Below, piece by piece: positions 1 to 64,000 of a stretch of 64,000 nt of DNA. The notes below the pieces were generated by a model, which had not been told where the DNA came from, searched no databases, and worked only from the letters and a program-made list of their open reading frames with translations. The first letter of the stretch is position 1. Each line of letters begins with the position of its first letter. Source of the stretch: Strigamia acuminata (Eukaryota > Arthropoda > Chilopoda > Geophilomorpha > Linotaeniidae); contig OX442318.1 in NCBI GenBank assembly GCA_949358305.1, forward strand, positions 1 through 64,000. The letters run 5' to 3'. The position numbers were made by a program, and so were the translations under genes.

Positions 1-80
1 AATCTCGGTCTTGTTAAACCGAGATTTCTTCACAGGATTGTAAACGATATTGCAAAAAGAAAAAGTACACTTTACGTCAC

Positions 81-95
81 GAGTCGTAACGACTC
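81..95. promoter_or_regulatory. Palindrome near hairpin, iteron-like
   Basis: GAGTCGTAACGACTC is a perfect palindrome about a central A, ~55 bp after the hairpin, followed by related motifs (AACGTCGTTGTAACG). Short repeated or palindromic motifs beside a stem-loop are typical of Rep binding sites; that role is inferred. Same at 18313-18327 and 35780-35794. Confidence 0.35.
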
Positions 96-189
96 ATAAC
101 GTCGTTGTAACGTTTTCTATTGTATTTCGTTTCACACGTGACAGCTACAAATGTGACAATTCGTCAACAAAACGTTTCTTTTTTTTTAC

Positions 190-196
190 TATATAA
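190..196 (+). promoter_or_regulatory. TATA-like box in unit leader
   Basis: TATATAA, ~55 bp downstream of a TCACACGTGAC E-box-like motif, with no long reading frame for 3.4 kb downstream on this strand. It could start a plus-strand transcript that splices into Rep. Repeated at 18422-18428 and 35889-35895. Confidence 0.3.
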
Positions 197-720
197 CGAG
201 AAAAAACAGTTTCTCTCAGAAACAGCGTTGTTTAAAAATTTACAAATAACAAATTAACCCAAATAAAATTTATTCTTCCTAAAAATTGGTCTTTTTATGC
301 CAAAAACATCTGAAATTACTAAAATCTTGAAAAAATCATCAAAAATGACAATGGCGTAAAAAATACATCTAAGATAACTAAAATCGTGCAGAAAGAAACA
401 CTGAAAATGACATATTCGTGCATAAGAACGACTAAAATGATTAAATCGTGGCCAAAAAACATCAAAAATGACATTTTTGTCTAGAAAAAACATCGGAAAT
501 GACTAAAATTGCGCAAAAGTATGTTTTTGGATCGAATCTAAATTTTGGACTCAGTCACGTACAAGATTGATCTCCAAAAAAAACAGAAAAAAAAAAAAAA
601 AACCTAACCTAACCGAAGTTAAAGTTAGGCCTAACAAAGCCGTTATTCCCGAGTGTAATGGTGCAGTTACTCTTAAGTATAAGATAAATCTCTATTTCTC
701 CAGAATAAAAAAAAAGTCCT
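197..720. other. AT-rich leader, no gene
   Basis: Degenerate short repeats of the type ACTAAAAT..GTG..AAAAATGAC at 300-520, then a poly(A) tract (584-602) followed by CCTAACCTAACC (603-614) and a TTAGG (~625). A 79-aa minus-strand frame across the degenerate repeats is low-complexity and I do not regard it as a gene. Copies at 18429-18952 and 35896-36312. Confidence 0.6.
603..614. other. Internal telomere-like tract, candidate att site
   Basis: CCTAACCTAACC directly after a poly(A) run. The same tract at 18835-18846 lies inside copy 2. In partial copy 3 it is the exact point where element sequence gives way to an extended CCTAA array, as expected for the crossover site of a site-specific recombinase. 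Inference from the junction only. Confidence 0.5.
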
Positions 721-725
721 AAGAA

Positions 726-890
726 TGAAGAAATATGTTTTTCCAGAAAAAGAAATGTTACTTAAGAATAAGAAATATGTTACTTAAGAATAAGAAATAT
801 GTTTCTTAAGAATAAGAAATATGTTACTTAAGAATAAGAAATATGTTACTTAAGAATAAGAAATATGTTTCTTAAGAATAACAAACTTAG
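726..890. repeat. Short tandem repeat, ~22 bp
   Basis: About seven copies of TTACTTAAGAATAAGAAATA and variants, in direct orientation. No coding potential. Copy at 18958-19122. Confidence 0.85.
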
Positions 891-967
891 TTCTTAATAA
901 TAAAAAATAATTTTCTCCAGAATTTTATAATTTATTGCTGAAGAATGAGGAACATGTTTCTCCAACC

Positions 968-1675
968 CAAGCAACCATACTCACCATGATGACGTCACAC
1001 GTGCAGTACACAACCGTACACGGCAGTTTGGGCAAGCTCAAATGCCTAGGAAAAATAAAAAAATCAAAACTCGCATTAAAAATCGGCAAAAATCATGAAA
1101 AATTATCAACAAAAAAACCCCCAAGCAACCATACTCACCATGATGACGTCACACGTGCAGTACACGGCCGTACACGGCCGTTTGGGCAAGCTCAAATGCC
1201 TAGGAAAAATAAAAAAATCAAAACTCGCATTAAAAATCGGCAAAAATCATGAAAAATTATCAACAAAAAAACCCCCAAGCAACCATACTCACCATGATGA
1301 CGTCACACGTGCAGTACACGGCCGTACACGGCCGTTTGGGCAAGCTCAAATGCCTAGGAAAAATAAAAAAATCAAAACTCGCATTAAAAATCGGCAAAAA
1401 TCATGAAAAATTATCAACAAAAAAATCCCCAAGCAACCATACTCACCATGATGACGTCACACGTGCAGTACACGGCCGTACACGGCCGTTTGGGCAAGCT
1501 CAAATGCCTAGGAAAAATAAAAAAATCAAAACTCGCATTAAAAATCGGCAAAAATCATGAAAAATTATCAACAAAAAAATCCCCAAGCAACCATACTCAC
1601 CATGATGACGTCACACGTGCAGTACACGGCCGTACGGCCGTTTGGGCAAGCTCAAATGCCTAGGAAAAATAAGAA
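968..1675 (-). repeat. 154-bp array of mini-exon cassettes (five units)
   Basis: Five near-identical 154-bp monomers. On the minus strand each has a T-rich acceptor ending TTTTTCCTAG, a 61-nt GC-richer core beginning GCATTTGAGC and ending CATCATG, then a strong donor GTGAGT, followed by ~93 nt of AT-rich sequence. The core also contains a perfect CRE palindrome TGACGTCA abutting a CACGTG E-box. Plus-strand frames of ~100 aa through the array are created by the repeat period and are not considered genes. The core stops in frame, so the cassettes are probably non-coding if spliced. Confidence 0.7.
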
Positions 1676-1937
1676 AAATAAATAAATTCTAACCAAACAC
1701 TCCTTTGCTAAATTCTGCCAACAGAGTTCACTGCCACTCCAGATTCAAGTTCAAACTTGAACCCAAGTATATATCCTAAACTTCTAAACATCTAATCTCC
1801 TACTAAAACTAAAGTAACACAAGACCAAGAACAACAGGTAAACAAACCCAAATGCTTTTATCACACAATGGAAACAAAAATGCCCGTTTTTCATCCAAAA
1901 AACTGTTAAAAACATCCAAAAATTGAATACCGAAACT
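1676..1937. other. Spacer, nothing recognised
   Basis: AT-rich single-copy DNA between two cassette arrays. No frame, motif or repeat of note apart from a small inverted GTTCAAACTTGAAC at ~1750. Confidence 0.5.
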
Positions 1938-3545
1938 AAAAAAATAGTTAAAAATCAATTTAGAAAAATGGTTGGTCACCTTTTCCAATGTCCAGCAGAC
2001 CCCATGTGTGGTCGGGGCTCGTCCAGAGACCTTTGGGAGGTTTTAAAAGGCTAAAAAACAAAAAGAAACAGTTAAAAACAATTAAAAAAGTAAAAAAAAA
2101 ATCCAAAAATAGTTAAAAATCAATTTAAAAAAATGGTTGGTCACCTTTTTCCATGTCCAGCAGACCCCATGTGTGGTCGGGGCTCGTCCAGAGACCTTTG
2201 GGAGGTTTTAAAAGGCTAAAAAACAAAAGGAAACAGTTAAAAACAATTAAAAAAGTAAAAAAAAATCCAAAAATAGTTAAAAATCAATTTAAAAAAATGG
2301 TTGGTCACCTTTTTCCATGTCCAGCAGACCCCATGTGTGGTCGGGGCTCGTCCAGAGACCTTTGGGAGGTTTTAAAAGGCTAAAAAACAAAAGGAAACAG
2401 TTAAAAACAATTAAAAAAGTAAAAAAAAATCCAAAAATAGTTAAAAATCAATTTAAAAAAATGGTTGGTCACCTTTTTCCATGTCCAGCAGACCCCATGT
2501 GTGGTCGGGGCTCGTCCAGAGACCTTTGGGAGGTTTTAAAAGGCTAAAAAACAAAAAGAAACAGTTAAAAACAATTAAAAAAGTAAAAAAAAATCCAAAA
2601 ATAGTTAAAAATCAATTTAAAAAAATGGTTGGTCACCTTTTTCCATGTCCAGCAGACCCCATGTGTGGTCGGGGCTCGTCCAGAGACCTTTGGGAGGTTT
2701 TAAAAGGCTAAAAAACAAAAAGAAACAGTTAAAAACAATTAAAAAAGTCCAAAAAAATCCAAAAATAGTTAAAAATCAATTTAAAAAAATGGTTGGTCAC
2801 CTTTTCCATGTCCAGCAGACCCCATGTGTGGTCGGAGCTCGTCCAGAGACCTTTGGGAGGTTTTAAAAGGCTAAAAAACAAAAGGAAACAGTTAAAAACA
2901 ATTAAAAAAGTAAAAAAAAAATCCAAAAATAGTTAAAAATCAATTTAAAAAAATGGTTGGTCACCTTTTTCCATGTCCAGCAGACCCCATGTGTGGTCGG
3001 GGCTCGTCCAGAGACCTTTGGGAGGTTTTAAAAGGCTAAAAAACAAAAAGAAACAGTTAAAAACAATTAAAAAAGTAAAAAAAAATCCAAAAATAGTTAA
3101 AAATCAATTTAAAAAAATGGTTGGTCACCTTTTTCCATGTCCAGCAGACCCCATGTGTGGTCGGGGCTCGTCCAGAGACCTTTGGGAGGTTTTAAAAGGC
3201 TAAAAAACAAAAAGAAACAGTTAAAAACAATTAAAAAAGTCAAAAAAAATCCAAAAATAGTTAAAAATCAATTTAAAAAAATGGTTGGTCACCTTTTCCA
3301 TGTCCAGCAGACCCCATGTGTGGTCGGGGCTCGTCCAGAGACCTTTGGGAGGTTTTAAAAGGCTAAAAAACAAAAGGAAACAGTTAAAAACAATTAAAAA
3401 AGTAAAAAAAAAATCCAAAAATAGTTAAAAATCAATTTAAAAAAATGGTTGGTCACCTTTTTCCATGTCCAGCAGACCCCATGTGTGGTCGGGGCTCGTC
3501 CAGAGACCTTTGGGAGGTTTTAAAAGGCTAAAAAACAAAAAGAAA
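1938..3545 (-). repeat. 164-bp array of mini-exon cassettes (ten units)
   Basis: Ten monomers, counted by the motif GGTTGGTCACC at 1970, 2135, 2299, 2463, 2627, 2791, 2955, 3119, 3283 and 3447. On the minus strand each reads: acceptor GTTTTTTAG, a 71-nt core (70 nt in units with one T fewer) ending GACATGGAAAAAG, donor GTGACC, then AT-rich intron-like DNA. Sequence between cores varies in A-run length while splice-site bases stay constant. Overlapping plus-strand frames of 73-76 aa are by-products of the repeat. Confidence 0.7.
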
Positions 3546-3667
3546 TGGTTAAAAACAATGAAGAATTGAAAAAATAGCAGCTTTTTAGCCATTTCTCAAC
3601 GTGAAAATGACCCATTGTTGTTTTATTTACCTCACATTAAAATGAATCGTTTCGTTTAGCTGAAAAA

Positions 3668-4927
3668 ATGCCAAGACAACCAGGCCGCCGTCCAGGCAGG
3701 CCAAGCAACCGCAATCGCCCATATCCAGTACCAATCGCACCGCGGATGGAAGCTATTGTTCCACAGCAGCTTGCGTTCATTCGGCCAGTCGCACCACCTG
3801 CACCTCAATTGATGGCTCCTCCTGCTCTTCCAGTCTTACTGCAACAACATATAATCGCTGCCGAGCCCGCGGACGAAACAGAGCCAGACCCGGAAGAGAA
3901 CACGTTGTTCTTAATTACCTTGCCTCGCTGTGATAAAACACGCGAAGAGGTGTACAACTTCTTTGTGCCATTGTGCAAGGAACTCGTTGTTGCCCGCGAA
4001 CGCCACCATGACTTAAATGAAAATGAGCAACGATTCCCTTTCCATTTGCACATATTCTGCAAGCTCCGTGTGCCGTCTAACTTCCTGGTATTGCGGCATC
4101 ACATTCGCGACCACATCTTTCAAGCTGTTCGGGAACCTTCCATCCACGTGCAAAAAATCAGGTCACAAAATAAGAATGGGACAATTGAATATACCACGAA
4201 GGAGGATCTCGATGCCCTTCTTTTGAATGTGCCATTGTCCAAAACCAGCGAGTTTATGCAGACTGTGCGGTGGGCAGAACGAACCTACCATCAAGAGGTG
4301 GACACCTCGGTGGACCCCTTCGCCTTTAAATTCAGGTCACAGTACCAACACCTCTGCCTCATCCACGACTGGGTGGAAAAACGGATAGATGCCGTGGCTG
4401 CAACAAGCAGGCAACAGGCCCGACGGGCCCACATCGTAAGCAGGTACACCGTAATTCCAGGCACATGGGTTGCGCGCTTGTTGGATTTTTACGCCAGCAT
4501 CGATCCGACGCATCCCGACCCGCGGAGAAAGAATGTGTACTTGCATGGTGCAGCTGGCACAGGAAAGACTCGCCTCACCGAGGCATTCTGCAGTCACGTG
4601 ATCTCTGCCTTCATGCCTTCTATGAGTGAAGGTCAATTCGCGTTCAGCGGTTTGGGCAATCACTGTCGAGCTGTTTACATCCCGGATTGCCCCGCACACA
4701 GAATTGACAGCGATCCCATCGAAGGCATGATGCTCCGCCTTTTAGAAGGGGCTGAATTCTCTGCCGCGACAAAAAACTCAAACCCCAAACTCATCACGGT
4801 TTCCATGCCTGTCATTGTCTGTTCAAATTACGAGCCGCCAAATAAGCCCCAATTCCAGAGACGATTTACCATCATAGAGGTAACAGGATTCTGGAAGGAG
4901 TCGGTGACCCGCCTAGATGCACCATAA
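3668..4927 (+). CDS. rep: CRESS-type Rep: HUH endonuclease and SF3 helicase
   Basis: Predicted 419-aa replication initiator acting on element DNA in the nucleus. Residues 1-78 are a basic, Pro-rich leader. The HUH nickase domain shows motif I FLITLPRC (81-88), motif II HLHIF with His126 and His128 for metal binding, and motif III EYTTK with the presumed nucleophile Tyr175 and Lys178. The helicase domain shows Walker A GAAGTGKT (294-301), a Walker-B-like RAVYIPD (334-340), motif C VIVCSN with Asn387, and an arginine-finger-like QRRF. These are the hallmarks of Rep from circular ssDNA viruses and their endogenous relatives. The Walker B Asp-Asp pair is reduced to Pro-Asp, which may affect ATPase activity. 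The frame is intact, GC-richer than its surroundings, and followed by AATAAA at 5000. The ATG at 3668 is the first in the frame; TTTCGTTTAG just upstream could be a splice acceptor. It is flanked on both sides by minus-strand cassette arrays, so it would lie in an intron of any transcript through them. Confidence 0.85.
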   Translation: MPRQPGRRPGRPSNRNRPYPVPIAPRMEAIVPQQLAFIRPVAPPAPQLMAPPALPVLLQQHIIAAEPADETEPDPEENTLFLITLPRCDKTREEVYNFFVPLCKELVVARERHHDLNENEQRFPFHLHIFCKLRVPSNFLVLRHHIRDHIFQAVREPSIHVQKIRSQNKNGTIEYTTKEDLDALLLNVPLSKTSEFMQTVRWAERTYHQEVDTSVDPFAFKFRSQYQHLCLIHDWVEKRIDAVAATSRQQARRAHIVSRYTVIPGTWVARLLDFYASIDPTHPDPRRKNVYLHGAAGTGKTRLTEAFCSHVISAFMPSMSEGQFAFSGLGNHCRAVYIPDCPAHRIDSDPIEGMMLRLLEGAEFSAATKNSNPKLITVSMPVIVCSNYEPPNKPQFQRRFTIIEVTGFWKESVTRLDAP

Positions 4928-4999
4928 ATGTATAAAAAAAACCCGAATTATTAAAAACTGTTATATAAAAATTGAAATAATATTTTTAATTCCTTCTTT

Positions 5000-5005
5000 A
5001 ATAAA
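5000..5005 (+). terminator. Polyadenylation signal for Rep
   Basis: AATAAA, 73 bp after the Rep stop codon. Same at 23232-23237. Confidence 0.5.
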
Positions 5006-5309
5006 AATACAAAGTTGACATACTTCACCGACAGTTGGAGCGCAGCCAAGTAAATTTGGGGGACTATTTCAGCTGCAGAACCTGTAAAAAAAAAGAAAAG
5101 AAAACACAAAGAATCAAATTCATGACAGAAATGGCAAAAAACAATCAAAACAGGAAAATACTTATCTGAAATCTTTCTGTATCGACCTAACACTCCTCAG
5201 GAACGTGTGAGCAGCCGGAAAGACCCAGAAATAAAAATAAAAATAAAAATAAAAATAAAAATTGTTTAAAAAATTCAAAAAAAAAGATAAAAATGCATTT
5301 CAAAAAACG
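5006..5309. other. Degenerate cassette module and AAAAAT repeat
   Basis: Contains a decayed minus-strand cassette (5195-5225) ending in the sequence GATTTCAGATAAGT, also found at ~8750, and a short (AAAAT)n run at 5228-5262. No gene. Confidence 0.45.
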
Positions 5310-7240
5310 GTTATTTACCTTTTCTGACGTCCAGCGTGGCCAAGGTGAGTTGGGGGCCCATCCAGTGGCCATTAGCAGGTCCTGAACACCTAGGAAATAA
5401 AGAAAAACGATCAAAAACGATCAAAATTTGAAGGAAAAGCATAAAAGATGCATAAAAATTAATTTCAAAAAATTGTTTCTCACCTCCTATGATGGCCAGG
5501 GTGGTCTGGGTGAGTCCGGGACCCATCCAGTGGCCTCCAGCAGGTCCTAAACACCTAGAAAATAAAGAAAAAAGATGAAAAGTGATAACAATTTGAAGGA
5601 AAAGCTTAAAAATTAATAAAAACAAATTTACAAAAATGCCTTCTTACCTTTTATGAAGTCCAGCATAGACAAGGTGAGTCCGGGGCCCATCCAGTGGTCC
5701 TTGGCAGGTCTTGAATATCTAGAAAGGAAAAAAAAAAAAACGAAAAACCATTAAAATTTGAAAGAAAAGCTGGAAAAATGCATAAAAACGAATTTCAAAA
5801 AATTCCTTCTTACCTTTTCTGATGTCCAGGGTGGTCTAATTGAGTCCGGGACCCATCCAGTGGTCCTTGGCTGGTCTTGAATACCTAGAAAGAAAAGAAA
5901 AACGTTGAAAAACCATTAAAATTTGAAAGAAAAACTGGGAAAATGCATAAAAACGAATTTCAAAAAATTCCTTCTTACCTTTTCTGATGTCCAGGGTGGT
6001 CTAATTGAGTCCGGGACCCATCCAGTGGTCCTTGGCTGGTCTTGAATACCTAGAAAGAAAAGAAAAACGTTGAAAAACCATTAAAATTTGAAAGAAAAAC
6101 TGGGAAAATGCATAAAAACGAATTTCAAAAAATTCCTTCTTACCTTTTCTGATGTCCAGGGTGGTCTAATTGAGTCCGGGACCCATCCAGTGGTCCTTGG
6201 CTGGTCTTGAATACCTAGAAAGAAAAGAAAAACGTTGAAAAACCATTAAAATTTGAAAGAAAAACTGGGAAAATGCATAAAAACGAATTTCAAAAAATTC
6301 CTTCTTACCTTTTCTGATGTCCAGGGTGGTCTAATTGAGTCCGGGACCCATCCAGTGGTCCTTGGCTGGTCTTGAATACCTAGAAAGAAAAGAAAAACGT
6401 TGAAAAACCATTAAAATTTGAAAGAAAAACTGGAAAAATGCATAAAAACGAATTTCAAAAAATTCCTTCTTACCTTTTCTGATGTCCAGGGTGGTCTAAT
6501 TGAGTCCGGGACCCATCCAGTGGTCCTTGGCTGGTCTTGAATACCTAGAAAGAAAAGAAAAACGTTGAAAAACCATTAAAATTTGAAAGAAAAACTGGGA
6601 AAAATACATAAAAACGAATTTCAAAAAATTCCTTCTTACCTTTTCTGATGTCCAGGGTGGTCTAATTGAGTCCGGGACCCATCCAGTGGTCCTTGGCTGG
6701 TCTTGAATACCTAGAAAGAAAAGAAAAACGTTGAAAAACCATTAAAATTTGAAAGAAAAACTGGAAAAATGCATAAAAACGAATTTCAAAAAATTCCTTC
6801 TTACCTTTTCTGATGTCCAGGGTGGTCTAATTGAGTCCGGGACCCATCCAGTGGTCCTTGGCTGGTCTTGAATACCTAGAAAGAAAAGAAAAACGTTGAA
6901 AAACCATTAAAATTTGAAAGAAAAACTGGGAAAAATGCATAAAAACGAATTTCAAAAAATTCCTTCTTACCTTTTCTGATGTCCAGGGTGGTCTAATTGA
7001 GTCCGGGACCCATCCAGTGGTCCTTGGCTGGTCTTGAATACCTAGAAAGAAAAGAAAAACGTTGAAAAACCATTAAAATTTGAAAGAAAAACTGGGAAAA
7101 ATACATAAAAACGAATTTCAAAAAATTCCTTCTTACCTTTTCTGATGTCCAGGGTGGTCTAATTGAGTCCGGGACCCATCCAGTGGTCCTTGGCTGGTCT
7201 TGAATACCTAGAAAGAAAAGAAAAACGTTGAAAAATGATT
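5310..7240 (-). repeat. 165-bp array of mini-exon cassettes (twelve units)
   Basis: Twelve monomers; the last eight are almost identical, the first four diverged. On the minus strand each has acceptor CTTTCTAG, a 71-nt core starting GTATTCAAGACC and ending CATCAGAAAAG, and donor GTAAGAAGG (GTGAGA or GTAAAT in diverged units). The diverged first two units keep the 71-nt core length and both splice dinucleotides despite many substitutions. Two of three frames are open within one core, but 71 is not a multiple of three, and joined cores hit TAG within three units. Confidence 0.75.
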
Positions 7241-7332
7241 AGAAATGGGTAAAAATTGATGAAAATTGACAAACCGAAACTATAAACGACAGGATAACAA
7301 TAAATGGCGGAGGCGTCCCGCTATGCGGTGGC

Positions 7333-7635
7333 AATCTTGGGTACTAGGGAAAGGGATGGAAGAGGCCAGATGCCCAGCTTTTTCCACCAACCACAGTCTG
7401 CCACAAGCCAAAACCTGCACCCTTTGCTGGTGAATCTTGGGTACTAGGGAAAGGGATGGAAGAGGCCAGATGCCCAGCTTTTTCCACCAACCACAGTCTG
7501 CCACAAGCCAAAACCTGCACCCTTTGCTGGTGAATCTTGGGTACTAGGGAAAGGGATGGAAGAGGCCAGATGCCCAGCTTTTTCCACCAACCACAGTCTG
7601 CCACAAGCCAAAACCTGCACCCTTTGCTGGTGAAT
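7333..7635. repeat. 100-bp tandem repeat (three units)
   Basis: Three monomers starting AATCTTGGGTACTAGGG at 7333, 7433 and 7533. No splice-site arrangement like the neighbouring arrays; minus-strand frames through it follow the repeat and show no known domain. Copy at 25565-25867. Confidence 0.85.
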
Positions 7636-7676
7636 CTAAAGATTTCTTGCTGAAGCAAATGATTATTTCAATGCTT

Positions 7677-7755
7677 ATTGGCTAATTGGTGGAACCTCAT
7701 TCATTCAATTGGTTAATTATTTTTCCCGCCAATTAGTTTTTTCTTCATTGATTGG
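7677..7755. promoter_or_regulatory. CCAAT/E2F-type promoter-like cluster
   Basis: ATTGG (inverted CCAAT) at 7677, 7685, 7708 and 7751, CCAAT at 7729, and an E2F-like TTTCCCGCC at 7722-7730, all within 80 bp. It lies immediately upstream (in minus-strand sense) of the 100-bp and 165-bp arrays, so it could drive the minus-strand transcript in S phase. Inference from motif density only. Copy at 25909-25987. Confidence 0.35.
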
Positions 7756-7851
7756 TTCTTAAAATATAGTTTCTCCTTTCTCACACCAGGTGGCAAATAG
7801 AGGGCGTTGCTACAGTCAAAGAAGCGGCAAATTTGAATGCTAACCTCAGCT

Positions 7852-8072
7852 TAGCTAACCTAACCTAAATAAAATATGCTAACCTAACCTAAATAAAATA
7901 TGCTAACCTAATCTAAATAAAATATGCTAACCTAACCTAAATAAAATATGCTAACCTAACCTAAATAAAATATGCTAACCTAACCTAAATAAAATATGCT
8001 AACCTAACCTAAATAAAATATGCTAACCTAACCTAAATAAAATATGCTAACTTACCCTAAATAAAATATCCT
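7852..8072. repeat. 24-bp repeat containing telomere motif (nine units)
   Basis: Nine copies of AACCTAACCTAAATAAAATA-type monomers (24 bp). Each carries two CCTAA telomere motifs followed by an A/T filler, so the array presents telomere-like sequence inside the element. Copy at 26084-26304. Confidence 0.85.
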
Positions 8073-8084
8073 AAAATATGCTGT

Positions 8085-8345
8085 AGATGGACATGGTAAG
8101 AGGTGACCAACCATTTGTTTGAATTGATTTTTACCTATTTTTTGAGTTTTTTTTTCCATTTTGGATTGTTTTAACCATTTCTTTTTGTTCTTTAGCCTTT
8201 TACAACCTCCCAAAAGTTTCTGGATGGGTCCCGGCCACACATGGACCCCGGGCTGGACATGATAAAAGATGAATAACCATTTGTTTGAATAGATTTGTAC
8301 CTATTTCTTTAGTTTTTTTTCCCATTTTTGATTGTTTTGGCTAAG
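8085..8345 (+). repeat. Two inverted copies of the 164-bp cassette
   Basis: Diverged copies of the 164-bp cassette in opposite orientation: plus-strand TTCTTTAG acceptor, core CCTTTTACAACCTCCC through GGACATG, donor region lost in the complete unit (GATAAAAGATGAAT). The preceding partial unit keeps GGACATGGTAAGAG. Copy at 26317-26577. Confidence 0.55.
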
Positions 8346-8579
8346 AGAAACTCAATGTCCATCTGCCTGGAAGCCAAAACAGCGGGTATCTCGGGGAAAA
8401 CAAGGAGTTTTACTCTTCACTAATGTAGAAAAATAAATCCAACAGGAGCAAAAAGAAAAACAACATCTTTAATGTAACGGTAAACATGCGTAACAACCAA
8501 TAATATCAAAATAGATAAAGAATAAATTGAAACGAATAAAAACATGAAAACAAATCTAAAAATAACATCCAAAACAAAT
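8346..8579. other. Spacer, nothing recognised
   Basis: AT-rich DNA without frame or repeat of note. Copy at 26578-26811. Confidence 0.4.
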
Positions 8580-8990
8580 TTTAAAAATTGCTGTTCATCT
8601 TCTGTTATGTCCTATGTGGTCCAGGTGAAGTTGGTGGGCGTCCAAAGGCCTTTGAGGTCCAGAACATACAAAAATGTAGAAAAAAAAATCACAAAGAATC
8701 GATTTCTTTGTTGAAATGCCCAAAAATCAACCAAAACAAGTAAAAACTTATCTGAAATCCATTTGATATTGACCCATCACTACTCAGGGCCGTTTGGGCA
8801 GTCGCAAATGCCTAGAAAATAGAACAAAAATGATTAAAAACATGAAAAATTGAAGAAAAGAAACGTCAAAAATAAATTTCAGAAAAAGCGGTTTACCGCC
8901 TGTGATGTTCCCCGCCGATCAGGCGCAGTCGTGGATAACCACACACCTTAGACCAATCAAAAATCCCTAGAAAATAAAACAAAAATAATA
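8580..8990 (-). repeat. Three single, diverged mini-exon cassettes
   Basis: Single cassettes: (i) ~8595-8660, core recognisable but acceptor lost; (ii) ~8735-8812, acceptor TTTTCTAG and the GATTTCAGATAAGT end; (iii) 8898-8967, acceptor ATTTTCTAG, ~70-nt core, donor GTAAAC. They look like older relatives of the arrays on both sides. Copy at 26812-27222. Confidence 0.5.
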
Positions 8991-9039
8991 AACACTTTAA
9001 AATGCATCAAAATGCATTAAAGAAAATGCTAAATTCAGG

Positions 9040-12000
9040 AAACTTAACCCCACGTGCAGTCCACGGCCGTTTGACAAGCTGGAATGCCTAGGAACAAAAA
9101 AAAATAAAAATCACGTCCAAAAACGGCCAAAATCATGAAAAATTATCGACCATAAATCCCCAAGCAACCAACACTCACCATGATGATGTCTCACGTGCTG
9201 TCCACGGCCGTACACGGCCGTTTGGACAGGCTGGAATGCCTAGGAACAAAAAAAAATAAAAATCATGTCAAAAAACGGCCAAAATCATGAAAAATCATCG
9301 ACCATAAATCCCCAAGCAACCAACACTCACCATGATGATGTCTCACGTGCTGTCCACTGCCGTACACAGCCGTTTGGACAGGCTGGAATGCCTAGGAACA
9401 AAAAAAAATAAAAATCACGTCCCAAAACGGCCAAAATCATGAAAAATCATCGACCATAAATCCCCAAGCAACCAACACTCACCATGATGATGTCTCACGT
9501 GCTGTCCACTGCCGTACACGGCCGTTTGGACAAGCTGGAATGCCTGAGAACAAAAAAAAAAAATTAAATCACGTCAAAAAACGGCCAAAATCATGAAAAA
9601 TCATCGACCATAAATCCCCAAGCAACCAACACTCACCATGATGATGTCTCACGTGCTGTCCACTGCCGTACACAGCCGTTTGGACAGGCTGGAATGCCTA
9701 GGAACAAAAAAAAATAAAAATCATGTCAAAAAACGGCCAAAATCATGAAAAATCATCGACCATAAATCCCCAAGCAACCAACACTCACCATGATGATGTC
9801 TCACGTGCTGTCCACTGCCGTACACAGCCGTTTGGACAGGCTGGAATGCCTAGGAACAAAAAAAAATAAAAATCACGTCCCAAAACGGCCAAAATCATGA
9901 AAAATCATCGACCATAAATCCCCAAGCAACCAACACTCACCATGATGATGTCTCACGTGCTGTCCACTGCCGTACACGGCCGTTTGGACAAGCTGGAATG
10001 CCTGAGAACAAAAAAAAAAAATTAAATCACGTCAAAAAACGGCCAAAATCATGAAAAATCATCGACCATAAATCCCCAAGCAACCAACACTCACCATGAT
10101 GATGTCTCACGTGCTGTCCACTGCCGTACACAGCCGTTTGGACAGGCTGGAATGCCTAGGAACAAAAAAAAATAAAAATCATGTCAAAAAACGGCCAAAA
10201 TCATGAAAAATCATCGACCATAAATCCCCAAGCAACCAACACTCACCATGATGATGTCTCACGTGCTGTCCACTGCCGTACACAGCCGTTTGGACAGGCT
10301 GGAATGCCTAGGAACAAAAAAAAATAAAAATCACGTCCCAAAACGGCCAAAATCATGAAAAATCATCGACCATAAATCCCCAAGCAACCAACACTCACCA
10401 TGATGATGTCTCACGTGCTGTCCACTGCCGTACACGGCCGTTTGGACAAGCTGGAATGCCTGAGAACAAAAAAAAAAAATTAAATCACGTCAAAAAACCG
10501 GCCAAAATCATGAAAAATCATCGACCATAAATCCCCAAGCAACCAACACTCACCATGATGATGTCTCACGTGCTGTCCACTGCCGTACACAGCCGTTTGG
10601 ACAGGCTGGAATGCCTAGAAACAAAAAAAAATAAAAATCACGTCCAAAAACGGCCAAAATCATGAAAAATCATCGACCATAAATCCCCAAGCAACCAACA
10701 CTCACCATGATGATGTCTCACGTGCTGTCCACTGCCGTACACGGCCGTTTGGACAAGCTGGAATGCCTGAGAACAAAAAAAAAAAATTAAATCACGTCAA
10801 AAAACGGCCAAAATCATGAAAAATCATCGACCATAAATCCCCAAGCAACCAACACTCACCATGATGATGTCTCACGTGCTGTCCACTGCCGTACACAGCC
10901 GTTTGGACAGGCTGGAATGCCTAGGAACAAAAAAAAATAAAAATCATGTCAAAAAACGGCCAAAATCATGAAAAATCATCGACCATAAATCCCCAAGCAA
11001 CCAACACTCACCATGATGATGTCTCACGTGCTGTCCACTGCCGTACACAGCCGTTTGGACAGGCTGGAATGCCTAGGAACAAAAAAAAATAAAAATCACG
11101 TCCCAAAACGGCCAAAATCATGAAAAATCATCGACCATAAATCCCCAAGCAACCAACACTCACCATGATGATGTCTCACGTGCTGTCCACTGCCGTACAC
11201 GGCCGTTTGGACAAGCTGGAATGCCTGAGAACAAAAAAAAAAAATTAAATCACGTCAAAAAACGGCCAAAATCATGAAAAATCATCGACCATAAATCCCC
11301 AAGCAACCAACACTCACCATGATGATGTCTCACGTGCTGTCCACTGCCGTACACAGCCGTTTGGACAGGCTGGAATGCCTAGAAACAAAAAAAAATAAAA
11401 ATCACGTCCAAAAACGGCCAAAATCATGAAAAATCATCGACCATAAATCCCCAAGCAACCAACACTCACCATGATGATGTCTCACGTGCTGTCCACTGCC
11501 GTACACGGCCGTTTGGACAAGCTGGAATGCCTGAGAACAAAAAAAAAAAATTAAATCACGTCAAAAAACGGCCAAAATCATGAAAAATCATCGACCATAA
11601 ATCCCCAAGCAACCAACACTCACCATGATGATGTCTCACGTGCTGTCCACTGCCGTACACAGCCGTTTGGACAGGCTGGAATGCCTAGGAACAAAAAAAA
11701 ATAAAAATCATGTCAAAAAACGGCCAAAATCATGAAAAATCATTGACCATAAATCCCCAAGCAACCAACACTCACCATGATGATGTCTCACGTGCTGTCC
11801 ACTGCCGTACACGGCCGTTTGGACAAGCTGGAATGCCTGAGAACAAAAAAAAAATTAAATCACGTCAAAAAACGGCCAAAATCATGAAAAATCATCGACC
11901 ATAAATCCCCAAGCAACCAACACTCACCATGATGATGTCTCACGTGCTGTCCACTGCCGTACACGGCCGTTTGGACAAGCTGGAATGCCTAGGAACAAAA

Positions 12001-12150
12001 AAAAATAAAAATCACGTAAAAAAACGGCCAAAATCATGAAAAATTATCGACAAAAAAATCCCCAAGCGACCATCACTCACCATGATGATGTCACACGTGC
12101 TGCCCACGGCCGTACACGGCCGTTTGGACAAGCTGGAATGCCTAGGAAGT
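9040..12150 (-). repeat. 153-bp cassette satellite, 21 units, higher-order structure
   Basis: About 21 monomers related to the 154-bp array. On the minus strand: acceptor GTTCCTAG or GTTCTCAG, 61-nt core GCATTCCAGC to CATCATG, donor GTGAGTGTTGG. Monomer types alternate in a higher-order pattern: type A (CATGTC spacer), B (CACGTCCC spacer), C (CCTGAG, long A run), D (CTAGAA). Units 8-12 and 13-17 both read A-B-C-D-C. In type C the acceptor changes from CTAG to TCAG, keeping AG. Confidence 0.8.
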
Positions 12151-12947
12151 TAGGTTTACAGATTAAGCCTTCGTTCTGACATATAATACACTGTATTATT
12201 TCAAATTGTTATGCTCTCGTGTCACGTATCTTTCTATTGTGACTAGAGATTTTCCTTACCTGCAAATAAAACACCAGCTGTTTAGTTACATTACTCTTCC
12301 TCTTCTCTTTCTACAATTGACACTAAATATGCAGCGAAAAACGAATCCAAAAGATTCTAAGCCATACGACAATACCAATCACTCGTTGGTTCAAATCGTC
12401 CGCCATTTTCCTCCGCAAAAGCTACCGAGTCGTCACGTGACCAAAAACGAAATGGAAAATCAGTTTAGATGAGTTGTCTGACAATTAATTAATTAATTAT
12501 TTCAATTTATTTACACCAAACAGTTTCTTATTAAAACGTTCATTTCCCCGATCCGAAATAATTTTCCTTGGTATCAGAGTAGACAGTTGTATCGGCAATG
12601 GACCCAATCGAACTCCCTGATTGGTCCATTCGAATTTGGCAACAAAGGCTTATTTTTTCCACGCCCTCTTTCCCACCTTATTTTTAGTTTGTCATTCCGT
12701 TTTTTCGTGAAAAAATGTGTATTTATTCGCCCGTTTACCATTAATCCTCATAATTTGAAACAAATCGGCGTTGGGTTGTTTAAGTTAGTGCATTTCGCCC
12801 GCACCGTACACGTGATCAAAACCTCCTCCCCTTCCCTCTTGTGATTGGTTGATTCGAAGTAGAGAGCAGACGATAGTTTGGATTTTCATAGTGTTATGAT
12901 TTTCTTTGCTATTAAAATACTTTGTTATTATATATTTTTATAACAAA
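12151..12947. other. Single-copy region with promoter-like motifs
   Basis: No supported gene; frames of 88 aa (12206-12472) and 85 aa (12587-12844) match nothing I recognise. It contains CCGCCATTTT (12400-12409, the reverse of a YY1 site), GTCACGTGAC (12432-12441, palindromic E-box) and several ATTGG boxes (12603-12850). These are arranged upstream of the 153-bp satellite in minus-strand sense, consistent with a minus-strand promoter. Copy at 29618-30414. Confidence 0.4.
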
Positions 12948-13065
12948 TGGCTTTCATGCTCCAAAACTGCATTTTTGGGACTCCAAAATGCATTTATTTC
13001 TGAAAACAAATGGCTTTCATGCATCAAAACAGCATTTTCAGGGTAGAAAAATGCATTTGTTTATG
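12948..13065. repeat. Imperfect ~70-bp direct duplication
   Basis: Two copies of AACAAATGGCTTTCATGC followed by CATTTTnGGG and AAAATGCATTT. Copy at 30415-30532. Confidence 0.7.
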
Positions 13066-13700
13066 TAAAGAAACATCTTAGGGACATAAAAGCTTCAATT
13101 TCTACTTCCAATATAATTTTGCTCTGGATTCAAAAGAAAGCAAGAACAGCAATTCACATAGTCCTGTGAGTTTCATGGTACAAAAACATACCACAGGAAA
13201 GCCCGAGGGCGGAGAAGGCAAGTGGGTTTTTCAAGCAAAGGGAAAAGGTTTTTAGTCTTAAACTGATGAAGTGGCAGCAAAAATGAGCAGTAAGTGTTGT
13301 AATTTCATAAATTAACCCTCAGAAGGATAACCCTATACCATTTTTGGGACAACACTCTTCTTGAATAGGAAAACGTTTTTTGGTTTAATATAATTAGCAG
13401 AAATTTTCTGGCTTTTTTCACAACAATAATGTTTGTTTCCAAAAAAAATTGAAGTGTTCTGAACATTATTTGTTTATTTATTCACCTTGGAAAATTCGGC
13501 CCCTTAGAAATTCCAGCTTAAATCTAAGTTGGCTTCTCTCAATCTTATAATAGCGCTTCTTCTTAGTGCTTCCAATTGGTATCAGCAGACACTGTATGGC
13601 GCTAGTAGTGCAACACAAAAAATTACAAGGTTCTATTTCTGGCTAAAATATACATTAAAAATAAAATTATTTAGAATAACTTAAACTTTTTCACCTAATA
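13066..13700. other. Spacer, nothing recognised
   Basis: AT-rich, no long frame, no repeat of note. Copy at 30533-31167. Confidence 0.5.
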
Positions 13701-14084
13701 TTAATTTTCTTGGTTAAAAATTAATTTTCTTGGCTTAAAATTAATTTTCTTGACTTAAAATTAATTTTCTTGGCTTAAAATTAATTTTCTTGGCTTAAAA
13801 TTAATTTTCTTGGCTTAAAATTAATTTTCTTGGCTTAAAATTAATTTTCTTGGCTTAAAATTAATTTTCTTTGCTTAAAATTAATTTTCTTGGCTTAAAA
13901 TTAATTTTCTTGGCTTAAAATTAATTTTCTTGGCTTAAAATTAATTTTCTTGGCTTAAAATTAATTTTCTTGGCTTAAAATTAATTTTCTTGGCTTAAAA
14001 TTAATTTTCTTGGCTTAAAATTAATTTTCTTGGCTTAAAATTAATTTTCTTGGCTTAAAATTAATTTTCTTGGCTTAAAATTAA
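13701..14084. repeat. 20-bp satellite (19 units)
   Basis: Nineteen copies of TTAATTTTCTTGGCTTAAAA in direct orientation with only three variant units. No coding potential. Copy at 31168-31551. Confidence 0.95.
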
Positions 14085-14594
14085 CGCCCATTCATGCAAT
14101 GAAAAGTGGTCAAAAAGGGCCAAACGGTCATTTTAAGCCAAAAACATAACAATATAAATTAAAAAAAGAGGAAATAAGCGCAAATAGAAGGCGCCTGGAT
14201 CTCCAAAATGCACGTCAAAATTAAAAACCAATTAAATAAATTAAACAAATAGGATCAGCTAATAAACTAAAAACCTACAAAATCCAGCATCCACCTGAAA
14301 TTGAAAAAACACCTAAAATTCCGTTAAAATTCTCTAAAAATTAGAATAAAATTCTATTTTAATTTCTCTGCAATCTCCCTAAAATTTCCCCAAAATTCTC
14401 CTAAAATGACAAATTTTACTTTTAAAAATTAAACAAACAGAATCAGCTAATAAACGAACAAAAAACTTGCAAAGCCCATCCACCCGAAATTGAAAATACA
14501 TCTAAACTTCCCCTAAAATTGCAAAAAAGTTGCCCAAAAAAAATTCTTTTTTAATTTCCCTGTAATCTCCCTAAATGAAGCCAAAGAGTCAGGA
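14085..14594. other. AT-rich spacer with partial duplication
   Basis: Contains two related stretches (14230-14400 and 14430-14580) sharing AAACAAACAGAATCAGCTAA-like and CATCCACCTGAAATTG-like blocks. No gene. Copy at 31552-32061. Confidence 0.45.
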
Positions 14595-14805
14595 AAAACG
14601 TGCGTTTTGGTCGCCAAAAACGTGCAGTTAAGCAAAAAAAAAATGTATTGCCACCCAAAATGTGCGTTTTGGCCACAAAAAGTGCACCTTACACACCAAA
14701 AAGTGCTCTTCGGACACGAAAAGAACACTTGGCCAACCAAAATGCACAATTTTGCTGCCAAAAAGTGCACTTTGGACAGGGAAAATGCACTTTTTACACG
14801 TATGT
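14595..14805. repeat. Degenerate ~21-bp repeat, AAAAAGTGCAC family
   Basis: About ten diverged units built on AAAAAGTGCACTTTGGNCACC. Frames on both strands run through it because of the repeat; I do not call them genes. It lies directly before the first recognised YR exon and may be intron. Copy at 32062-32272. Confidence 0.6.
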
Positions 14806-14830
14806 GACTAATTTGTACATTTATGCGTAG

Positions 14831-17800
14831 GTCCAATCACTACGGCCATTACGGCCACCCAGGATGAGGTCGGGGAAGACACCATCGAGAACGTCAATGG
14901 GCAGGTGTCTGTAGTTTGGGATGATACCAATTGGGTGCCAGAATGCATGAGGGAATTTTTGGTACCGTCCTTGAACGAAGCCAGGCTGTGCAAATTTGAA
15001 GAATGGGCAGGCTACGACGCAGGACTTGGTCACTCGCAACACACGGCTGAGCAGCACAGGCGGCAAACAAAAGATTTCCTTGTGAAAACATGGGAGAGCA
15101 AGGAAGAAACGTTCCTCCAAGGAACGGAAACCTGGTTCTTGGCGATGTTAAAAGGATTTGCCCCGGGAACAATCGTGAGCTCGTTAAGTTCGATAAAGCA
15201 CTATCTCTTTTACGTTGAACGCTCGCTAAAGAACCCCCCTGGCCCAGCCCGAGACCTCCTTAGGTCGATGACGGGTCAGTTGAAAATGTGGGGAGGCAAT
15301 GTAAAAAAGCTTTGCGCACGCCGCCAAAGAGTGCTAGCTCGTAACGAACGAACAAAACTGCCGTGCAAGAAAGACGGCAAGTCGTTCATTTCCTCGCTGC
15401 ACGTCCGCGAAGTCCACGCCTGGCTGGATCAGCCAAGCTCAATTAAAAACTGGAGCATTAAGGTCGTTCCACATGCCAGAGACGTTCTGGTCACCGAATT
15501 GGTTATGGCAAATGCGGCTCGCCAGGGTTGTGCCACTCAAATGACCCTCGGCGAGTGGCAAAACCGGGTGGTAGTCAGGGATTGCTTGGTGGTTGACGTG
15601 GCGAAAGTAAAAAACGCAGCGCAAAGGGGCGGCGCAGACGTGGTGGTGTCCAAAAGGCTAGAAAGCCGGATCCGAAGCTACATCAGGCACTTTCGGAGCC
15701 GTTGCTTTTTTGGCGAAAACAGTGAGGAACGGCGACGAGACACGTCAACACCTCTGTTTGTCAACTCGGTGGGCAAACAGATGGATAAGTCGATGGCGGC
15801 CAACTGCGTTACAAATGCCTGGAAACGCGCCGGCCTCAAGCCAATGACGGCCACCCTTTATCGAAAGGGCGTCGTTACGGAGGTCCACCATCGGAACTAT
15901 GAAATGGCAGCCGATCTGGCCAATCAAATGGGCCACAATGTGGCAACGGCAGACAAATATTACAGGTTGGCAGGATCTGCACGCCGATCGGTCAAAACTG
16001 TGCGGAGAATTGGAAAACTCATGGGGACCGGTGCACTACTGGATAGCAGCGACGAAGGTAATACACTTAATGCCCAAAATTTTTTTCGCCCCTAAAGCTC
16101 ATTATCCACTTACCATCAAAACAAGACGAACAAGAGAAAGCAGGGCGCGAGTCCGACACATCTGACGCGTCGTCCGAACGCAACGCGTCACATTCGCTAC
16201 CGCCTTCTCGCAGACGAGTACCAGCGTCCACGTCGCGAACCGTCAAACGCACTCGTCAGGCGGGGCCATCTACCTCAGCGCGCCAAAGTGCAGCGTCCGG
16301 TATGCATAAAAAAAAATAATAACAATAAAGCAGTAATGATTAATCAAATTGCACTAAACAGTGGAAGGTGATCGACACCAGTCCGCCACTTCCGACGCAT
16401 CGCCCGAACGCAGCGCATCCCATTCGCAACCGCCCTCTCGCAGACAAGTACCAGCGTCCACGTCGCGAACCGTCAAACGCACTCGTCAGGCGGGGCCATC
16501 TACCTCAGCGCGCCAAAGTGCAGCGTCCGGTATGCATAAAAAAAAATAATAACAATAAAGCAGTAATGATTAATCAAATTGCACTAAACAGTGGAAGGTG
16601 ATCGACACCAGTCCACCACTTCCGACGCATCGCCCGAACGCAGCGCATCCCATTCGCAACCGCCCTCTCGCAGACGAGTACCAGCGTCCACGTCGCGAAC
16701 CGTCAAACGCACTCGTCAGGCGGGGCCATCTACCTCAGCGCGCCAAAGTGCAGCGTCCGGTATGCATAAAAAAAATAATAACAATAAAGCAGTAATGATT
16801 AATCAAATTGCACTAAACAGTGGAAGGTGATCGACACCAGTCCACCACTTCCGACGCATCGCCCGAACGCAGCGCATCCCATTCGCAACCGCTCTCTCGC
16901 AGACGAGTACCAGCGTCCACGTCGCAAACCGTCAAACGCACTCGTCAGGCGGGGCCATCTACCTCAGCGCGCCAAAGTGCAGCGTCCGGTATGCATAAAA
17001 AAAAATAATAACAATAAAGCAGTAATGATTAATCAAATTGTACAAAACAGTGGAAGGTGATCGGCACCAGTCCACCACTTCCGACGCATCGCCCGAACGC
17101 AGCGCATCCCATTCGCAACCGCCCTCTCGCAGGCGAGCATCACCGTCGGCGTCGCTCGGTGCCGCACCACTCAGTTCCCCCAGGTTGTCCAGATGGTCGT
17201 ACTGTCCGGAGGGTTTAATGTCATTGTCACAAATGCAGGAGGCGGTGGAGGCATCCATTGGCTCCCGTTCGCAATTGCCAACCCGGCGACAATCGCTGCC
17301 ATCTGTGTCGCTTGGCGCCGCACCACTCAGTCCAAGCAGTACGGAAGCCTTTGGGTCATTGGCACAAACACGAGAGGCTCGTTCGTCCCTTGCTTCAGAG
17401 CCTGAAGGGACGAGTATGTATTCTGAAAGAGATATTCTAATAATTATTCATTGTTTAATTCTGACAATTAATGCAGACGTCCGGTCAGGCCAGGAGCGGT
17501 TCGAAACAGAGGTGTTCAACGAATCGCCGACCAGACACCAAAAAACAACAAATCGCAGACTCGGTGAACAACTCTTGGTGAAACCCGCTCACCTATTGCT
17601 CACAGCATCCATGTCCATTCCGGATACTAGGGACCGGTCCATCATTCCCACATCTGGTGAGCAAACTGGTATGTCCTCAGACGGAATAAAAACACACACA
17701 CACATTTATTAATTACTTTGTTGTCTGTTTCAAACAGTGCCCATTCCGCTTCTGCCAACCGTTGCCATCCCAGCCCCTCCCCTTGGGATGAACTGGAATG

Positions 17801-18135
17801 GCGTGTTCGCAGCATCGCTTGGTGTCCGCCAACAACCAGGATTGGTTTTGCGTGCTGCGGCACAAAGTAATCGTAGGGTGGTCAAGCCACCTGCGAATCC
17901 CCAACCCAAGATCGGTGCCCGTACGTCATTTACACCGCAGCATGCCAAACTAATCCAGGAGCACCTGCACCGATTTGTAGACAATAATGGAAAGTTTGTG
18001 TCCGATTTGATGCATCAAGCGCTGGAAGAAATTCCCGACCTAAAAGACATAAAGGATGGTTATAGGGCCAAGCAGATCCGAGATAAGGCGAGGGGCCTTC
18101 TAAAAAAAATGTGCATTTTATCGTGCAATGAATAA
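14831..18135 (+). CDS. Multi-exon tyrosine recombinase of the element (copy 1)
   Basis: Predicted site-specific recombinase for integrating or excising element DNA. Proposed exons: 14831-16057, 16126-16299 (or from 16144), 16362-16529, 16592-16759, 16821-16988, 17051-17413, 17477-17668 (or to 17656), 17738-18135; introns are 61-69 nt with GT/AG ends and all are phase 1. The joined frame is ~950 codons; at least one 5' exon is missing because 14831 follows an acceptor (ATGCGTAG). Counting from codon 14905 as residue 1, catalytic candidates are Arg206 (ARQG), Lys236, Arg320 (TLYRKG), His344 (MGHN) and Tyr353 nine residues later. The usual His of HxxR is Thr. A Ser/Arg/Pro-rich linker of repeated exons follows, then a C-terminal domain (17920-18105) with SFTP..HLHRF and QIRDKAR motifs, perhaps DNA-binding. 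Crypton-like YR is the nearest known class; exact family unknown. Confidence 0.8.
16126..17050 (+). repeat. Tandem duplicated 168-nt exons within the YR gene
   Basis: A ~230-bp exon+intron block is repeated: exon bodies at 16126-16299 (diverged), 16362-16529, 16592-16759, 16821-16988, and a fifth fused into the longer exon at 17051. Each internal exon is 168 nt (56 codons), starts with acceptor CACTAAACAG and ends at donor GTATGC. Entry and exit phase are both 1, so any number of these exons can be included or skipped without shifting the frame. They encode a Ser/Arg/Pro-rich linker with RTVKRTRQAG in each. Copy at 33593-34517. Confidence 0.8.
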
Positions 18136-18230
18136 GAAATGTTTTAAAACCAAATCATATTAGAAACCATTATTTTCACTATACTTTCAAGTCTCGCTCG
18201 TCTCGGCATCTCAGGCTTCCTTTCTTTTAG
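18136..18230. other. 3' flank of YR gene
   Basis: Short AT-rich stretch with a CTCGCTCGTCTCGG segment before the hairpin. A weak AATAAG at 18130 could be the polyadenylation signal. Copy at 35603-35697. Confidence 0.4.
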
Positions 18231-18260
18231 GAAATCTCGGTCTTGTTAAACCGAGATTTC
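18231..18260. other. Hairpin at unit boundary (candidate origin)
   Basis: Perfect inverted repeat: 11-nt arms GAAATCTCGGT and ACCGAGATTTC around the 8-nt loop CTTGTTAA. It sits ~95 bp after the YR stop codon and opens the next unit. In elements with HUH Rep proteins the nick site commonly lies in such a stem-loop; the loop does not match the CRESS nonanucleotide, so assignment as origin is inference. Confidence 0.55.
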
Positions 18261-18428
18261 TTCACAGGATTGTAAACGATATTGCAAAAAGAAAAAGTAC
18301 ACTTTACGTCACGAGTCGTAACGACTCATAACGTCGTTGTAACGTTTTCTATTGTATTTCGTTTCACACGTGACAGCTACAAATGTGACAATTCGTCAAC
18401 AAAACGTTTCTTTTTTTTTACTATATAA

Positions 18429-19199
18429 CGAGAAAAAACAGTTTCTCTCAGAAACAGCGTTGTTTAAAAATTTACAAATAACAAATTAACCCAAATAAAA
18501 TTTATTCTTCCTAAAAATTGGTCTTTTTATGCCAAAAACATCTGAAATTACTAAAATCTTGAAAAAATCATCAAAAATGACAATGGCGTAAAAAATACAT
18601 CTAAGATAACTAAAATCGTGCAGAAAGAAACACTGAAAATGACATATTCGTGCATAAGAACGACTAAAATGATTAAATCGTGGCCAAAAAACATCAAAAA
18701 TGACATTTTTGTCTAGAAAAAACATCGGAAATGACTAAAATTGCGCAAAAGTATGTTTTTGGATCGAATCTAAATTTTGGACTCAGTCACGTACAAGATT
18801 GATCTCCAAAAAAAACAGAAAAAAAAAAAAAAAACCTAACCTAACCGAAGTTAAAGTTAGGCCTAACAAAGCCGTTATTCCCGAGTGTAATGGTGCAGTT
18901 ACTCTTAAGTATAAGATAAATCTCTATTTCTCCAGAATAAAAAAAAAGTCCTAAGAATGAAGAAATATGTTTTTCCAGAAAAAGAAATGTTACTTAAGAA
19001 TAAGAAATATGTTACTTAAGAATAAGAAATATGTTTCTTAAGAATAAGAAATATGTTACTTAAGAATAAGAAATATGTTACTTAAGAATAAGAAATATGT
19101 TTCTTAAGAATAACAAACTTAGTTCTTAATAATAAAAAATAATTTTCTCCAGAATTTTATAATTTATTGCTGAAGAATGAGGAACATGTTTCTCCAACC
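18429..19199. other. Copy 2 leader and short repeat
   Basis: As 197-967, with the ~22-bp repeat at 18958-19122 and the internal CCTAACCTAACC at 18835-18846. Confidence 0.6.
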
Positions 19200-19907
19200 C
19201 AAGCAACCATACTCACCATGATGACGTCACACGTGCAGTACACAACCGTACACGGCAGTTTGGGCAAGCTCAAATGCCTAGGAAAAATAAAAAAATCAAA
19301 ACTCGCATTAAAAATCGGCAAAAATCATGAAAAATTATCAACAAAAAAACCCCCAAGCAACCATACTCACCATGATGACGTCACACGTGCAGTACACGGC
19401 CGTACACGGCCGTTTGGGCAAGCTCAAATGCCTAGGAAAAATAAAAAAATCAAAACTCGCATTAAAAATCGGCAAAAATCATGAAAAATTATCAACAAAA
19501 AAACCCCCAAGCAACCATACTCACCATGATGACGTCACACGTGCAGTACACGGCCGTACACGGCCGTTTGGGCAAGCTCAAATGCCTAGGAAAAATAAAA
19601 AAATCAAAACTCGCATTAAAAATCGGCAAAAATCATGAAAAATTATCAACAAAAAAATCCCCAAGCAACCATACTCACCATGATGACGTCACACGTGCAG
19701 TACACGGCCGTACACGGCCGTTTGGGCAAGCTCAAATGCCTAGGAAAAATAAAAAAATCAAAACTCGCATTAAAAATCGGCAAAAATCATGAAAAATTAT
19801 CAACAAAAAAATCCCCAAGCAACCATACTCACCATGATGACGTCACACGTGCAGTACACGGCCGTACGGCCGTTTGGGCAAGCTCAAATGCCTAGGAAAA
19901 ATAAGAA
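19200..19907 (-). repeat. 154-bp cassette array, copy 2 (five units)
   Basis: Same five monomers as 968-1675 with the same terminal short variant. Confidence 0.7.
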
Positions 19908-20169
19908 AAATAAATAAATTCTAACCAAACACTCCTTTGCTAAATTCTGCCAACAGAGTTCACTGCCACTCCAGATTCAAGTTCAAACTTGAACCCAAGT
20001 ATATATCCTAAACTTCTAAACATCTAATCTCCTACTAAAACTAAAGTAACACAAGACCAAGAACAACAGGTAAACAAACCCAAATGCTTTTATCACACAA
20101 TGGAAACAAAAATGCCCGTTTTTCATCCAAAAAACTGTTAAAAACATCCAAAAATTGAATACCGAAACT

Positions 20170-21777
20170 AAAAAAATAGTTAAAAATCAATTTAGAAAAA
20201 TGGTTGGTCACCTTTTCCAATGTCCAGCAGACCCCATGTGTGGTCGGGGCTCGTCCAGAGACCTTTGGGAGGTTTTAAAAGGCTAAAAAACAAAAAGAAA
20301 CAGTTAAAAACAATTAAAAAAGTAAAAAAAAAATCCAAAAATAGTTAAAAATCAATTTAAAAAAATGGTTGGTCACCTTTTTCCATGTCCAGCAGACCCC
20401 ATGTGTGGTCGGGGCTCGTCCAGAGACCTTTGGGAGGTTTTAAAAGGCTAAAAAACAAAAGGAAACAGTTAAAAACAATTAAAAAAGTAAAAAAAAATCC
20501 AAAAATAGTTAAAAATCAATTTAAAAAAATGGTTGGTCACCTTTTTCCATGTCCAGCAGACCCCATGTGTGGTCGGGGCTCGTCCAGAGACCTTTGGGAG
20601 GTTTTAAAAGGCTAAAAAACAAAAGGAAACAGTTAAAAACAATTAAAAAAGTAAAAAAAAATCCAAAAATAGTTAAAAATCAATTTAAAAAAATGGTTGG
20701 TCACCTTTTTCCATGTCCAGCAGACCCCATGTGTGGTCGGGGCTCGTCCAGAGACCTTTGGGAGGTTTTAAAAGGCTAAAAAACAAAAAGAAACAGTTAA
20801 AAACAATTAAAAAAGTAAAAAAAAATCCAAAAATAGTTAAAAATCAATTTAAAAAAATGGTTGGTCACCTTTTTCCATGTCCAGCAGACCCCATGTGTGG
20901 TCGGGGCTCGTCCAGAGACCTTTGGGAGGTTTTAAAAGGCTAAAAAACAAAAAGAAACAGTTAAAAACAATTAAAAAAGTCCAAAAAAATCCAAAAATAG
21001 TTAAAAATCAATTTAAAAAAATGGTTGGTCACCTTTTCCATGTCCAGCAGACCCCATGTGTGGTCGGAGCTCGTCCAGAGACCTTTGGGAGGTTTTAAAA
21101 GGCTAAAAAACAAAAGGAAACAGTTAAAAACAATTAAAAAAGTAAAAAAAAAATCCAAAAATAGTTAAAAATCAATTTAAAAAAATGGTTGGTCACCTTT
21201 TTCCATGTCCAGCAGACCCCATGTGTGGTCGGGGCTCGTCCAGAGACCTTTGGGAGGTTTTAAAAGGCTAAAAAACAAAAAGAAACAGTTAAAAACAATT
21301 AAAAAAGTAAAAAAAAATCCAAAAATAGTTAAAAATCAATTTAAAAAAATGGTTGGTCACCTTTTTCCATGTCCAGCAGACCCCATGTGTGGTCGGGGCT
21401 CGTCCAGAGACCTTTGGGAGGTTTTAAAAGGCTAAAAAACAAAAAGAAACAGTTAAAAACAATTAAAAAAGTCAAAAAAAATCCAAAAATAGTTAAAAAT
21501 CAATTTAAAAAAATGGTTGGTCACCTTTTCCATGTCCAGCAGACCCCATGTGTGGTCGGGGCTCGTCCAGAGACCTTTGGGAGGTTTTAAAAGGCTAAAA
21601 AACAAAAGGAAACAGTTAAAAACAATTAAAAAAGTAAAAAAAAAATCCAAAAATAGTTAAAAATCAATTTAAAAAAATGGTTGGTCACCTTTTTCCATGT
21701 CCAGCAGACCCCATGTGTGGTCGGGGCTCGTCCAGAGACCTTTGGGAGGTTTTAAAAGGCTAAAAAACAAAAAGAAA
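20170..21777 (-). repeat. 164-bp cassette array, copy 2 (ten units)
   Basis: Ten monomers in the same order, with the same individual variants, as 1938-3545. The preceding spacer 19908-20169 is empty. Confidence 0.7.
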
Positions 21778-21899
21778 TGGTTAAAAACAATGAAGAATTG
21801 AAAAAATAGCAGCTTTTTAGCCATTTCTCAACGTGAAAATGACCCATTGTTGTTTTATTTACCTCACATTAAAATGAATCGTTTCGTTTAGCTGAAAAA

Positions 21900-23159
21900 A
21901 TGCCAAGACAACCAGGCCGCCGTCCAGGCAGGCCAAGCAACCGCAATCGCCCATATCCAGTACCAATCGCACCGCGGATGGAAGCTATTGTTCCACAGCA
22001 GCTTGCGTTCATTCGGCCAGTCGCACCACCTGCACCTCAATTGATGGCTCCTCCTGCTCTTCCAGTCTTACTGCAACAACATATAATCGCTGCCGAGCCC
22101 GCGGACGAAACAGAGCCAGACCCGGAAGAGAACACGTTGTTCTTAATTACCTTGCCTCGCTGTGATAAAACACGCGAAGAGGTGTACAACTTCTTTGTGC
22201 CATTGTGCAAGGAACTCGTTGTTGCCCGCGAACGCCACCATGACTTAAATGAAAATGAGCAACGATTCCCTTTCCATTTGCACATATTCTGCAAGCTCCG
22301 TGTGCCGTCTAACTTCCTGGTATTGCGGCATCACATTCGCGACCACATCTTTCAAGCTGTTCGGGAACCTTCCATCCACGTGCAAAAAATCAGGTCACAA
22401 AATAAGAATGGGACAATTGAATATACCACGAAGGAGGATCTCGATGCCCTTCTTTTGAATGTGCCATTGTCCAAAACCAGCGAGTTTATGCAGACTGTGC
22501 GGTGGGCAGAACGAACCTACCATCAAGAGGTGGACACCTCGGTGGACCCCTTCGCCTTTAAATTCAGGTCACAGTACCAACACCTCTGCCTCATCCACGA
22601 CTGGGTGGAAAAACGGATAGATGCCGTGGCTGCAACAAGCAGGCAACAGGCCCGACGGGCCCACATCGTAAGCAGGTACACCGTAATTCCAGGCACATGG
22701 GTTGCGCGCTTGTTGGATTTTTACGCCAGCATCGATCCGACGCATCCCGACCCGCGGAGAAAGAATGTGTACTTGCATGGTGCAGCTGGCACAGGAAAGA
22801 CTCGCCTCACCGAGGCATTCTGCAGTCACGTGATCTCTGCCTTCATGCCTTCTATGAGTGAAGGTCAATTCGCGTTCAGCGGTTTGGGCAATCACTGTCG
22901 AGCTGTTTACATCCCGGATTGCCCCGCACACAGAATTGACAGCGATCCCATCGAAGGCATGATGCTCCGCCTTTTAGAAGGGGCTGAATTCTCTGCCGCG
23001 ACAAAAAACTCAAACCCCAAACTCATCACGGTTTCCATGCCTGTCATTGTCTGTTCAAATTACGAGCCGCCAAATAAGCCCCAATTCCAGAGACGATTTA
23101 CCATCATAGAGGTAACAGGATTCTGGAAGGAGTCGGTGACCCGCCTAGATGCACCATAA
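21900..23159 (+). CDS. rep: CRESS-type Rep, copy 2
   Basis: Protein identical over 419 aa to the one at 3668-4927, with the same upstream acceptor-like TTTCGTTTAG and downstream AATAAA. Two intact identical copies show that the frame has not decayed since duplication. Confidence 0.85.
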   Translation: MPRQPGRRPGRPSNRNRPYPVPIAPRMEAIVPQQLAFIRPVAPPAPQLMAPPALPVLLQQHIIAAEPADETEPDPEENTLFLITLPRCDKTREEVYNFFVPLCKELVVARERHHDLNENEQRFPFHLHIFCKLRVPSNFLVLRHHIRDHIFQAVREPSIHVQKIRSQNKNGTIEYTTKEDLDALLLNVPLSKTSEFMQTVRWAERTYHQEVDTSVDPFAFKFRSQYQHLCLIHDWVEKRIDAVAATSRQQARRAHIVSRYTVIPGTWVARLLDFYASIDPTHPDPRRKNVYLHGAAGTGKTRLTEAFCSHVISAFMPSMSEGQFAFSGLGNHCRAVYIPDCPAHRIDSDPIEGMMLRLLEGAEFSAATKNSNPKLITVSMPVIVCSNYEPPNKPQFQRRFTIIEVTGFWKESVTRLDAP

Positions 23160-23541
23160 ATGTATAAAAAAAACCCGAATTATTAAAAACTGTTATATAA
23201 AAATTGAAATAATATTTTTAATTCCTTCTTTAATAAAAATACAAAGTTGACATACTTCACCGACAGTTGGAGCGCAGCCAAGTAAATTTGGGGGACTATT
23301 TCAGCTGCAGAACCTGTAAAAAAAAAGAAAAGAAAACACAAAGAATCAAATTCATGACAGAAATGGCAAAAAACAATCAAAACAGGAAAATACTTATCTG
23401 AAATCTTTCTGTATCGACCTAACACTCCTCAGGAACGTGTGAGCAGCCGGAAAGACCCAGAAATAAAAATAAAAATAAAAATAAAAATAAAAATTGTTTA
23501 AAAAATTCAAAAAAAAAGATAAAAATGCATTTCAAAAAACG

Positions 23542-25472
23542 GTTATTTACCTTTTCTGACGTCCAGCGTGGCCAAGGTGAGTTGGGGGCCCATCCAGTGG
23601 CCATTAGCAGGTCCTGAACACCTAGGAAATAAAGAAAAACGATCAAAAACGATCAAAATTTGAAGGAAAAGCATAAAAGATGCATAAAAATTAATTTCAA
23701 AAAATTGTTTCTCACCTCCTATGATGGCCAGGGTGGTCTGGGTGAGTCCGGGACCCATCCAGTGGCCTCCAGCAGGTCCTAAACACCTAGAAAATAAAGA
23801 AAAAAGATGAAAAGTGATAACAATTTGAAGGAAAAGCTTAAAAATTAATAAAAACAAATTTACAAAAATGCCTTCTTACCTTTTATGAAGTCCAGCATAG
23901 ACAAGGTGAGTCCGGGGCCCATCCAGTGGTCCTTGGCAGGTCTTGAATATCTAGAAAGGAAAAAAAAAAAAACGAAAAACCATTAAAATTTGAAAGAAAA
24001 GCTGGAAAAATGCATAAAAACGAATTTCAAAAAATTCCTTCTTACCTTTTCTGATGTCCAGGGTGGTCTAATTGAGTCCGGGACCCATCCAGTGGTCCTT
24101 GGCTGGTCTTGAATACCTAGAAAGAAAAGAAAAACGTTGAAAAACCATTAAAATTTGAAAGAAAAACTGGGAAAATGCATAAAAACGAATTTCAAAAAAT
24201 TCCTTCTTACCTTTTCTGATGTCCAGGGTGGTCTAATTGAGTCCGGGACCCATCCAGTGGTCCTTGGCTGGTCTTGAATACCTAGAAAGAAAAGAAAAAC
24301 GTTGAAAAACCATTAAAATTTGAAAGAAAAACTGGGAAAATGCATAAAAACGAATTTCAAAAAATTCCTTCTTACCTTTTCTGATGTCCAGGGTGGTCTA
24401 ATTGAGTCCGGGACCCATCCAGTGGTCCTTGGCTGGTCTTGAATACCTAGAAAGAAAAGAAAAACGTTGAAAAACCATTAAAATTTGAAAGAAAAACTGG
24501 GAAAATGCATAAAAACGAATTTCAAAAAATTCCTTCTTACCTTTTCTGATGTCCAGGGTGGTCTAATTGAGTCCGGGACCCATCCAGTGGTCCTTGGCTG
24601 GTCTTGAATACCTAGAAAGAAAAGAAAAACGTTGAAAAACCATTAAAATTTGAAAGAAAAACTGGAAAAATGCATAAAAACGAATTTCAAAAAATTCCTT
24701 CTTACCTTTTCTGATGTCCAGGGTGGTCTAATTGAGTCCGGGACCCATCCAGTGGTCCTTGGCTGGTCTTGAATACCTAGAAAGAAAAGAAAAACGTTGA
24801 AAAACCATTAAAATTTGAAAGAAAAACTGGGAAAAATACATAAAAACGAATTTCAAAAAATTCCTTCTTACCTTTTCTGATGTCCAGGGTGGTCTAATTG
24901 AGTCCGGGACCCATCCAGTGGTCCTTGGCTGGTCTTGAATACCTAGAAAGAAAAGAAAAACGTTGAAAAACCATTAAAATTTGAAAGAAAAACTGGAAAA
25001 ATGCATAAAAACGAATTTCAAAAAATTCCTTCTTACCTTTTCTGATGTCCAGGGTGGTCTAATTGAGTCCGGGACCCATCCAGTGGTCCTTGGCTGGTCT
25101 TGAATACCTAGAAAGAAAAGAAAAACGTTGAAAAACCATTAAAATTTGAAAGAAAAACTGGGAAAAATGCATAAAAACGAATTTCAAAAAATTCCTTCTT
25201 ACCTTTTCTGATGTCCAGGGTGGTCTAATTGAGTCCGGGACCCATCCAGTGGTCCTTGGCTGGTCTTGAATACCTAGAAAGAAAAGAAAAACGTTGAAAA
25301 ACCATTAAAATTTGAAAGAAAAACTGGGAAAAATACATAAAAACGAATTTCAAAAAATTCCTTCTTACCTTTTCTGATGTCCAGGGTGGTCTAATTGAGT
25401 CCGGGACCCATCCAGTGGTCCTTGGCTGGTCTTGAATACCTAGAAAGAAAAGAAAAACGTTGAAAAATGATT
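23542..25472 (-). repeat. 165-bp cassette array, copy 2 (twelve units)
   Basis: Matches 5310-7240 unit by unit. The 3' flank of Rep with the degenerate module and (AAAAT)n is at 23238-23541. Confidence 0.75.
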
Positions 25473-25564
25473 AGAAATGGGTAAAAATTGATGAAAATTG
25501 ACAAACCGAAACTATAAACGACAGGATAACAATAAATGGCGGAGGCGTCCCGCTATGCGGTGGC

Positions 25565-25867
25565 AATCTTGGGTACTAGGGAAAGGGATGGAAGAGGCCA
25601 GATGCCCAGCTTTTTCCACCAACCACAGTCTGCCACAAGCCAAAACCTGCACCCTTTGCTGGTGAATCTTGGGTACTAGGGAAAGGGATGGAAGAGGCCA
25701 GATGCCCAGCTTTTTCCACCAACCACAGTCTGCCACAAGCCAAAACCTGCACCCTTTGCTGGTGAATCTTGGGTACTAGGGAAAGGGATGGAAGAGGCCA
25801 GATGCCCAGCTTTTTCCACCAACCACAGTCTGCCACAAGCCAAAACCTGCACCCTTTGCTGGTGAAT
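25565..25867. repeat. 100-bp tandem repeat, copy 2
   Basis: Three units, as 7333-7635; the CCAAT/E2F-like cluster follows at 25909-25987. Confidence 0.85.
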
Positions 25868-26083
25868 CTAAAGATTTCTTGCTGAAGCAAATGATTATTT
25901 CAATGCTTATTGGCTAATTGGTGGAACCTCATTCATTCAATTGGTTAATTATTTTTCCCGCCAATTAGTTTTTTCTTCATTGATTGGTTCTTAAAATATA
26001 GTTTCTCCTTTCTCACACCAGGTGGCAAATAGAGGGCGTTGCTACAGTCAAAGAAGCGGCAAATTTGAATGCTAACCTCAGCT

Positions 26084-27222
26084 TAGCTAACCTAACCTAA
26101 ATAAAATATGCTAACCTAACCTAAATAAAATATGCTAACCTAATCTAAATAAAATATGCTAACCTAACCTAAATAAAATATGCTAACCTAACCTAAATAA
26201 AATATGCTAACCTAACCTAAATAAAATATGCTAACCTAACCTAAATAAAATATGCTAACCTAACCTAAATAAAATATGCTAACTTACCCTAAATAAAATA
26301 TCCTAAAATATGCTGTAGATGGACATGGTAAGAGGTGACCAACCATTTGTTTGAATTGATTTTTACCTATTTTTTGAGTTTTTTTTTCCATTTTGGATTG
26401 TTTTAACCATTTCTTTTTGTTCTTTAGCCTTTTACAACCTCCCAAAAGTTTCTGGATGGGTCCCGGCCACACATGGACCCCGGGCTGGACATGATAAAAG
26501 ATGAATAACCATTTGTTTGAATAGATTTGTACCTATTTCTTTAGTTTTTTTTCCCATTTTTGATTGTTTTGGCTAAGAGAAACTCAATGTCCATCTGCCT
26601 GGAAGCCAAAACAGCGGGTATCTCGGGGAAAACAAGGAGTTTTACTCTTCACTAATGTAGAAAAATAAATCCAACAGGAGCAAAAAGAAAAACAACATCT
26701 TTAATGTAACGGTAAACATGCGTAACAACCAATAATATCAAAATAGATAAAGAATAAATTGAAACGAATAAAAACATGAAAACAAATCTAAAAATAACAT
26801 CCAAAACAAATTTTAAAAATTGCTGTTCATCTTCTGTTATGTCCTATGTGGTCCAGGTGAAGTTGGTGGGCGTCCAAAGGCCTTTGAGGTCCAGAACATA
26901 CAAAAATGTAGAAAAAAAAATCACAAAGAATCGATTTCTTTGTTGAAATGCCCAAAAATCAACCAAAACAAGTAAAAACTTATCTGAAATCCATTTGATA
27001 TTGACCCATCACTACTCAGGGCCGTTTGGGCAGTCGCAAATGCCTAGAAAATAGAACAAAAATGATTAAAAACATGAAAAATTGAAGAAAAGAAACGTCA
27101 AAAATAAATTTCAGAAAAAGCGGTTTACCGCCTGTGATGTTCCCCGCCGATCAGGCGCAGTCGTGGATAACCACACACCTTAGACCAATCAAAAATCCCT
27201 AGAAAATAAAACAAAAATAATA
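26084..27222. repeat. 24-bp telomere-motif repeat, inverted and single cassettes, copy 2
   Basis: Nine 24-bp units (26084-26304), two inverted cassettes (26317-26577), spacer, and three single cassettes (26812-27222), as in copy 1. Confidence 0.6.
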
Positions 27223-27271
27223 AACACTTTAAAATGCATCAAAATGCATTAAAGAAAATGCTAAATTCAGG

Positions 27272-29617
27272 AAACTTAACCCCACGTGCAGTCCACGGCC
27301 GTTTGACAAGCTGGAATGCCTAGGAACAAAAAAAAATAAAAATCACGTCCAAAAACGGCCAAAATCATGAAAAATTATCGACCATAAATCCCCAAGCAAC
27401 CAACACTCACCATGATGATGTCTCACGTGCTGTCCACGGCCGTACACGGCCGTTTGGACAGGCTGGAATGCCTAGGAACAAAAAAAAATAAAAATCATGT
27501 CAAAAAACGGCCAAAATCATGAAAAATCATCGACCATAAATCCCCAAGCAACCAACACTCACCATGATGATGTCTCACGTGCTGTCCACTGCCGTACACA
27601 GCCGTTTGGACAGGCTGGAATGCCTAGGAACAAAAAAAAATAAAAATCACGTCCCAAAACGGCCAAAATCATGAAAAATCATCGACCATAAATCCCCAAG
27701 CAACCAACACTCACCATGATGATGTCTCACGTGCTGTCCACTGCCGTACACGGCCGTTTGGACAAGCTGGAATGCCTGAGAACAAAAAAAAAAAATTAAA
27801 TCACGTCAAAAAACGGCCAAAATCATGAAAAATCATCGACCATAAATCCCCAAGCAACCAACACTCACCATGATGATGTCTCACGTGCTGTCCACTGCCG
27901 TACACAGCCGTTTGGACAGGCTGGAATGCCTAGGAACAAAAAAAAATAAAAATCATGTCAAAAAACGGCCAAAATCATGAAAAATCATCGACCATAAATC
28001 CCCAAGCAACCAACACTCACCATGATGATGTCTCACGTGCTGTCCACTGCCGTACACAGCCGTTTGGACAGGCTGGAATGCCTAGGAACAAAAAAAAATA
28101 AAAATCACGTCCCAAAACGGCCAAAATCATGAAAAATCATCGACCATAAATCCCCAAGCAACCAACACTCACCATGATGATGTCTCACGTGCTGTCCACT
28201 GCCGTACACGGCCGTTTGGACAAGCTGGAATGCCTGAGAACAAAAAAAAAAAATTAAATCACGTCAAAAAACGGCCAAAATCATGAAAAATCATCGACCA
28301 TAAATCCCCAAGCAACCAACACTCACCATGATGATGTCTCACGTGCTGTCCACTGCCGTACACAGCCGTTTGGACAGGCTGGAATGCCTAGGAACAAAAA
28401 AAAATAAAAATCATGTCAAAAAACGGCCAAAATCATGAAAAATCATCGACCATAAATCCCCAAGCAACCAACACTCACCATGATGATGTCTCACGTGCTG
28501 TCCACTGCCGTACACAGCCGTTTGGACAGGCTGGAATGCCTAGGAACAAAAAAAAATAAAAATCACGTCCCAAAACGGCCAAAATCATGAAAAATCATCG
28601 ACCATAAATCCCCAAGCAACCAACACTCACCATGATGATGTCTCACGTGCTGTCCACTGCCGTACACGGCCGTTTGGACAAGCTGGAATGCCTGAGAACA
28701 AAAAAAAAAAATTAAATCACGTCAAAAAACGGCCAAAATCATGAAAAATCATCGACCATAAATCCCCAAGCAACCAACACTCACCATGATGATGTCTCAC
28801 GTGCTGTCCACTGCCGTACACAGCCGTTTGGACAGGCTGGAATGCCTAGAAACAAAAAAAAATAAAAATCACGTCCAAAAACGGCCAAAATCATGAAAAA
28901 TCATCGACCATAAATCCCCAAGCAACCAACACTCACCATGATGATGTCTCACGTGCTGTCCACTGCCGTACACGGCCGTTTGGACAAGCTGGAATGCCTG
29001 AGAACAAAAAAAAAAAATTAAATCACGTCAAAAAACGGCCAAAATCATGAAAAATCATCGACCATAAATCCCCAAGCAACCAACACTCACCATGATGATG
29101 TCTCACGTGCTGTCCACTGCCGTACACAGCCGTTTGGACAGGCTGGAATGCCTAGGAACAAAAAAAAATAAAAATCATGTCAAAAAACGGCCAAAATCAT
29201 GAAAAATCATTGACCATAAATCCCCAAGCAACCAACACTCACCATGATGATGTCTCACGTGCTGTCCACTGCCGTACACGGCCGTTTGGACAAGCTGGAA
29301 TGCCTGAGAACAAAAAAAAAATTAAATCACGTCAAAAAACGGCCAAAATCATGAAAAATCATCGACCATAAATCCCCAAGCAACCAACACTCACCATGAT
29401 GATGTCTCACGTGCTGTCCACTGCCGTACACGGCCGTTTGGACAAGCTGGAATGCCTAGGAACAAAAAAAAATAAAAATCACGTAAAAAAACGGCCAAAA
29501 TCATGAAAAATTATCGACAAAAAAATCCCCAAGCGACCATCACTCACCATGATGATGTCACACGTGCTGCCCACGGCCGTACACGGCCGTTTGGACAAGC
29601 TGGAATGCCTAGGAAGT
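27272..29617 (-). repeat. 153-bp cassette satellite, copy 2, 16 units
   Basis: Same monomer order as copy 1 except that the A-B-C-D-C block of five units occurs once instead of twice, a difference of 765 bp. Confidence 0.8.
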
Positions 29618-32297
29618 TAGGTTTACAGATTAAGCCTTCGTTCTGACATATAATACACTGTATTATTTCAAATTGTTATGCTCTCGTGTCACGTATCTTT
29701 CTATTGTGACTAGAGATTTTCCTTACCTGCAAATAAAACACCAGCTGTTTAGTTACATTACTCTTCCTCTTCTCTTTCTACAATTGACACTAAATATGCA
29801 GCGAAAAACGAATCCAAAAGATTCTAAGCCATACGACAATACCAATCACTCGTTGGTTCAAATCGTCCGCCATTTTCCTCCGCAAAAGCTACCGAGTCGT
29901 CACGTGACCAAAAACGAAATGGAAAATCAGTTTAGATGAGTTGTCTGACAATTAATTAATTAATTATTTCAATTTATTTACACCAAACAGTTTCTTATTA
30001 AAACGTTCATTTCCCCGATCCGAAATAATTTTCCTTGGTATCAGAGTAGACAGTTGTATCGGCAATGGACCCAATCGAACTCCCTGATTGGTCCATTCGA
30101 ATTTGGCAACAAAGGCTTATTTTTTCCACGCCCTCTTTCCCACCTTATTTTTAGTTTGTCATTCCGTTTTTTCGTGAAAAAATGTGTATTTATTCGCCCG
30201 TTTACCATTAATCCTCATAATTTGAAACAAATCGGCGTTGGGTTGTTTAAGTTAGTGCATTTCGCCCGCACCGTACACGTGATCAAAACCTCCTCCCCTT
30301 CCCTCTTGTGATTGGTTGATTCGAAGTAGAGAGCAGACGATAGTTTGGATTTTCATAGTGTTATGATTTTCTTTGCTATTAAAATACTTTGTTATTATAT
30401 ATTTTTATAACAAATGGCTTTCATGCTCCAAAACTGCATTTTTGGGACTCCAAAATGCATTTATTTCTGAAAACAAATGGCTTTCATGCATCAAAACAGC
30501 ATTTTCAGGGTAGAAAAATGCATTTGTTTATGTAAAGAAACATCTTAGGGACATAAAAGCTTCAATTTCTACTTCCAATATAATTTTGCTCTGGATTCAA
30601 AAGAAAGCAAGAACAGCAATTCACATAGTCCTGTGAGTTTCATGGTACAAAAACATACCACAGGAAAGCCCGAGGGCGGAGAAGGCAAGTGGGTTTTTCA
30701 AGCAAAGGGAAAAGGTTTTTAGTCTTAAACTGATGAAGTGGCAGCAAAAATGAGCAGTAAGTGTTGTAATTTCATAAATTAACCCTCAGAAGGATAACCC
30801 TATACCATTTTTGGGACAACACTCTTCTTGAATAGGAAAACGTTTTTTGGTTTAATATAATTAGCAGAAATTTTCTGGCTTTTTTCACAACAATAATGTT
30901 TGTTTCCAAAAAAAATTGAAGTGTTCTGAACATTATTTGTTTATTTATTCACCTTGGAAAATTCGGCCCCTTAGAAATTCCAGCTTAAATCTAAGTTGGC
31001 TTCTCTCAATCTTATAATAGCGCTTCTTCTTAGTGCTTCCAATTGGTATCAGCAGACACTGTATGGCGCTAGTAGTGCAACACAAAAAATTACAAGGTTC
31101 TATTTCTGGCTAAAATATACATTAAAAATAAAATTATTTAGAATAACTTAAACTTTTTCACCTAATATTAATTTTCTTGGTTAAAAATTAATTTTCTTGG
31201 CTTAAAATTAATTTTCTTGACTTAAAATTAATTTTCTTGGCTTAAAATTAATTTTCTTGGCTTAAAATTAATTTTCTTGGCTTAAAATTAATTTTCTTGG
31301 CTTAAAATTAATTTTCTTGGCTTAAAATTAATTTTCTTTGCTTAAAATTAATTTTCTTGGCTTAAAATTAATTTTCTTGGCTTAAAATTAATTTTCTTGG
31401 CTTAAAATTAATTTTCTTGGCTTAAAATTAATTTTCTTGGCTTAAAATTAATTTTCTTGGCTTAAAATTAATTTTCTTGGCTTAAAATTAATTTTCTTGG
31501 CTTAAAATTAATTTTCTTGGCTTAAAATTAATTTTCTTGGCTTAAAATTAACGCCCATTCATGCAATGAAAAGTGGTCAAAAAGGGCCAAACGGTCATTT
31601 TAAGCCAAAAACATAACAATATAAATTAAAAAAAGAGGAAATAAGCGCAAATAGAAGGCGCCTGGATCTCCAAAATGCACGTCAAAATTAAAAACCAATT
31701 AAATAAATTAAACAAATAGGATCAGCTAATAAACTAAAAACCTACAAAATCCAGCATCCACCTGAAATTGAAAAAACACCTAAAATTCCGTTAAAATTCT
31801 CTAAAAATTAGAATAAAATTCTATTTTAATTTCTCTGCAATCTCCCTAAAATTTCCCCAAAATTCTCCTAAAATGACAAATTTTACTTTTAAAAATTAAA
31901 CAAACAGAATCAGCTAATAAACGAACAAAAAACTTGCAAAGCCCATCCACCCGAAATTGAAAATACATCTAAACTTCCCCTAAAATTGCAAAAAAGTTGC
32001 CCAAAAAAAATTCTTTTTTAATTTCCCTGTAATCTCCCTAAATGAAGCCAAAGAGTCAGGAAAAACGTGCGTTTTGGTCGCCAAAAACGTGCAGTTAAGC
32101 AAAAAAAAAATGTATTGCCACCCAAAATGTGCGTTTTGGCCACAAAAAGTGCACCTTACACACCAAAAAGTGCTCTTCGGACACGAAAAGAACACTTGGC
32201 CAACCAAAATGCACAATTTTGCTGCCAAAAAGTGCACTTTGGACAGGGAAAATGCACTTTTTACACGTATGTGACTAATTTGTACATTTATGCGTAG
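29618..32297. other. Single-copy and short-repeat region, copy 2
   Basis: Corresponds to 12151-14830: promoter-like motifs, ~70-bp duplication (30415-30532), 20-bp satellite (31168-31551) and degenerate 21-bp repeat (32062-32272). No gene supported. Confidence 0.6.
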
Positions 32298-35200
32298 GTC
32301 CAATCACTACGGCCATTACGGCCACCCAGGATGAGGTCGGGGAAGACACCATCGAGAACGTCAATGGGCAGGTGTCTGTAGTTTGGGATGATACCAATTG
32401 GGTGCCAGAATGCATGAGGGAATTTTTGGTACCGTCCTTGAACGAAGCCAGGCTGTGCAAATTTGAAGAATGGGCAGGCTACGACGCAGGACTTGGTCAC
32501 TCGCAACACACGGCTGAGCAGCACAGGCGGCAAACAAAAGATTTCCTTGTGAAAACATGGGAGAGCAAGGAAGAAACGTTCCTCCAAGGAACGGAAACCT
32601 GGTTCTTGGCGATGTTAAAAGGATTTGCCCCGGGAACAATCGTGAGCTCGTTAAGTTCGATAAAGCACTATCTCTTTTACGTTGAACGCTCGCTAAAGAA
32701 CCCCCCTGGCCCAGCCCGAGACCTCCTTAGGTCGATGACGGGTCAGTTGAAAATGTGGGGAGGCAATGTAAAAAAGCTTTGCGCACGCCGCCAAAGAGTG
32801 CTAGCTCGTAACGAACGAACAAAACTGCCGTGCAAGAAAGACGGCAAGTCGTTCATTTCCTCGCTGCACGTCCGCGAAGTCCACGCCTGGCTGGATCAGC
32901 CAAGCTCAATTAAAAACTGGAGCATTAAGGTCGTTCCACATGCCAGAGACGTTCTGGTCACCGAATTGGTTATGGCAAATGCGGCTCGCCAGGGTTGTGC
33001 CACTCAAATGACCCTCGGCGAGTGGCAAAACCGGGTGGTAGTCAGGGATTGCTTGGTGGTTGACGTGGCGAAAGTAAAAAACGCAGCGCAAAGGGGCGGC
33101 GCAGACGTGGTGGTGTCCAAAAGGCTAGAAAGCCGGATCCGAAGCTACATCAGGCACTTTCGGAGCCGTTGCTTTTTTGGCGAAAACAGTGAGGAACGGC
33201 GACGAGACACGTCAACACCTCTGTTTGTCAACTCGGTGGGCAAACAGATGGATAAGTCGATGGCGGCCAACTGCGTTACAAATGCCTGGAAACGCGCCGG
33301 CCTCAAGCCAATGACGGCCACCCTTTATCGAAAGGGCGTCGTTACGGAGGTCCACCATCGGAACTATGAAATGGCAGCCGATCTGGCCAATCAAATGGGC
33401 CACAATGTGGCAACGGCAGACAAATATTACAGGTTGGCAGGATCTGCACGCCGATCGGTCAAAACTGTGCGGAGAATTGGAAAACTCATGGGGACCGGTG
33501 CACTACTGGATAGCAGCGACGAAGGTAATACACTTAATGCCCAAAATTTTTTTCGCCCCTAAAGCTCATTATCCACTTACCATCAAAACAAGACGAACAA
33601 GAGAAAGCAGGGCGCGAGTCCGACACATCTGACGCGTCGTCCGAACGCAACGCGTCACATTCGCTACCGCCTTCTCGCAGACGAGTACCAGCGTCCACGT
33701 CGCGAACCGTCAAACGCACTCGTCAGGCGGGGCCATCTACCTCAGCGCGCCAAAGTGCAGCGTCCGGTATGCATAAAAAAAAATAATAACAATAAAGCAG
33801 TAATGATTAATCAAATTGCACTAAACAGTGGAAGGTGATCGACACCAGTCCGCCACTTCCGACGCATCGCCCGAACGCAGCGCATCCCATTCGCAACCGC
33901 CCTCTCGCAGACAAGTACCAGCGTCCACGTCGCGAACCGTCAAACGCACTCGTCAGGCGGGGCCATCTACCTCAGCGCGCCAAAGTGCAGCGTCCGGTAT
34001 GCATAAAAAAAAATAATAACAATAAAGCAGTAATGATTAATCAAATTGCACTAAACAGTGGAAGGTGATCGACACCAGTCCACCACTTCCGACGCATCGC
34101 CCGAACGCAGCGCATCCCATTCGCAACCGCCCTCTCGCAGACGAGTACCAGCGTCCACGTCGCGAACCGTCAAACGCACTCGTCAGGCGGGGCCATCTAC
34201 CTCAGCGCGCCAAAGTGCAGCGTCCGGTATGCATAAAAAAAATAATAACAATAAAGCAGTAATGATTAATCAAATTGCACTAAACAGTGGAAGGTGATCG
34301 ACACCAGTCCACCACTTCCGACGCATCGCCCGAACGCAGCGCATCCCATTCGCAACCGCTCTCTCGCAGACGAGTACCAGCGTCCACGTCGCAAACCGTC
34401 AAACGCACTCGTCAGGCGGGGCCATCTACCTCAGCGCGCCAAAGTGCAGCGTCCGGTATGCATAAAAAAAAATAATAACAATAAAGCAGTAATGATTAAT
34501 CAAATTGTACAAAACAGTGGAAGGTGATCGGCACCAGTCCACCACTTCCGACGCATCGCCCGAACGCAGCGCATCCCATTCGCAACCGCCCTCTCGCAGG
34601 CGAGCATCACCGTCGGCGTCGCTCGGTGCCGCACCACTCAGTTCCCCCAGGTTGTCCAGATGGTCGTACTGTCCGGAGGGTTTAATGTCATTGTCACAAA
34701 TGCAGGAGGCGGTGGAGGCATCCATTGGCTCCCGTTCGCAATTGCCAACCCGGCGACAATCGCTGCCATCTGTGTCGCTTGGCGCCGCACCACTCAGTCC
34801 AAGCAGTACGGAAGCCTTTGGGTCATTGGCACAAACACGAGAGGCTCGTTCGTCCCTTGCTTCAGAGCCTGAAGGGACGAGTATGTATTCTGAAAGAGAT
34901 ATTCTAATAATTATTCATTGTTTAATTCTGACAATTAATGCAGACGTCCGGTCAGGCCAGGAGCGGTTCGAAACAGAGGTGTTCAACGAATCGCCGACCA
35001 GACACCAAAAAACAACAAATCGCAGACTCGGTGAACAACTCTTGGTGAAACCCGCTCACCTATTGCTCACAGCATCCATGTCCATTCCGGATACTAGGGA
35101 CCGGTCCATCATTCCCACATCTGGTGAGCAAACTGGTATGTCCTCAGACGGAATAAAAACACACACACACATTTATTAATTACTTTGTTGTCTGTTTCAA

Positions 35201-35602
35201 ACAGTGCCCATTCCGCTTCTGCCAACCGTTGCCATCCCAGCCCCTCCCCTTGGGATGAACTGGAATGGCGTGTTCGCAGCATCGCTTGGTGTCCGCCAAC
35301 AACCAGGATTGGTTTTGCGTGCTGCGGCACAAAGTAATCGTAGGGTGGTCAAGCCACCTGCGAATCCCCAACCCAAGATCGGTGCCCGTACGTCATTTAC
35401 ACCGCAGCATGCCAAACTAATCCAGGAGCACCTGCACCGATTTGTAGACAATAATGGAAAGTTTGTGTCCGATTTGATGCATCAAGCGCTGGAAGAAATT
35501 CCCGACCTAAAAGACATAAAGGATGGTTATAGGGCCAAGCAGATCCGAGATAAGGCGAGGGGCCTTCTAAAAAAAATGTGCATTTTATCGTGCAATGAAT
35601 AA
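32298..35602 (+). CDS. Multi-exon tyrosine recombinase, copy 2
   Basis: Proposed exons 32298-33524, 33593-33766, 33829-33996, 34059-34226, 34288-34455, 34518-34880, 34944-35135 and 35205-35602. All coding segments, splice sites and the number of duplicated linker exons equal those at 14831-18135. Confidence 0.8.
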
Positions 35603-35697
35603 GAAATGTTTTAAAACCAAATCATATTAGAAACCATTATTTTCACTATACTTTCAAGTCTCGCTCGTCTCGGCATCTCAGGCTTCCTTTCTTTTAG

Positions 35698-35727
35698 GAA
35701 ATCTCGGTCTTGTTAAACCGAGATTTC
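35698..35727. other. Hairpin at unit boundary, copy 3
   Basis: Identical to the hairpin at 18231-18260. The copy 1 hairpin is cut by the window start (positions 1-28 remain). Confidence 0.55.
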
Positions 35728-36312
35728 TTCACAGGATTGTAAACGATATTGCAAAAAGAAAAAGTACACTTTACGTCACGAGTCGTAACGACTCATAACG
35801 TCGTTGTAACGTTTTCTATTGTATTTCGTTTCACACGTGACAGCTACAAATGTGACAATTCGTCAACAAAACGTTTCTTTTTTTTTACTATATAACGAGA
35901 AAAAACAGTTTCTCTCAGAAACAGCGTTGTTTAAAAATTTACAAATAACAAATTAACCCAAATAAAATTTATTCTTCCTAAAAATTGGTCTTTTTATGCC
36001 AAAAACATCTGAAATTACTAAAATCTTGAAAAAATCATCAAAAATGACAATGGCGTAAAAAATACATCTAAGATAACTAAAATCGTGCAGAAAGAAACAC
36101 TGAAAATGACATATTCGTGCATAAGAACGACTAAAATGATTAAATCGTGGCCAAAAAACATCAAAAATGACATTTTTGTCTAGAAAAAACATCGGAAATG
36201 ACTAAAATTGCGCAAAAGTATGTTTTTGGATCGAATCTAAATTTTGGACTCAGTCACGTACAAGATTGATCTCCAAAAAAAACAGAAAAAAAAAAAAAAA
36301 ACCTAACCTAAC
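35700..36312. mobile_element. Partial third unit ending at telomere-type repeats
   Basis: The first ~600 bp of the unit are repeated once more, through the leader and poly(A) tract, up to the internal CCTAACCTAACC tract. There the unit sequence (which in copies 1 and 2 continues CGAAGTTAAAG) is replaced by further CCTAA repeats and unrelated DNA. This is the right-hand junction of the tandem array. Confidence 0.9.
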
Positions 36313-36342
36313 CTAACCTAACCTAACCTAACCTAACCTAAC
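36302..36342. repeat. Interstitial telomere-type repeat (CCTAA)8
   Basis: Eight perfect CCTAA units at the right edge of the element array. The C-rich strand runs left to right, as at a left-hand chromosome end. Telomere healing of a break here would have added TTAGG on this strand, so healing does not explain the junction. Confidence 0.9.
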
Positions 36343-36823
36343 TAATGCTAACTTTGGAGCTAACAAATAATTGGCCATTTTAGATCCGGTCCTAACAACA
36401 GATCCACAGTACTGTTCTTCTTTGCTAACATTTCTTTGGTGATCTAATGAATCACACCACCATTTGCTAACAGAACTAATGGTTGCTGGCCATCACCTGT
36501 GGAGAGAAACAGTTTCAATGAACAGTCATTAGAACAGTTTCTTACGTGCAAGCCAAAATAGACACAGCAGACAGGCATTAGATCTGTTTGGCAAATTCCA
36601 AAAATGGGTGCTCTTCAGGGAAAGACACAAAGATAAGTTTAGTCCCGCCCCCCCCCCCCCAAAAAAAAAATGCCCATAAAATGCAGCATTAGGTGCCATA
36701 AATATGTCTGTGGATATGGTATTGGAAAACAAACAAAACGATTTGGCCAACTATTATTCCCTCATGTAACAAACAAAAACACAGACAATAAACACAACAA
36801 CACTGTTTCAACTTTCCAAGAAG
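36343..36823. other. Spacer, nothing coding
   Basis: Contains repeated CTAACA/CTAATG words and a 14-nt C run followed by an A run (36646-36670), which also makes assembly here uncertain. Confidence 0.4.
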
Positions 36824-36949
36824 ATGTCGCTCATGACATATTACAAAAATTTAAGAAAGCAACAGAAGGAGGAGGAGAAGAAGATGGAAGAGGAGGAAGT
36901 TGCCAAAAAGGTTGCTGTGCCAACATTACTAGCTGCATCCAAAAATTAA
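36824..36949 (+). CDS. Small Lys/Glu-rich reading frame, 41 aa
   Basis: Starts MSLMTYYKNL, continues as a charged helix rich in Lys and Glu, and ends LLAASKN. Preceded by an acceptor-like TTTCCAAG. No family recognised; possibly an exon of a decayed gene, or chance. Confidence 0.25.
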   Translation: MSLMTYYKNLRKQQKEEEKKMEEEEVAKKVAVPTLLAASKN

Positions 36950-37616
36950 AATATTTGTGTTTTTACAATTTTAGTTTAAGTGTGTTTTAAGTTTAAATTT
37001 TGAGTGTGAGAATTTTAACTCTATTTTACATCATTGATCACCTGACATGTAATCAATTCCAAAATGTAGCATATAATACTCTCCAAGTGATAGAAAGAAG
37101 TACGCATTGTTGGGATGTTATTATTTGCAGTTGGATTTAAAATTTCTATGCCTTGCTGGCAGAAGTGAGGTAGAAAATTTAAAAAAGTATGACCAACTGG
37201 CACCAGAGGTCATTTCCAGCATCAATTCCAAGATGAAGTGATTGGACAAGAAAGAAGAAATTAATTAATAAAGCATCTAAATAATATTTGTTATCAATCT
37301 TAGTTAGGAAAACACCAAATTTTATGGTTTGAATAAGAATTGTGTAACTACTTAAAAACATGTACACAGGTGAGCTACCTGTTTTCATGAAAGGTCTTCA
37401 GAAATTGAAATTCCAAATTTTTGTATTTATGTTTTATGAGTGTGTAGCACAAAAATTAAAAATATAACAGGAAGTGATGTGATAGGTTGTGAAGTGATGT
37501 CATGTAACTACAGATAAAATTTAAATTTGTGAGTGCTGGAATTTTCATAAAACTTTGTTTGAAATAAAATGTGAATATAATTACAGAAACCAAAATACAC
37601 TGTTGAGTTCAGTACA

Positions 37617-37922
37617 GTGCAGCTGAACAGTAACATAAAGGGACGCCAGAGATTGCACCAAACCTTACAGGAATTCGCCTTCATTCTGCTGAAACCAGAG
37701 AAAAGACATTACAGGGAAGAGGTAGCTGAATTGGACCAAGAGGAAGAACAAGAAAAGGCAGAAGAATTTGTCCAAAAGGAGGAGCAAGAAAGACAAAAGG
37801 ACAAACCAGTGGTACTAATTTTCCACAAGTTCTCCACAACTTCTCTACAAGAACATGCATTTCTTTTTTCAAAAACAGAAAGAATTATACTTCAAACTTC
37901 GGAAGAAGGACGAAGAAGATGA
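37617..37922 (+). CDS. Glu/Lys-rich hypothetical frame, 101 aa
   Basis: The start at 37617 is not an ATG; the frame follows an acceptor-like GCTGAACAG and is dominated by a EEEQEKAEEF-type charged stretch. It precedes the exon-like segment at 37998 on the same strand. No homology recognised. Confidence 0.2.
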   Translation: MQLNSNIKGRQRLHQTLQEFAFILLKPEKRHYREEVAELDQEEEQEKAEEFVQKEEQERQKDKPVVLIFHKFSTTSLQEHAFLFSKTERIILQTSEEGRRR

Positions 37923-37997
37923 GGAAGAGGTGGGTGGAAAAGTGTGTTTGGATTAAACACAGGCATTCCTATTCAATATCTGTAAACGAAATTTCAG

Positions 37998-38276
37998 GAT
38001 GATATGTACCACGAGGAGGAAATCCTCCACATCCTGGAGGGGGATAAGGAAGGCTTGTCGCCGTCGTCCCTTGGCTCGTCGCCGTCGCCCCTTGGCTCGT
38101 CGCCTCTTTTATCTCCTGATCTGGAAGCGCTGGTTTTTCAGCCACCATTTTCATCTCCATCCATTCCGCTGGTGGAGTGGTGGGATGCCCGGCTCGCTGA
38201 GCTGGACGAGCAATTCCCGTTGGCATCATCTCCACCACCGGCCTCACCGACATCCAGCTCAGAGGGCGTATTTTGA
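37998..38276 (+). CDS. Exon-like Ser/Pro-rich acidic segment, ~90 aa
   Basis: Begins after GAAATTTCAG and reads on from ATG at 38004: MYHEEEILHILEG, then a Ser/Pro-rich stretch with a repeated LGSSPSP motif, ending EGVF and stop. The layout (ATTTCAG acceptor, acidic start, Pro/Ser-rich middle) parallels the exon at 45437, but the C-terminal SFTP domain is absent. Function unknown. Confidence 0.35.
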   Translation, partial: DDMYHEEEILHILEGDKEGLSPSSLGSSPSPLGSSPLLSPDLEALVFQPPFSSPSIPLVEWWDARLAELDEQFPLASSPPPASPTSSSEGVF

Positions 38277-38583
38277 TAAGACGGAGGATTACCGACAGCC
38301 GAACGTGCCATATCACCTTTTGGGTTTGAGTCAAGTTTGAAGTGTTTGATTGTTTGTCGTCATATCGTTCGCGTGATTTATTTATTGCACACTTCAGGAT
38401 ATGTGCGAAAAGCGTGCTAATGTTTAATAGACCGATATTGTGATCAACTGATTGTGAATGTTATCCACTTGCTTGTATCGTTTATTCATATTAGCACGTG
38501 TCGTCTGCTCGAAAGAGCTTGTGTTGTTTTACATTTTCCATTATGCTATCAATTATATTTGCCGGTGCTTTTTTCTTTTGTAA

Positions 38584-38619
38584 AGGATAAATCAAGGTAA
38601 TAAACCATTGATTTATCCT
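38584..38619. other. Hairpin, 12-bp arms
   Basis: AGGATAAATCAA and TTGATTTATCCT around a 12-nt loop, ~300 bp after the exon-like segment at 37998. It recalls the element hairpin in position but not in sequence. Confidence 0.5.
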
Positions 38620-39847
38620 ATGGTTATATTCGAGTGCAATTCAGCCTCGAAACATGTTTCATTTCGCTTATGTTCAGTTATTAAAACATGGCAGGCGCAT
38701 GTCGGTATCCCGCACCAGTTTAATTGCCTTATTAACTTTATTTCGGGTCATGAGAAGCCGGGATAAACTCTTTTTTACCTCCTCCCACACCACCAAACTG
38801 AGAAGAAAAGAAGAAATATTTGAAATGTAAAAAAAGTATTTTATCTTGAGTGTACATTTAACAGTCAGATGGCTCTGTTACAGGTTGGATGTATTTTTGT
38901 TACTAGATGGCACTTCTCTCTGTAATGCAAAAAGAAAAGAAAATATCTGAACCCCCAAACATAACGTAGAGGTTTAAAAACACCTGAACTTTAATTAGAA
39001 GAAAAGACAGAAAATATAAAAAAATAAAAAAAAAACCCTCCAATATTTCACATTCCCAAAATAGCCTTTCCTACCAAACAATCATATGTCAAAACAACAC
39101 TCCTAAGCAAGAAAAGAGGGAGAAGAGCAATAAATCCTAGCTGCCAATGAGCTGCTAGCACTAGTCACTAGAGCTAATAAACCCTCAGATGAACACCAAA
39201 CACCAACTACCCAACACCATAGACCTTCTCATGGCTGCTTATGTGGAAACACACCTAAAAGGTAAGACAAGCTGTGTAGGAACAGATAAATGAGTGAAAT
39301 CAGTGTCAATAATTAGTAGCAAGCTGCGGTGTGAACCAGCACGACCAGGGTCCTTTAAATGTTTTTCAAATCTGTTGGTGCAATTTTTGTGTCCCAAAAA
39401 AAAAAAAAAAATGGATCAGCATTAAGTGGTTAAACAGCACCTGTTTTCACTCGTAAATGTATTTTCCTTTCACATATTTCATACCAACAAACAGGGTAAA
39501 AAATTAGTACATTTCACAGCCATTTTAAAAGTGGAAACGGAAAGGATAAATTTGATATTAAAAAAAAGTGACCAAGTACAAGAAAAAATTTAAATGGAAG
39601 TATTAATTAATTATTCCCCCAGCAAATAGTAAAAGGCATGGTTGGTTGTATGTGTTTCCCACCAAACCTAACAAATATGTGTTCACACCTAAGCCTGCAG
39701 CAATACCCAAACAGCTGCCTATCTGTCAGAACAAAATTAGTGTTTTCTTTCTCTCTGGTGTCAACTACATGGAAGAATGACACCACGACTAGGATCTTTT
39801 AAATGTTTTGCAAATAAGTAAACATTAAATCTGTTGGTTTAATTTTT
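38620..39847. other. AT-rich spacer with degenerate duplications
   Basis: No gene. A ~540-bp block (39338-39850) recurs in decayed form at 39780-40345: shared AGTATTAATTAATTA, TTAGTGTTTTCTTTCTC and GGTGTCAACTACATG blocks. Confidence 0.45.
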
Positions 39848-40145
39848 GTGTTGACAAAAAAGAAAAAGAAAGTGCTATCTGTCTGTCTGCTTCGGCGGTT
39901 CTCTGTGTGGAGAGTGTTTTGGGTGTGTTTCTTCTTGGAAAATGAATATTTTTTTTTCTTCCCTTTATTATGTATTCAGCCGAATAACCTCACCACAGGG
40001 GCCCAAAAAAATTGTTTTGTTTACCCAGCAGGAAACGAAAATCTGTCCGACGCCACATCAAATGAAAACACTGTGACAAAACAAACAGACAAAGACAAAA
40101 ACAGCAGCAAAAAGCTACCAGGTCGAAAAAAAAGAAATGGGAGTA
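39848..40145 (+). pseudogene. Decayed duplicate of the YR2 5' exons
   Basis: Matches 41195-41530: the GTCTGTCTGTC block, the CCTCACCACAGGGGCCC intron segment, the CCCAGCAG acceptor, and the exon start coding GNENLSDATSNEN against GNLSHATSNED. The 90-nt exon present at 41293-41382 is missing here, and the frame ends after KKRNGSIN without any recombinase domain. Confidence 0.6.
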
Positions 40146-40509
40146 TTAATTAATTAAGAAAAGGGCTGAAATGTGTATTAGCCGCCAACAATAGACAAGG
40201 GAGTTTGGAACCAAACAAACATGTGTCCATATCACAATACCCTGCTTATGTGTCAGGACAGAATTAGTGTTTTCTTTCTCCAACCTGGTGTCAACTACAT
40301 GAAAGAATGAATAAATGTTTTTCAAATAAGTAAGGTGCACGCAGAAGTATAGAATAATTAGTTTTGGGGAATTATTTCTTTTGGCGTTTCTTCTGGAATC
40401 CAACCATTTTTTAAATAAATGTATTTTGACATTAGAATTCATTTTCAATAAATGGGATTAGAAGTTTTGGAGAAAAAAAAATTTGGTACTTATTTAACAT
40501 AAAAATGGG

Positions 40510-41015
40510 GGTGACTTAAGCATAGAATATTTTAGGTTTGATGCAAAAAAAGGATAAAATTAATATCACACAACATGCCTTTGTTTGATTATGCCATCAA
40601 TTTTCGGCCATTTTGTTTTGAAGCAATCCCTTGTGCAAAACTTGTAACCATTGTAGAAATCGCTGAAATATGGCAATTGAAGACACTAATCAGACAAAGG
40701 CATGTTATGTGATATTAATTTCATTCATTTTTCATTTTTCACCTAACCTAAAATATTCTATACTTATGTAAAAACACTGCTAATTTTATTTTCTTACAAA
40801 CCTTACATTTCTGAGCGTAAAAAACCATGTTTTAAAGTGCAAACGGTCAAAAATGAATTTTTAAGGCCCAACTAAACCATTTCTTAACATAAACAAACAG
40901 TCCGAAATGCAAATATTCATTATTTTAAGTCACTAATCAGACAAAGGCATGTTTTGTGATATTAATTTTATCCATCTTTTTTGCATCAAACCTAAAATAT
41001 TCTATATTTATGTCA
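40510..41015. repeat. Three copies of an ~80-bp repeat, one inverted
   Basis: AGAATATTTTAGGTTTGATG through GGCATGCTT-like end at 40510-40592, its reverse complement at 40684-40767 and again at 40930-41011 (CACTAATCAGACAAAGGCATG to ATATTCTATA). The inverted pair could fold, so it may be a decayed MITE. Flanking A/T words also recur. Confidence 0.55.
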
Positions 41016-41292
41016 GCCCCATTTTTGTGTAAAATCACTGTCAAATTTATTTCCCCACAAAACTGTTAATTTGAAATGAATACTAAAGCCTAAATACATA
41101 TATTAAAAAATTGGTTTCATTCCAGATGAAGCGCAAAAAGAAATATTTTTAAAAAACTGATTATTCTATACTTATGGCGCGCCTACAGAAAAAAAAAAAA
41201 AAAAGTGCTATTTTTTGGTCTGTCTGTCTGTGAGGAGTGTCTAAAGTTTGTTTTTTCCTGGAAAATAAATATTTGTTTTTTTTTCCGGGCAG

Positions 41293-43435
41293 AATACGCT
41301 TCTCATTCCTCACCGTCAAGACCTTCACCCAGTGGAGAAGAAGGAGACACAACAAACGAACAACTGATTGGCCAGCTGCAGGGTAAAACAAGTTACTAAC
41401 CTATACTAATACTAACCTCACCATGGGGCCCCAAAAAAAATTGTTTTGCACACCCAGCAGGAAATTTGTCCCATGCCACATCAAACGAAGACAACGCGCC
41501 GAAACAAACAGACAAAGACAAAAACCCGAGCAGAAAACAGGATCAAAGCGACTGCAACGACACTGACGACAGCATGAGTGAAAGCGGCAGTCAGTATGAA
41601 GCGCCAGACTTGCCGACGGAAATGATTAAGTTCCTGGACCACAGGCAAAATCGCACGGCCATTGAAAATTTTCAAAAGTGGCTGAGCAATCCGGCCGGAC
41701 ATAACAAGGGTGCCCGGACAACTCGTCAACACGTCCAGCAGACGCAGCGTTTCATCGGATCCCTGTGCGGCAAAAAATCAATGCTTCAAGGGGCCGAGGC
41801 CTGGTTCGTACGCTCACGCAAAAAGTATGCGCCAGGGACCGTGCTGAGCCAAGTCTCGTCGATACGCCTTTATTTTAATTTTATGAAGTTTGCCCAAGTG
41901 TCGGGCTGGGAAGAAAACCAGGCCTGGGATTTGGCTTTGTCTCTCGACTACATGGTCTCCGTGTGGTTGAGAAACATCAAAAAAGACACCAATCGGCGCA
42001 TAAAAGAGGTGGCGCAACGGGACTCGCTCCGCGCCCCCACACCCGACACAATGAGGCAGTTTTTTGCTTCGGAGCACGTCAAGGGAATCCACAGATCGCT
42101 CGACGGCCCACAAATGCGAAAGGATGAGTGGGACGGCAAAATGGCCACGCACGTCAGAGACGTCCTGGTGTCCGAGCTGTTGATGTTAAATGGCGCGCGG
42201 CAAGGTAACGCCACACAGATGACTCTGGGCGAGTGGAATCGCCGCCAAAAGGTAGACGGACAGGCTGTAATTACAGTCCATGAGGTGAAAAACATTGCCA
42301 TCATAGGTGGCGCTGAAGTTGTGGCGGCTGGTCGACTCGAAAAGCGGATTTCCGCATACGTCACCAACTTTCGCCGTCCCTGTTTCACCTCACGGTCCCT
42401 GGCTCGAGACGAAACAATGCCGCTGTTTGTTTCAGCACAGGGCAAGAAGATGTCGCGCACGACCGCGGCCAGCTGCGTGGGCAACGCATGGCAACGCGCC
42501 GGCCTTAGGCGCGTGACGGCCACAATTGTGCGCAAGGGAATCGTCTCCGAGGTGCACTCGGGCCACCACGACCTAGCGCCGGACCTAGCCCAATTAATGG
42601 GCCACACTTTGGCCACGGCGGAACGACACTATCGTGTGGCCGGGTCCGCAAAGAAGGCCGTGAGGACTGTCACGAGGATCGCTGACATAATGGGGACGGA
42701 GGGTGCAGTGGACGACAACGACTCAGGTAGCAGACATTACATCCAACAAACACAAACAAACATTAACACTTCAACCTTTTTTCCAGATACAAGCGACAGC
42801 CAATTGGAAGAGAGGGGAGAAAGCGACGTGCCGTTGCAGCCTTCCGTGCAGAATGCCACAGAAGTTCTCACCACCAGTCCCATGCCAACTGCAGCAAACA
42901 ATCAGATGCCTCATGTGCCAACAGTGAATCCAGCATCCACAACAGGCCAACTGCAGTGCATCCCCCAGGAAACAGACCAACTGCAGTGCATCTCTCAGGA
43001 AACAGGTCAGGCTGGTATGTGTCTGATTACAACGCCTTGATGCTACCTTCACTCATTTGCTTGTTTGTGTCAGGTCCCTCAACTGTGCAAACAGCCACCA
43101 TCCCAGGCTTTCCCGAAGGGATGGACTGGACCAGCGTGTTGGCGGCATCACTCCATGATCCCCGTCCACCGTTGCCAGCGGTTCAAAGGAGACAACGAAG
43201 AGTACCGGACACACCTTCAGATCCGCAGCCAAAGATTGGTCCACGCGAATCATTCACACCTCCTCATCGAAAAATCATTCGAAAACACCTACACCGTTTT
43301 AGAGGCCGTGATGGGAATGTGGCCACAGACTTACTACGAGAAGCACTAAACACAATTCCCGAGTTAGCAGAAATAAAGAGGCGTTACACACTCCAGCAGA
43401 TTCGGGACAAGGCCAGAAGTTTCATCCGAGTGTAA
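41293..43435 (+). CDS. Second multi-exon tyrosine recombinase (YR2)
   Basis: Paralogue of the element YR. Proposed exons 41293-41382, 41461-42726, 42787-43014 and 43074-43435, ~648 codons joined; every junction is GT/AG and phase 1. Upstream exons with the start codon are not identified. Counting residue 1 at the TTG codon 41466, catalytic candidates are Arg245 (ARQG), Lys275, Arg356 (TIVRKG), His380 (MGHT) and Tyr389. The His of HxxR is again Thr. Strongly conserved with the element YR are ARQGxATQMTLGEW and GSAxxxVxTVxRI. The linker lacks the duplicated Ser/Arg exons but holds a short internal repeat around TGQLQCIPQET. The C-terminal domain has ESFTPPHRKII and QIRDKAR. The frame is intact, suggesting recent or continuing function. 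Confidence 0.8.
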
Positions 43436-45436
43436 ATGTGTTTCCACTCGTTTTCACACAACATTCACACGAATTAATTCGTGTAAACGTCGTGTGAACT
43501 GGTAAAACGTTAAATTGGTTAAATGACCGTTCAACAAGTTTTCTCGTTAAAAATCGGGTCTTGCTAGCAGCCATCTTGGATATTAATAATAAAAATAACT
43601 TAAATGAATTTTCTCTTTTAATCATATTTTTGTAATCTCCTGTTTCTTTTTCCCGAGTAAACAACAGGAATATTGACTGTGGTTATTGTTTGGATTAATT
43701 TATTTAAACTGGAATTTACACTGAAATTTACCCAGGCCTTACGAATTAACAAAAACCACACTTATATTTTCACCAACACTTATAAAAAAAAGGCCAAAAT
43801 TGATACGTGCATGCAACATTTATATAAACACATACATGTAACGTTTATATAAACACATAAACCGCCATTTTTCAAATACTACAAAAATCAGTAGTCAAAC
43901 TCCCAGTTTACTTTGAAAAAAGAAAAAGCAGAAAATATTGATAAAATTTCTCCCTCCAATAACAGCAATAAACCCTAAAAGCCAATGACAACTAGGTGCA
44001 CACGAAAAGTCATTTCCACTAAATGACCAGTGCGAATGGTAGTGTAAATATCCAACTTACGAGTTAAAAAAAAAATTCCAGTGTAATTTTCAGTGTAAAT
44101 CCAAGTAATGGTTATTATTGGGACCAATTAATTTTGCCATTTAATCACATTTTTTCTAATCGTACGAGTAACGTTTATATAAAAACATAAACCGCCAAAC
44201 AAATTTACATTTTATAATTATGTTTTTGTAATCTCCTGTTTTTTTTTTAGTGAACAACAGCAACAATGACTATGGTTATTATTTGGACTTTTCCCGCTTG
44301 AATTCACACTTTTTTTTCAACTCGAAAGTTGGGTCATTTAACTTGTCATTTACAACTAGGTGCACACGAAAAGTCATATGCACTAAATGACCAGTGCAAC
44401 TGGTAGTGTAAACATTCAATTTACAAGTTTTTTAAAAAAAGAAACAGTGTAAATTGCAGTGTTAATCCAAGTGTAAATTAATTGGTGCCAATAATAACCA
44501 TTCGATCGCACAAATACGGTTAATAACTGACTGTTGTTACGATCGAAATCGCAACGTTTATATAAATACGTACATGTAATCTTTATGTAAAAACATAAAC
44601 CGCCATTAACCCCCCCTCAAAAAAAGGCGATTTATGTTTTTTTTTCTGTTATACGGAAAATATGCATTTATATTCAATTTCGGCTTTTTACGAAAGAATA
44701 ATATCCCAGCCAAAAATATTGATTGAAAAATTACAGAAACCCCCCTTTAACCCAGACCAATAAGATTTGCAAGAGGGGACACAGCAATAAAACCAAAAAG
44801 CCAATGAGACAGCTGGTCAAGATAACCAAATCTTCATAGCTCCACAGAAGTCTACCTTGAACCCACCTCAGCTAGCTGTCCCAAAGGTAAGAATCAGAAA
44901 CAAACCTATTAATATGTTGCAAGAGGCCTTTTTATCAATTAATAGAATGAAATAATTAATAGAATGAAAAAATTAATAGAATGAAAAAATTAATCATTAT
45001 TATTAATAATAATTAATAATAATAAAAATTAATAAAATTAATAATAATTACTATTAAAATAATTAATAGAAAGGATAATTGTATAATTATAATTTTTTCT
45101 GCTGAATTCCAAATAAATAAACTCAAAAACCCAGGTCCAGTGTTTAAAAGGTCAAACATGGGTTTTCTTCAAATCTAACCAATATGTGTCAAAATTCAAC
45201 CCCTCCAGCACTTTGGAAGAAACTACAACTTACGTGTCTAACCTACCAGTCATTAGTCAAATTAGTTGTGAATGACACAAAAGATGCCTTTATGCACACA
45301 ACATTAGCCTTTGAGATGAAAACACACAGCAATGGCTAATAACTAGAAGGATCAGTCATTTCCTTTTCTCTCCTTAATTCCTTGTTTAATTGATTAACTA
45401 ACAGAAGAGATTAAACTAAACAAATTGTTATTTCAG
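43436..45436. other. AT-rich region with duplications, no gene
   Basis: Just after the YR2 stop lies the perfect palindrome ACACGAATTAATTCGTGT (~43470). A block starting ACTAGGTGCACACGAAAAGT is duplicated at ~43990 and ~44356 (366 bp apart). TTTATATAAA plus ATAAACCGCCA occurs near 43820, 44165 and 44555. (ATTAATAGAATGAA)n lies at 44937-45065. Confidence 0.5.
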
Positions 45437-45904
45437 GAAGACATTATGGAACAAATGAGTTCCACCTGCACCGTACCAGCAAAACTTATCGACCTGACTG
45501 ATGAACTGATTGAACTGATGTTCCTAACCAACATGGACGAAACCCCGCATTCACCAACCCCGCCTCCACCATTCCCATGGCCCATGTCACCAACACCATC
45601 TCCTCCGTCCACACCCACGCCACCGACAGCACCATCCCCACCGCCCACGCCACCGACACCACCATCACCGCCAACGTGTCCGTCCTGGCAGAAAAAGCGA
45701 CGAAGGGGATCATTCACCCCTGAGGATCGAGCCGTCATTGCGCGCCACCTCAAGTTGTTAACCGACAGACGAGGACGGCCCCGTTCGGCTCGATTGCGTT
45801 GGGCTCTTGAAAATTGCGTGGGCCTCAAACATCTACCATCTGTGTACACCTTTGGGCAGATACGTGATCGTGTTGCTGCATTCACGAGAAAACCGAACGT
45901 GTGA
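45437..45904 (+). CDS. Stand-alone copy of the YR C-terminal domain
   Basis: Follows the acceptor TTATTTCAG; the first ATG in frame is 45446. The frame ends at 45904 (~153 aa from that ATG). The first ~40 residues are acidic/hydrophobic, then a Pro/Thr/Ser-rich tract (~45546-45690), a basic KKRRRGSF, and the domain seen at the C terminus of both recombinases: SFTPEDRAVIARHLK, a central ALENC helix and FGQIRDRVAAF. No recombinase domain is adjacent. It may be a DNA-binding partner or regulator derived from YR, or the last exon of a larger gene. Domain family name unknown to me. Confidence 0.55.
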   Translation, partial: EDIMEQMSSTCTVPAKLIDLTDELIELMFLTNMDETPHSPTPPPPFPWPMSPTPSPPSTPTPPTAPSPPPTPPTPPSPPTCPSWQKKRRRGSFTPEDRAVIARHLKLLTDRRGRPRSARLRWALENCVGLKHLPSVYTFGQIRDRVAAFTRKPNV

Positions 45905-46609
45905 CCTGTGCGAGAGAAAAAAGAAAAAGAAATAAGAAAAAGAAATTTAAAGAAAGAAATAGAAAAATGAAATAAAATTGTAAACAGAATAAAAAAAAAA
46001 ATCAAACAAAATAAAATAAAAAAGCCAACATCAATTATCATTATTATTATTATCAAAAACACATAAAAAAATGACCAAAACACATTGAAAAACAACAAAA
46101 ATCATCTAATTAGATTCCAATATAAAGCGCATGAAGCAGGAAGCAGCCTCTAAAACAATCTCTTAGCAACAGGTACTTTGGATTCTATAGTAAACAACCC
46201 AAATACTGAAAGGAAAAGTAAATGAGTTAAGTGTGTTTTACATTTAAAGATACAGAAAAATATATTATATATAGTATATTAGAAGCATGAAAGAAAATTT
46301 AACAATCTAAATATAAAAATATGAAAATAATGAAAATTATTTAAAAAAGGCTTCATGATCTAATGATCGAAGGGATTGACCATTTCGGCGTGCATATAAA
46401 CTAATGGAGAAAAAAGGTCTAATGTCCGCAGCAGGCAGCTGTTTTTGTCGCCAACACACCTTTCATTGGATGGCGTGATCCATTAGCTCTCGTCATTCAT
46501 TAGCTTAGTGGACTAATGGTCGTATTTAATCGCTATTTCGGCGTGCGAATGAGCTCGGTGAATTGCTATTCCGGCGTGCAAACGAGCCTGGTTTGCCATT
46601 ACTTCACCA
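45905..46609. other. AT-rich spacer, no gene
   Basis: A-rich simple sequence (45915-46100), then unique DNA with CTAATGG words related to the adjoining satellite. A long minus-strand frame over 45433-46098 is antisense to the domain gene and dominated by poly-Phe; rejected as a gene. Confidence 0.4.
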
Positions 46610-47670
46610 TCGTTAATCGATCCACCGAGCTCATTCGCACGCCGAAATAGCAACCCAAAACGATTATTAGTTCTGCAGGCACTTTTCATTGGTTTTGCGG
46701 TATACTGTTGGTGTGATTCATTAAGTTGGTGGTCTAATCGATCCACCGAGCTCATTCGCACGCCGAAATAGCAACCCAAAACGATTATTAGTTCTGCAGG
46801 CACTTTTCATTGGTTTTGCGGTATACTGTTGGTGTGATTCATTAAGTTGGTGGTCTAATCGATCCACCGAGCTCATTCGCACGCCGAAATAGCAACCCAA
46901 AACGATTATTAGTTCTGCAGGCACTTTTCATTGGTTTTGCGGTATACTGTTGGTGTGATTCATTAAGTTGGTGGTCTAATCGATCCACCGAGCTCATTCG
47001 CACGCCGAAATAGCAACCCAAAACGATTATTAGTTCTGCAGGCACTTTTCATTGGTTTTGCGGTATACTGTTGGTGTGATTCATTAAGTTGGTGGTCTAA
47101 TCGATCCACCGAGCTCATTCGCACGCCGAAATAGCAACCCAAAACGATTATTAGTTCTGCAGGCACTTTTCATTGGTTTTGCGGTATACTGTTGGTGTGA
47201 TTCATTAAGTTGGTGGTCTAATCGATCCACCGAGCTCATTCGCACGCCGAAATAGCAACCCAAAACGATTATTAGTTCTGCAGGCACTTTTCATTGGTTT
47301 TGCGGTATACTGTTGGTGTGATTCATTAAGTTGGTGGTCTAATCGATCCACCGAGCTCATTCGCACGCCGAAATAGCAACCCAAAACGATTATTAGTTCT
47401 GCAGGCACTTTTCATTGGTTTTGCGGTATACTGTTGGTGTGATTCATTAAGTTGGTGGTCTAATCGATCCACCGAGCTCATTCGCACGCCGAAATAGCAA
47501 CCCAAAACGATTATTAGTTCTGCAGGCACTTTTCATTGGTTTTGCGGTATACTGTTGGTGTGATTCATTAAGTTGGTGGTCTAATCGATCCACCGAGCTC
47601 ATTCGCACGCCGAAATAGCAACCCAAAACGATTATTAGTTCTGCAGGCACTTTTCATTGGTTTTGCTGTA
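46610..47670. repeat. 121-bp satellite (about nine units)
   Basis: Near-perfect monomers starting at TCGATCCACCGAGCTCATTC. A diverged, partly inverted copy precedes them (46530-46610). Minus-strand 67-aa frames repeat every 121 bp and are by-products of the array. Confidence 0.95.
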
Positions 47671-48045
47671 TAATGGGAATTATTCCCAAAGAAATTTCCT
47701 ACAAATCTCTGTCTGACAGTTTCATTAGAAGCAAAACTAGTGTGTTTTGAAATGCTTTTTTCATTTGATTTTGTGCCAATTTCATAATAATAATAATAAA
47801 ATGTCATTTTAAAACACATTTCTTCCTTAAATTCCCACAAAAACAAACGAAAATTGCATTTTTAATCACAATTTGCCGATAAATTGTGTTAAAATCAATA
47901 TTTTAACACAATTTTTGCACTAAATCGCATCTACAATTGACACAAACACATCCAAAATTGACAAAATTGACAAAAAGAATAAAAGAAAAACGGGTGACTG
48001 CACCAAACATCATCCAAAATAAATCACCCAAAAAAACCTGCTTAC
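47671..48045. other. Spacer, nothing recognised
   Basis: AT-rich; short inverted words around ATTTTAACACAATTT (47870-47920). No gene. Confidence 0.4.
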
Positions 48046-48100
48046 CTTGATGTCCTGCATGGCCTTAGTGCAGACCACGACTGTCCGCAGCCAAAAACAC
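48046..48100 (-). other. Single mini-exon cassette
   Basis: Minus strand: acceptor GTTTTTCTAG, 55-nt core GTGTTTTTGG to GGACATCAAG, donor GTAAGCAGG. Clearly of the same type as the element arrays, but outside the element copies. Confidence 0.45.
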
Positions 48101-48149
48101 CTAGAAAAACAAAAGAAAAATAAGAAAATTGCCGAAATACACGCAATTT

Positions 48150-48740
48150 CCCAACGTTCATAAAATAATTAATTTAAAAACCTTTCTGTACCCACTCCAG
48201 CCCTGGCAAAAATTCTTACATATTAATCTATCACTCCTCAGAAACATATGGAACCAAGAGCGAGGTCTGAGGGCCGCTTAAGACGAAAAACACCTGAAAA
48301 ACAGAGAAAGGAAATTAAAAATGGTGCAAAAATCGTGCAAAAATCATACAAAAAAGCATTAATGCAAAATGCAAATAAAATTCGAATTATTAAACAAACC
48401 TACCTTGCCTGAATAAAAAAAAACAAAAAAAAAAAAAAACAACCACTGGCTACTGATTTCGCGGCGATAGCCGCGATATCGATAAAACAAAAGAAAAACA
48501 AAAACAAAAGAAATGCATTAAACAAACTTTAAACCAAACCAACCTTCCTTAATTCACACTCACCTTACTGTAAATATGGGGCACTCACAGGCCTAGGAGG
48601 ACAAGAACCTAGAATGATAAGAAAAAAACACAAAGAACCGATTCCTTGTCAAAAAAATAAAGAAAAAGAAAAAGAAATACTTATCGTTCACTAGAGCCTT
48701 CAACTCTGAAGACGTATCCACCCGCCATTCCTACCTATAA
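48150..48740 (-). other. Further diverged cassette modules
   Basis: 48225-48292 shows acceptor CTGTTTTTCAG and the GAGGAGTGATAG end also found at 5200. 48600-48740 repeats the ACACAAAGAA..CGATT spacer and GATAAGTATTT end of the modules at 5100-5200 and 8680-8790. Confidence 0.35.
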
Positions 48741-48810
48741 AAACAACAAAAAAATAAGCCACTATCATTAAAAATTAAACAAAAAAGCCACTTCAAACAT
48801 GAAATGCCAC

Positions 48811-48811
<1 letters not shown>

Positions 48812-48851
<40 letters not shown>

Positions 48852-48852
48852 C
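48812..48852. repeat. (CCTG)n microsatellite
   Basis: About ten perfect tetranucleotide units. Confidence 0.95.
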
Positions 48853-50246
48853 TGAAAAAGAATTAGTAACTTAAAAATTATTATAAAAATTGTTTTATTT
48901 TAAAACAAATTAGGTTAAACACATTAAGCTTTGCCTGTAATTCCGTTGACGAGCCGGGAAATCCTTAAGAAACCCGAAAGACCGAATCGTTTAATTCGTT
49001 TACTCGCCACTAGATGTCAGACAAATAAGAATCCAAACATAATTTCCGAAACACACTGTTGAAAATTGGCAACAATTTCAATCATGTTGTGAATTGATTT
49101 TGTGAAAAGAAATATATTAATAAAATATTAACATCCTTGAATGTTGATTAGTAACTGTGTCTGCTTGCAGTAGAAATGTCATGGTCACTTTATCACGAAT
49201 ATCAATATTTACTCCACATTTTCAAAAGCACTGTCAACACTCGGTGGCATGCAGCAAAAAAACACAAAGTTTATTGATTGTACATTGTCAAAAGCACTGC
49301 CTCCACTCGGTTGGTGGATCTATAGTGAAATACAATTCAGACTTGATCATTAGTTCGTGCAGTGTGCTAGATATAGGTGAATCTGAAAGCTAAATACATG
49401 ACTGAGTCTGACATCTGACCTCAGATAAAAGTTCCCAGATAACTCACAATGTCACAATTGTCAACAACGTGTATCTGCAATGCTTCTGAAATTGCTGTAC
49501 AGTACAGCCGCCAGAAAAAGGTCATGCATGCACCCGGAAAACGTGATTATTTGGCGAGATCATTTAAATCCCAAGTTGTCACATAAAAACAAATAAAAAC
49601 TGCAACGATATATCACCGTGCGAATTAGTCAACAATAAATTGTCAATAACTGCTCCATCCAGGGGATGCATACATGTGTTCTTGGGGACAGACGTGACAT
49701 CCAAATTGATTTGATGAATCTTAATAAGTCCCTGATGGGCACTGACTGCACTGGTTTTTATCCAAATCAAAAAACTTTCCTGCAGAACAAGACACTGCCA
49801 AAACAATTTTAATTGATAAAATTAATAAAAAAAATAAATAATCAATTAATTCAAAGGTACAGTTTTATGAAATTTCAATTGGGAAAGTGTATTCACTATT
49901 CAGCGCAACAAAATCAGAGGTGACTGTTGACTGCAATTAGCGCACCAACTTGTTGAATAATAATATTTGTCCAGTTGCACGATTCAAGGCACGATTCTGA
50001 GAAGAACGCAACCACAAACGTGATTTGCACCTTAATTGAATTGCGTCAGATTTTGCCACGCTTTCTATAGTTTCCAGATAGAGAAAAAAATTACCTACCG
50101 CATTTTCCATGCAAATATATCTGTCCATCAGGGCATACTGTATCATTAGATGATGGAAAATGAAACGAAAATGAATAAAAACTGAAAAAAAAAGATGAAA
50201 AATGAAAAAAAACGTCAAAAACAAATTTTAAAAAAAAACAATTTAC
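48853..50246. other. No gene recognised
   Basis: Unique AT-rich DNA. Two ~35-bp related stretches with TCAAAAGCACTG (49223 and 49289) are the only repeat noticed. Confidence 0.4.
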
Positions 50247-50317
50247 CTTCTACAATGTCCTGTGTGGCTATACCGCAGTCGGGGGTCGTCCACGGGCCTT
50301 TGGTCGGTCAAAGATGC
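50247..50317 (-). other. Single 71-nt mini-exon cassette
   Basis: Minus strand: acceptor TTATTTTCCAG, core of exactly 71 nt from GCATCTTTGACC to CATTGTAGAAG, donor GTAAATTG. It has the same length and end pattern as the 164- and 165-bp array cores. Confidence 0.5.
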
Positions 50318-50430
50318 CTGGAAAATAAAAGAAAAATGAATAAAGACATCAAAAATTAAAAGAAAAAAAAAAACCGAAAACAAAAACGTCCAAATCAAAT
50401 TTCAAAATATTCCGTTCATCATCTACGATG

Positions 50431-50549
50431 TCCCGCCCCCTCTCCCTCCCCCTCCCCGCCCCGCCCCCTCTCCCCCTCTCCCCCCTCCCCTCCCCGCCCC
50501 CCCTCTCCCCCCTCCCCTCCCCGCCCCCTCTCCCCCCTCCCCCTCCCCG
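50431..50549. repeat. C-rich polypyrimidine tract
   Basis: ~118 bp of CCCCTCCCCGCC-type sequence. The minus strand has many runs of four or more G and could form G-quadruplexes. Low-complexity Gly/Arg-rich frames through it are not genes. Confidence 0.85.
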
Positions 50550-50579
50550 CCAATGGCGGTGGCAATGTTGAGGCCACCA

Positions 50580-50712
50580 ACAGAAACAGAAATAATGAGG
50601 AAATAATGAGGAAATAATGAGGAAATAATGAGGAAATAATGAGAAAATGCCTACCCAAAGCCAAGAAATACCGTCTTGGAAACAGAAATGAGGAAATAAT
50701 GAGGAAATAATA
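50580..50712. repeat. 11-bp repeat AAATAATGAGG
   Basis: Five consecutive units followed by two more after an interruption with CTTTCCAAAATTGCC-like duplicates. Confidence 0.85.
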
Positions 50713-51015
50713 AGGGAAGGCTTTCCAAAATTGCCGTCCTGAAAACAGAAATAAATGCCTTTCCAAAGGAAATGCCTTCTTGTCCAGTTGGGAGGAATCC
50801 AGAAACAACCAAAAAGCTGTGCTTTGCCTGCAAAAATGTTAACCCTACTAAAAAAACAAATCCAGTTGGCCCGGAAACGCTCTTCCGCAACCAACCAGCA
50901 GCGAGCAGCGGATTTGCCGCCTGTCATTTGCCCATCTCTCACCCCCAAATCCGCCGACTATATTATAAATATTAAATGCATCCTCGGATTTGGGGACGCG
51001 CCTGGGTTGGCTGTG

Positions 51016-51146
51016 GAGCGGTTGAGTCCGGTCTAAATCTGTTCTCCATGCACGCCATTGGCTGAAAAACAGATCTAGACCGGACTTAACCGCTCCATAG
51101 CCAATGGCGTGCATGGAGAACAGATTTAGACCGGACTCAACCGCTC
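51016..51146. repeat. Perfect 48-bp inverted repeat
   Basis: Arms 51016-51063 and 51099-51146 are exact reverse complements with a 35-bp spacer that itself repeats part of an arm. Arms start GAGCGGTTGAGTCCGG and are GC-richer than the surroundings. Confidence 0.9.
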
Positions 51147-51300
51147 TATAGCCAATCCGGGCCCAGGAACCGGATTTGCATGGATCGGTCGTGTTCGGTC
51201 TGGATTTGCTCTTCAGCCAACGACGTGCATGGAGGGCAGATCCAGAGCGAACACGACCGCTCCATAGCCAATCCGGGCCCAGAAACCGGATTTTCGCGTG
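51147..51300. repeat. Related imperfect fold-back
   Basis: CGGTCGTGTTCGG and GCGAACACGACCG lie in opposite orientation, and AGCCAATCCGGGCCCAG occurs at both edges (51150 and 51267). Same family as the preceding inverted repeat. Confidence 0.65.
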
Positions 51301-53010
51301 CAATTTTGGTCTGGGATAAACGGCATCAGGGGGCGTGCGTGTTGCTTGTAATTTTCCCAAAGAGGGCGCCACTTACGATGGTAATGGCGCCCATGTGTTG
51401 GGGAAAATTTATTACCGTTGTTTGCACCTGGCCCAGAACACATGCATGGACAGGAGTGAATAAATGAAAAAGCATCCAAGGTTTTTGATTCTCCCCCAGA
51501 AATTGTAATAATTTGGGTCCGCCCAATGTTTGGATGCACCCAGGCGTGTATGTGTACGTGGACACAGTGTAATAAATATGCATTTGCTTTTTGAATATTT
51601 CATATTTTTTAAATTTTATTTCCACCAAATTAAATGGCGCTTAAAAACAATTAATGGATAATGTAACAATTCTTTTTATTCATCATGTTTTAAATTTTGA
51701 CGTTACAAATGACATCCTGTAAAGTCTGTTCTGGCTATTACATAATGCTTGATGTCCCAAACCATAAATTTCTCTTTTTCTCTTTCTTTCCTTCTTTCTT
51801 CCTCGTTGTTCCAACAAAACGAGGAGCTCTGGAAAACTGGTTTACATTTTTCACTCCATTCATTCAGCCTGGCCATCACTGAATGTCGGTGTGAAAGTGC
51901 AAACCTATTTTTCCGAGCGCCTCGTTTTGTTGTATAAAACGAAGAACTGCTTCAGTGAGGACCAAAATCTTTAGTTCCAATCGATTGGGCTTGGATGCTG
52001 GAAAGGCATGCGCCCTCACAAAACAAACGCTCTGTTCTCCCAACTGCAATCTTGGACATGCTCACCTTACCGTACATGAAATGGCTATTACAACAACATC
52101 TGGTCGCATCTTACAAATCCACAAAATAATTAAAGACCAATTAAATGAGATGTTTTTTAACAGTAATAAATAAACCATAAAAAAATATTTGTTTCAACTA
52201 CTTTGCCTCCATTGTCCACAACACAGCACTGTTCAGAATTCTGTTTAAAAATCCAGACGATTACAATCAAGCAACCTTTGCTGACTATTGCAGGAATGTT
52301 CATTGAATTGATCGTAAACCCCTGCACGTCTTCCTCTGAATCGTGCTCAAAGCAAAGAATTCGTAAATAAAGGCTAAAATCCCCTCGGGAAATGTTTTTG
52401 AAAATCAGAAATGTAGTTTGGGGGGGGGGTGTAGGTATTGGGGTAGTATTTACATTTAATTTAGGGTGTTCTTAGTGACCTTAAAAGGGTGTTTAATGGA
52501 TTCGATGGGATTTTAAGGAGAATTTTATGTGGATTAAATGGGAATTTATGTGGATTTTCGGAGTGCTGGATGAGATTTGGAGAATTCACAGAAATTTTTA
52601 GGGCCAAAAACGGTTTTTTAGGATGTATGTATTTATGTGTACATTATGAGAAAACGCATTTTTCTGTGCCTAATGGACCTGCAGAGCCCAAACTACATTT
52701 CAAATTGAAAAACACATTCCACGCCTTTGCACACATGAGGAATTCAAAATTTGGGAATGAACTGCAAGTGTGGAATGAGACCAAAAAGCGCCCATCTGTG
52801 GTGTCAAAGCGCCCAAATTGCCTGGGAGAAGAAAGAGACATTAAATACTCCTCGTCTTTACAGACAACCAATATTAGTTTCCAATCTCCGGGATTAACCT
52901 GTAAACCGGAAGGAACCCGCAGAAAATCCAGGGTTTTTTTCCTTTGGTTTTTCCAGATTTTTTAACCAGTAAAAAATGCAAAATGATAAAAACGCAAAAT
53001 ATTTCATTAC
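51301..53010. other. No gene recognised; short inverted repeat
   Basis: CAACAAAACGAGG (51812-51824) and CCTCGTTTTGTTG (51920-51932) form an inverted pair. A G-run lies at ~52420. A 158-aa plus-strand frame (52489-52965) has no recognisable domain and is not supported. Confidence 0.4.
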
Positions 53011-53199
53011 CATCGACTATATGAGGAACTAATTGCGAATCGTTACAGTTCTCCCTTCCAGGAACTAGCCTCTGATAGACCTCGGGTACGGATTCCCGTC
53101 TGTATCCACTAGAAACGGCACTTGTTGAGTTTGTTAATTCAAAACGTGATGATTGGAATCGCGAATGTAATCGGTCTGGAAGAATTGTTCCGGGGGACA
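53011..53199 (-). pseudogene. BRWD/PHIP-like exon fragment, frameshifted
   Basis: Exon-like segment with acceptor GTGATTTAG and donor GTAATG. It encodes FLVDTDGNPYP in one frame and YQRLVPGREN in another; both belong together in the linker after the WD repeats of BRWD/PHIP proteins, so a single-base deletion separates them. These proteins are nuclear WD-repeat/bromodomain regulators. The fragment is a relic, not a functional exon. Confidence 0.65.
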
Positions 53200-53304
53200 C
53201 TAAATCACAAAAACTCTTTTTTTTAAATTTCATATTCAATAAACCTTATAACAAACGTACTTTTTTATATTTCCCATTCGAATGTCCGTGAAAATCCAGA
53301 TTTC

Positions 53305-53600
53305 ATTACCGAATAAACAACTGAAATGCAAATTAAAAATTATTTAACATTCACTTATCTATTTTTTTCATACAAAACATTGCTTATTTATTATTTGGCA
53401 CCACCTGTTACTACCAGATTGAACGTCCTGATGGGTTTTCGGTGATCCATTAAATTCGTAACCAATTCCCACCCAAAAAAACGATTTGATTGAATATACT
53501 TTCTTTATGGAAATAAAAAAAAAGGAAATAAAACAAATGAGCATTGATATGAAAAATGGGCCAAGCGCTCGGCGTGTCCAATTAGTCAATACTCTGAGTT
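53305..53600. repeat. ~300-bp dispersed repeat, copy a
   Basis: Nearly identical to 54582-54885, beginning ATTTCATTACCGAATAAACA and ending TTAGTCAATACTCTG. A ~45-bp piece recurs at 57678. Minus-strand frames through it occur in both copies but show no known domain. Confidence 0.85.
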
Positions 53601-53780
53601 TTGACTAAATTCATGAAAAAACCGACGGATTTTGATTAAATTCACGAAAAAACCGTCGGATTTTGACTAAATTCACAAAAAAATCCGTCGGATTTAGTCA
53701 AAATTCATCAAATTTAGACGAAATTCGTGGAAAATATATCAAATTTAGACAAAATTCGTGAAAGTTCATTTAGTCAGTTT
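53600..53780. repeat. Short repeat TTTGACTAAATTCACG
   Basis: About six diverged ~33-bp units with CCGTCGGATTTTGACTAAAT. Confidence 0.65.
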
Positions 53781-54189
53781 CCCTCAAATTTCGCCAACAA
53801 AATGAGCCAATTTTCATCAACACAATTATGCCAGCAATCAATTCGCCGTCCCTGCACACCCGAGTCAACGTAATCGGCTCAAATAATATCTTGTCGGTCA
53901 ATATCTCTTTGATTCAAGGCAAAATCAGCTCCAACAAAACGAAACAAAACTGTCATAAACTGAAATAAATAAATCCAAAAATAAATAAACTAACGTTTAA
54001 TAAAGAGAAAAATAAACGCTCACTTTTCCGTCCAACATTATTTCGTTCGTCCCGGGTAGGAGAACAACGTCCGTGTGCTCCCGTTCGAACGGCAACACAA
54101 GATCCAAAAACGAGAGTGAGTGAGTGAGTGGTGACGAATGTGCGACTTTTTTTAGGGGCCCAAAGCTGCGCTGCACGACACGAATGTTT

Positions 54190-54317
54190 CCTCTTTTAAT
54201 CAGAGATCCTGTTGATAAAACTATTAGTCCATCATGCCCAGCACTGAGTAATAAACGAGGATTGTGAGGGTGCCCAAAAGGGAAAAAAACGTGCTCGAAC
54301 CAGAGCCAGCCTATCAC
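54190..54317 (-). pseudogene. WD-repeat fragment, BRWD/PHIP-like
   Basis: Frame reading HPHNPRLLLSAGHDG, the signature of the last WD repeats of BRWD/PHIP. It lies on the same strand and upstream of the linker fragment at 53011-53199, in the order expected for the gene. The WD signature Trp-Asp after the motif is lost and no further WD repeats are found nearby. Confidence 0.6.
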
Positions 54318-54581
54318 ACACCTGCACAGGCCACAAGTAGTTTTTTCTTTTGGAGAACGCTTGACCGGGCCCTCATCAAGCGTCCCCCCGAAAAAAAAAC
54401 CACTTGCCTAGTTGGCGCAACCAAATTAGCAGTTGCTTGTGCGGGGTGCCAACCGGACGACGACAAACGATCTTTGATGGAGAAATCCAAAGTCTGCTTC
54501 AAATACCAGCGCCACTTTCCTTGATTGTTCCAATTCCCGCAATAAAGCATGCACACGTTACATTTGTCTTTTCAAAGAAAA

Positions 54582-54885
54582 TCCATATTTCATTACCAAA
54601 TAAACAACTGAAATGCAAATTAAAAATTATTTAACATTCACTTATCTATTTTTTTCATACAAAACATTGCTTATTTATTATTTGGCACCACCTGTTACTA
54701 CCAGATTGAACGTCCTGATGGGTTTTCGGTGATCCATTAAATTCGTAACCAATTCCCACCCAAAAAAACGATTTGATTGAATATACTTTCTTTATGGAAA
54801 TAAAAAAAAAAGGAAATAAAACGAATGAGCATTGATATGAAAAATGTGCCAAGCGCTCGGCGTGTCCAATTAGTCAATACTCTGG
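54582..54885. repeat. ~300-bp dispersed repeat, copy b
   Basis: See 53305-53600; the two copies bracket the WD fragment. Confidence 0.85.
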
Positions 54886-55390
54886 ATGAGTTTTGACTAA
54901 ATTCCGCCAACATTTCCCTGAAATTACATTTTTATTTCGAAATTTTAGTGAATTTTCATTTTTATCACTGAAATATCGGAAATAAATGCCCTGGGCCCGC
55001 GCACGAAAATTGTTTCTCACTTCTGCCGGCAATGCACAGCCTGGCCAGTCACCGTGCATTGAGGCGGGAATGCAAAACAATGACGTTGCAGGGGCGAAGA
55101 GCGAACTTGACGAGAGCGTCGTCAACACCAGCCGAATCAATGCTGCGGTTCGTCACTCATTCCCACTCGTAGCAAACGAATCTGCCAACAACATAGCCAT
55201 TAAATTTCTACCATAAAAACCCGCTCGCCTTCTTTAATTATGCCGTTATATCTCAGGTTTGGCCACACAACCGACTGCAATGACAAAAACAATTTTAAAT
55301 CTTTAAATTTTCCCAATTTTTCCTTTTTTTTCCCTTCAATTTTCCAATTTATTATTATCCCCAATTTTTCCAATTTTTCCCATTTTTTAC
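54886..55390. other. No gene assigned
   Basis: A GC-richer stretch at 54985-55190 is open on both strands (76 and 88 aa) without recognisable domain; it may be another decayed exon. Confidence 0.35.
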
Positions 55391-55575
55391 CTTCTCAAAG
55401 ATTGTGTCCGTAGCCGCTTTCATCATTTCACTAGTATACGTGCAGTCGCATGCTCTCTCTAAGAACACGGGCACATACAGGTCGATTTGTCCCGGATTTT
55501 ACGCCAACATGGTCATCATTTCCTCCACTTGGAACTCTAGTTCCTGAATTGCAGCGTCTTTTACCTTGGTTGCAG
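55391..55575 (-). pseudogene. Coding-like exon with internal stop
   Basis: Minus strand: open frame AIQELEFQVEEMMTMLA, a TAA stop, then the same frame continues for ~38 codons (NPGQIDLYVPVFLERACDC and onwards) to a GAGAAG|GTAAAA donor. Coding-like composition on both sides of the stop suggests a broken exon. Gene not recognised. Confidence 0.35.
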
Positions 55576-56364
55576 AGAGAAATAAAGGAATTGTTACAAT
55601 TTTACGTTTTCTTAACTTTAATTTCCACAAAATTTATTAAAACTTAATTGAATGCGTCGAAGTTTCATCCAAACTTAATCGATTTCGTTTAAACTTCTAA
55701 AATAATTCATAATTCATAAAATTTCATCAAAATTTAAAAACCTTGTCAAAATTTTATCAAAATTTAAGAAAACTCGTCGTAATTTCATCAAAAGGTATCC
55801 AAACTGCAGAGAATTCGTCGAAATTTCTTTCAAAATTTATTTAAAATTAATAAAATTTATCGAAATTTCATAAAAAATTAATGAAATTTCATCAAAATCG
55901 TCAACATTTAGTAAAACTCGTCAATAAATTACTTCCAACGTGTTAATTCCTAATTCGAGCGCATTCAAAACTCAATGAACCAATTTCAATCCAAAGTCCC
56001 CGTTTCAGCTAATAATTCGAGTAAAAAAACCTACAAAGAGCAAAAAGTGTTAATAAATTCACCTGTCAACGTTTGATCTACTCCTAGCAATGCAATGTGT
56101 GCGATTCTCCTGATCGCACACGTTAACCCTAGCAATGCGACAGGCCTAGAGAACCAAACGATCCAAAAGCAAGCACACGTTAACACACGTCAACATGTGC
56201 TTGCTTTTGATGTTTATATTTTCAAGGAAACACTTATTAAAAATTAACCCATTAAAACGACAAAAAAATGTGGTAATTAATGATTTACAATATATATCCG
56301 ACCATTAGGTTCAATTTGTGAGAAGAAACAATGTATTTAATTATTCCCTTTGTGTAACCAATTT
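55576..56364. other. AT-rich spacer with a strong hairpin
   Basis: Degenerate AAATTTCATCAAAATTT words (55640-55930). AAAAGCAAGCACA (56165-56177) and TGTGCTTGCTTTT (56196-56208) form a 13-bp hairpin. GGCCTAGAGAACCAAACGAT upstream of it recurs inverted at ~57280. Confidence 0.5.
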
Positions 56365-56821
56365 TGCATACCCCATCCTTCCGGAAGTGGACCAAAAGGC
56401 AGTTGTACTTATAGATCACGTTGTCGCAGCCGCTGGCAAACAAATGATCCAACTAAAGAGTAAAAATTAAATTGAATTAAATTAAAACTAAATAAAATTT
56501 GTTGAAAAATGGAAATTTACCTGTTTCCGAATTATCAATCGCCTGTCAAACAATAACAAACTCATCTCTCGCTGCTGTCGCAAAAACACCTGAAAAACAT
56601 TTTAAAAAATTAAAATTCAACATTTAACTAGTCAGAAATTAATTTCATTACCCACTTTTATCCATCGTTCTAAAATCTGCCCATTTGATGCTCCCTTTAG
56701 GACCAGAAAACTTGGCTATTCTGTTTTCCTGCTCGACGTCCAAAATAGCCGTGGTCAAAGATATTCCACTCTCCCGGTACGCAACAAACGTCGAAAATTG
56801 CATTCTGGTGCGCCTGCACAC
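56365..56821 (-). pseudogene. Three exon-like segments, WD-like
   Basis: Exon-like blocks at 56652-56821 (acceptor TTAATCTAG, donor GTAATG), 56521-56589 (acceptor TTTTTCAG, donor GTAAAT) and 56365-56452 (acceptor CTTTAG). The first and last together read like a WD repeat (GSIKWADF, then HLFASGCDNVIYKYN). Phases at the junctions do not all agree, so it may be broken or incompletely parsed. Gene not identified. Confidence 0.4.
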
Positions 56822-56894
56822 CTAGATTAAAGAAAAAAACGTTAAAGATCGTTTTAAATCATCAATAATTGACTTTATATTCAAAAAGTAAGTG

Positions 56895-57114
56895 TTCACG
56901 GTGCCTTGTTCTGTACAAACTGCTAGGAAATGTTCGTGACCGGAAGCACGGGCAGCTGAATGTCGGCGAGCAAGGGAAAATAAAACTACAGTGGATCGGG
57001 CCCAAATCCAGCGTCTTTAGTTTTCCTTGCTCGCCGACATCGAATTGATTCAGCTGCCCGTGCGGCCGGCCACGAACATTTTCTAGCAGTTTGTACAGAA
57101 CAAGGCACCGTGAA
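56895..57114. repeat. Fold-back inverted repeat, ~95-bp arms
   Basis: TTCACGGTGCCTTGTTCTGT at the left end is matched by its reverse complement at the right end; similarity continues inward through TTCGTG, ACGGGCAGCTGAAT and TCGGCGAGCAAGG to a ~30-bp loop containing GATCGGGCCC. Shape of a MITE or fold-back element. Confidence 0.8.
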
Positions 57115-57727
57115 AACGGTTTTTAGAACACCAAAAACACCCGTATGTTGTTAAATGGCGAACGAGGGAAGCGCGCTAGCTTCGCCAACTTCCTAGTGCC
57201 GTATACAGAGGGCGCTTCCCAAGTACACACGTCAGCGTCAACGTGTGCTTGCTTTTGGATCGTCTGTTTCCCTAGGCCGCGGAAAAAGCAAAGAAAACCC
57301 GTCTTACCTTGCAAACTGGCGCGTCGGGGACGAAACCGGTGTCGGGCGGCGCTGTCGGACCACGCACCGAAACGAACGAGCTAGCGGCGCGCCGGCAGCG
57401 CCCGTGGCGTGCGGTGGCGACGTCCGCAACCGCCGACGAGACTAGCGTCATTGACCCGGTTTGAGATCCCGGTCCAGTTAACAACCTCGCGAACTAGAAC
57501 AGCAAGAAACAACGTGGAAAAGTGTCATGTTTTCGAATCAAAAATAATCACAAGCAATAAAGCATGCACACGTTACATTTCTCTTTTCAAGCCTACAATT
57601 TATAAAATAAAATACAAAAACAAAAAAAAAAAAAAAAAACGCCCAAAAAAAGAAAGAAAAAAAAAAACCAAACATTTCAGATTTCATTACCGAATAAACA
57701 ACAGAAATGCAAATTAAAAATTATTTG
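57115..57727. other. GC-richer stretch without assigned gene
   Basis: 57140-57500 is unusually GC-rich for the window and open on both strands for 60-80 codons, without recognisable domain. Poly(A)-rich sequence follows (57600-57670). Confidence 0.35.
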
Positions 57728-57985
57728 ATTAATTTTAGATGAATTTTGACCAAATTTGATCAATTTTAGATGAATTTGGACCAAATTTGATCAATTTTAG
57801 ATGAATTTTGACCAAAAATGATCAATTTCAGATGAATTTTGACCAAATTTGATCAATTTTAGATGAATTTGGACCAAATTTGATCAGTTTTAGATGAATT
57901 TTAGATAAATTTTGAAAAAATTTCATGAATTTTAGATGAATTTTGACAAAATTTCATCAATTTTATATGAATTTGGACGAAATTT
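57728..57985. repeat. ~34-bp repeat GATGAATTTTGACCAAATTT
   Basis: About seven diverged units of GATCAATTTTAGATGAATTTTGG type, related in style to 53600-53780. Confidence 0.75.
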
Positions 57986-58281
57986 GATACTGTAATTACT
58001 GTGTTTATCCTATTCTTTCTCCAGCTTTAAGCATCGTTTGGTTCAATTCTTGAGTTACCAATTACCAATTATCAATTCCCAATTTCCAATTTCCAATTCC
58101 CAAATATGAAATATGAAATGCATCAGAGGTTTTTTGTTTCCATTGAATGAACACACTAACGTGGCACTGCAGTGTTAATTACCCACAAGAGCATTTTTCT
58201 TTGAGCTGGAAGAGCAATTTGGAGGGCCAGTTTATAAATTTATACTAACAAATTATCCAAATAATGTAATAAAGTAATCAG

Positions 58282-58325
<44 letters not shown>

Positions 58326-58583
58326 ACCAAAAAACCCCCAAAAAAAACCAAAAAAAGGACCAAAAATTAAAAAAAAACACCAAAATTACACACCAAAAAT
58401 CCATCAATTCAAAGACCAAAAAGAAAAAAAACTCACAGAAAATCTGAGATTTGGGCTCCTGAAGACACAACAAACTAACACAAGACCACATCACCCACAT
58501 TGCATTCACCTACAGAACAGTATGACTGAGTCCACAGGGTCCAGTCTATTGGGATGTAAAAATTAAAAATAGTTTGAACTCAC
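57986..58583. other. Spacer with poly(A) tract
   Basis: Uninterrupted A run of ~38 nt (58286-58323), then A-rich sequence. No gene. Confidence 0.45.
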
Positions 58584-58662
58584 CCTTCGTGTCCCCATAT
58601 TGACCTGGGCAGGGCCTAAGGGCGATCCTCCTGATTGCAAAAGAAGGCAACACCAAAAATTC
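58584..58662 (-). other. Single mini-exon cassette
   Basis: Minus strand: acceptor TTCCTCCAG, 79-nt core GAATTTTTGG to ACACGAAGG, donor GTGAGTTC. Confidence 0.4.
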
Positions 58663-58961
58663 CTGGAGGAAGAAAAAAAAAAATAAATAAATCAATGAAA
58701 TAAAAAGCCATTTTGATCTTGCAGTTAACCGCCATTTGAGGCTGAAATAATAAGTAAATAAACCAACTCACCTGGGGCACTAGGACTGCACTAGGGCTGC
58801 CTTCCCACAGAAGCCAAAATAACTAATTGGAGGAAAAAGAAAGAAAAAAACAGTTAAAAGAAAATCCCAAAATATTAGGAAAATAAAAAAAGCTAATTCA
58901 ATGCAAAAACAAATAAAACACAACAAACAAATACAAATTAAACCATTTTCACTGCTTTGCA

Positions 58962-59576
58962 CCTAACCTAACCTAACCTAACCTAACCTAACCTAACCTA
59001 ACCTAACCTAACCTAACCTAACCTAACCTAACCTAACCTAACCTAAGCCTAAGCCTTAACCTAACCTAACCTAACCTAACCTAACCTAAGCCTAAGCCTT
59101 AACCTAACCTAAGCCTTAACCTAAGCCTAAGCCTTAACCTAAGCCTAAGCCTTAACCTAAGCCTAAGCCTTAACCTAAGCCTAAGCCTTAACCTAAGCCT
59201 AAGCCTTAACCTAAGCCTAAGCCTTAACCTAAGCCTAAGCCTTAACCTAAGCCTAAGCCTTAACCTAAGCCTAAGCCTTAACCTAAGCCTAAGCCTTAAC
59301 CTAAGCCTAAGCCTTAACCTAAGCCTAAGCCTTAACCTAAGCCTAAGCCTTAACCTAAGCCTAAGCCTTAACCTAAGCCTAAGCCTTAACCTAAGCCTAA
59401 GCCTTAACCTAAGCCTAAGCCTTAACCTAAGCCTAAGCCTTAACCTAAGCCTAAGCCTTAACCTAAGCCTAAGCCTTAACCTAAGCCTAAGCCTTAACCT
59501 AAGCCTAAGCCTTAACCTAAGCCTAAGCCTTAACCTAAGCCTAAGCCTTAACCTAAGCCTAAGCCTTAACGTAAGC
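58962..59576. repeat. Telomere-type and telomere-variant array
   Basis: Seventeen or so perfect CCTAA units (58962-59045), then an 18-bp variant CCTAAGCCTAAGCCTTAA repeated about 25 times to 59576. Orientation is the same as the block at 36302. Confidence 0.95.
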
Positions 59577-59790
59577 CGTTAAAGGTCAAAGGTCAAAGGT
59601 CAAAGTCAAACTTCAAGGTTCATAGTTATTCTCGGATCTGACCAGTAAAGACTTGCTTATTCTCGGATCTAACGAGCAAAGACTTGCTTATTCTCGGATC
59701 TAACGGTTTGATTAGTCTCGGATCTAACAACATGGTTATTCTCGGATCTAACGATTTAGTTATTCTCAGAAATAACGACATTTTGACTAT
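59577..59790. repeat. Short repeats beside telomere array
   Basis: (AAGGTCA)n at 59582-59610, then six units with TTATTCTCGGATCTAAC (59625-59775). Confidence 0.8.
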
Positions 59791-61120
59791 AAACACTTTG
59801 TTTTAAATCAAAAAATCGTTGTTTTTTCTGAAATATCAATTGTTTTGCTATTAAATCAATGTTTTAGCTAGGAAATCAATGTTTTTAGCTAAAAAATTGA
59901 TGTTTTTGCAATAAGATCAATCTTTTTAGTCATAAAATTGATGTTTTTGTTATGAAATCGATGTTTCTGCAATAAGATCAATGATTTTAGTCATAAAATC
60001 GATGTTTTTTGCGATAAAATCGATGTTTCTGCAATCAAAACGATTTTTTAGCTATAAAATCTATGTGTTTGCTATCAAATCGATTATTTTTAGCTATACA
60101 ATCGATGTTTTTAGCTAAAAAATTGATGTTTTTGTCATAAAATCGATGTTTTCTGCTATAAAATCGATGTTTCTGCAATAAGATCGACGTTTTTAGCCAT
60201 GAAATCGATGTTTTTTGGTATAAAATTGATGTTTCTGCAATAAAAACGATTTTTTAGCTATAAAATCAATGTTTTTGCTATCAAATCAATGTTTTCAGCT
60301 ATAAAATCGATGTTTTTCAGCATAAAATCGATGTATTTAACCATTAAATCGATGTTTTTGCTATTAGATCCATGTTTTCAGCTATAAAATCGATGTTTCT
60401 GCAATCAAAACTATTTTTTGGCTATAAAATCATTGTTTTTGCTATCAAATCGATTATTTTTAGCTATACAATCGATGTTTTTAGCTATAAAATTGATGTT
60501 TTTGCTATAAAATCGATGTCTCCTGCTATAAAATCAATGTCTTCTGCTATAAAATCGATGTCTTCTGCTATAAAATCGATGTCTTCTGCTATAAAATCGA
60601 TGTTTTTCAGCATAAAATCGATGTATTTAACCATTAAATCGATGTTTTTGCTATTAGATCCATGTCTTCTGCTATAAAATCGATGTTTCTGCAAAAAGAT
60701 CAATGATTTTAGCCATTAAATCGATGTTTTTTTATATAAAATCGATATTTCTGCAATAAAAACAGTGTTTTTGCTATCAAATAGATGTTTCAGCTATAAA
60801 ATCGATGTTTTTGGCCATAAAATCTATGTATTTGGCCATTAAATCGATGTTTCTGCTATTAGATCGATGTTTTCAGCTATAAAATCAATGTTTTTTGTTA
60901 TAAAATTGAAGTTTCTGCAATTAAAACGATTTTTTAGCTATAAAATCGATCTTTTTAGCAAACAAATCGATGTTTTTAGCTAAAAAATCGATGTTTTTGC
61001 TATTAGATCCATGTTTTCAGCTATAAAATCGATGTTTTTTGCGATAAAATCGATGTTTCTGCAATCAAAACTATTTTTTAGCTATAAAATCTTTGTTTTT
61101 GCTATCAAATCGATTATTTT
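59791..61120. repeat. Degenerate ATAAAATCGATGTTTTT repeats
   Basis: Around 50 diverged units of 20-30 bp with an ATCGATGTTT core. Frames coding AIKSM repeats follow from the monomer and are not genes. Confidence 0.85.
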
Positions 61121-63730
61121 TAGCAAACTACTCTTGCACGGAATCGAGCAGATCGTAGTCAGCTTGATGGAAGTCGTTTTGCCTTTAATGAAACAATTAA
61201 AAAACATTGAATACCAAATATATTGATATTTTACTAATAATTTATGTGTTTCCGATAAAAATTTAATTAATCCGGGTGATATTTCAAAAGATCTCGAAGT
61301 TTTTTAGCAAAATATGCCAACTTGACATTTCCGCCATCTATTCTCAAAACCACAAACTACTCTGTGCACGGAGTCAGGCAGATCCTAGTCAGCTTGATGG
61401 AAGTCGTTTTGCCTTTAATGAAACGATTAAAAAACATTGAATACCAAATATATTGATATTTTACTAATAATTTATGTGTTTCCGATAAAAATTTAATAAA
61501 TTTGGATAATATTTCAAAAGATCTCGAGGTTTTCACACAAAATATGCCGTTGACATTTCCTCCATCTATTCTCAAAAGCACAAACTACTTTGTGCACAGA
61601 ATCGGGCAGATCGTAGTCAGCTTGATGGAAGTCGTTTTGCCTTTAATGAAACGATTAAAAAACATTGAATACCAAATATATTGATATTTTACTAATAATT
61701 TATGTGTTTACGATAAAAATTTAATTAATCCGGATGATATTTCAAAAGATCTCGAGGTTTTTTAACAAAATATGCCAACTAGACATTTCCGCCATCTATT
61801 CTCAAAACCACAAACTACTCTGTGCACGGAATCGGGCAGATCCTAGTCAGCTTGATGGAAGTCGTTTTGCCTTTAATGAAACGATTAAAAAACATTGAAT
61901 ACCAAATATATTGATATTTTACTAATAATTTATGTGTTTACGATAAAAATTTAATTAAACCGGATGATATTTCAAAAGATCTCGAGGTTTTTTAACAAAA
62001 TATGCCAACTAGACATTTCCGCCATCTATTCTCAAAACCACAAACTACTCTGTGCACGGAATCGGGCAGATCCTAGTCAGCTTGATGGAAGTCGTTTTGC
62101 CTTTAATGAAACGATTAAAAAACATTGAATACCAAATATATTGATATTTTACTAATAATTTATGTGTTTCCGATAAAAATTTAATTAATTTGGGTGATAT
62201 TTCAAAAGATCTCGAGGTTTTTTAACAAAATATGCCAACTTGACATTTCCGCCATCTATTCTCAAAAGCACAAACTACTTTGTGCACGGAATCGGGCAGA
62301 TCGTAGTCAGCTTGATGGAAGTCGTTTTGCCTTTAATGAAACGATTAAAAAACATTGAATACCAAATATATTAATATTTTACTAATAATTTATGTGTTTC
62401 CGATAAAAATTTAATTAATCAGGGTGATATTTCAAAAGATCTCGAGGTTTTTTAACAAAATATGCCAACTTGACATTTCCGCCATCTATTCTCAAAAGCA
62501 CTAACTACTCTGTGCACGGAGTCGCACAGATCCTAGTCAGCTTGATGGAAGTCGTTTTGCCTTTAATGAAACGATTAAAAAACATTGAATACCAAATATA
62601 TTGATATTTTACTAATAATTTATGTGTTTACGATAAAAATTTAATTAATCCGGATGATATTTCAAAAGATCTCGAGGTTTTTTAACAAAATATGCCAACT
62701 AGACATTTCCGCCATCTATTCTCAAAACCACAAACTACTTTGTGCACGGAATCGGGCAGATCCTAGTCAGCTTGATGGAAGTCGTTTTGCCTTTAATGAA
62801 ACGATTAAAAAACATTGAATACCAAATATATTAATATTTTACTAATAATTTATGTGTTTCCGATAAAAATTTAATTAATCAGTGTGATATTTCAAAAGAT
62901 CTCGAGGTTTTTTAACAAAATATGCCAACTTGACATTTCCGCCATCTATTCTCAAAAGCACTAACTACTCTGTGCACGGAGTCGCACAGATCCTAGTCAG
63001 CTTGATGGAAGTCGTTTTGCCTTTAATGAAACGATTAAAAAACATTGAATACCAAATATATTGATATTTTACTAATAATTTATGTGTTTACGATAAAAAT
63101 TTAATTAATCCGGATGATATTTCAAAAGATCTCGAGGTTTTTTAACAAAATATGCCAACTAGACATTTCCGCCATCTATTCTCAAAACCACAAACTACTT
63201 TGTGCACGGAATCGGGCAGATCCTAGTCAGCTTGATGGAAGTCGTTTTGCCTTTAATGAAACGATTAAAAAACATTGAATACCAAATATATTGATATTTT
63301 ACTAATAATTAATGTGTTTCCGATAAAAATTTAATTAATTTGGGTGATATTTCAAAAGATCTCGAGGTTTTTTAACAAAATATGCCAACTTGACATTTCC
63401 GCCATCTATTCTCAAAAGCACAAACTACTTTGTGCACGGAATCGGGCAGATCGTAGTCAGCTTGATGGAAGTCGTTTTGCCTTTAATGAAACGATTAAAA
63501 AACATTGAATACCAAATATATTAATATTTTACTAATAATTTATGTGTTTCCGATAAAAATTTAAGAAATCCCGGTGATATTTCAAAAGATCTCGAGGTTT
63601 TTTAACAAAATATGCCAAGTTGACATTTCCGCCATCTATTCTCAAAACCACAAACTACTCTGTGCACGGAGTCAGGCAGATCGTAGTCAGCTTGATAGAA
63701 GTCAGATTGCCTTTAATGAATTTAATCTAA
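61121..63730. repeat. 230-bp satellite (twelve units)
   Basis: Monomers marked by GTCAGCTTGATGGAAGTCG at ~61159, 61389, 61617, 61847 and then every 230 bp to 63687. Units differ by scattered substitutions; pairs two apart are often more alike, suggesting higher-order homogenisation. Confidence 0.95.
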
Positions 63731-64000
63731 AACGGTTATGGTTGTCGTTTTCAACATGCAGTAATGTTAGTGCATTGAAAATACAGGATTTCTGGTAATA
63801 AATTTAATTTTTAGTTGAGTTATTGTAATATGACGTAATTTTTATGCCAGATTATCGGGTTGCCATCTAGCAGATTTCGTCTGAACTATGCAAATTTGTA
63901 AGAATACTCCGAGATGGCGCCACGTTAAAAACAATGCCGCCATTTTTTTTTGCATTTTCCCTTCATTACGATCGATAGTCTTCGACGAGGTAAATGAACT
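63731..64000. other. End of window, unique DNA
   Basis: AT-rich with GATGGCGCCAC and CCGCCATTTTT (63914-63950), YY1-like motifs often seen near promoters. No frame to the window end. Confidence 0.35.

Follow-up and report, generated by a model that had tools for sequence, protein, structure and literature searches.

Structure of the array

The window, the whole 64,000-nucleotide stretch analysed here, is the left end of contig C6, which matches chromosome 5 of the centipede Strigamia acuminata. Self-BLAST of the window showed that positions 1-11382 recur at 18233-29612 and positions 9812-18846 at 27282-36313. When we phased the units by the element's own ends, the following features of family A were recognised, including a Rep gene and a probable tyrosine recombinase (YR) gene.

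1-614, +: 3' end of unit 0 (distal), equal to 18233-18846 and 35700-36313, clipped by the contig end
603-614, +: unit 0/1 junction, 12 bp of telomere repeat, CCTAACCTAACC
615-18846, +: unit 1, family A, 18,232 bp; the last 12 bp are the CCTAA junction
3641-4924, +: Rep (HUH endonuclease and SF3 helicase) of unit 1, open frame of 428 aa
7854-8074, +: 24-bp internal repeats containing CTAACCTAACCTAA, unit 1 (unit 2: 26086-26306)
9050-12148, +: 152-bp satellite of unit 1, 20.3 copies
14812-16092, +: YR catalytic exon of unit 1, open frame of 427 aa
17713-18132, +: ORF3 of unit 1, the frame with the putative YR C-terminal exon
18231-18260, +: perfect 11-bp stem-loop 3' of the YR gene, candidate Rep origin
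18835-18846, +: unit 1/2 junction, 12 bp, the same CCTAACCTAACC as at the unit 0/1 junction
18847-36313, +: unit 2, family A, 17,467 bp; the last 12 bp are CCTAA repeats
21873-23156, +: Rep of unit 2, identical to that of unit 1
27282-29615, +: 152-bp satellite of unit 2, 15.3 copies, 765 bp shorter
32279-33559, +: YR catalytic exon of unit 2, open frame of 427 aa
35180-35599, +: ORF3 of unit 2, same frame
36302-36341, +: (CCTAA)8 tract leading from unit 2 to element B

Judged from its sequence, the head-to-tail array of large units is real, and its description as such in the earlier note is borne out by both the self-BLAST and the end-based phasing; the unit sizes of ~17.5-18.2 kb given there also hold, but its unit borders are circularly permuted relative to the true ends. 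Units 1 and 2 differ solely by one 765-bp deletion in the satellite, with 0 mismatches over 8,435 + 6,698 bp outside the 152-bp satellite and 0 within it.

The Rep and probable YR genes

The HUH motif, the motif-III tyrosine, the SF3 Walker A and the two-domain fold are all present in the Rep; motif III has one tyrosine, the helicase matches are of the SF3 type, and the best matches of the Rep model are replication proteins of parvoviruses, papillomaviruses and CRESS viruses. By motifs and fold the protein belongs to the HUH plus SF3 class, as had been claimed. One relative was found, P0001 (405 aa, 32% identity; sources jgi/lgn/ena), among the 7996 candidates with the most words in common, which were those scored. 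The 146-nt stretch at the family A stem-loop folds with z = -4.36, while a 4.2-kb piece of family C holds a single stem of at least 9 bp that is not downstream of the C-terminal exon. Because the strong fold in family A lacks a counterpart in the family C piece, we keep the role of the stem-loop as the Rep origin as a guess.

The YR call is weaker than the Rep call. The NCBIfam XerD model matches the YR of family A with E 8.5e-5 and that of B with E 3e-6, both under the curated cut-off, and R237, K267, R351, H375 and Y384 are conserved in all three of three families (residue roles assigned in this analysis), with the HxxR position reading TxxR. The YR of family C gave no hit, the hhalign comparison of the YR was not significant, no YR relative was found among solved structures, PHROGs gave no recombinase match, and queries with the YR of B or the three-row YR alignment retrieved no relatives. 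The gene product is a YR-like protein in which R, K, R, H and Y are conserved, and probably a YR. The C-terminal exon was inferred from the sequence and the diverged copy at 41-43 kb rather than from a transcript, so that of the spliced YR proposed earlier the tyrosine-recombinase residues and a putative second exon were recovered, and the gene is only probably spliced. The predicted product of ORF3 is a small helical domain; that it may bind DNA is a guess.

Ends, junctions and telomeric setting

(CCTAA)kCC directly precedes the 5' end in 20 of the 20 ends found (at least 20 ends), and CCTAA follows the 3' end in 11/11 full-length ends, always in one polarity; the latter came from 16 matches, the other five being partial (69-77%) and left out. 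The ends examined therefore show insertion in telomere repeats with a fixed polarity. The element sits within these repeats, for the most part at the ends of chromosomes, several of which carry near-identical copies. Its 5' end is distal on C6L, C9L, C11L and C8R, as well as on unplaced contigs with telomere repeats at their start or end (C133, C136, C70, C87 and C148). The earlier note had overlooked the (CCTAA)n at the unit borders and the telomeric setting, along with the diverged sister families and the copies without Rep described below. A TERT domain match (E 2.4e-29) indicates that a telomerase gene is present.

Within runs of units the junction length is constant, with k of 2, 2 on C6 (12 bp twice), 5, 5, 5, 5 on C3 (27 bp four times) and 1, 1 on C118. 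This constancy suggests copying from a circle, and it is from this alone that we infer an episomal state; the proposal of a new class of episomal element accordingly gains the constant junctions, its episomal part staying conditional. In 10/11 copies the A-run at the 3' end is of the same length, and the predicted introns are retained in both units of the window and in the pieces read from C9 and C3; both observations argue against an RNA copy.

Sister families and related copies

The remainder of the window is occupied largely by a sister family lying between two CCTAA tracts.

36342-58961, +: element B, sister family
41400-43037, +: element B YR
near 43085-43432, +: element B C-terminal exon
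58962-59577, +: proximal flank of B, a (CCTAA)n tract that passes into a degenerate array of CCTAAG

No Rep was recognised in element B, and a copy on C11L has a YR and lacks a Rep. Rep and YR do not occur only separately, which the earlier note had named as a refuting outcome: on the right arm of C8 a diverged family has both genes and the same C-terminal exon, all on one strand; its Rep and YR, about 18 kb apart, would lie in one unit. Both genes retain open frames across families with 45-51% identity. The 5.05-kb and 3.0-kb pieces of family C that were read stop short of its borders and contain no CCTAA repeated twice or more in a row; on C8, the 3.0-kb piece matches 3,001 bp of the 5.05-kb piece at 100% identity, 30,836 bp away. 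No related locus was found in viral contigs or in prokaryote genome contigs, and with one relative of the Rep and none of the YR, the two genes together were seen in no species besides this one.

A proposed DNA element at chromosome ends and its alternatives

Given this structure and placement, we somewhat favour a mobile DNA element residing in telomeric (CCTAA)n, which would home by its YR and be amplified by its Rep. We give even chances to its being a new class, in which a DNA circle uses the telomere repeat as YR attachment site, its Rep acts by rolling circle, and chromosome ends are invaded and lengthened without reverse transcription. The YR would join the 3' end of the element to its 5' end via a CCTAACC core, giving a circle with k telomere repeats, and the Rep would nick this circle and produce, by rolling-circle copying, concatemers in which every junction has the same k. 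CCTAACC is found on both sides of the element, but it also equals the surrounding repeat. The YR, perhaps guided by the C-terminal domain, would then carry out recombination between the circle's CCTAACC and the telomere tract, fixing the orientation with the 5' end distal, and telomerase would maintain a long distal tract. Rep-less copies, and chimeric ones that lack both genes, may have been moved in trans.

Y'-like amplification is an example of host-driven subtelomeric spreading. A comparable process could operate here, with an eroded end invading a circle or another end via CCTAA and copying it, so that host recombination spreads a subtelomeric block in which Rep and YR are passengers or merely make the first circle; we regard this as possible, though rather unlikely. 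Copying of a single circle would yield constant junctions and near-identical units on many ends, the CCTAA polarity alone would suffice for the orientation, the short proximal tracts resemble eroded telomeres, and roll-and-spread has been described in Kluyveromyces lactis (PMC3486848). However, in all the 5' ends mentioned above the element begins precisely at its terminus, although the 5' end was the query and truncated copies would escape, and for nine of the ten full-length 3' ends that no contig end clips, the same contig holds a 5' end farther upstream (30.5 kb upstream on C133; the 3' end on C5 has none). That the Rep and YR frames stay open between such diverged families also speaks against mere passengers.

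Copying through RNA, by an element of the HeT-A, SART/TRAS or Terminon type with its reverse transcriptase (RT) elsewhere or acting in trans, is improbable. Such an origin would account for the telomere site, the head-to-tail order and the A-rich 3' end toward the centromere, the same polarity as in HeT-A/TART/TAHRE arrays (PMC5537684). Terminons, the giant Athena retroelements of bdelloid rotifer telomeres, are likewise large, multi-gene, telomeric and head-to-tail, with telomere repeats at the 3' junction, and some code for Rep (PMC6431247). An RT and a 3' hammerhead ribozyme form their basis, and most of them are 5'-truncated (PMC6431247), whereas the centipede element has a YR-like gene and the scans made found neither RT nor ribozyme. 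No RT family, Athena-type or other, matched in 16 distinct window frames (Pfam), a limited scan that short exons could escape; a [YF]xDD scan of frames of at least 80 aa in unit 2 and B gave none in unit 2 and one in B, FQDD in a 96-aa, non-RT frame. For the hammerhead ribozyme, Rfam gave no match of any kind in the window at the gathering level, and only PsrR1 (E 0.76) around the unit junction at E<=1. The predicted introns in the genomic copies, the single A-run length (weak evidence, since the copies are young) and the 3' ends of B-type and D-type elements, where no A-run adjoins the repeats, all argue against it as well.

An endogenous DNA virus integrating at telomeres, as telomere-integrating herpesviruses do (PMC5537684), was also suggested in the earlier note and would suit the viral best matches of the Rep model, but it is very unlikely: nothing capsid-like was recognised in the frames tested, a search that an unfamiliar capsid type could escape, and it is transposons that more typically have non-autonomous forms and satellites. 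Least probable of all is a single unit duplicated by the assembler, for which the identity of units 1 and 2 outside the satellite would speak, since the 765-bp deletion separates them, the window has three 3' ends, the same 5' end occurs on at least 12 further contigs, six different sequences follow the 9 non-junction 3' tracts (4/9 run into the same B-type sequence), and the assembly has 98x HiFi and QV 59.6 (PMC10556566).

Relation to known elements

Integrative rolling-circle elements of the pSAM2 type from actinobacteria have a Rep and a YR integrase, and excise, roll and integrate. They are bacterial and integrate in tRNA genes; the likeness to the centipede element would lie in the pair of Rep and YR. 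Among eukaryotic mobile elements, Helitrons have an HUH rolling-circle protein, a two-tyrosine HUH domain fused to an SF1 helicase, whereas the centipede Rep has an SF3-like helicase and one motif-III tyrosine and thus falls outside the Helitrons. Cryptons, which are YR DNA transposons, likewise have a YR without RT, and a circular intermediate has been proposed for them, with the short terminal direct repeats of fungal and oomycete Cryptons as recombination substrate (PMC3212892). Animal Cryptons are said there to lack terminal repeats and the C-terminal domain, and the relevant part of that source mentions neither Rep nor telomere target (PMC3212892); no Crypton-named family matched in Pfam at E<=1. 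SART/TRAS non-LTR retrotransposons share the pentanucleotide telomere repeat, (TTAGG)n of TERT-bearing arthropods, and TRAS has a Myb domain (PMC7265360, PMC5537684). They use an APE endonuclease and RT, whereas the centipede element has Rep and YR; neither APE endonuclease nor RT was found in the window frames scanned, within the same limits as above. Searches of an open-licence library brought up no eukaryotic element described as carrying these genes together, in agreement with the earlier note.

The telomere-specific transposable elements HeT-A/TART/TAHRE, SART/TRAS, GilT/M/D and Terminons are retroelements (PMC6431247, PMC5537684). If our favoured reading of a YR-homed, Rep-amplified DNA element is true, selfish DNA would have a DNA-only route to colonise and extend chromosome ends, at a site otherwise better known for RNA-copied elements. 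It would also be a natural example of telomere targeting by site-specific recombination, and would link the bacterial integrate-and-roll life style and the Reps of ssDNA viruses to eukaryotic chromosome ends. Near identity among its copies suggests that the element is active now or was until recently, which makes direct testing feasible in an animal that can be collected.

Element copies and their telomeric setting

Family A, the large element in the window, carries a Rep gene (HUH endonuclease with SF3 helicase) and a tyrosine-recombinase-like gene (YR, the weaker call, with an inferred C-terminal exon). Its units were delimited by self-comparison and by the element's own ends.

Elements in the window (forward-strand positions)
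1–614: unit 0, the last 614 bp of family A
615–18846: unit 1 of family A
18847–36313: unit 2 of family A
36342–58961: sister element B

Apart from the 152-bp satellite, units 1 and 2 align over 15,133 bp with no mismatch; a single 765-bp deletion distinguishes their satellite arrays, which are otherwise free of mismatches. Three-kilobase pieces of other copies were compared with unit 2: those from C9 and C3 match it with 100.000% identity, and the one from C11 reaches 99.6% in its longest aligned piece. Because the copies are identical or nearly so across C6, C9, C3 and C11, either their spread was very recent or the chromosome ends have been homogenised.

The window is the first 64 kb of contig C6, which measures 16,154,901 bp in a genome of 237.5 Mb, assembled in 157 contigs, 11 of them large; COX1 lies on contig C157 with a frame open under the invertebrate mitochondrial code. 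The published assembly of Strigamia acuminata (qcStrAcum1.1, 158 scaffolds) has a 16.15 Mb sequence as chromosome 5, and the term "telomer" is absent from the main text of that paper (PMC10556566).

At the 5' end of the element (CCTAA)kCC is followed directly by GAAGTTAAAGTTAGGCCTAAC, where k is the number of repeats, and at the 3' end an A-run leads into CCTAACC. Across the whole genome, the 5'-end query gave at least 20 matches on 13 contigs, every one at 100%, and the 3'-end query at least 16, among them 11 full-length at 99–100%; the five partial 3' matches (69–77%) were left out of the counts. CCTAA borders the copies in the element's sense at 20 of 20 5' ends and 11 of 11 full-length 3' ends. 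Not all of these copies are independent, since a placed end and an unplaced contig may represent the two haplotypes of one locus. The C16 and C8 copies resemble each other at both borders. Seven of the 20 5' ends adjoin a long CCTAA tract.

Long CCTAA tracts at 5' ends
C136, C133, C87, C70, C11: at least 1.5 kb, pure
C9: about 1.5 kb, with interruptions
C148: 152 bp, reaching the contig edge

C133, C136, C70, C148 and C11 (left end) start in pure repeats, and C87 has such pure repeats at its end. The 11 large contigs have 22 ends, of which 21 were represented by 1.5-kb samples and the remaining one by the window; four of the 22 are pure telomere repeat (left ends of C1 and C11, right ends of C8 and C4). 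The sample of the C9 left end reads N (L052, G000:C9:1-1500, all 1500 bases).

Two exceptions were seen. Copies near the C3 right end, which lacks a telomere tract, are oriented oppositely, possibly through a flipped scaffold piece, and one C5 copy lies at 13.33 of 16.99 Mb. A TERT domain was found in the genome, and therefore the element need not replace telomerase in the manner known from Drosophila.

Junctions and mode of copying

All tracts between neighbouring units have the form (CCTAA)kCC, with k = 1, 2, 5 or 42.

Telomere tracts between neighbouring units
C6: 12 bp at both junctions
C3: 27 bp at four junctions
C118: 7 bp at two junctions
C87, C44, C3: 7 bp at single junctions
C16, C8: 212 bp

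The nine full-length 3' ends other than unit junctions have 7–15 repeats (38–78 bp), as against long distal tracts where these are seen. If each unit had inserted independently into a repeat tract, k should vary freely; its constancy within runs speaks for copying from a single template, the outcome expected of a rolling circle. In the proposed mechanism, the element would form a circle that is copied by rolling-circle replication, and YR would join the DNA at CCTAACC. Host recombination from circles (roll-and-spread) accounts for the arrays and the polarity equally well and may act alongside the enzymes, but the exact 5' end and the conserved open frames of Rep and YR favour the enzymes. Copying through RNA is unlikely, because no RT was recognised in a limited scan, the inferred introns are retained in the copies and, a weak point, the A-run has the same length in 10 of 11 copies.

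Related families and known systems

The gene set recurs in the diverged family C on C8. Its Rep frame is open (429 aa; in alignment 45% identical to that of family A), as is its YR frame (574 aa, 51% identical), which stands on the same strand together with the C-terminal exon. As read, the two are different loci, the nearest Rep lying about 18 kb upstream of that YR; we infer that they belong to one unit. Family C is repeated at 30.8 kb with 100% identity across 3,001 bp.

Element B (about 22.6 kb) is flanked by (CCTAA)8 and by a (CCTAA)n tract passing into a degenerate CCTAAG array; it has a YR (39% identical to that of A) and two exons for the C-terminal domain, the second of them (45398–45901) similar to the first, and no Rep was recognised in it. 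Forms without Rep were read as well. The copy at the C11 left end (about 11.0 kb) has YR and gave no Rep match. The chimeric D units on C3 (13.2 kb) join 0.75 kb of the 5' end of A to interior frames common to B, and end differently from A, in TTTTTGCA followed directly by CCTAA; 12.9 kb of one unit gave neither a Rep nor a YR match. They form a tandem array of ~13.2 kb units (G000:C3:37711389-37783798, L040–L044) in which each of four junctions measures exactly 27 bp; the array breaks the orientation rule, and the contig end near it has no telomere repeats. The interior of C1, the largest chromosome, holds 52 of the 65 Rep matches listed, mostly at 31–59 Mb; many are decayed fragments, and one (L008) is full-length-like with its catalytic residues lost.

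The nearest known systems are Terminons in telomeric setting, Cryptons in the proposed integration chemistry and, for Rep, ssDNA viruses and likewise Helitrons. In the portions of the literature compared, none of them is described as a telomeric element that pairs Rep with YR and lacks RT. Within the open-licence literature as accessible we found no described element of this kind, and one may have been described elsewhere.

Repeats and folds inside the element

A palindrome, GTTAGGCCTAAC, lies within the element 5' end (18835–18867 and 603–635), and the junction CCTAACCTAACC-GAA-GTTAAAGTTAGG is able to fold back on itself (z −1.35, not significant); judged from these, the element begins with telomere-like repeats in inverted order. 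Internal 24-bp repeats with telomere-like units (CTAACCTAACCTAA) are found at 7854–8074 and 26086–26306. The satellites at 966–1679 (154 bp) and 9050–12148 (152 bp) have a common stretch with ACACGGCCGTTTGG and could, as a guess, be binding repeats for Rep. A perfect 11-bp stem-loop (18231–18260; z −4.36 over 146 nt) follows the YR gene and precedes the 3' end, and the start of contig C6 falls inside the stem of the same stem-loop sequence.
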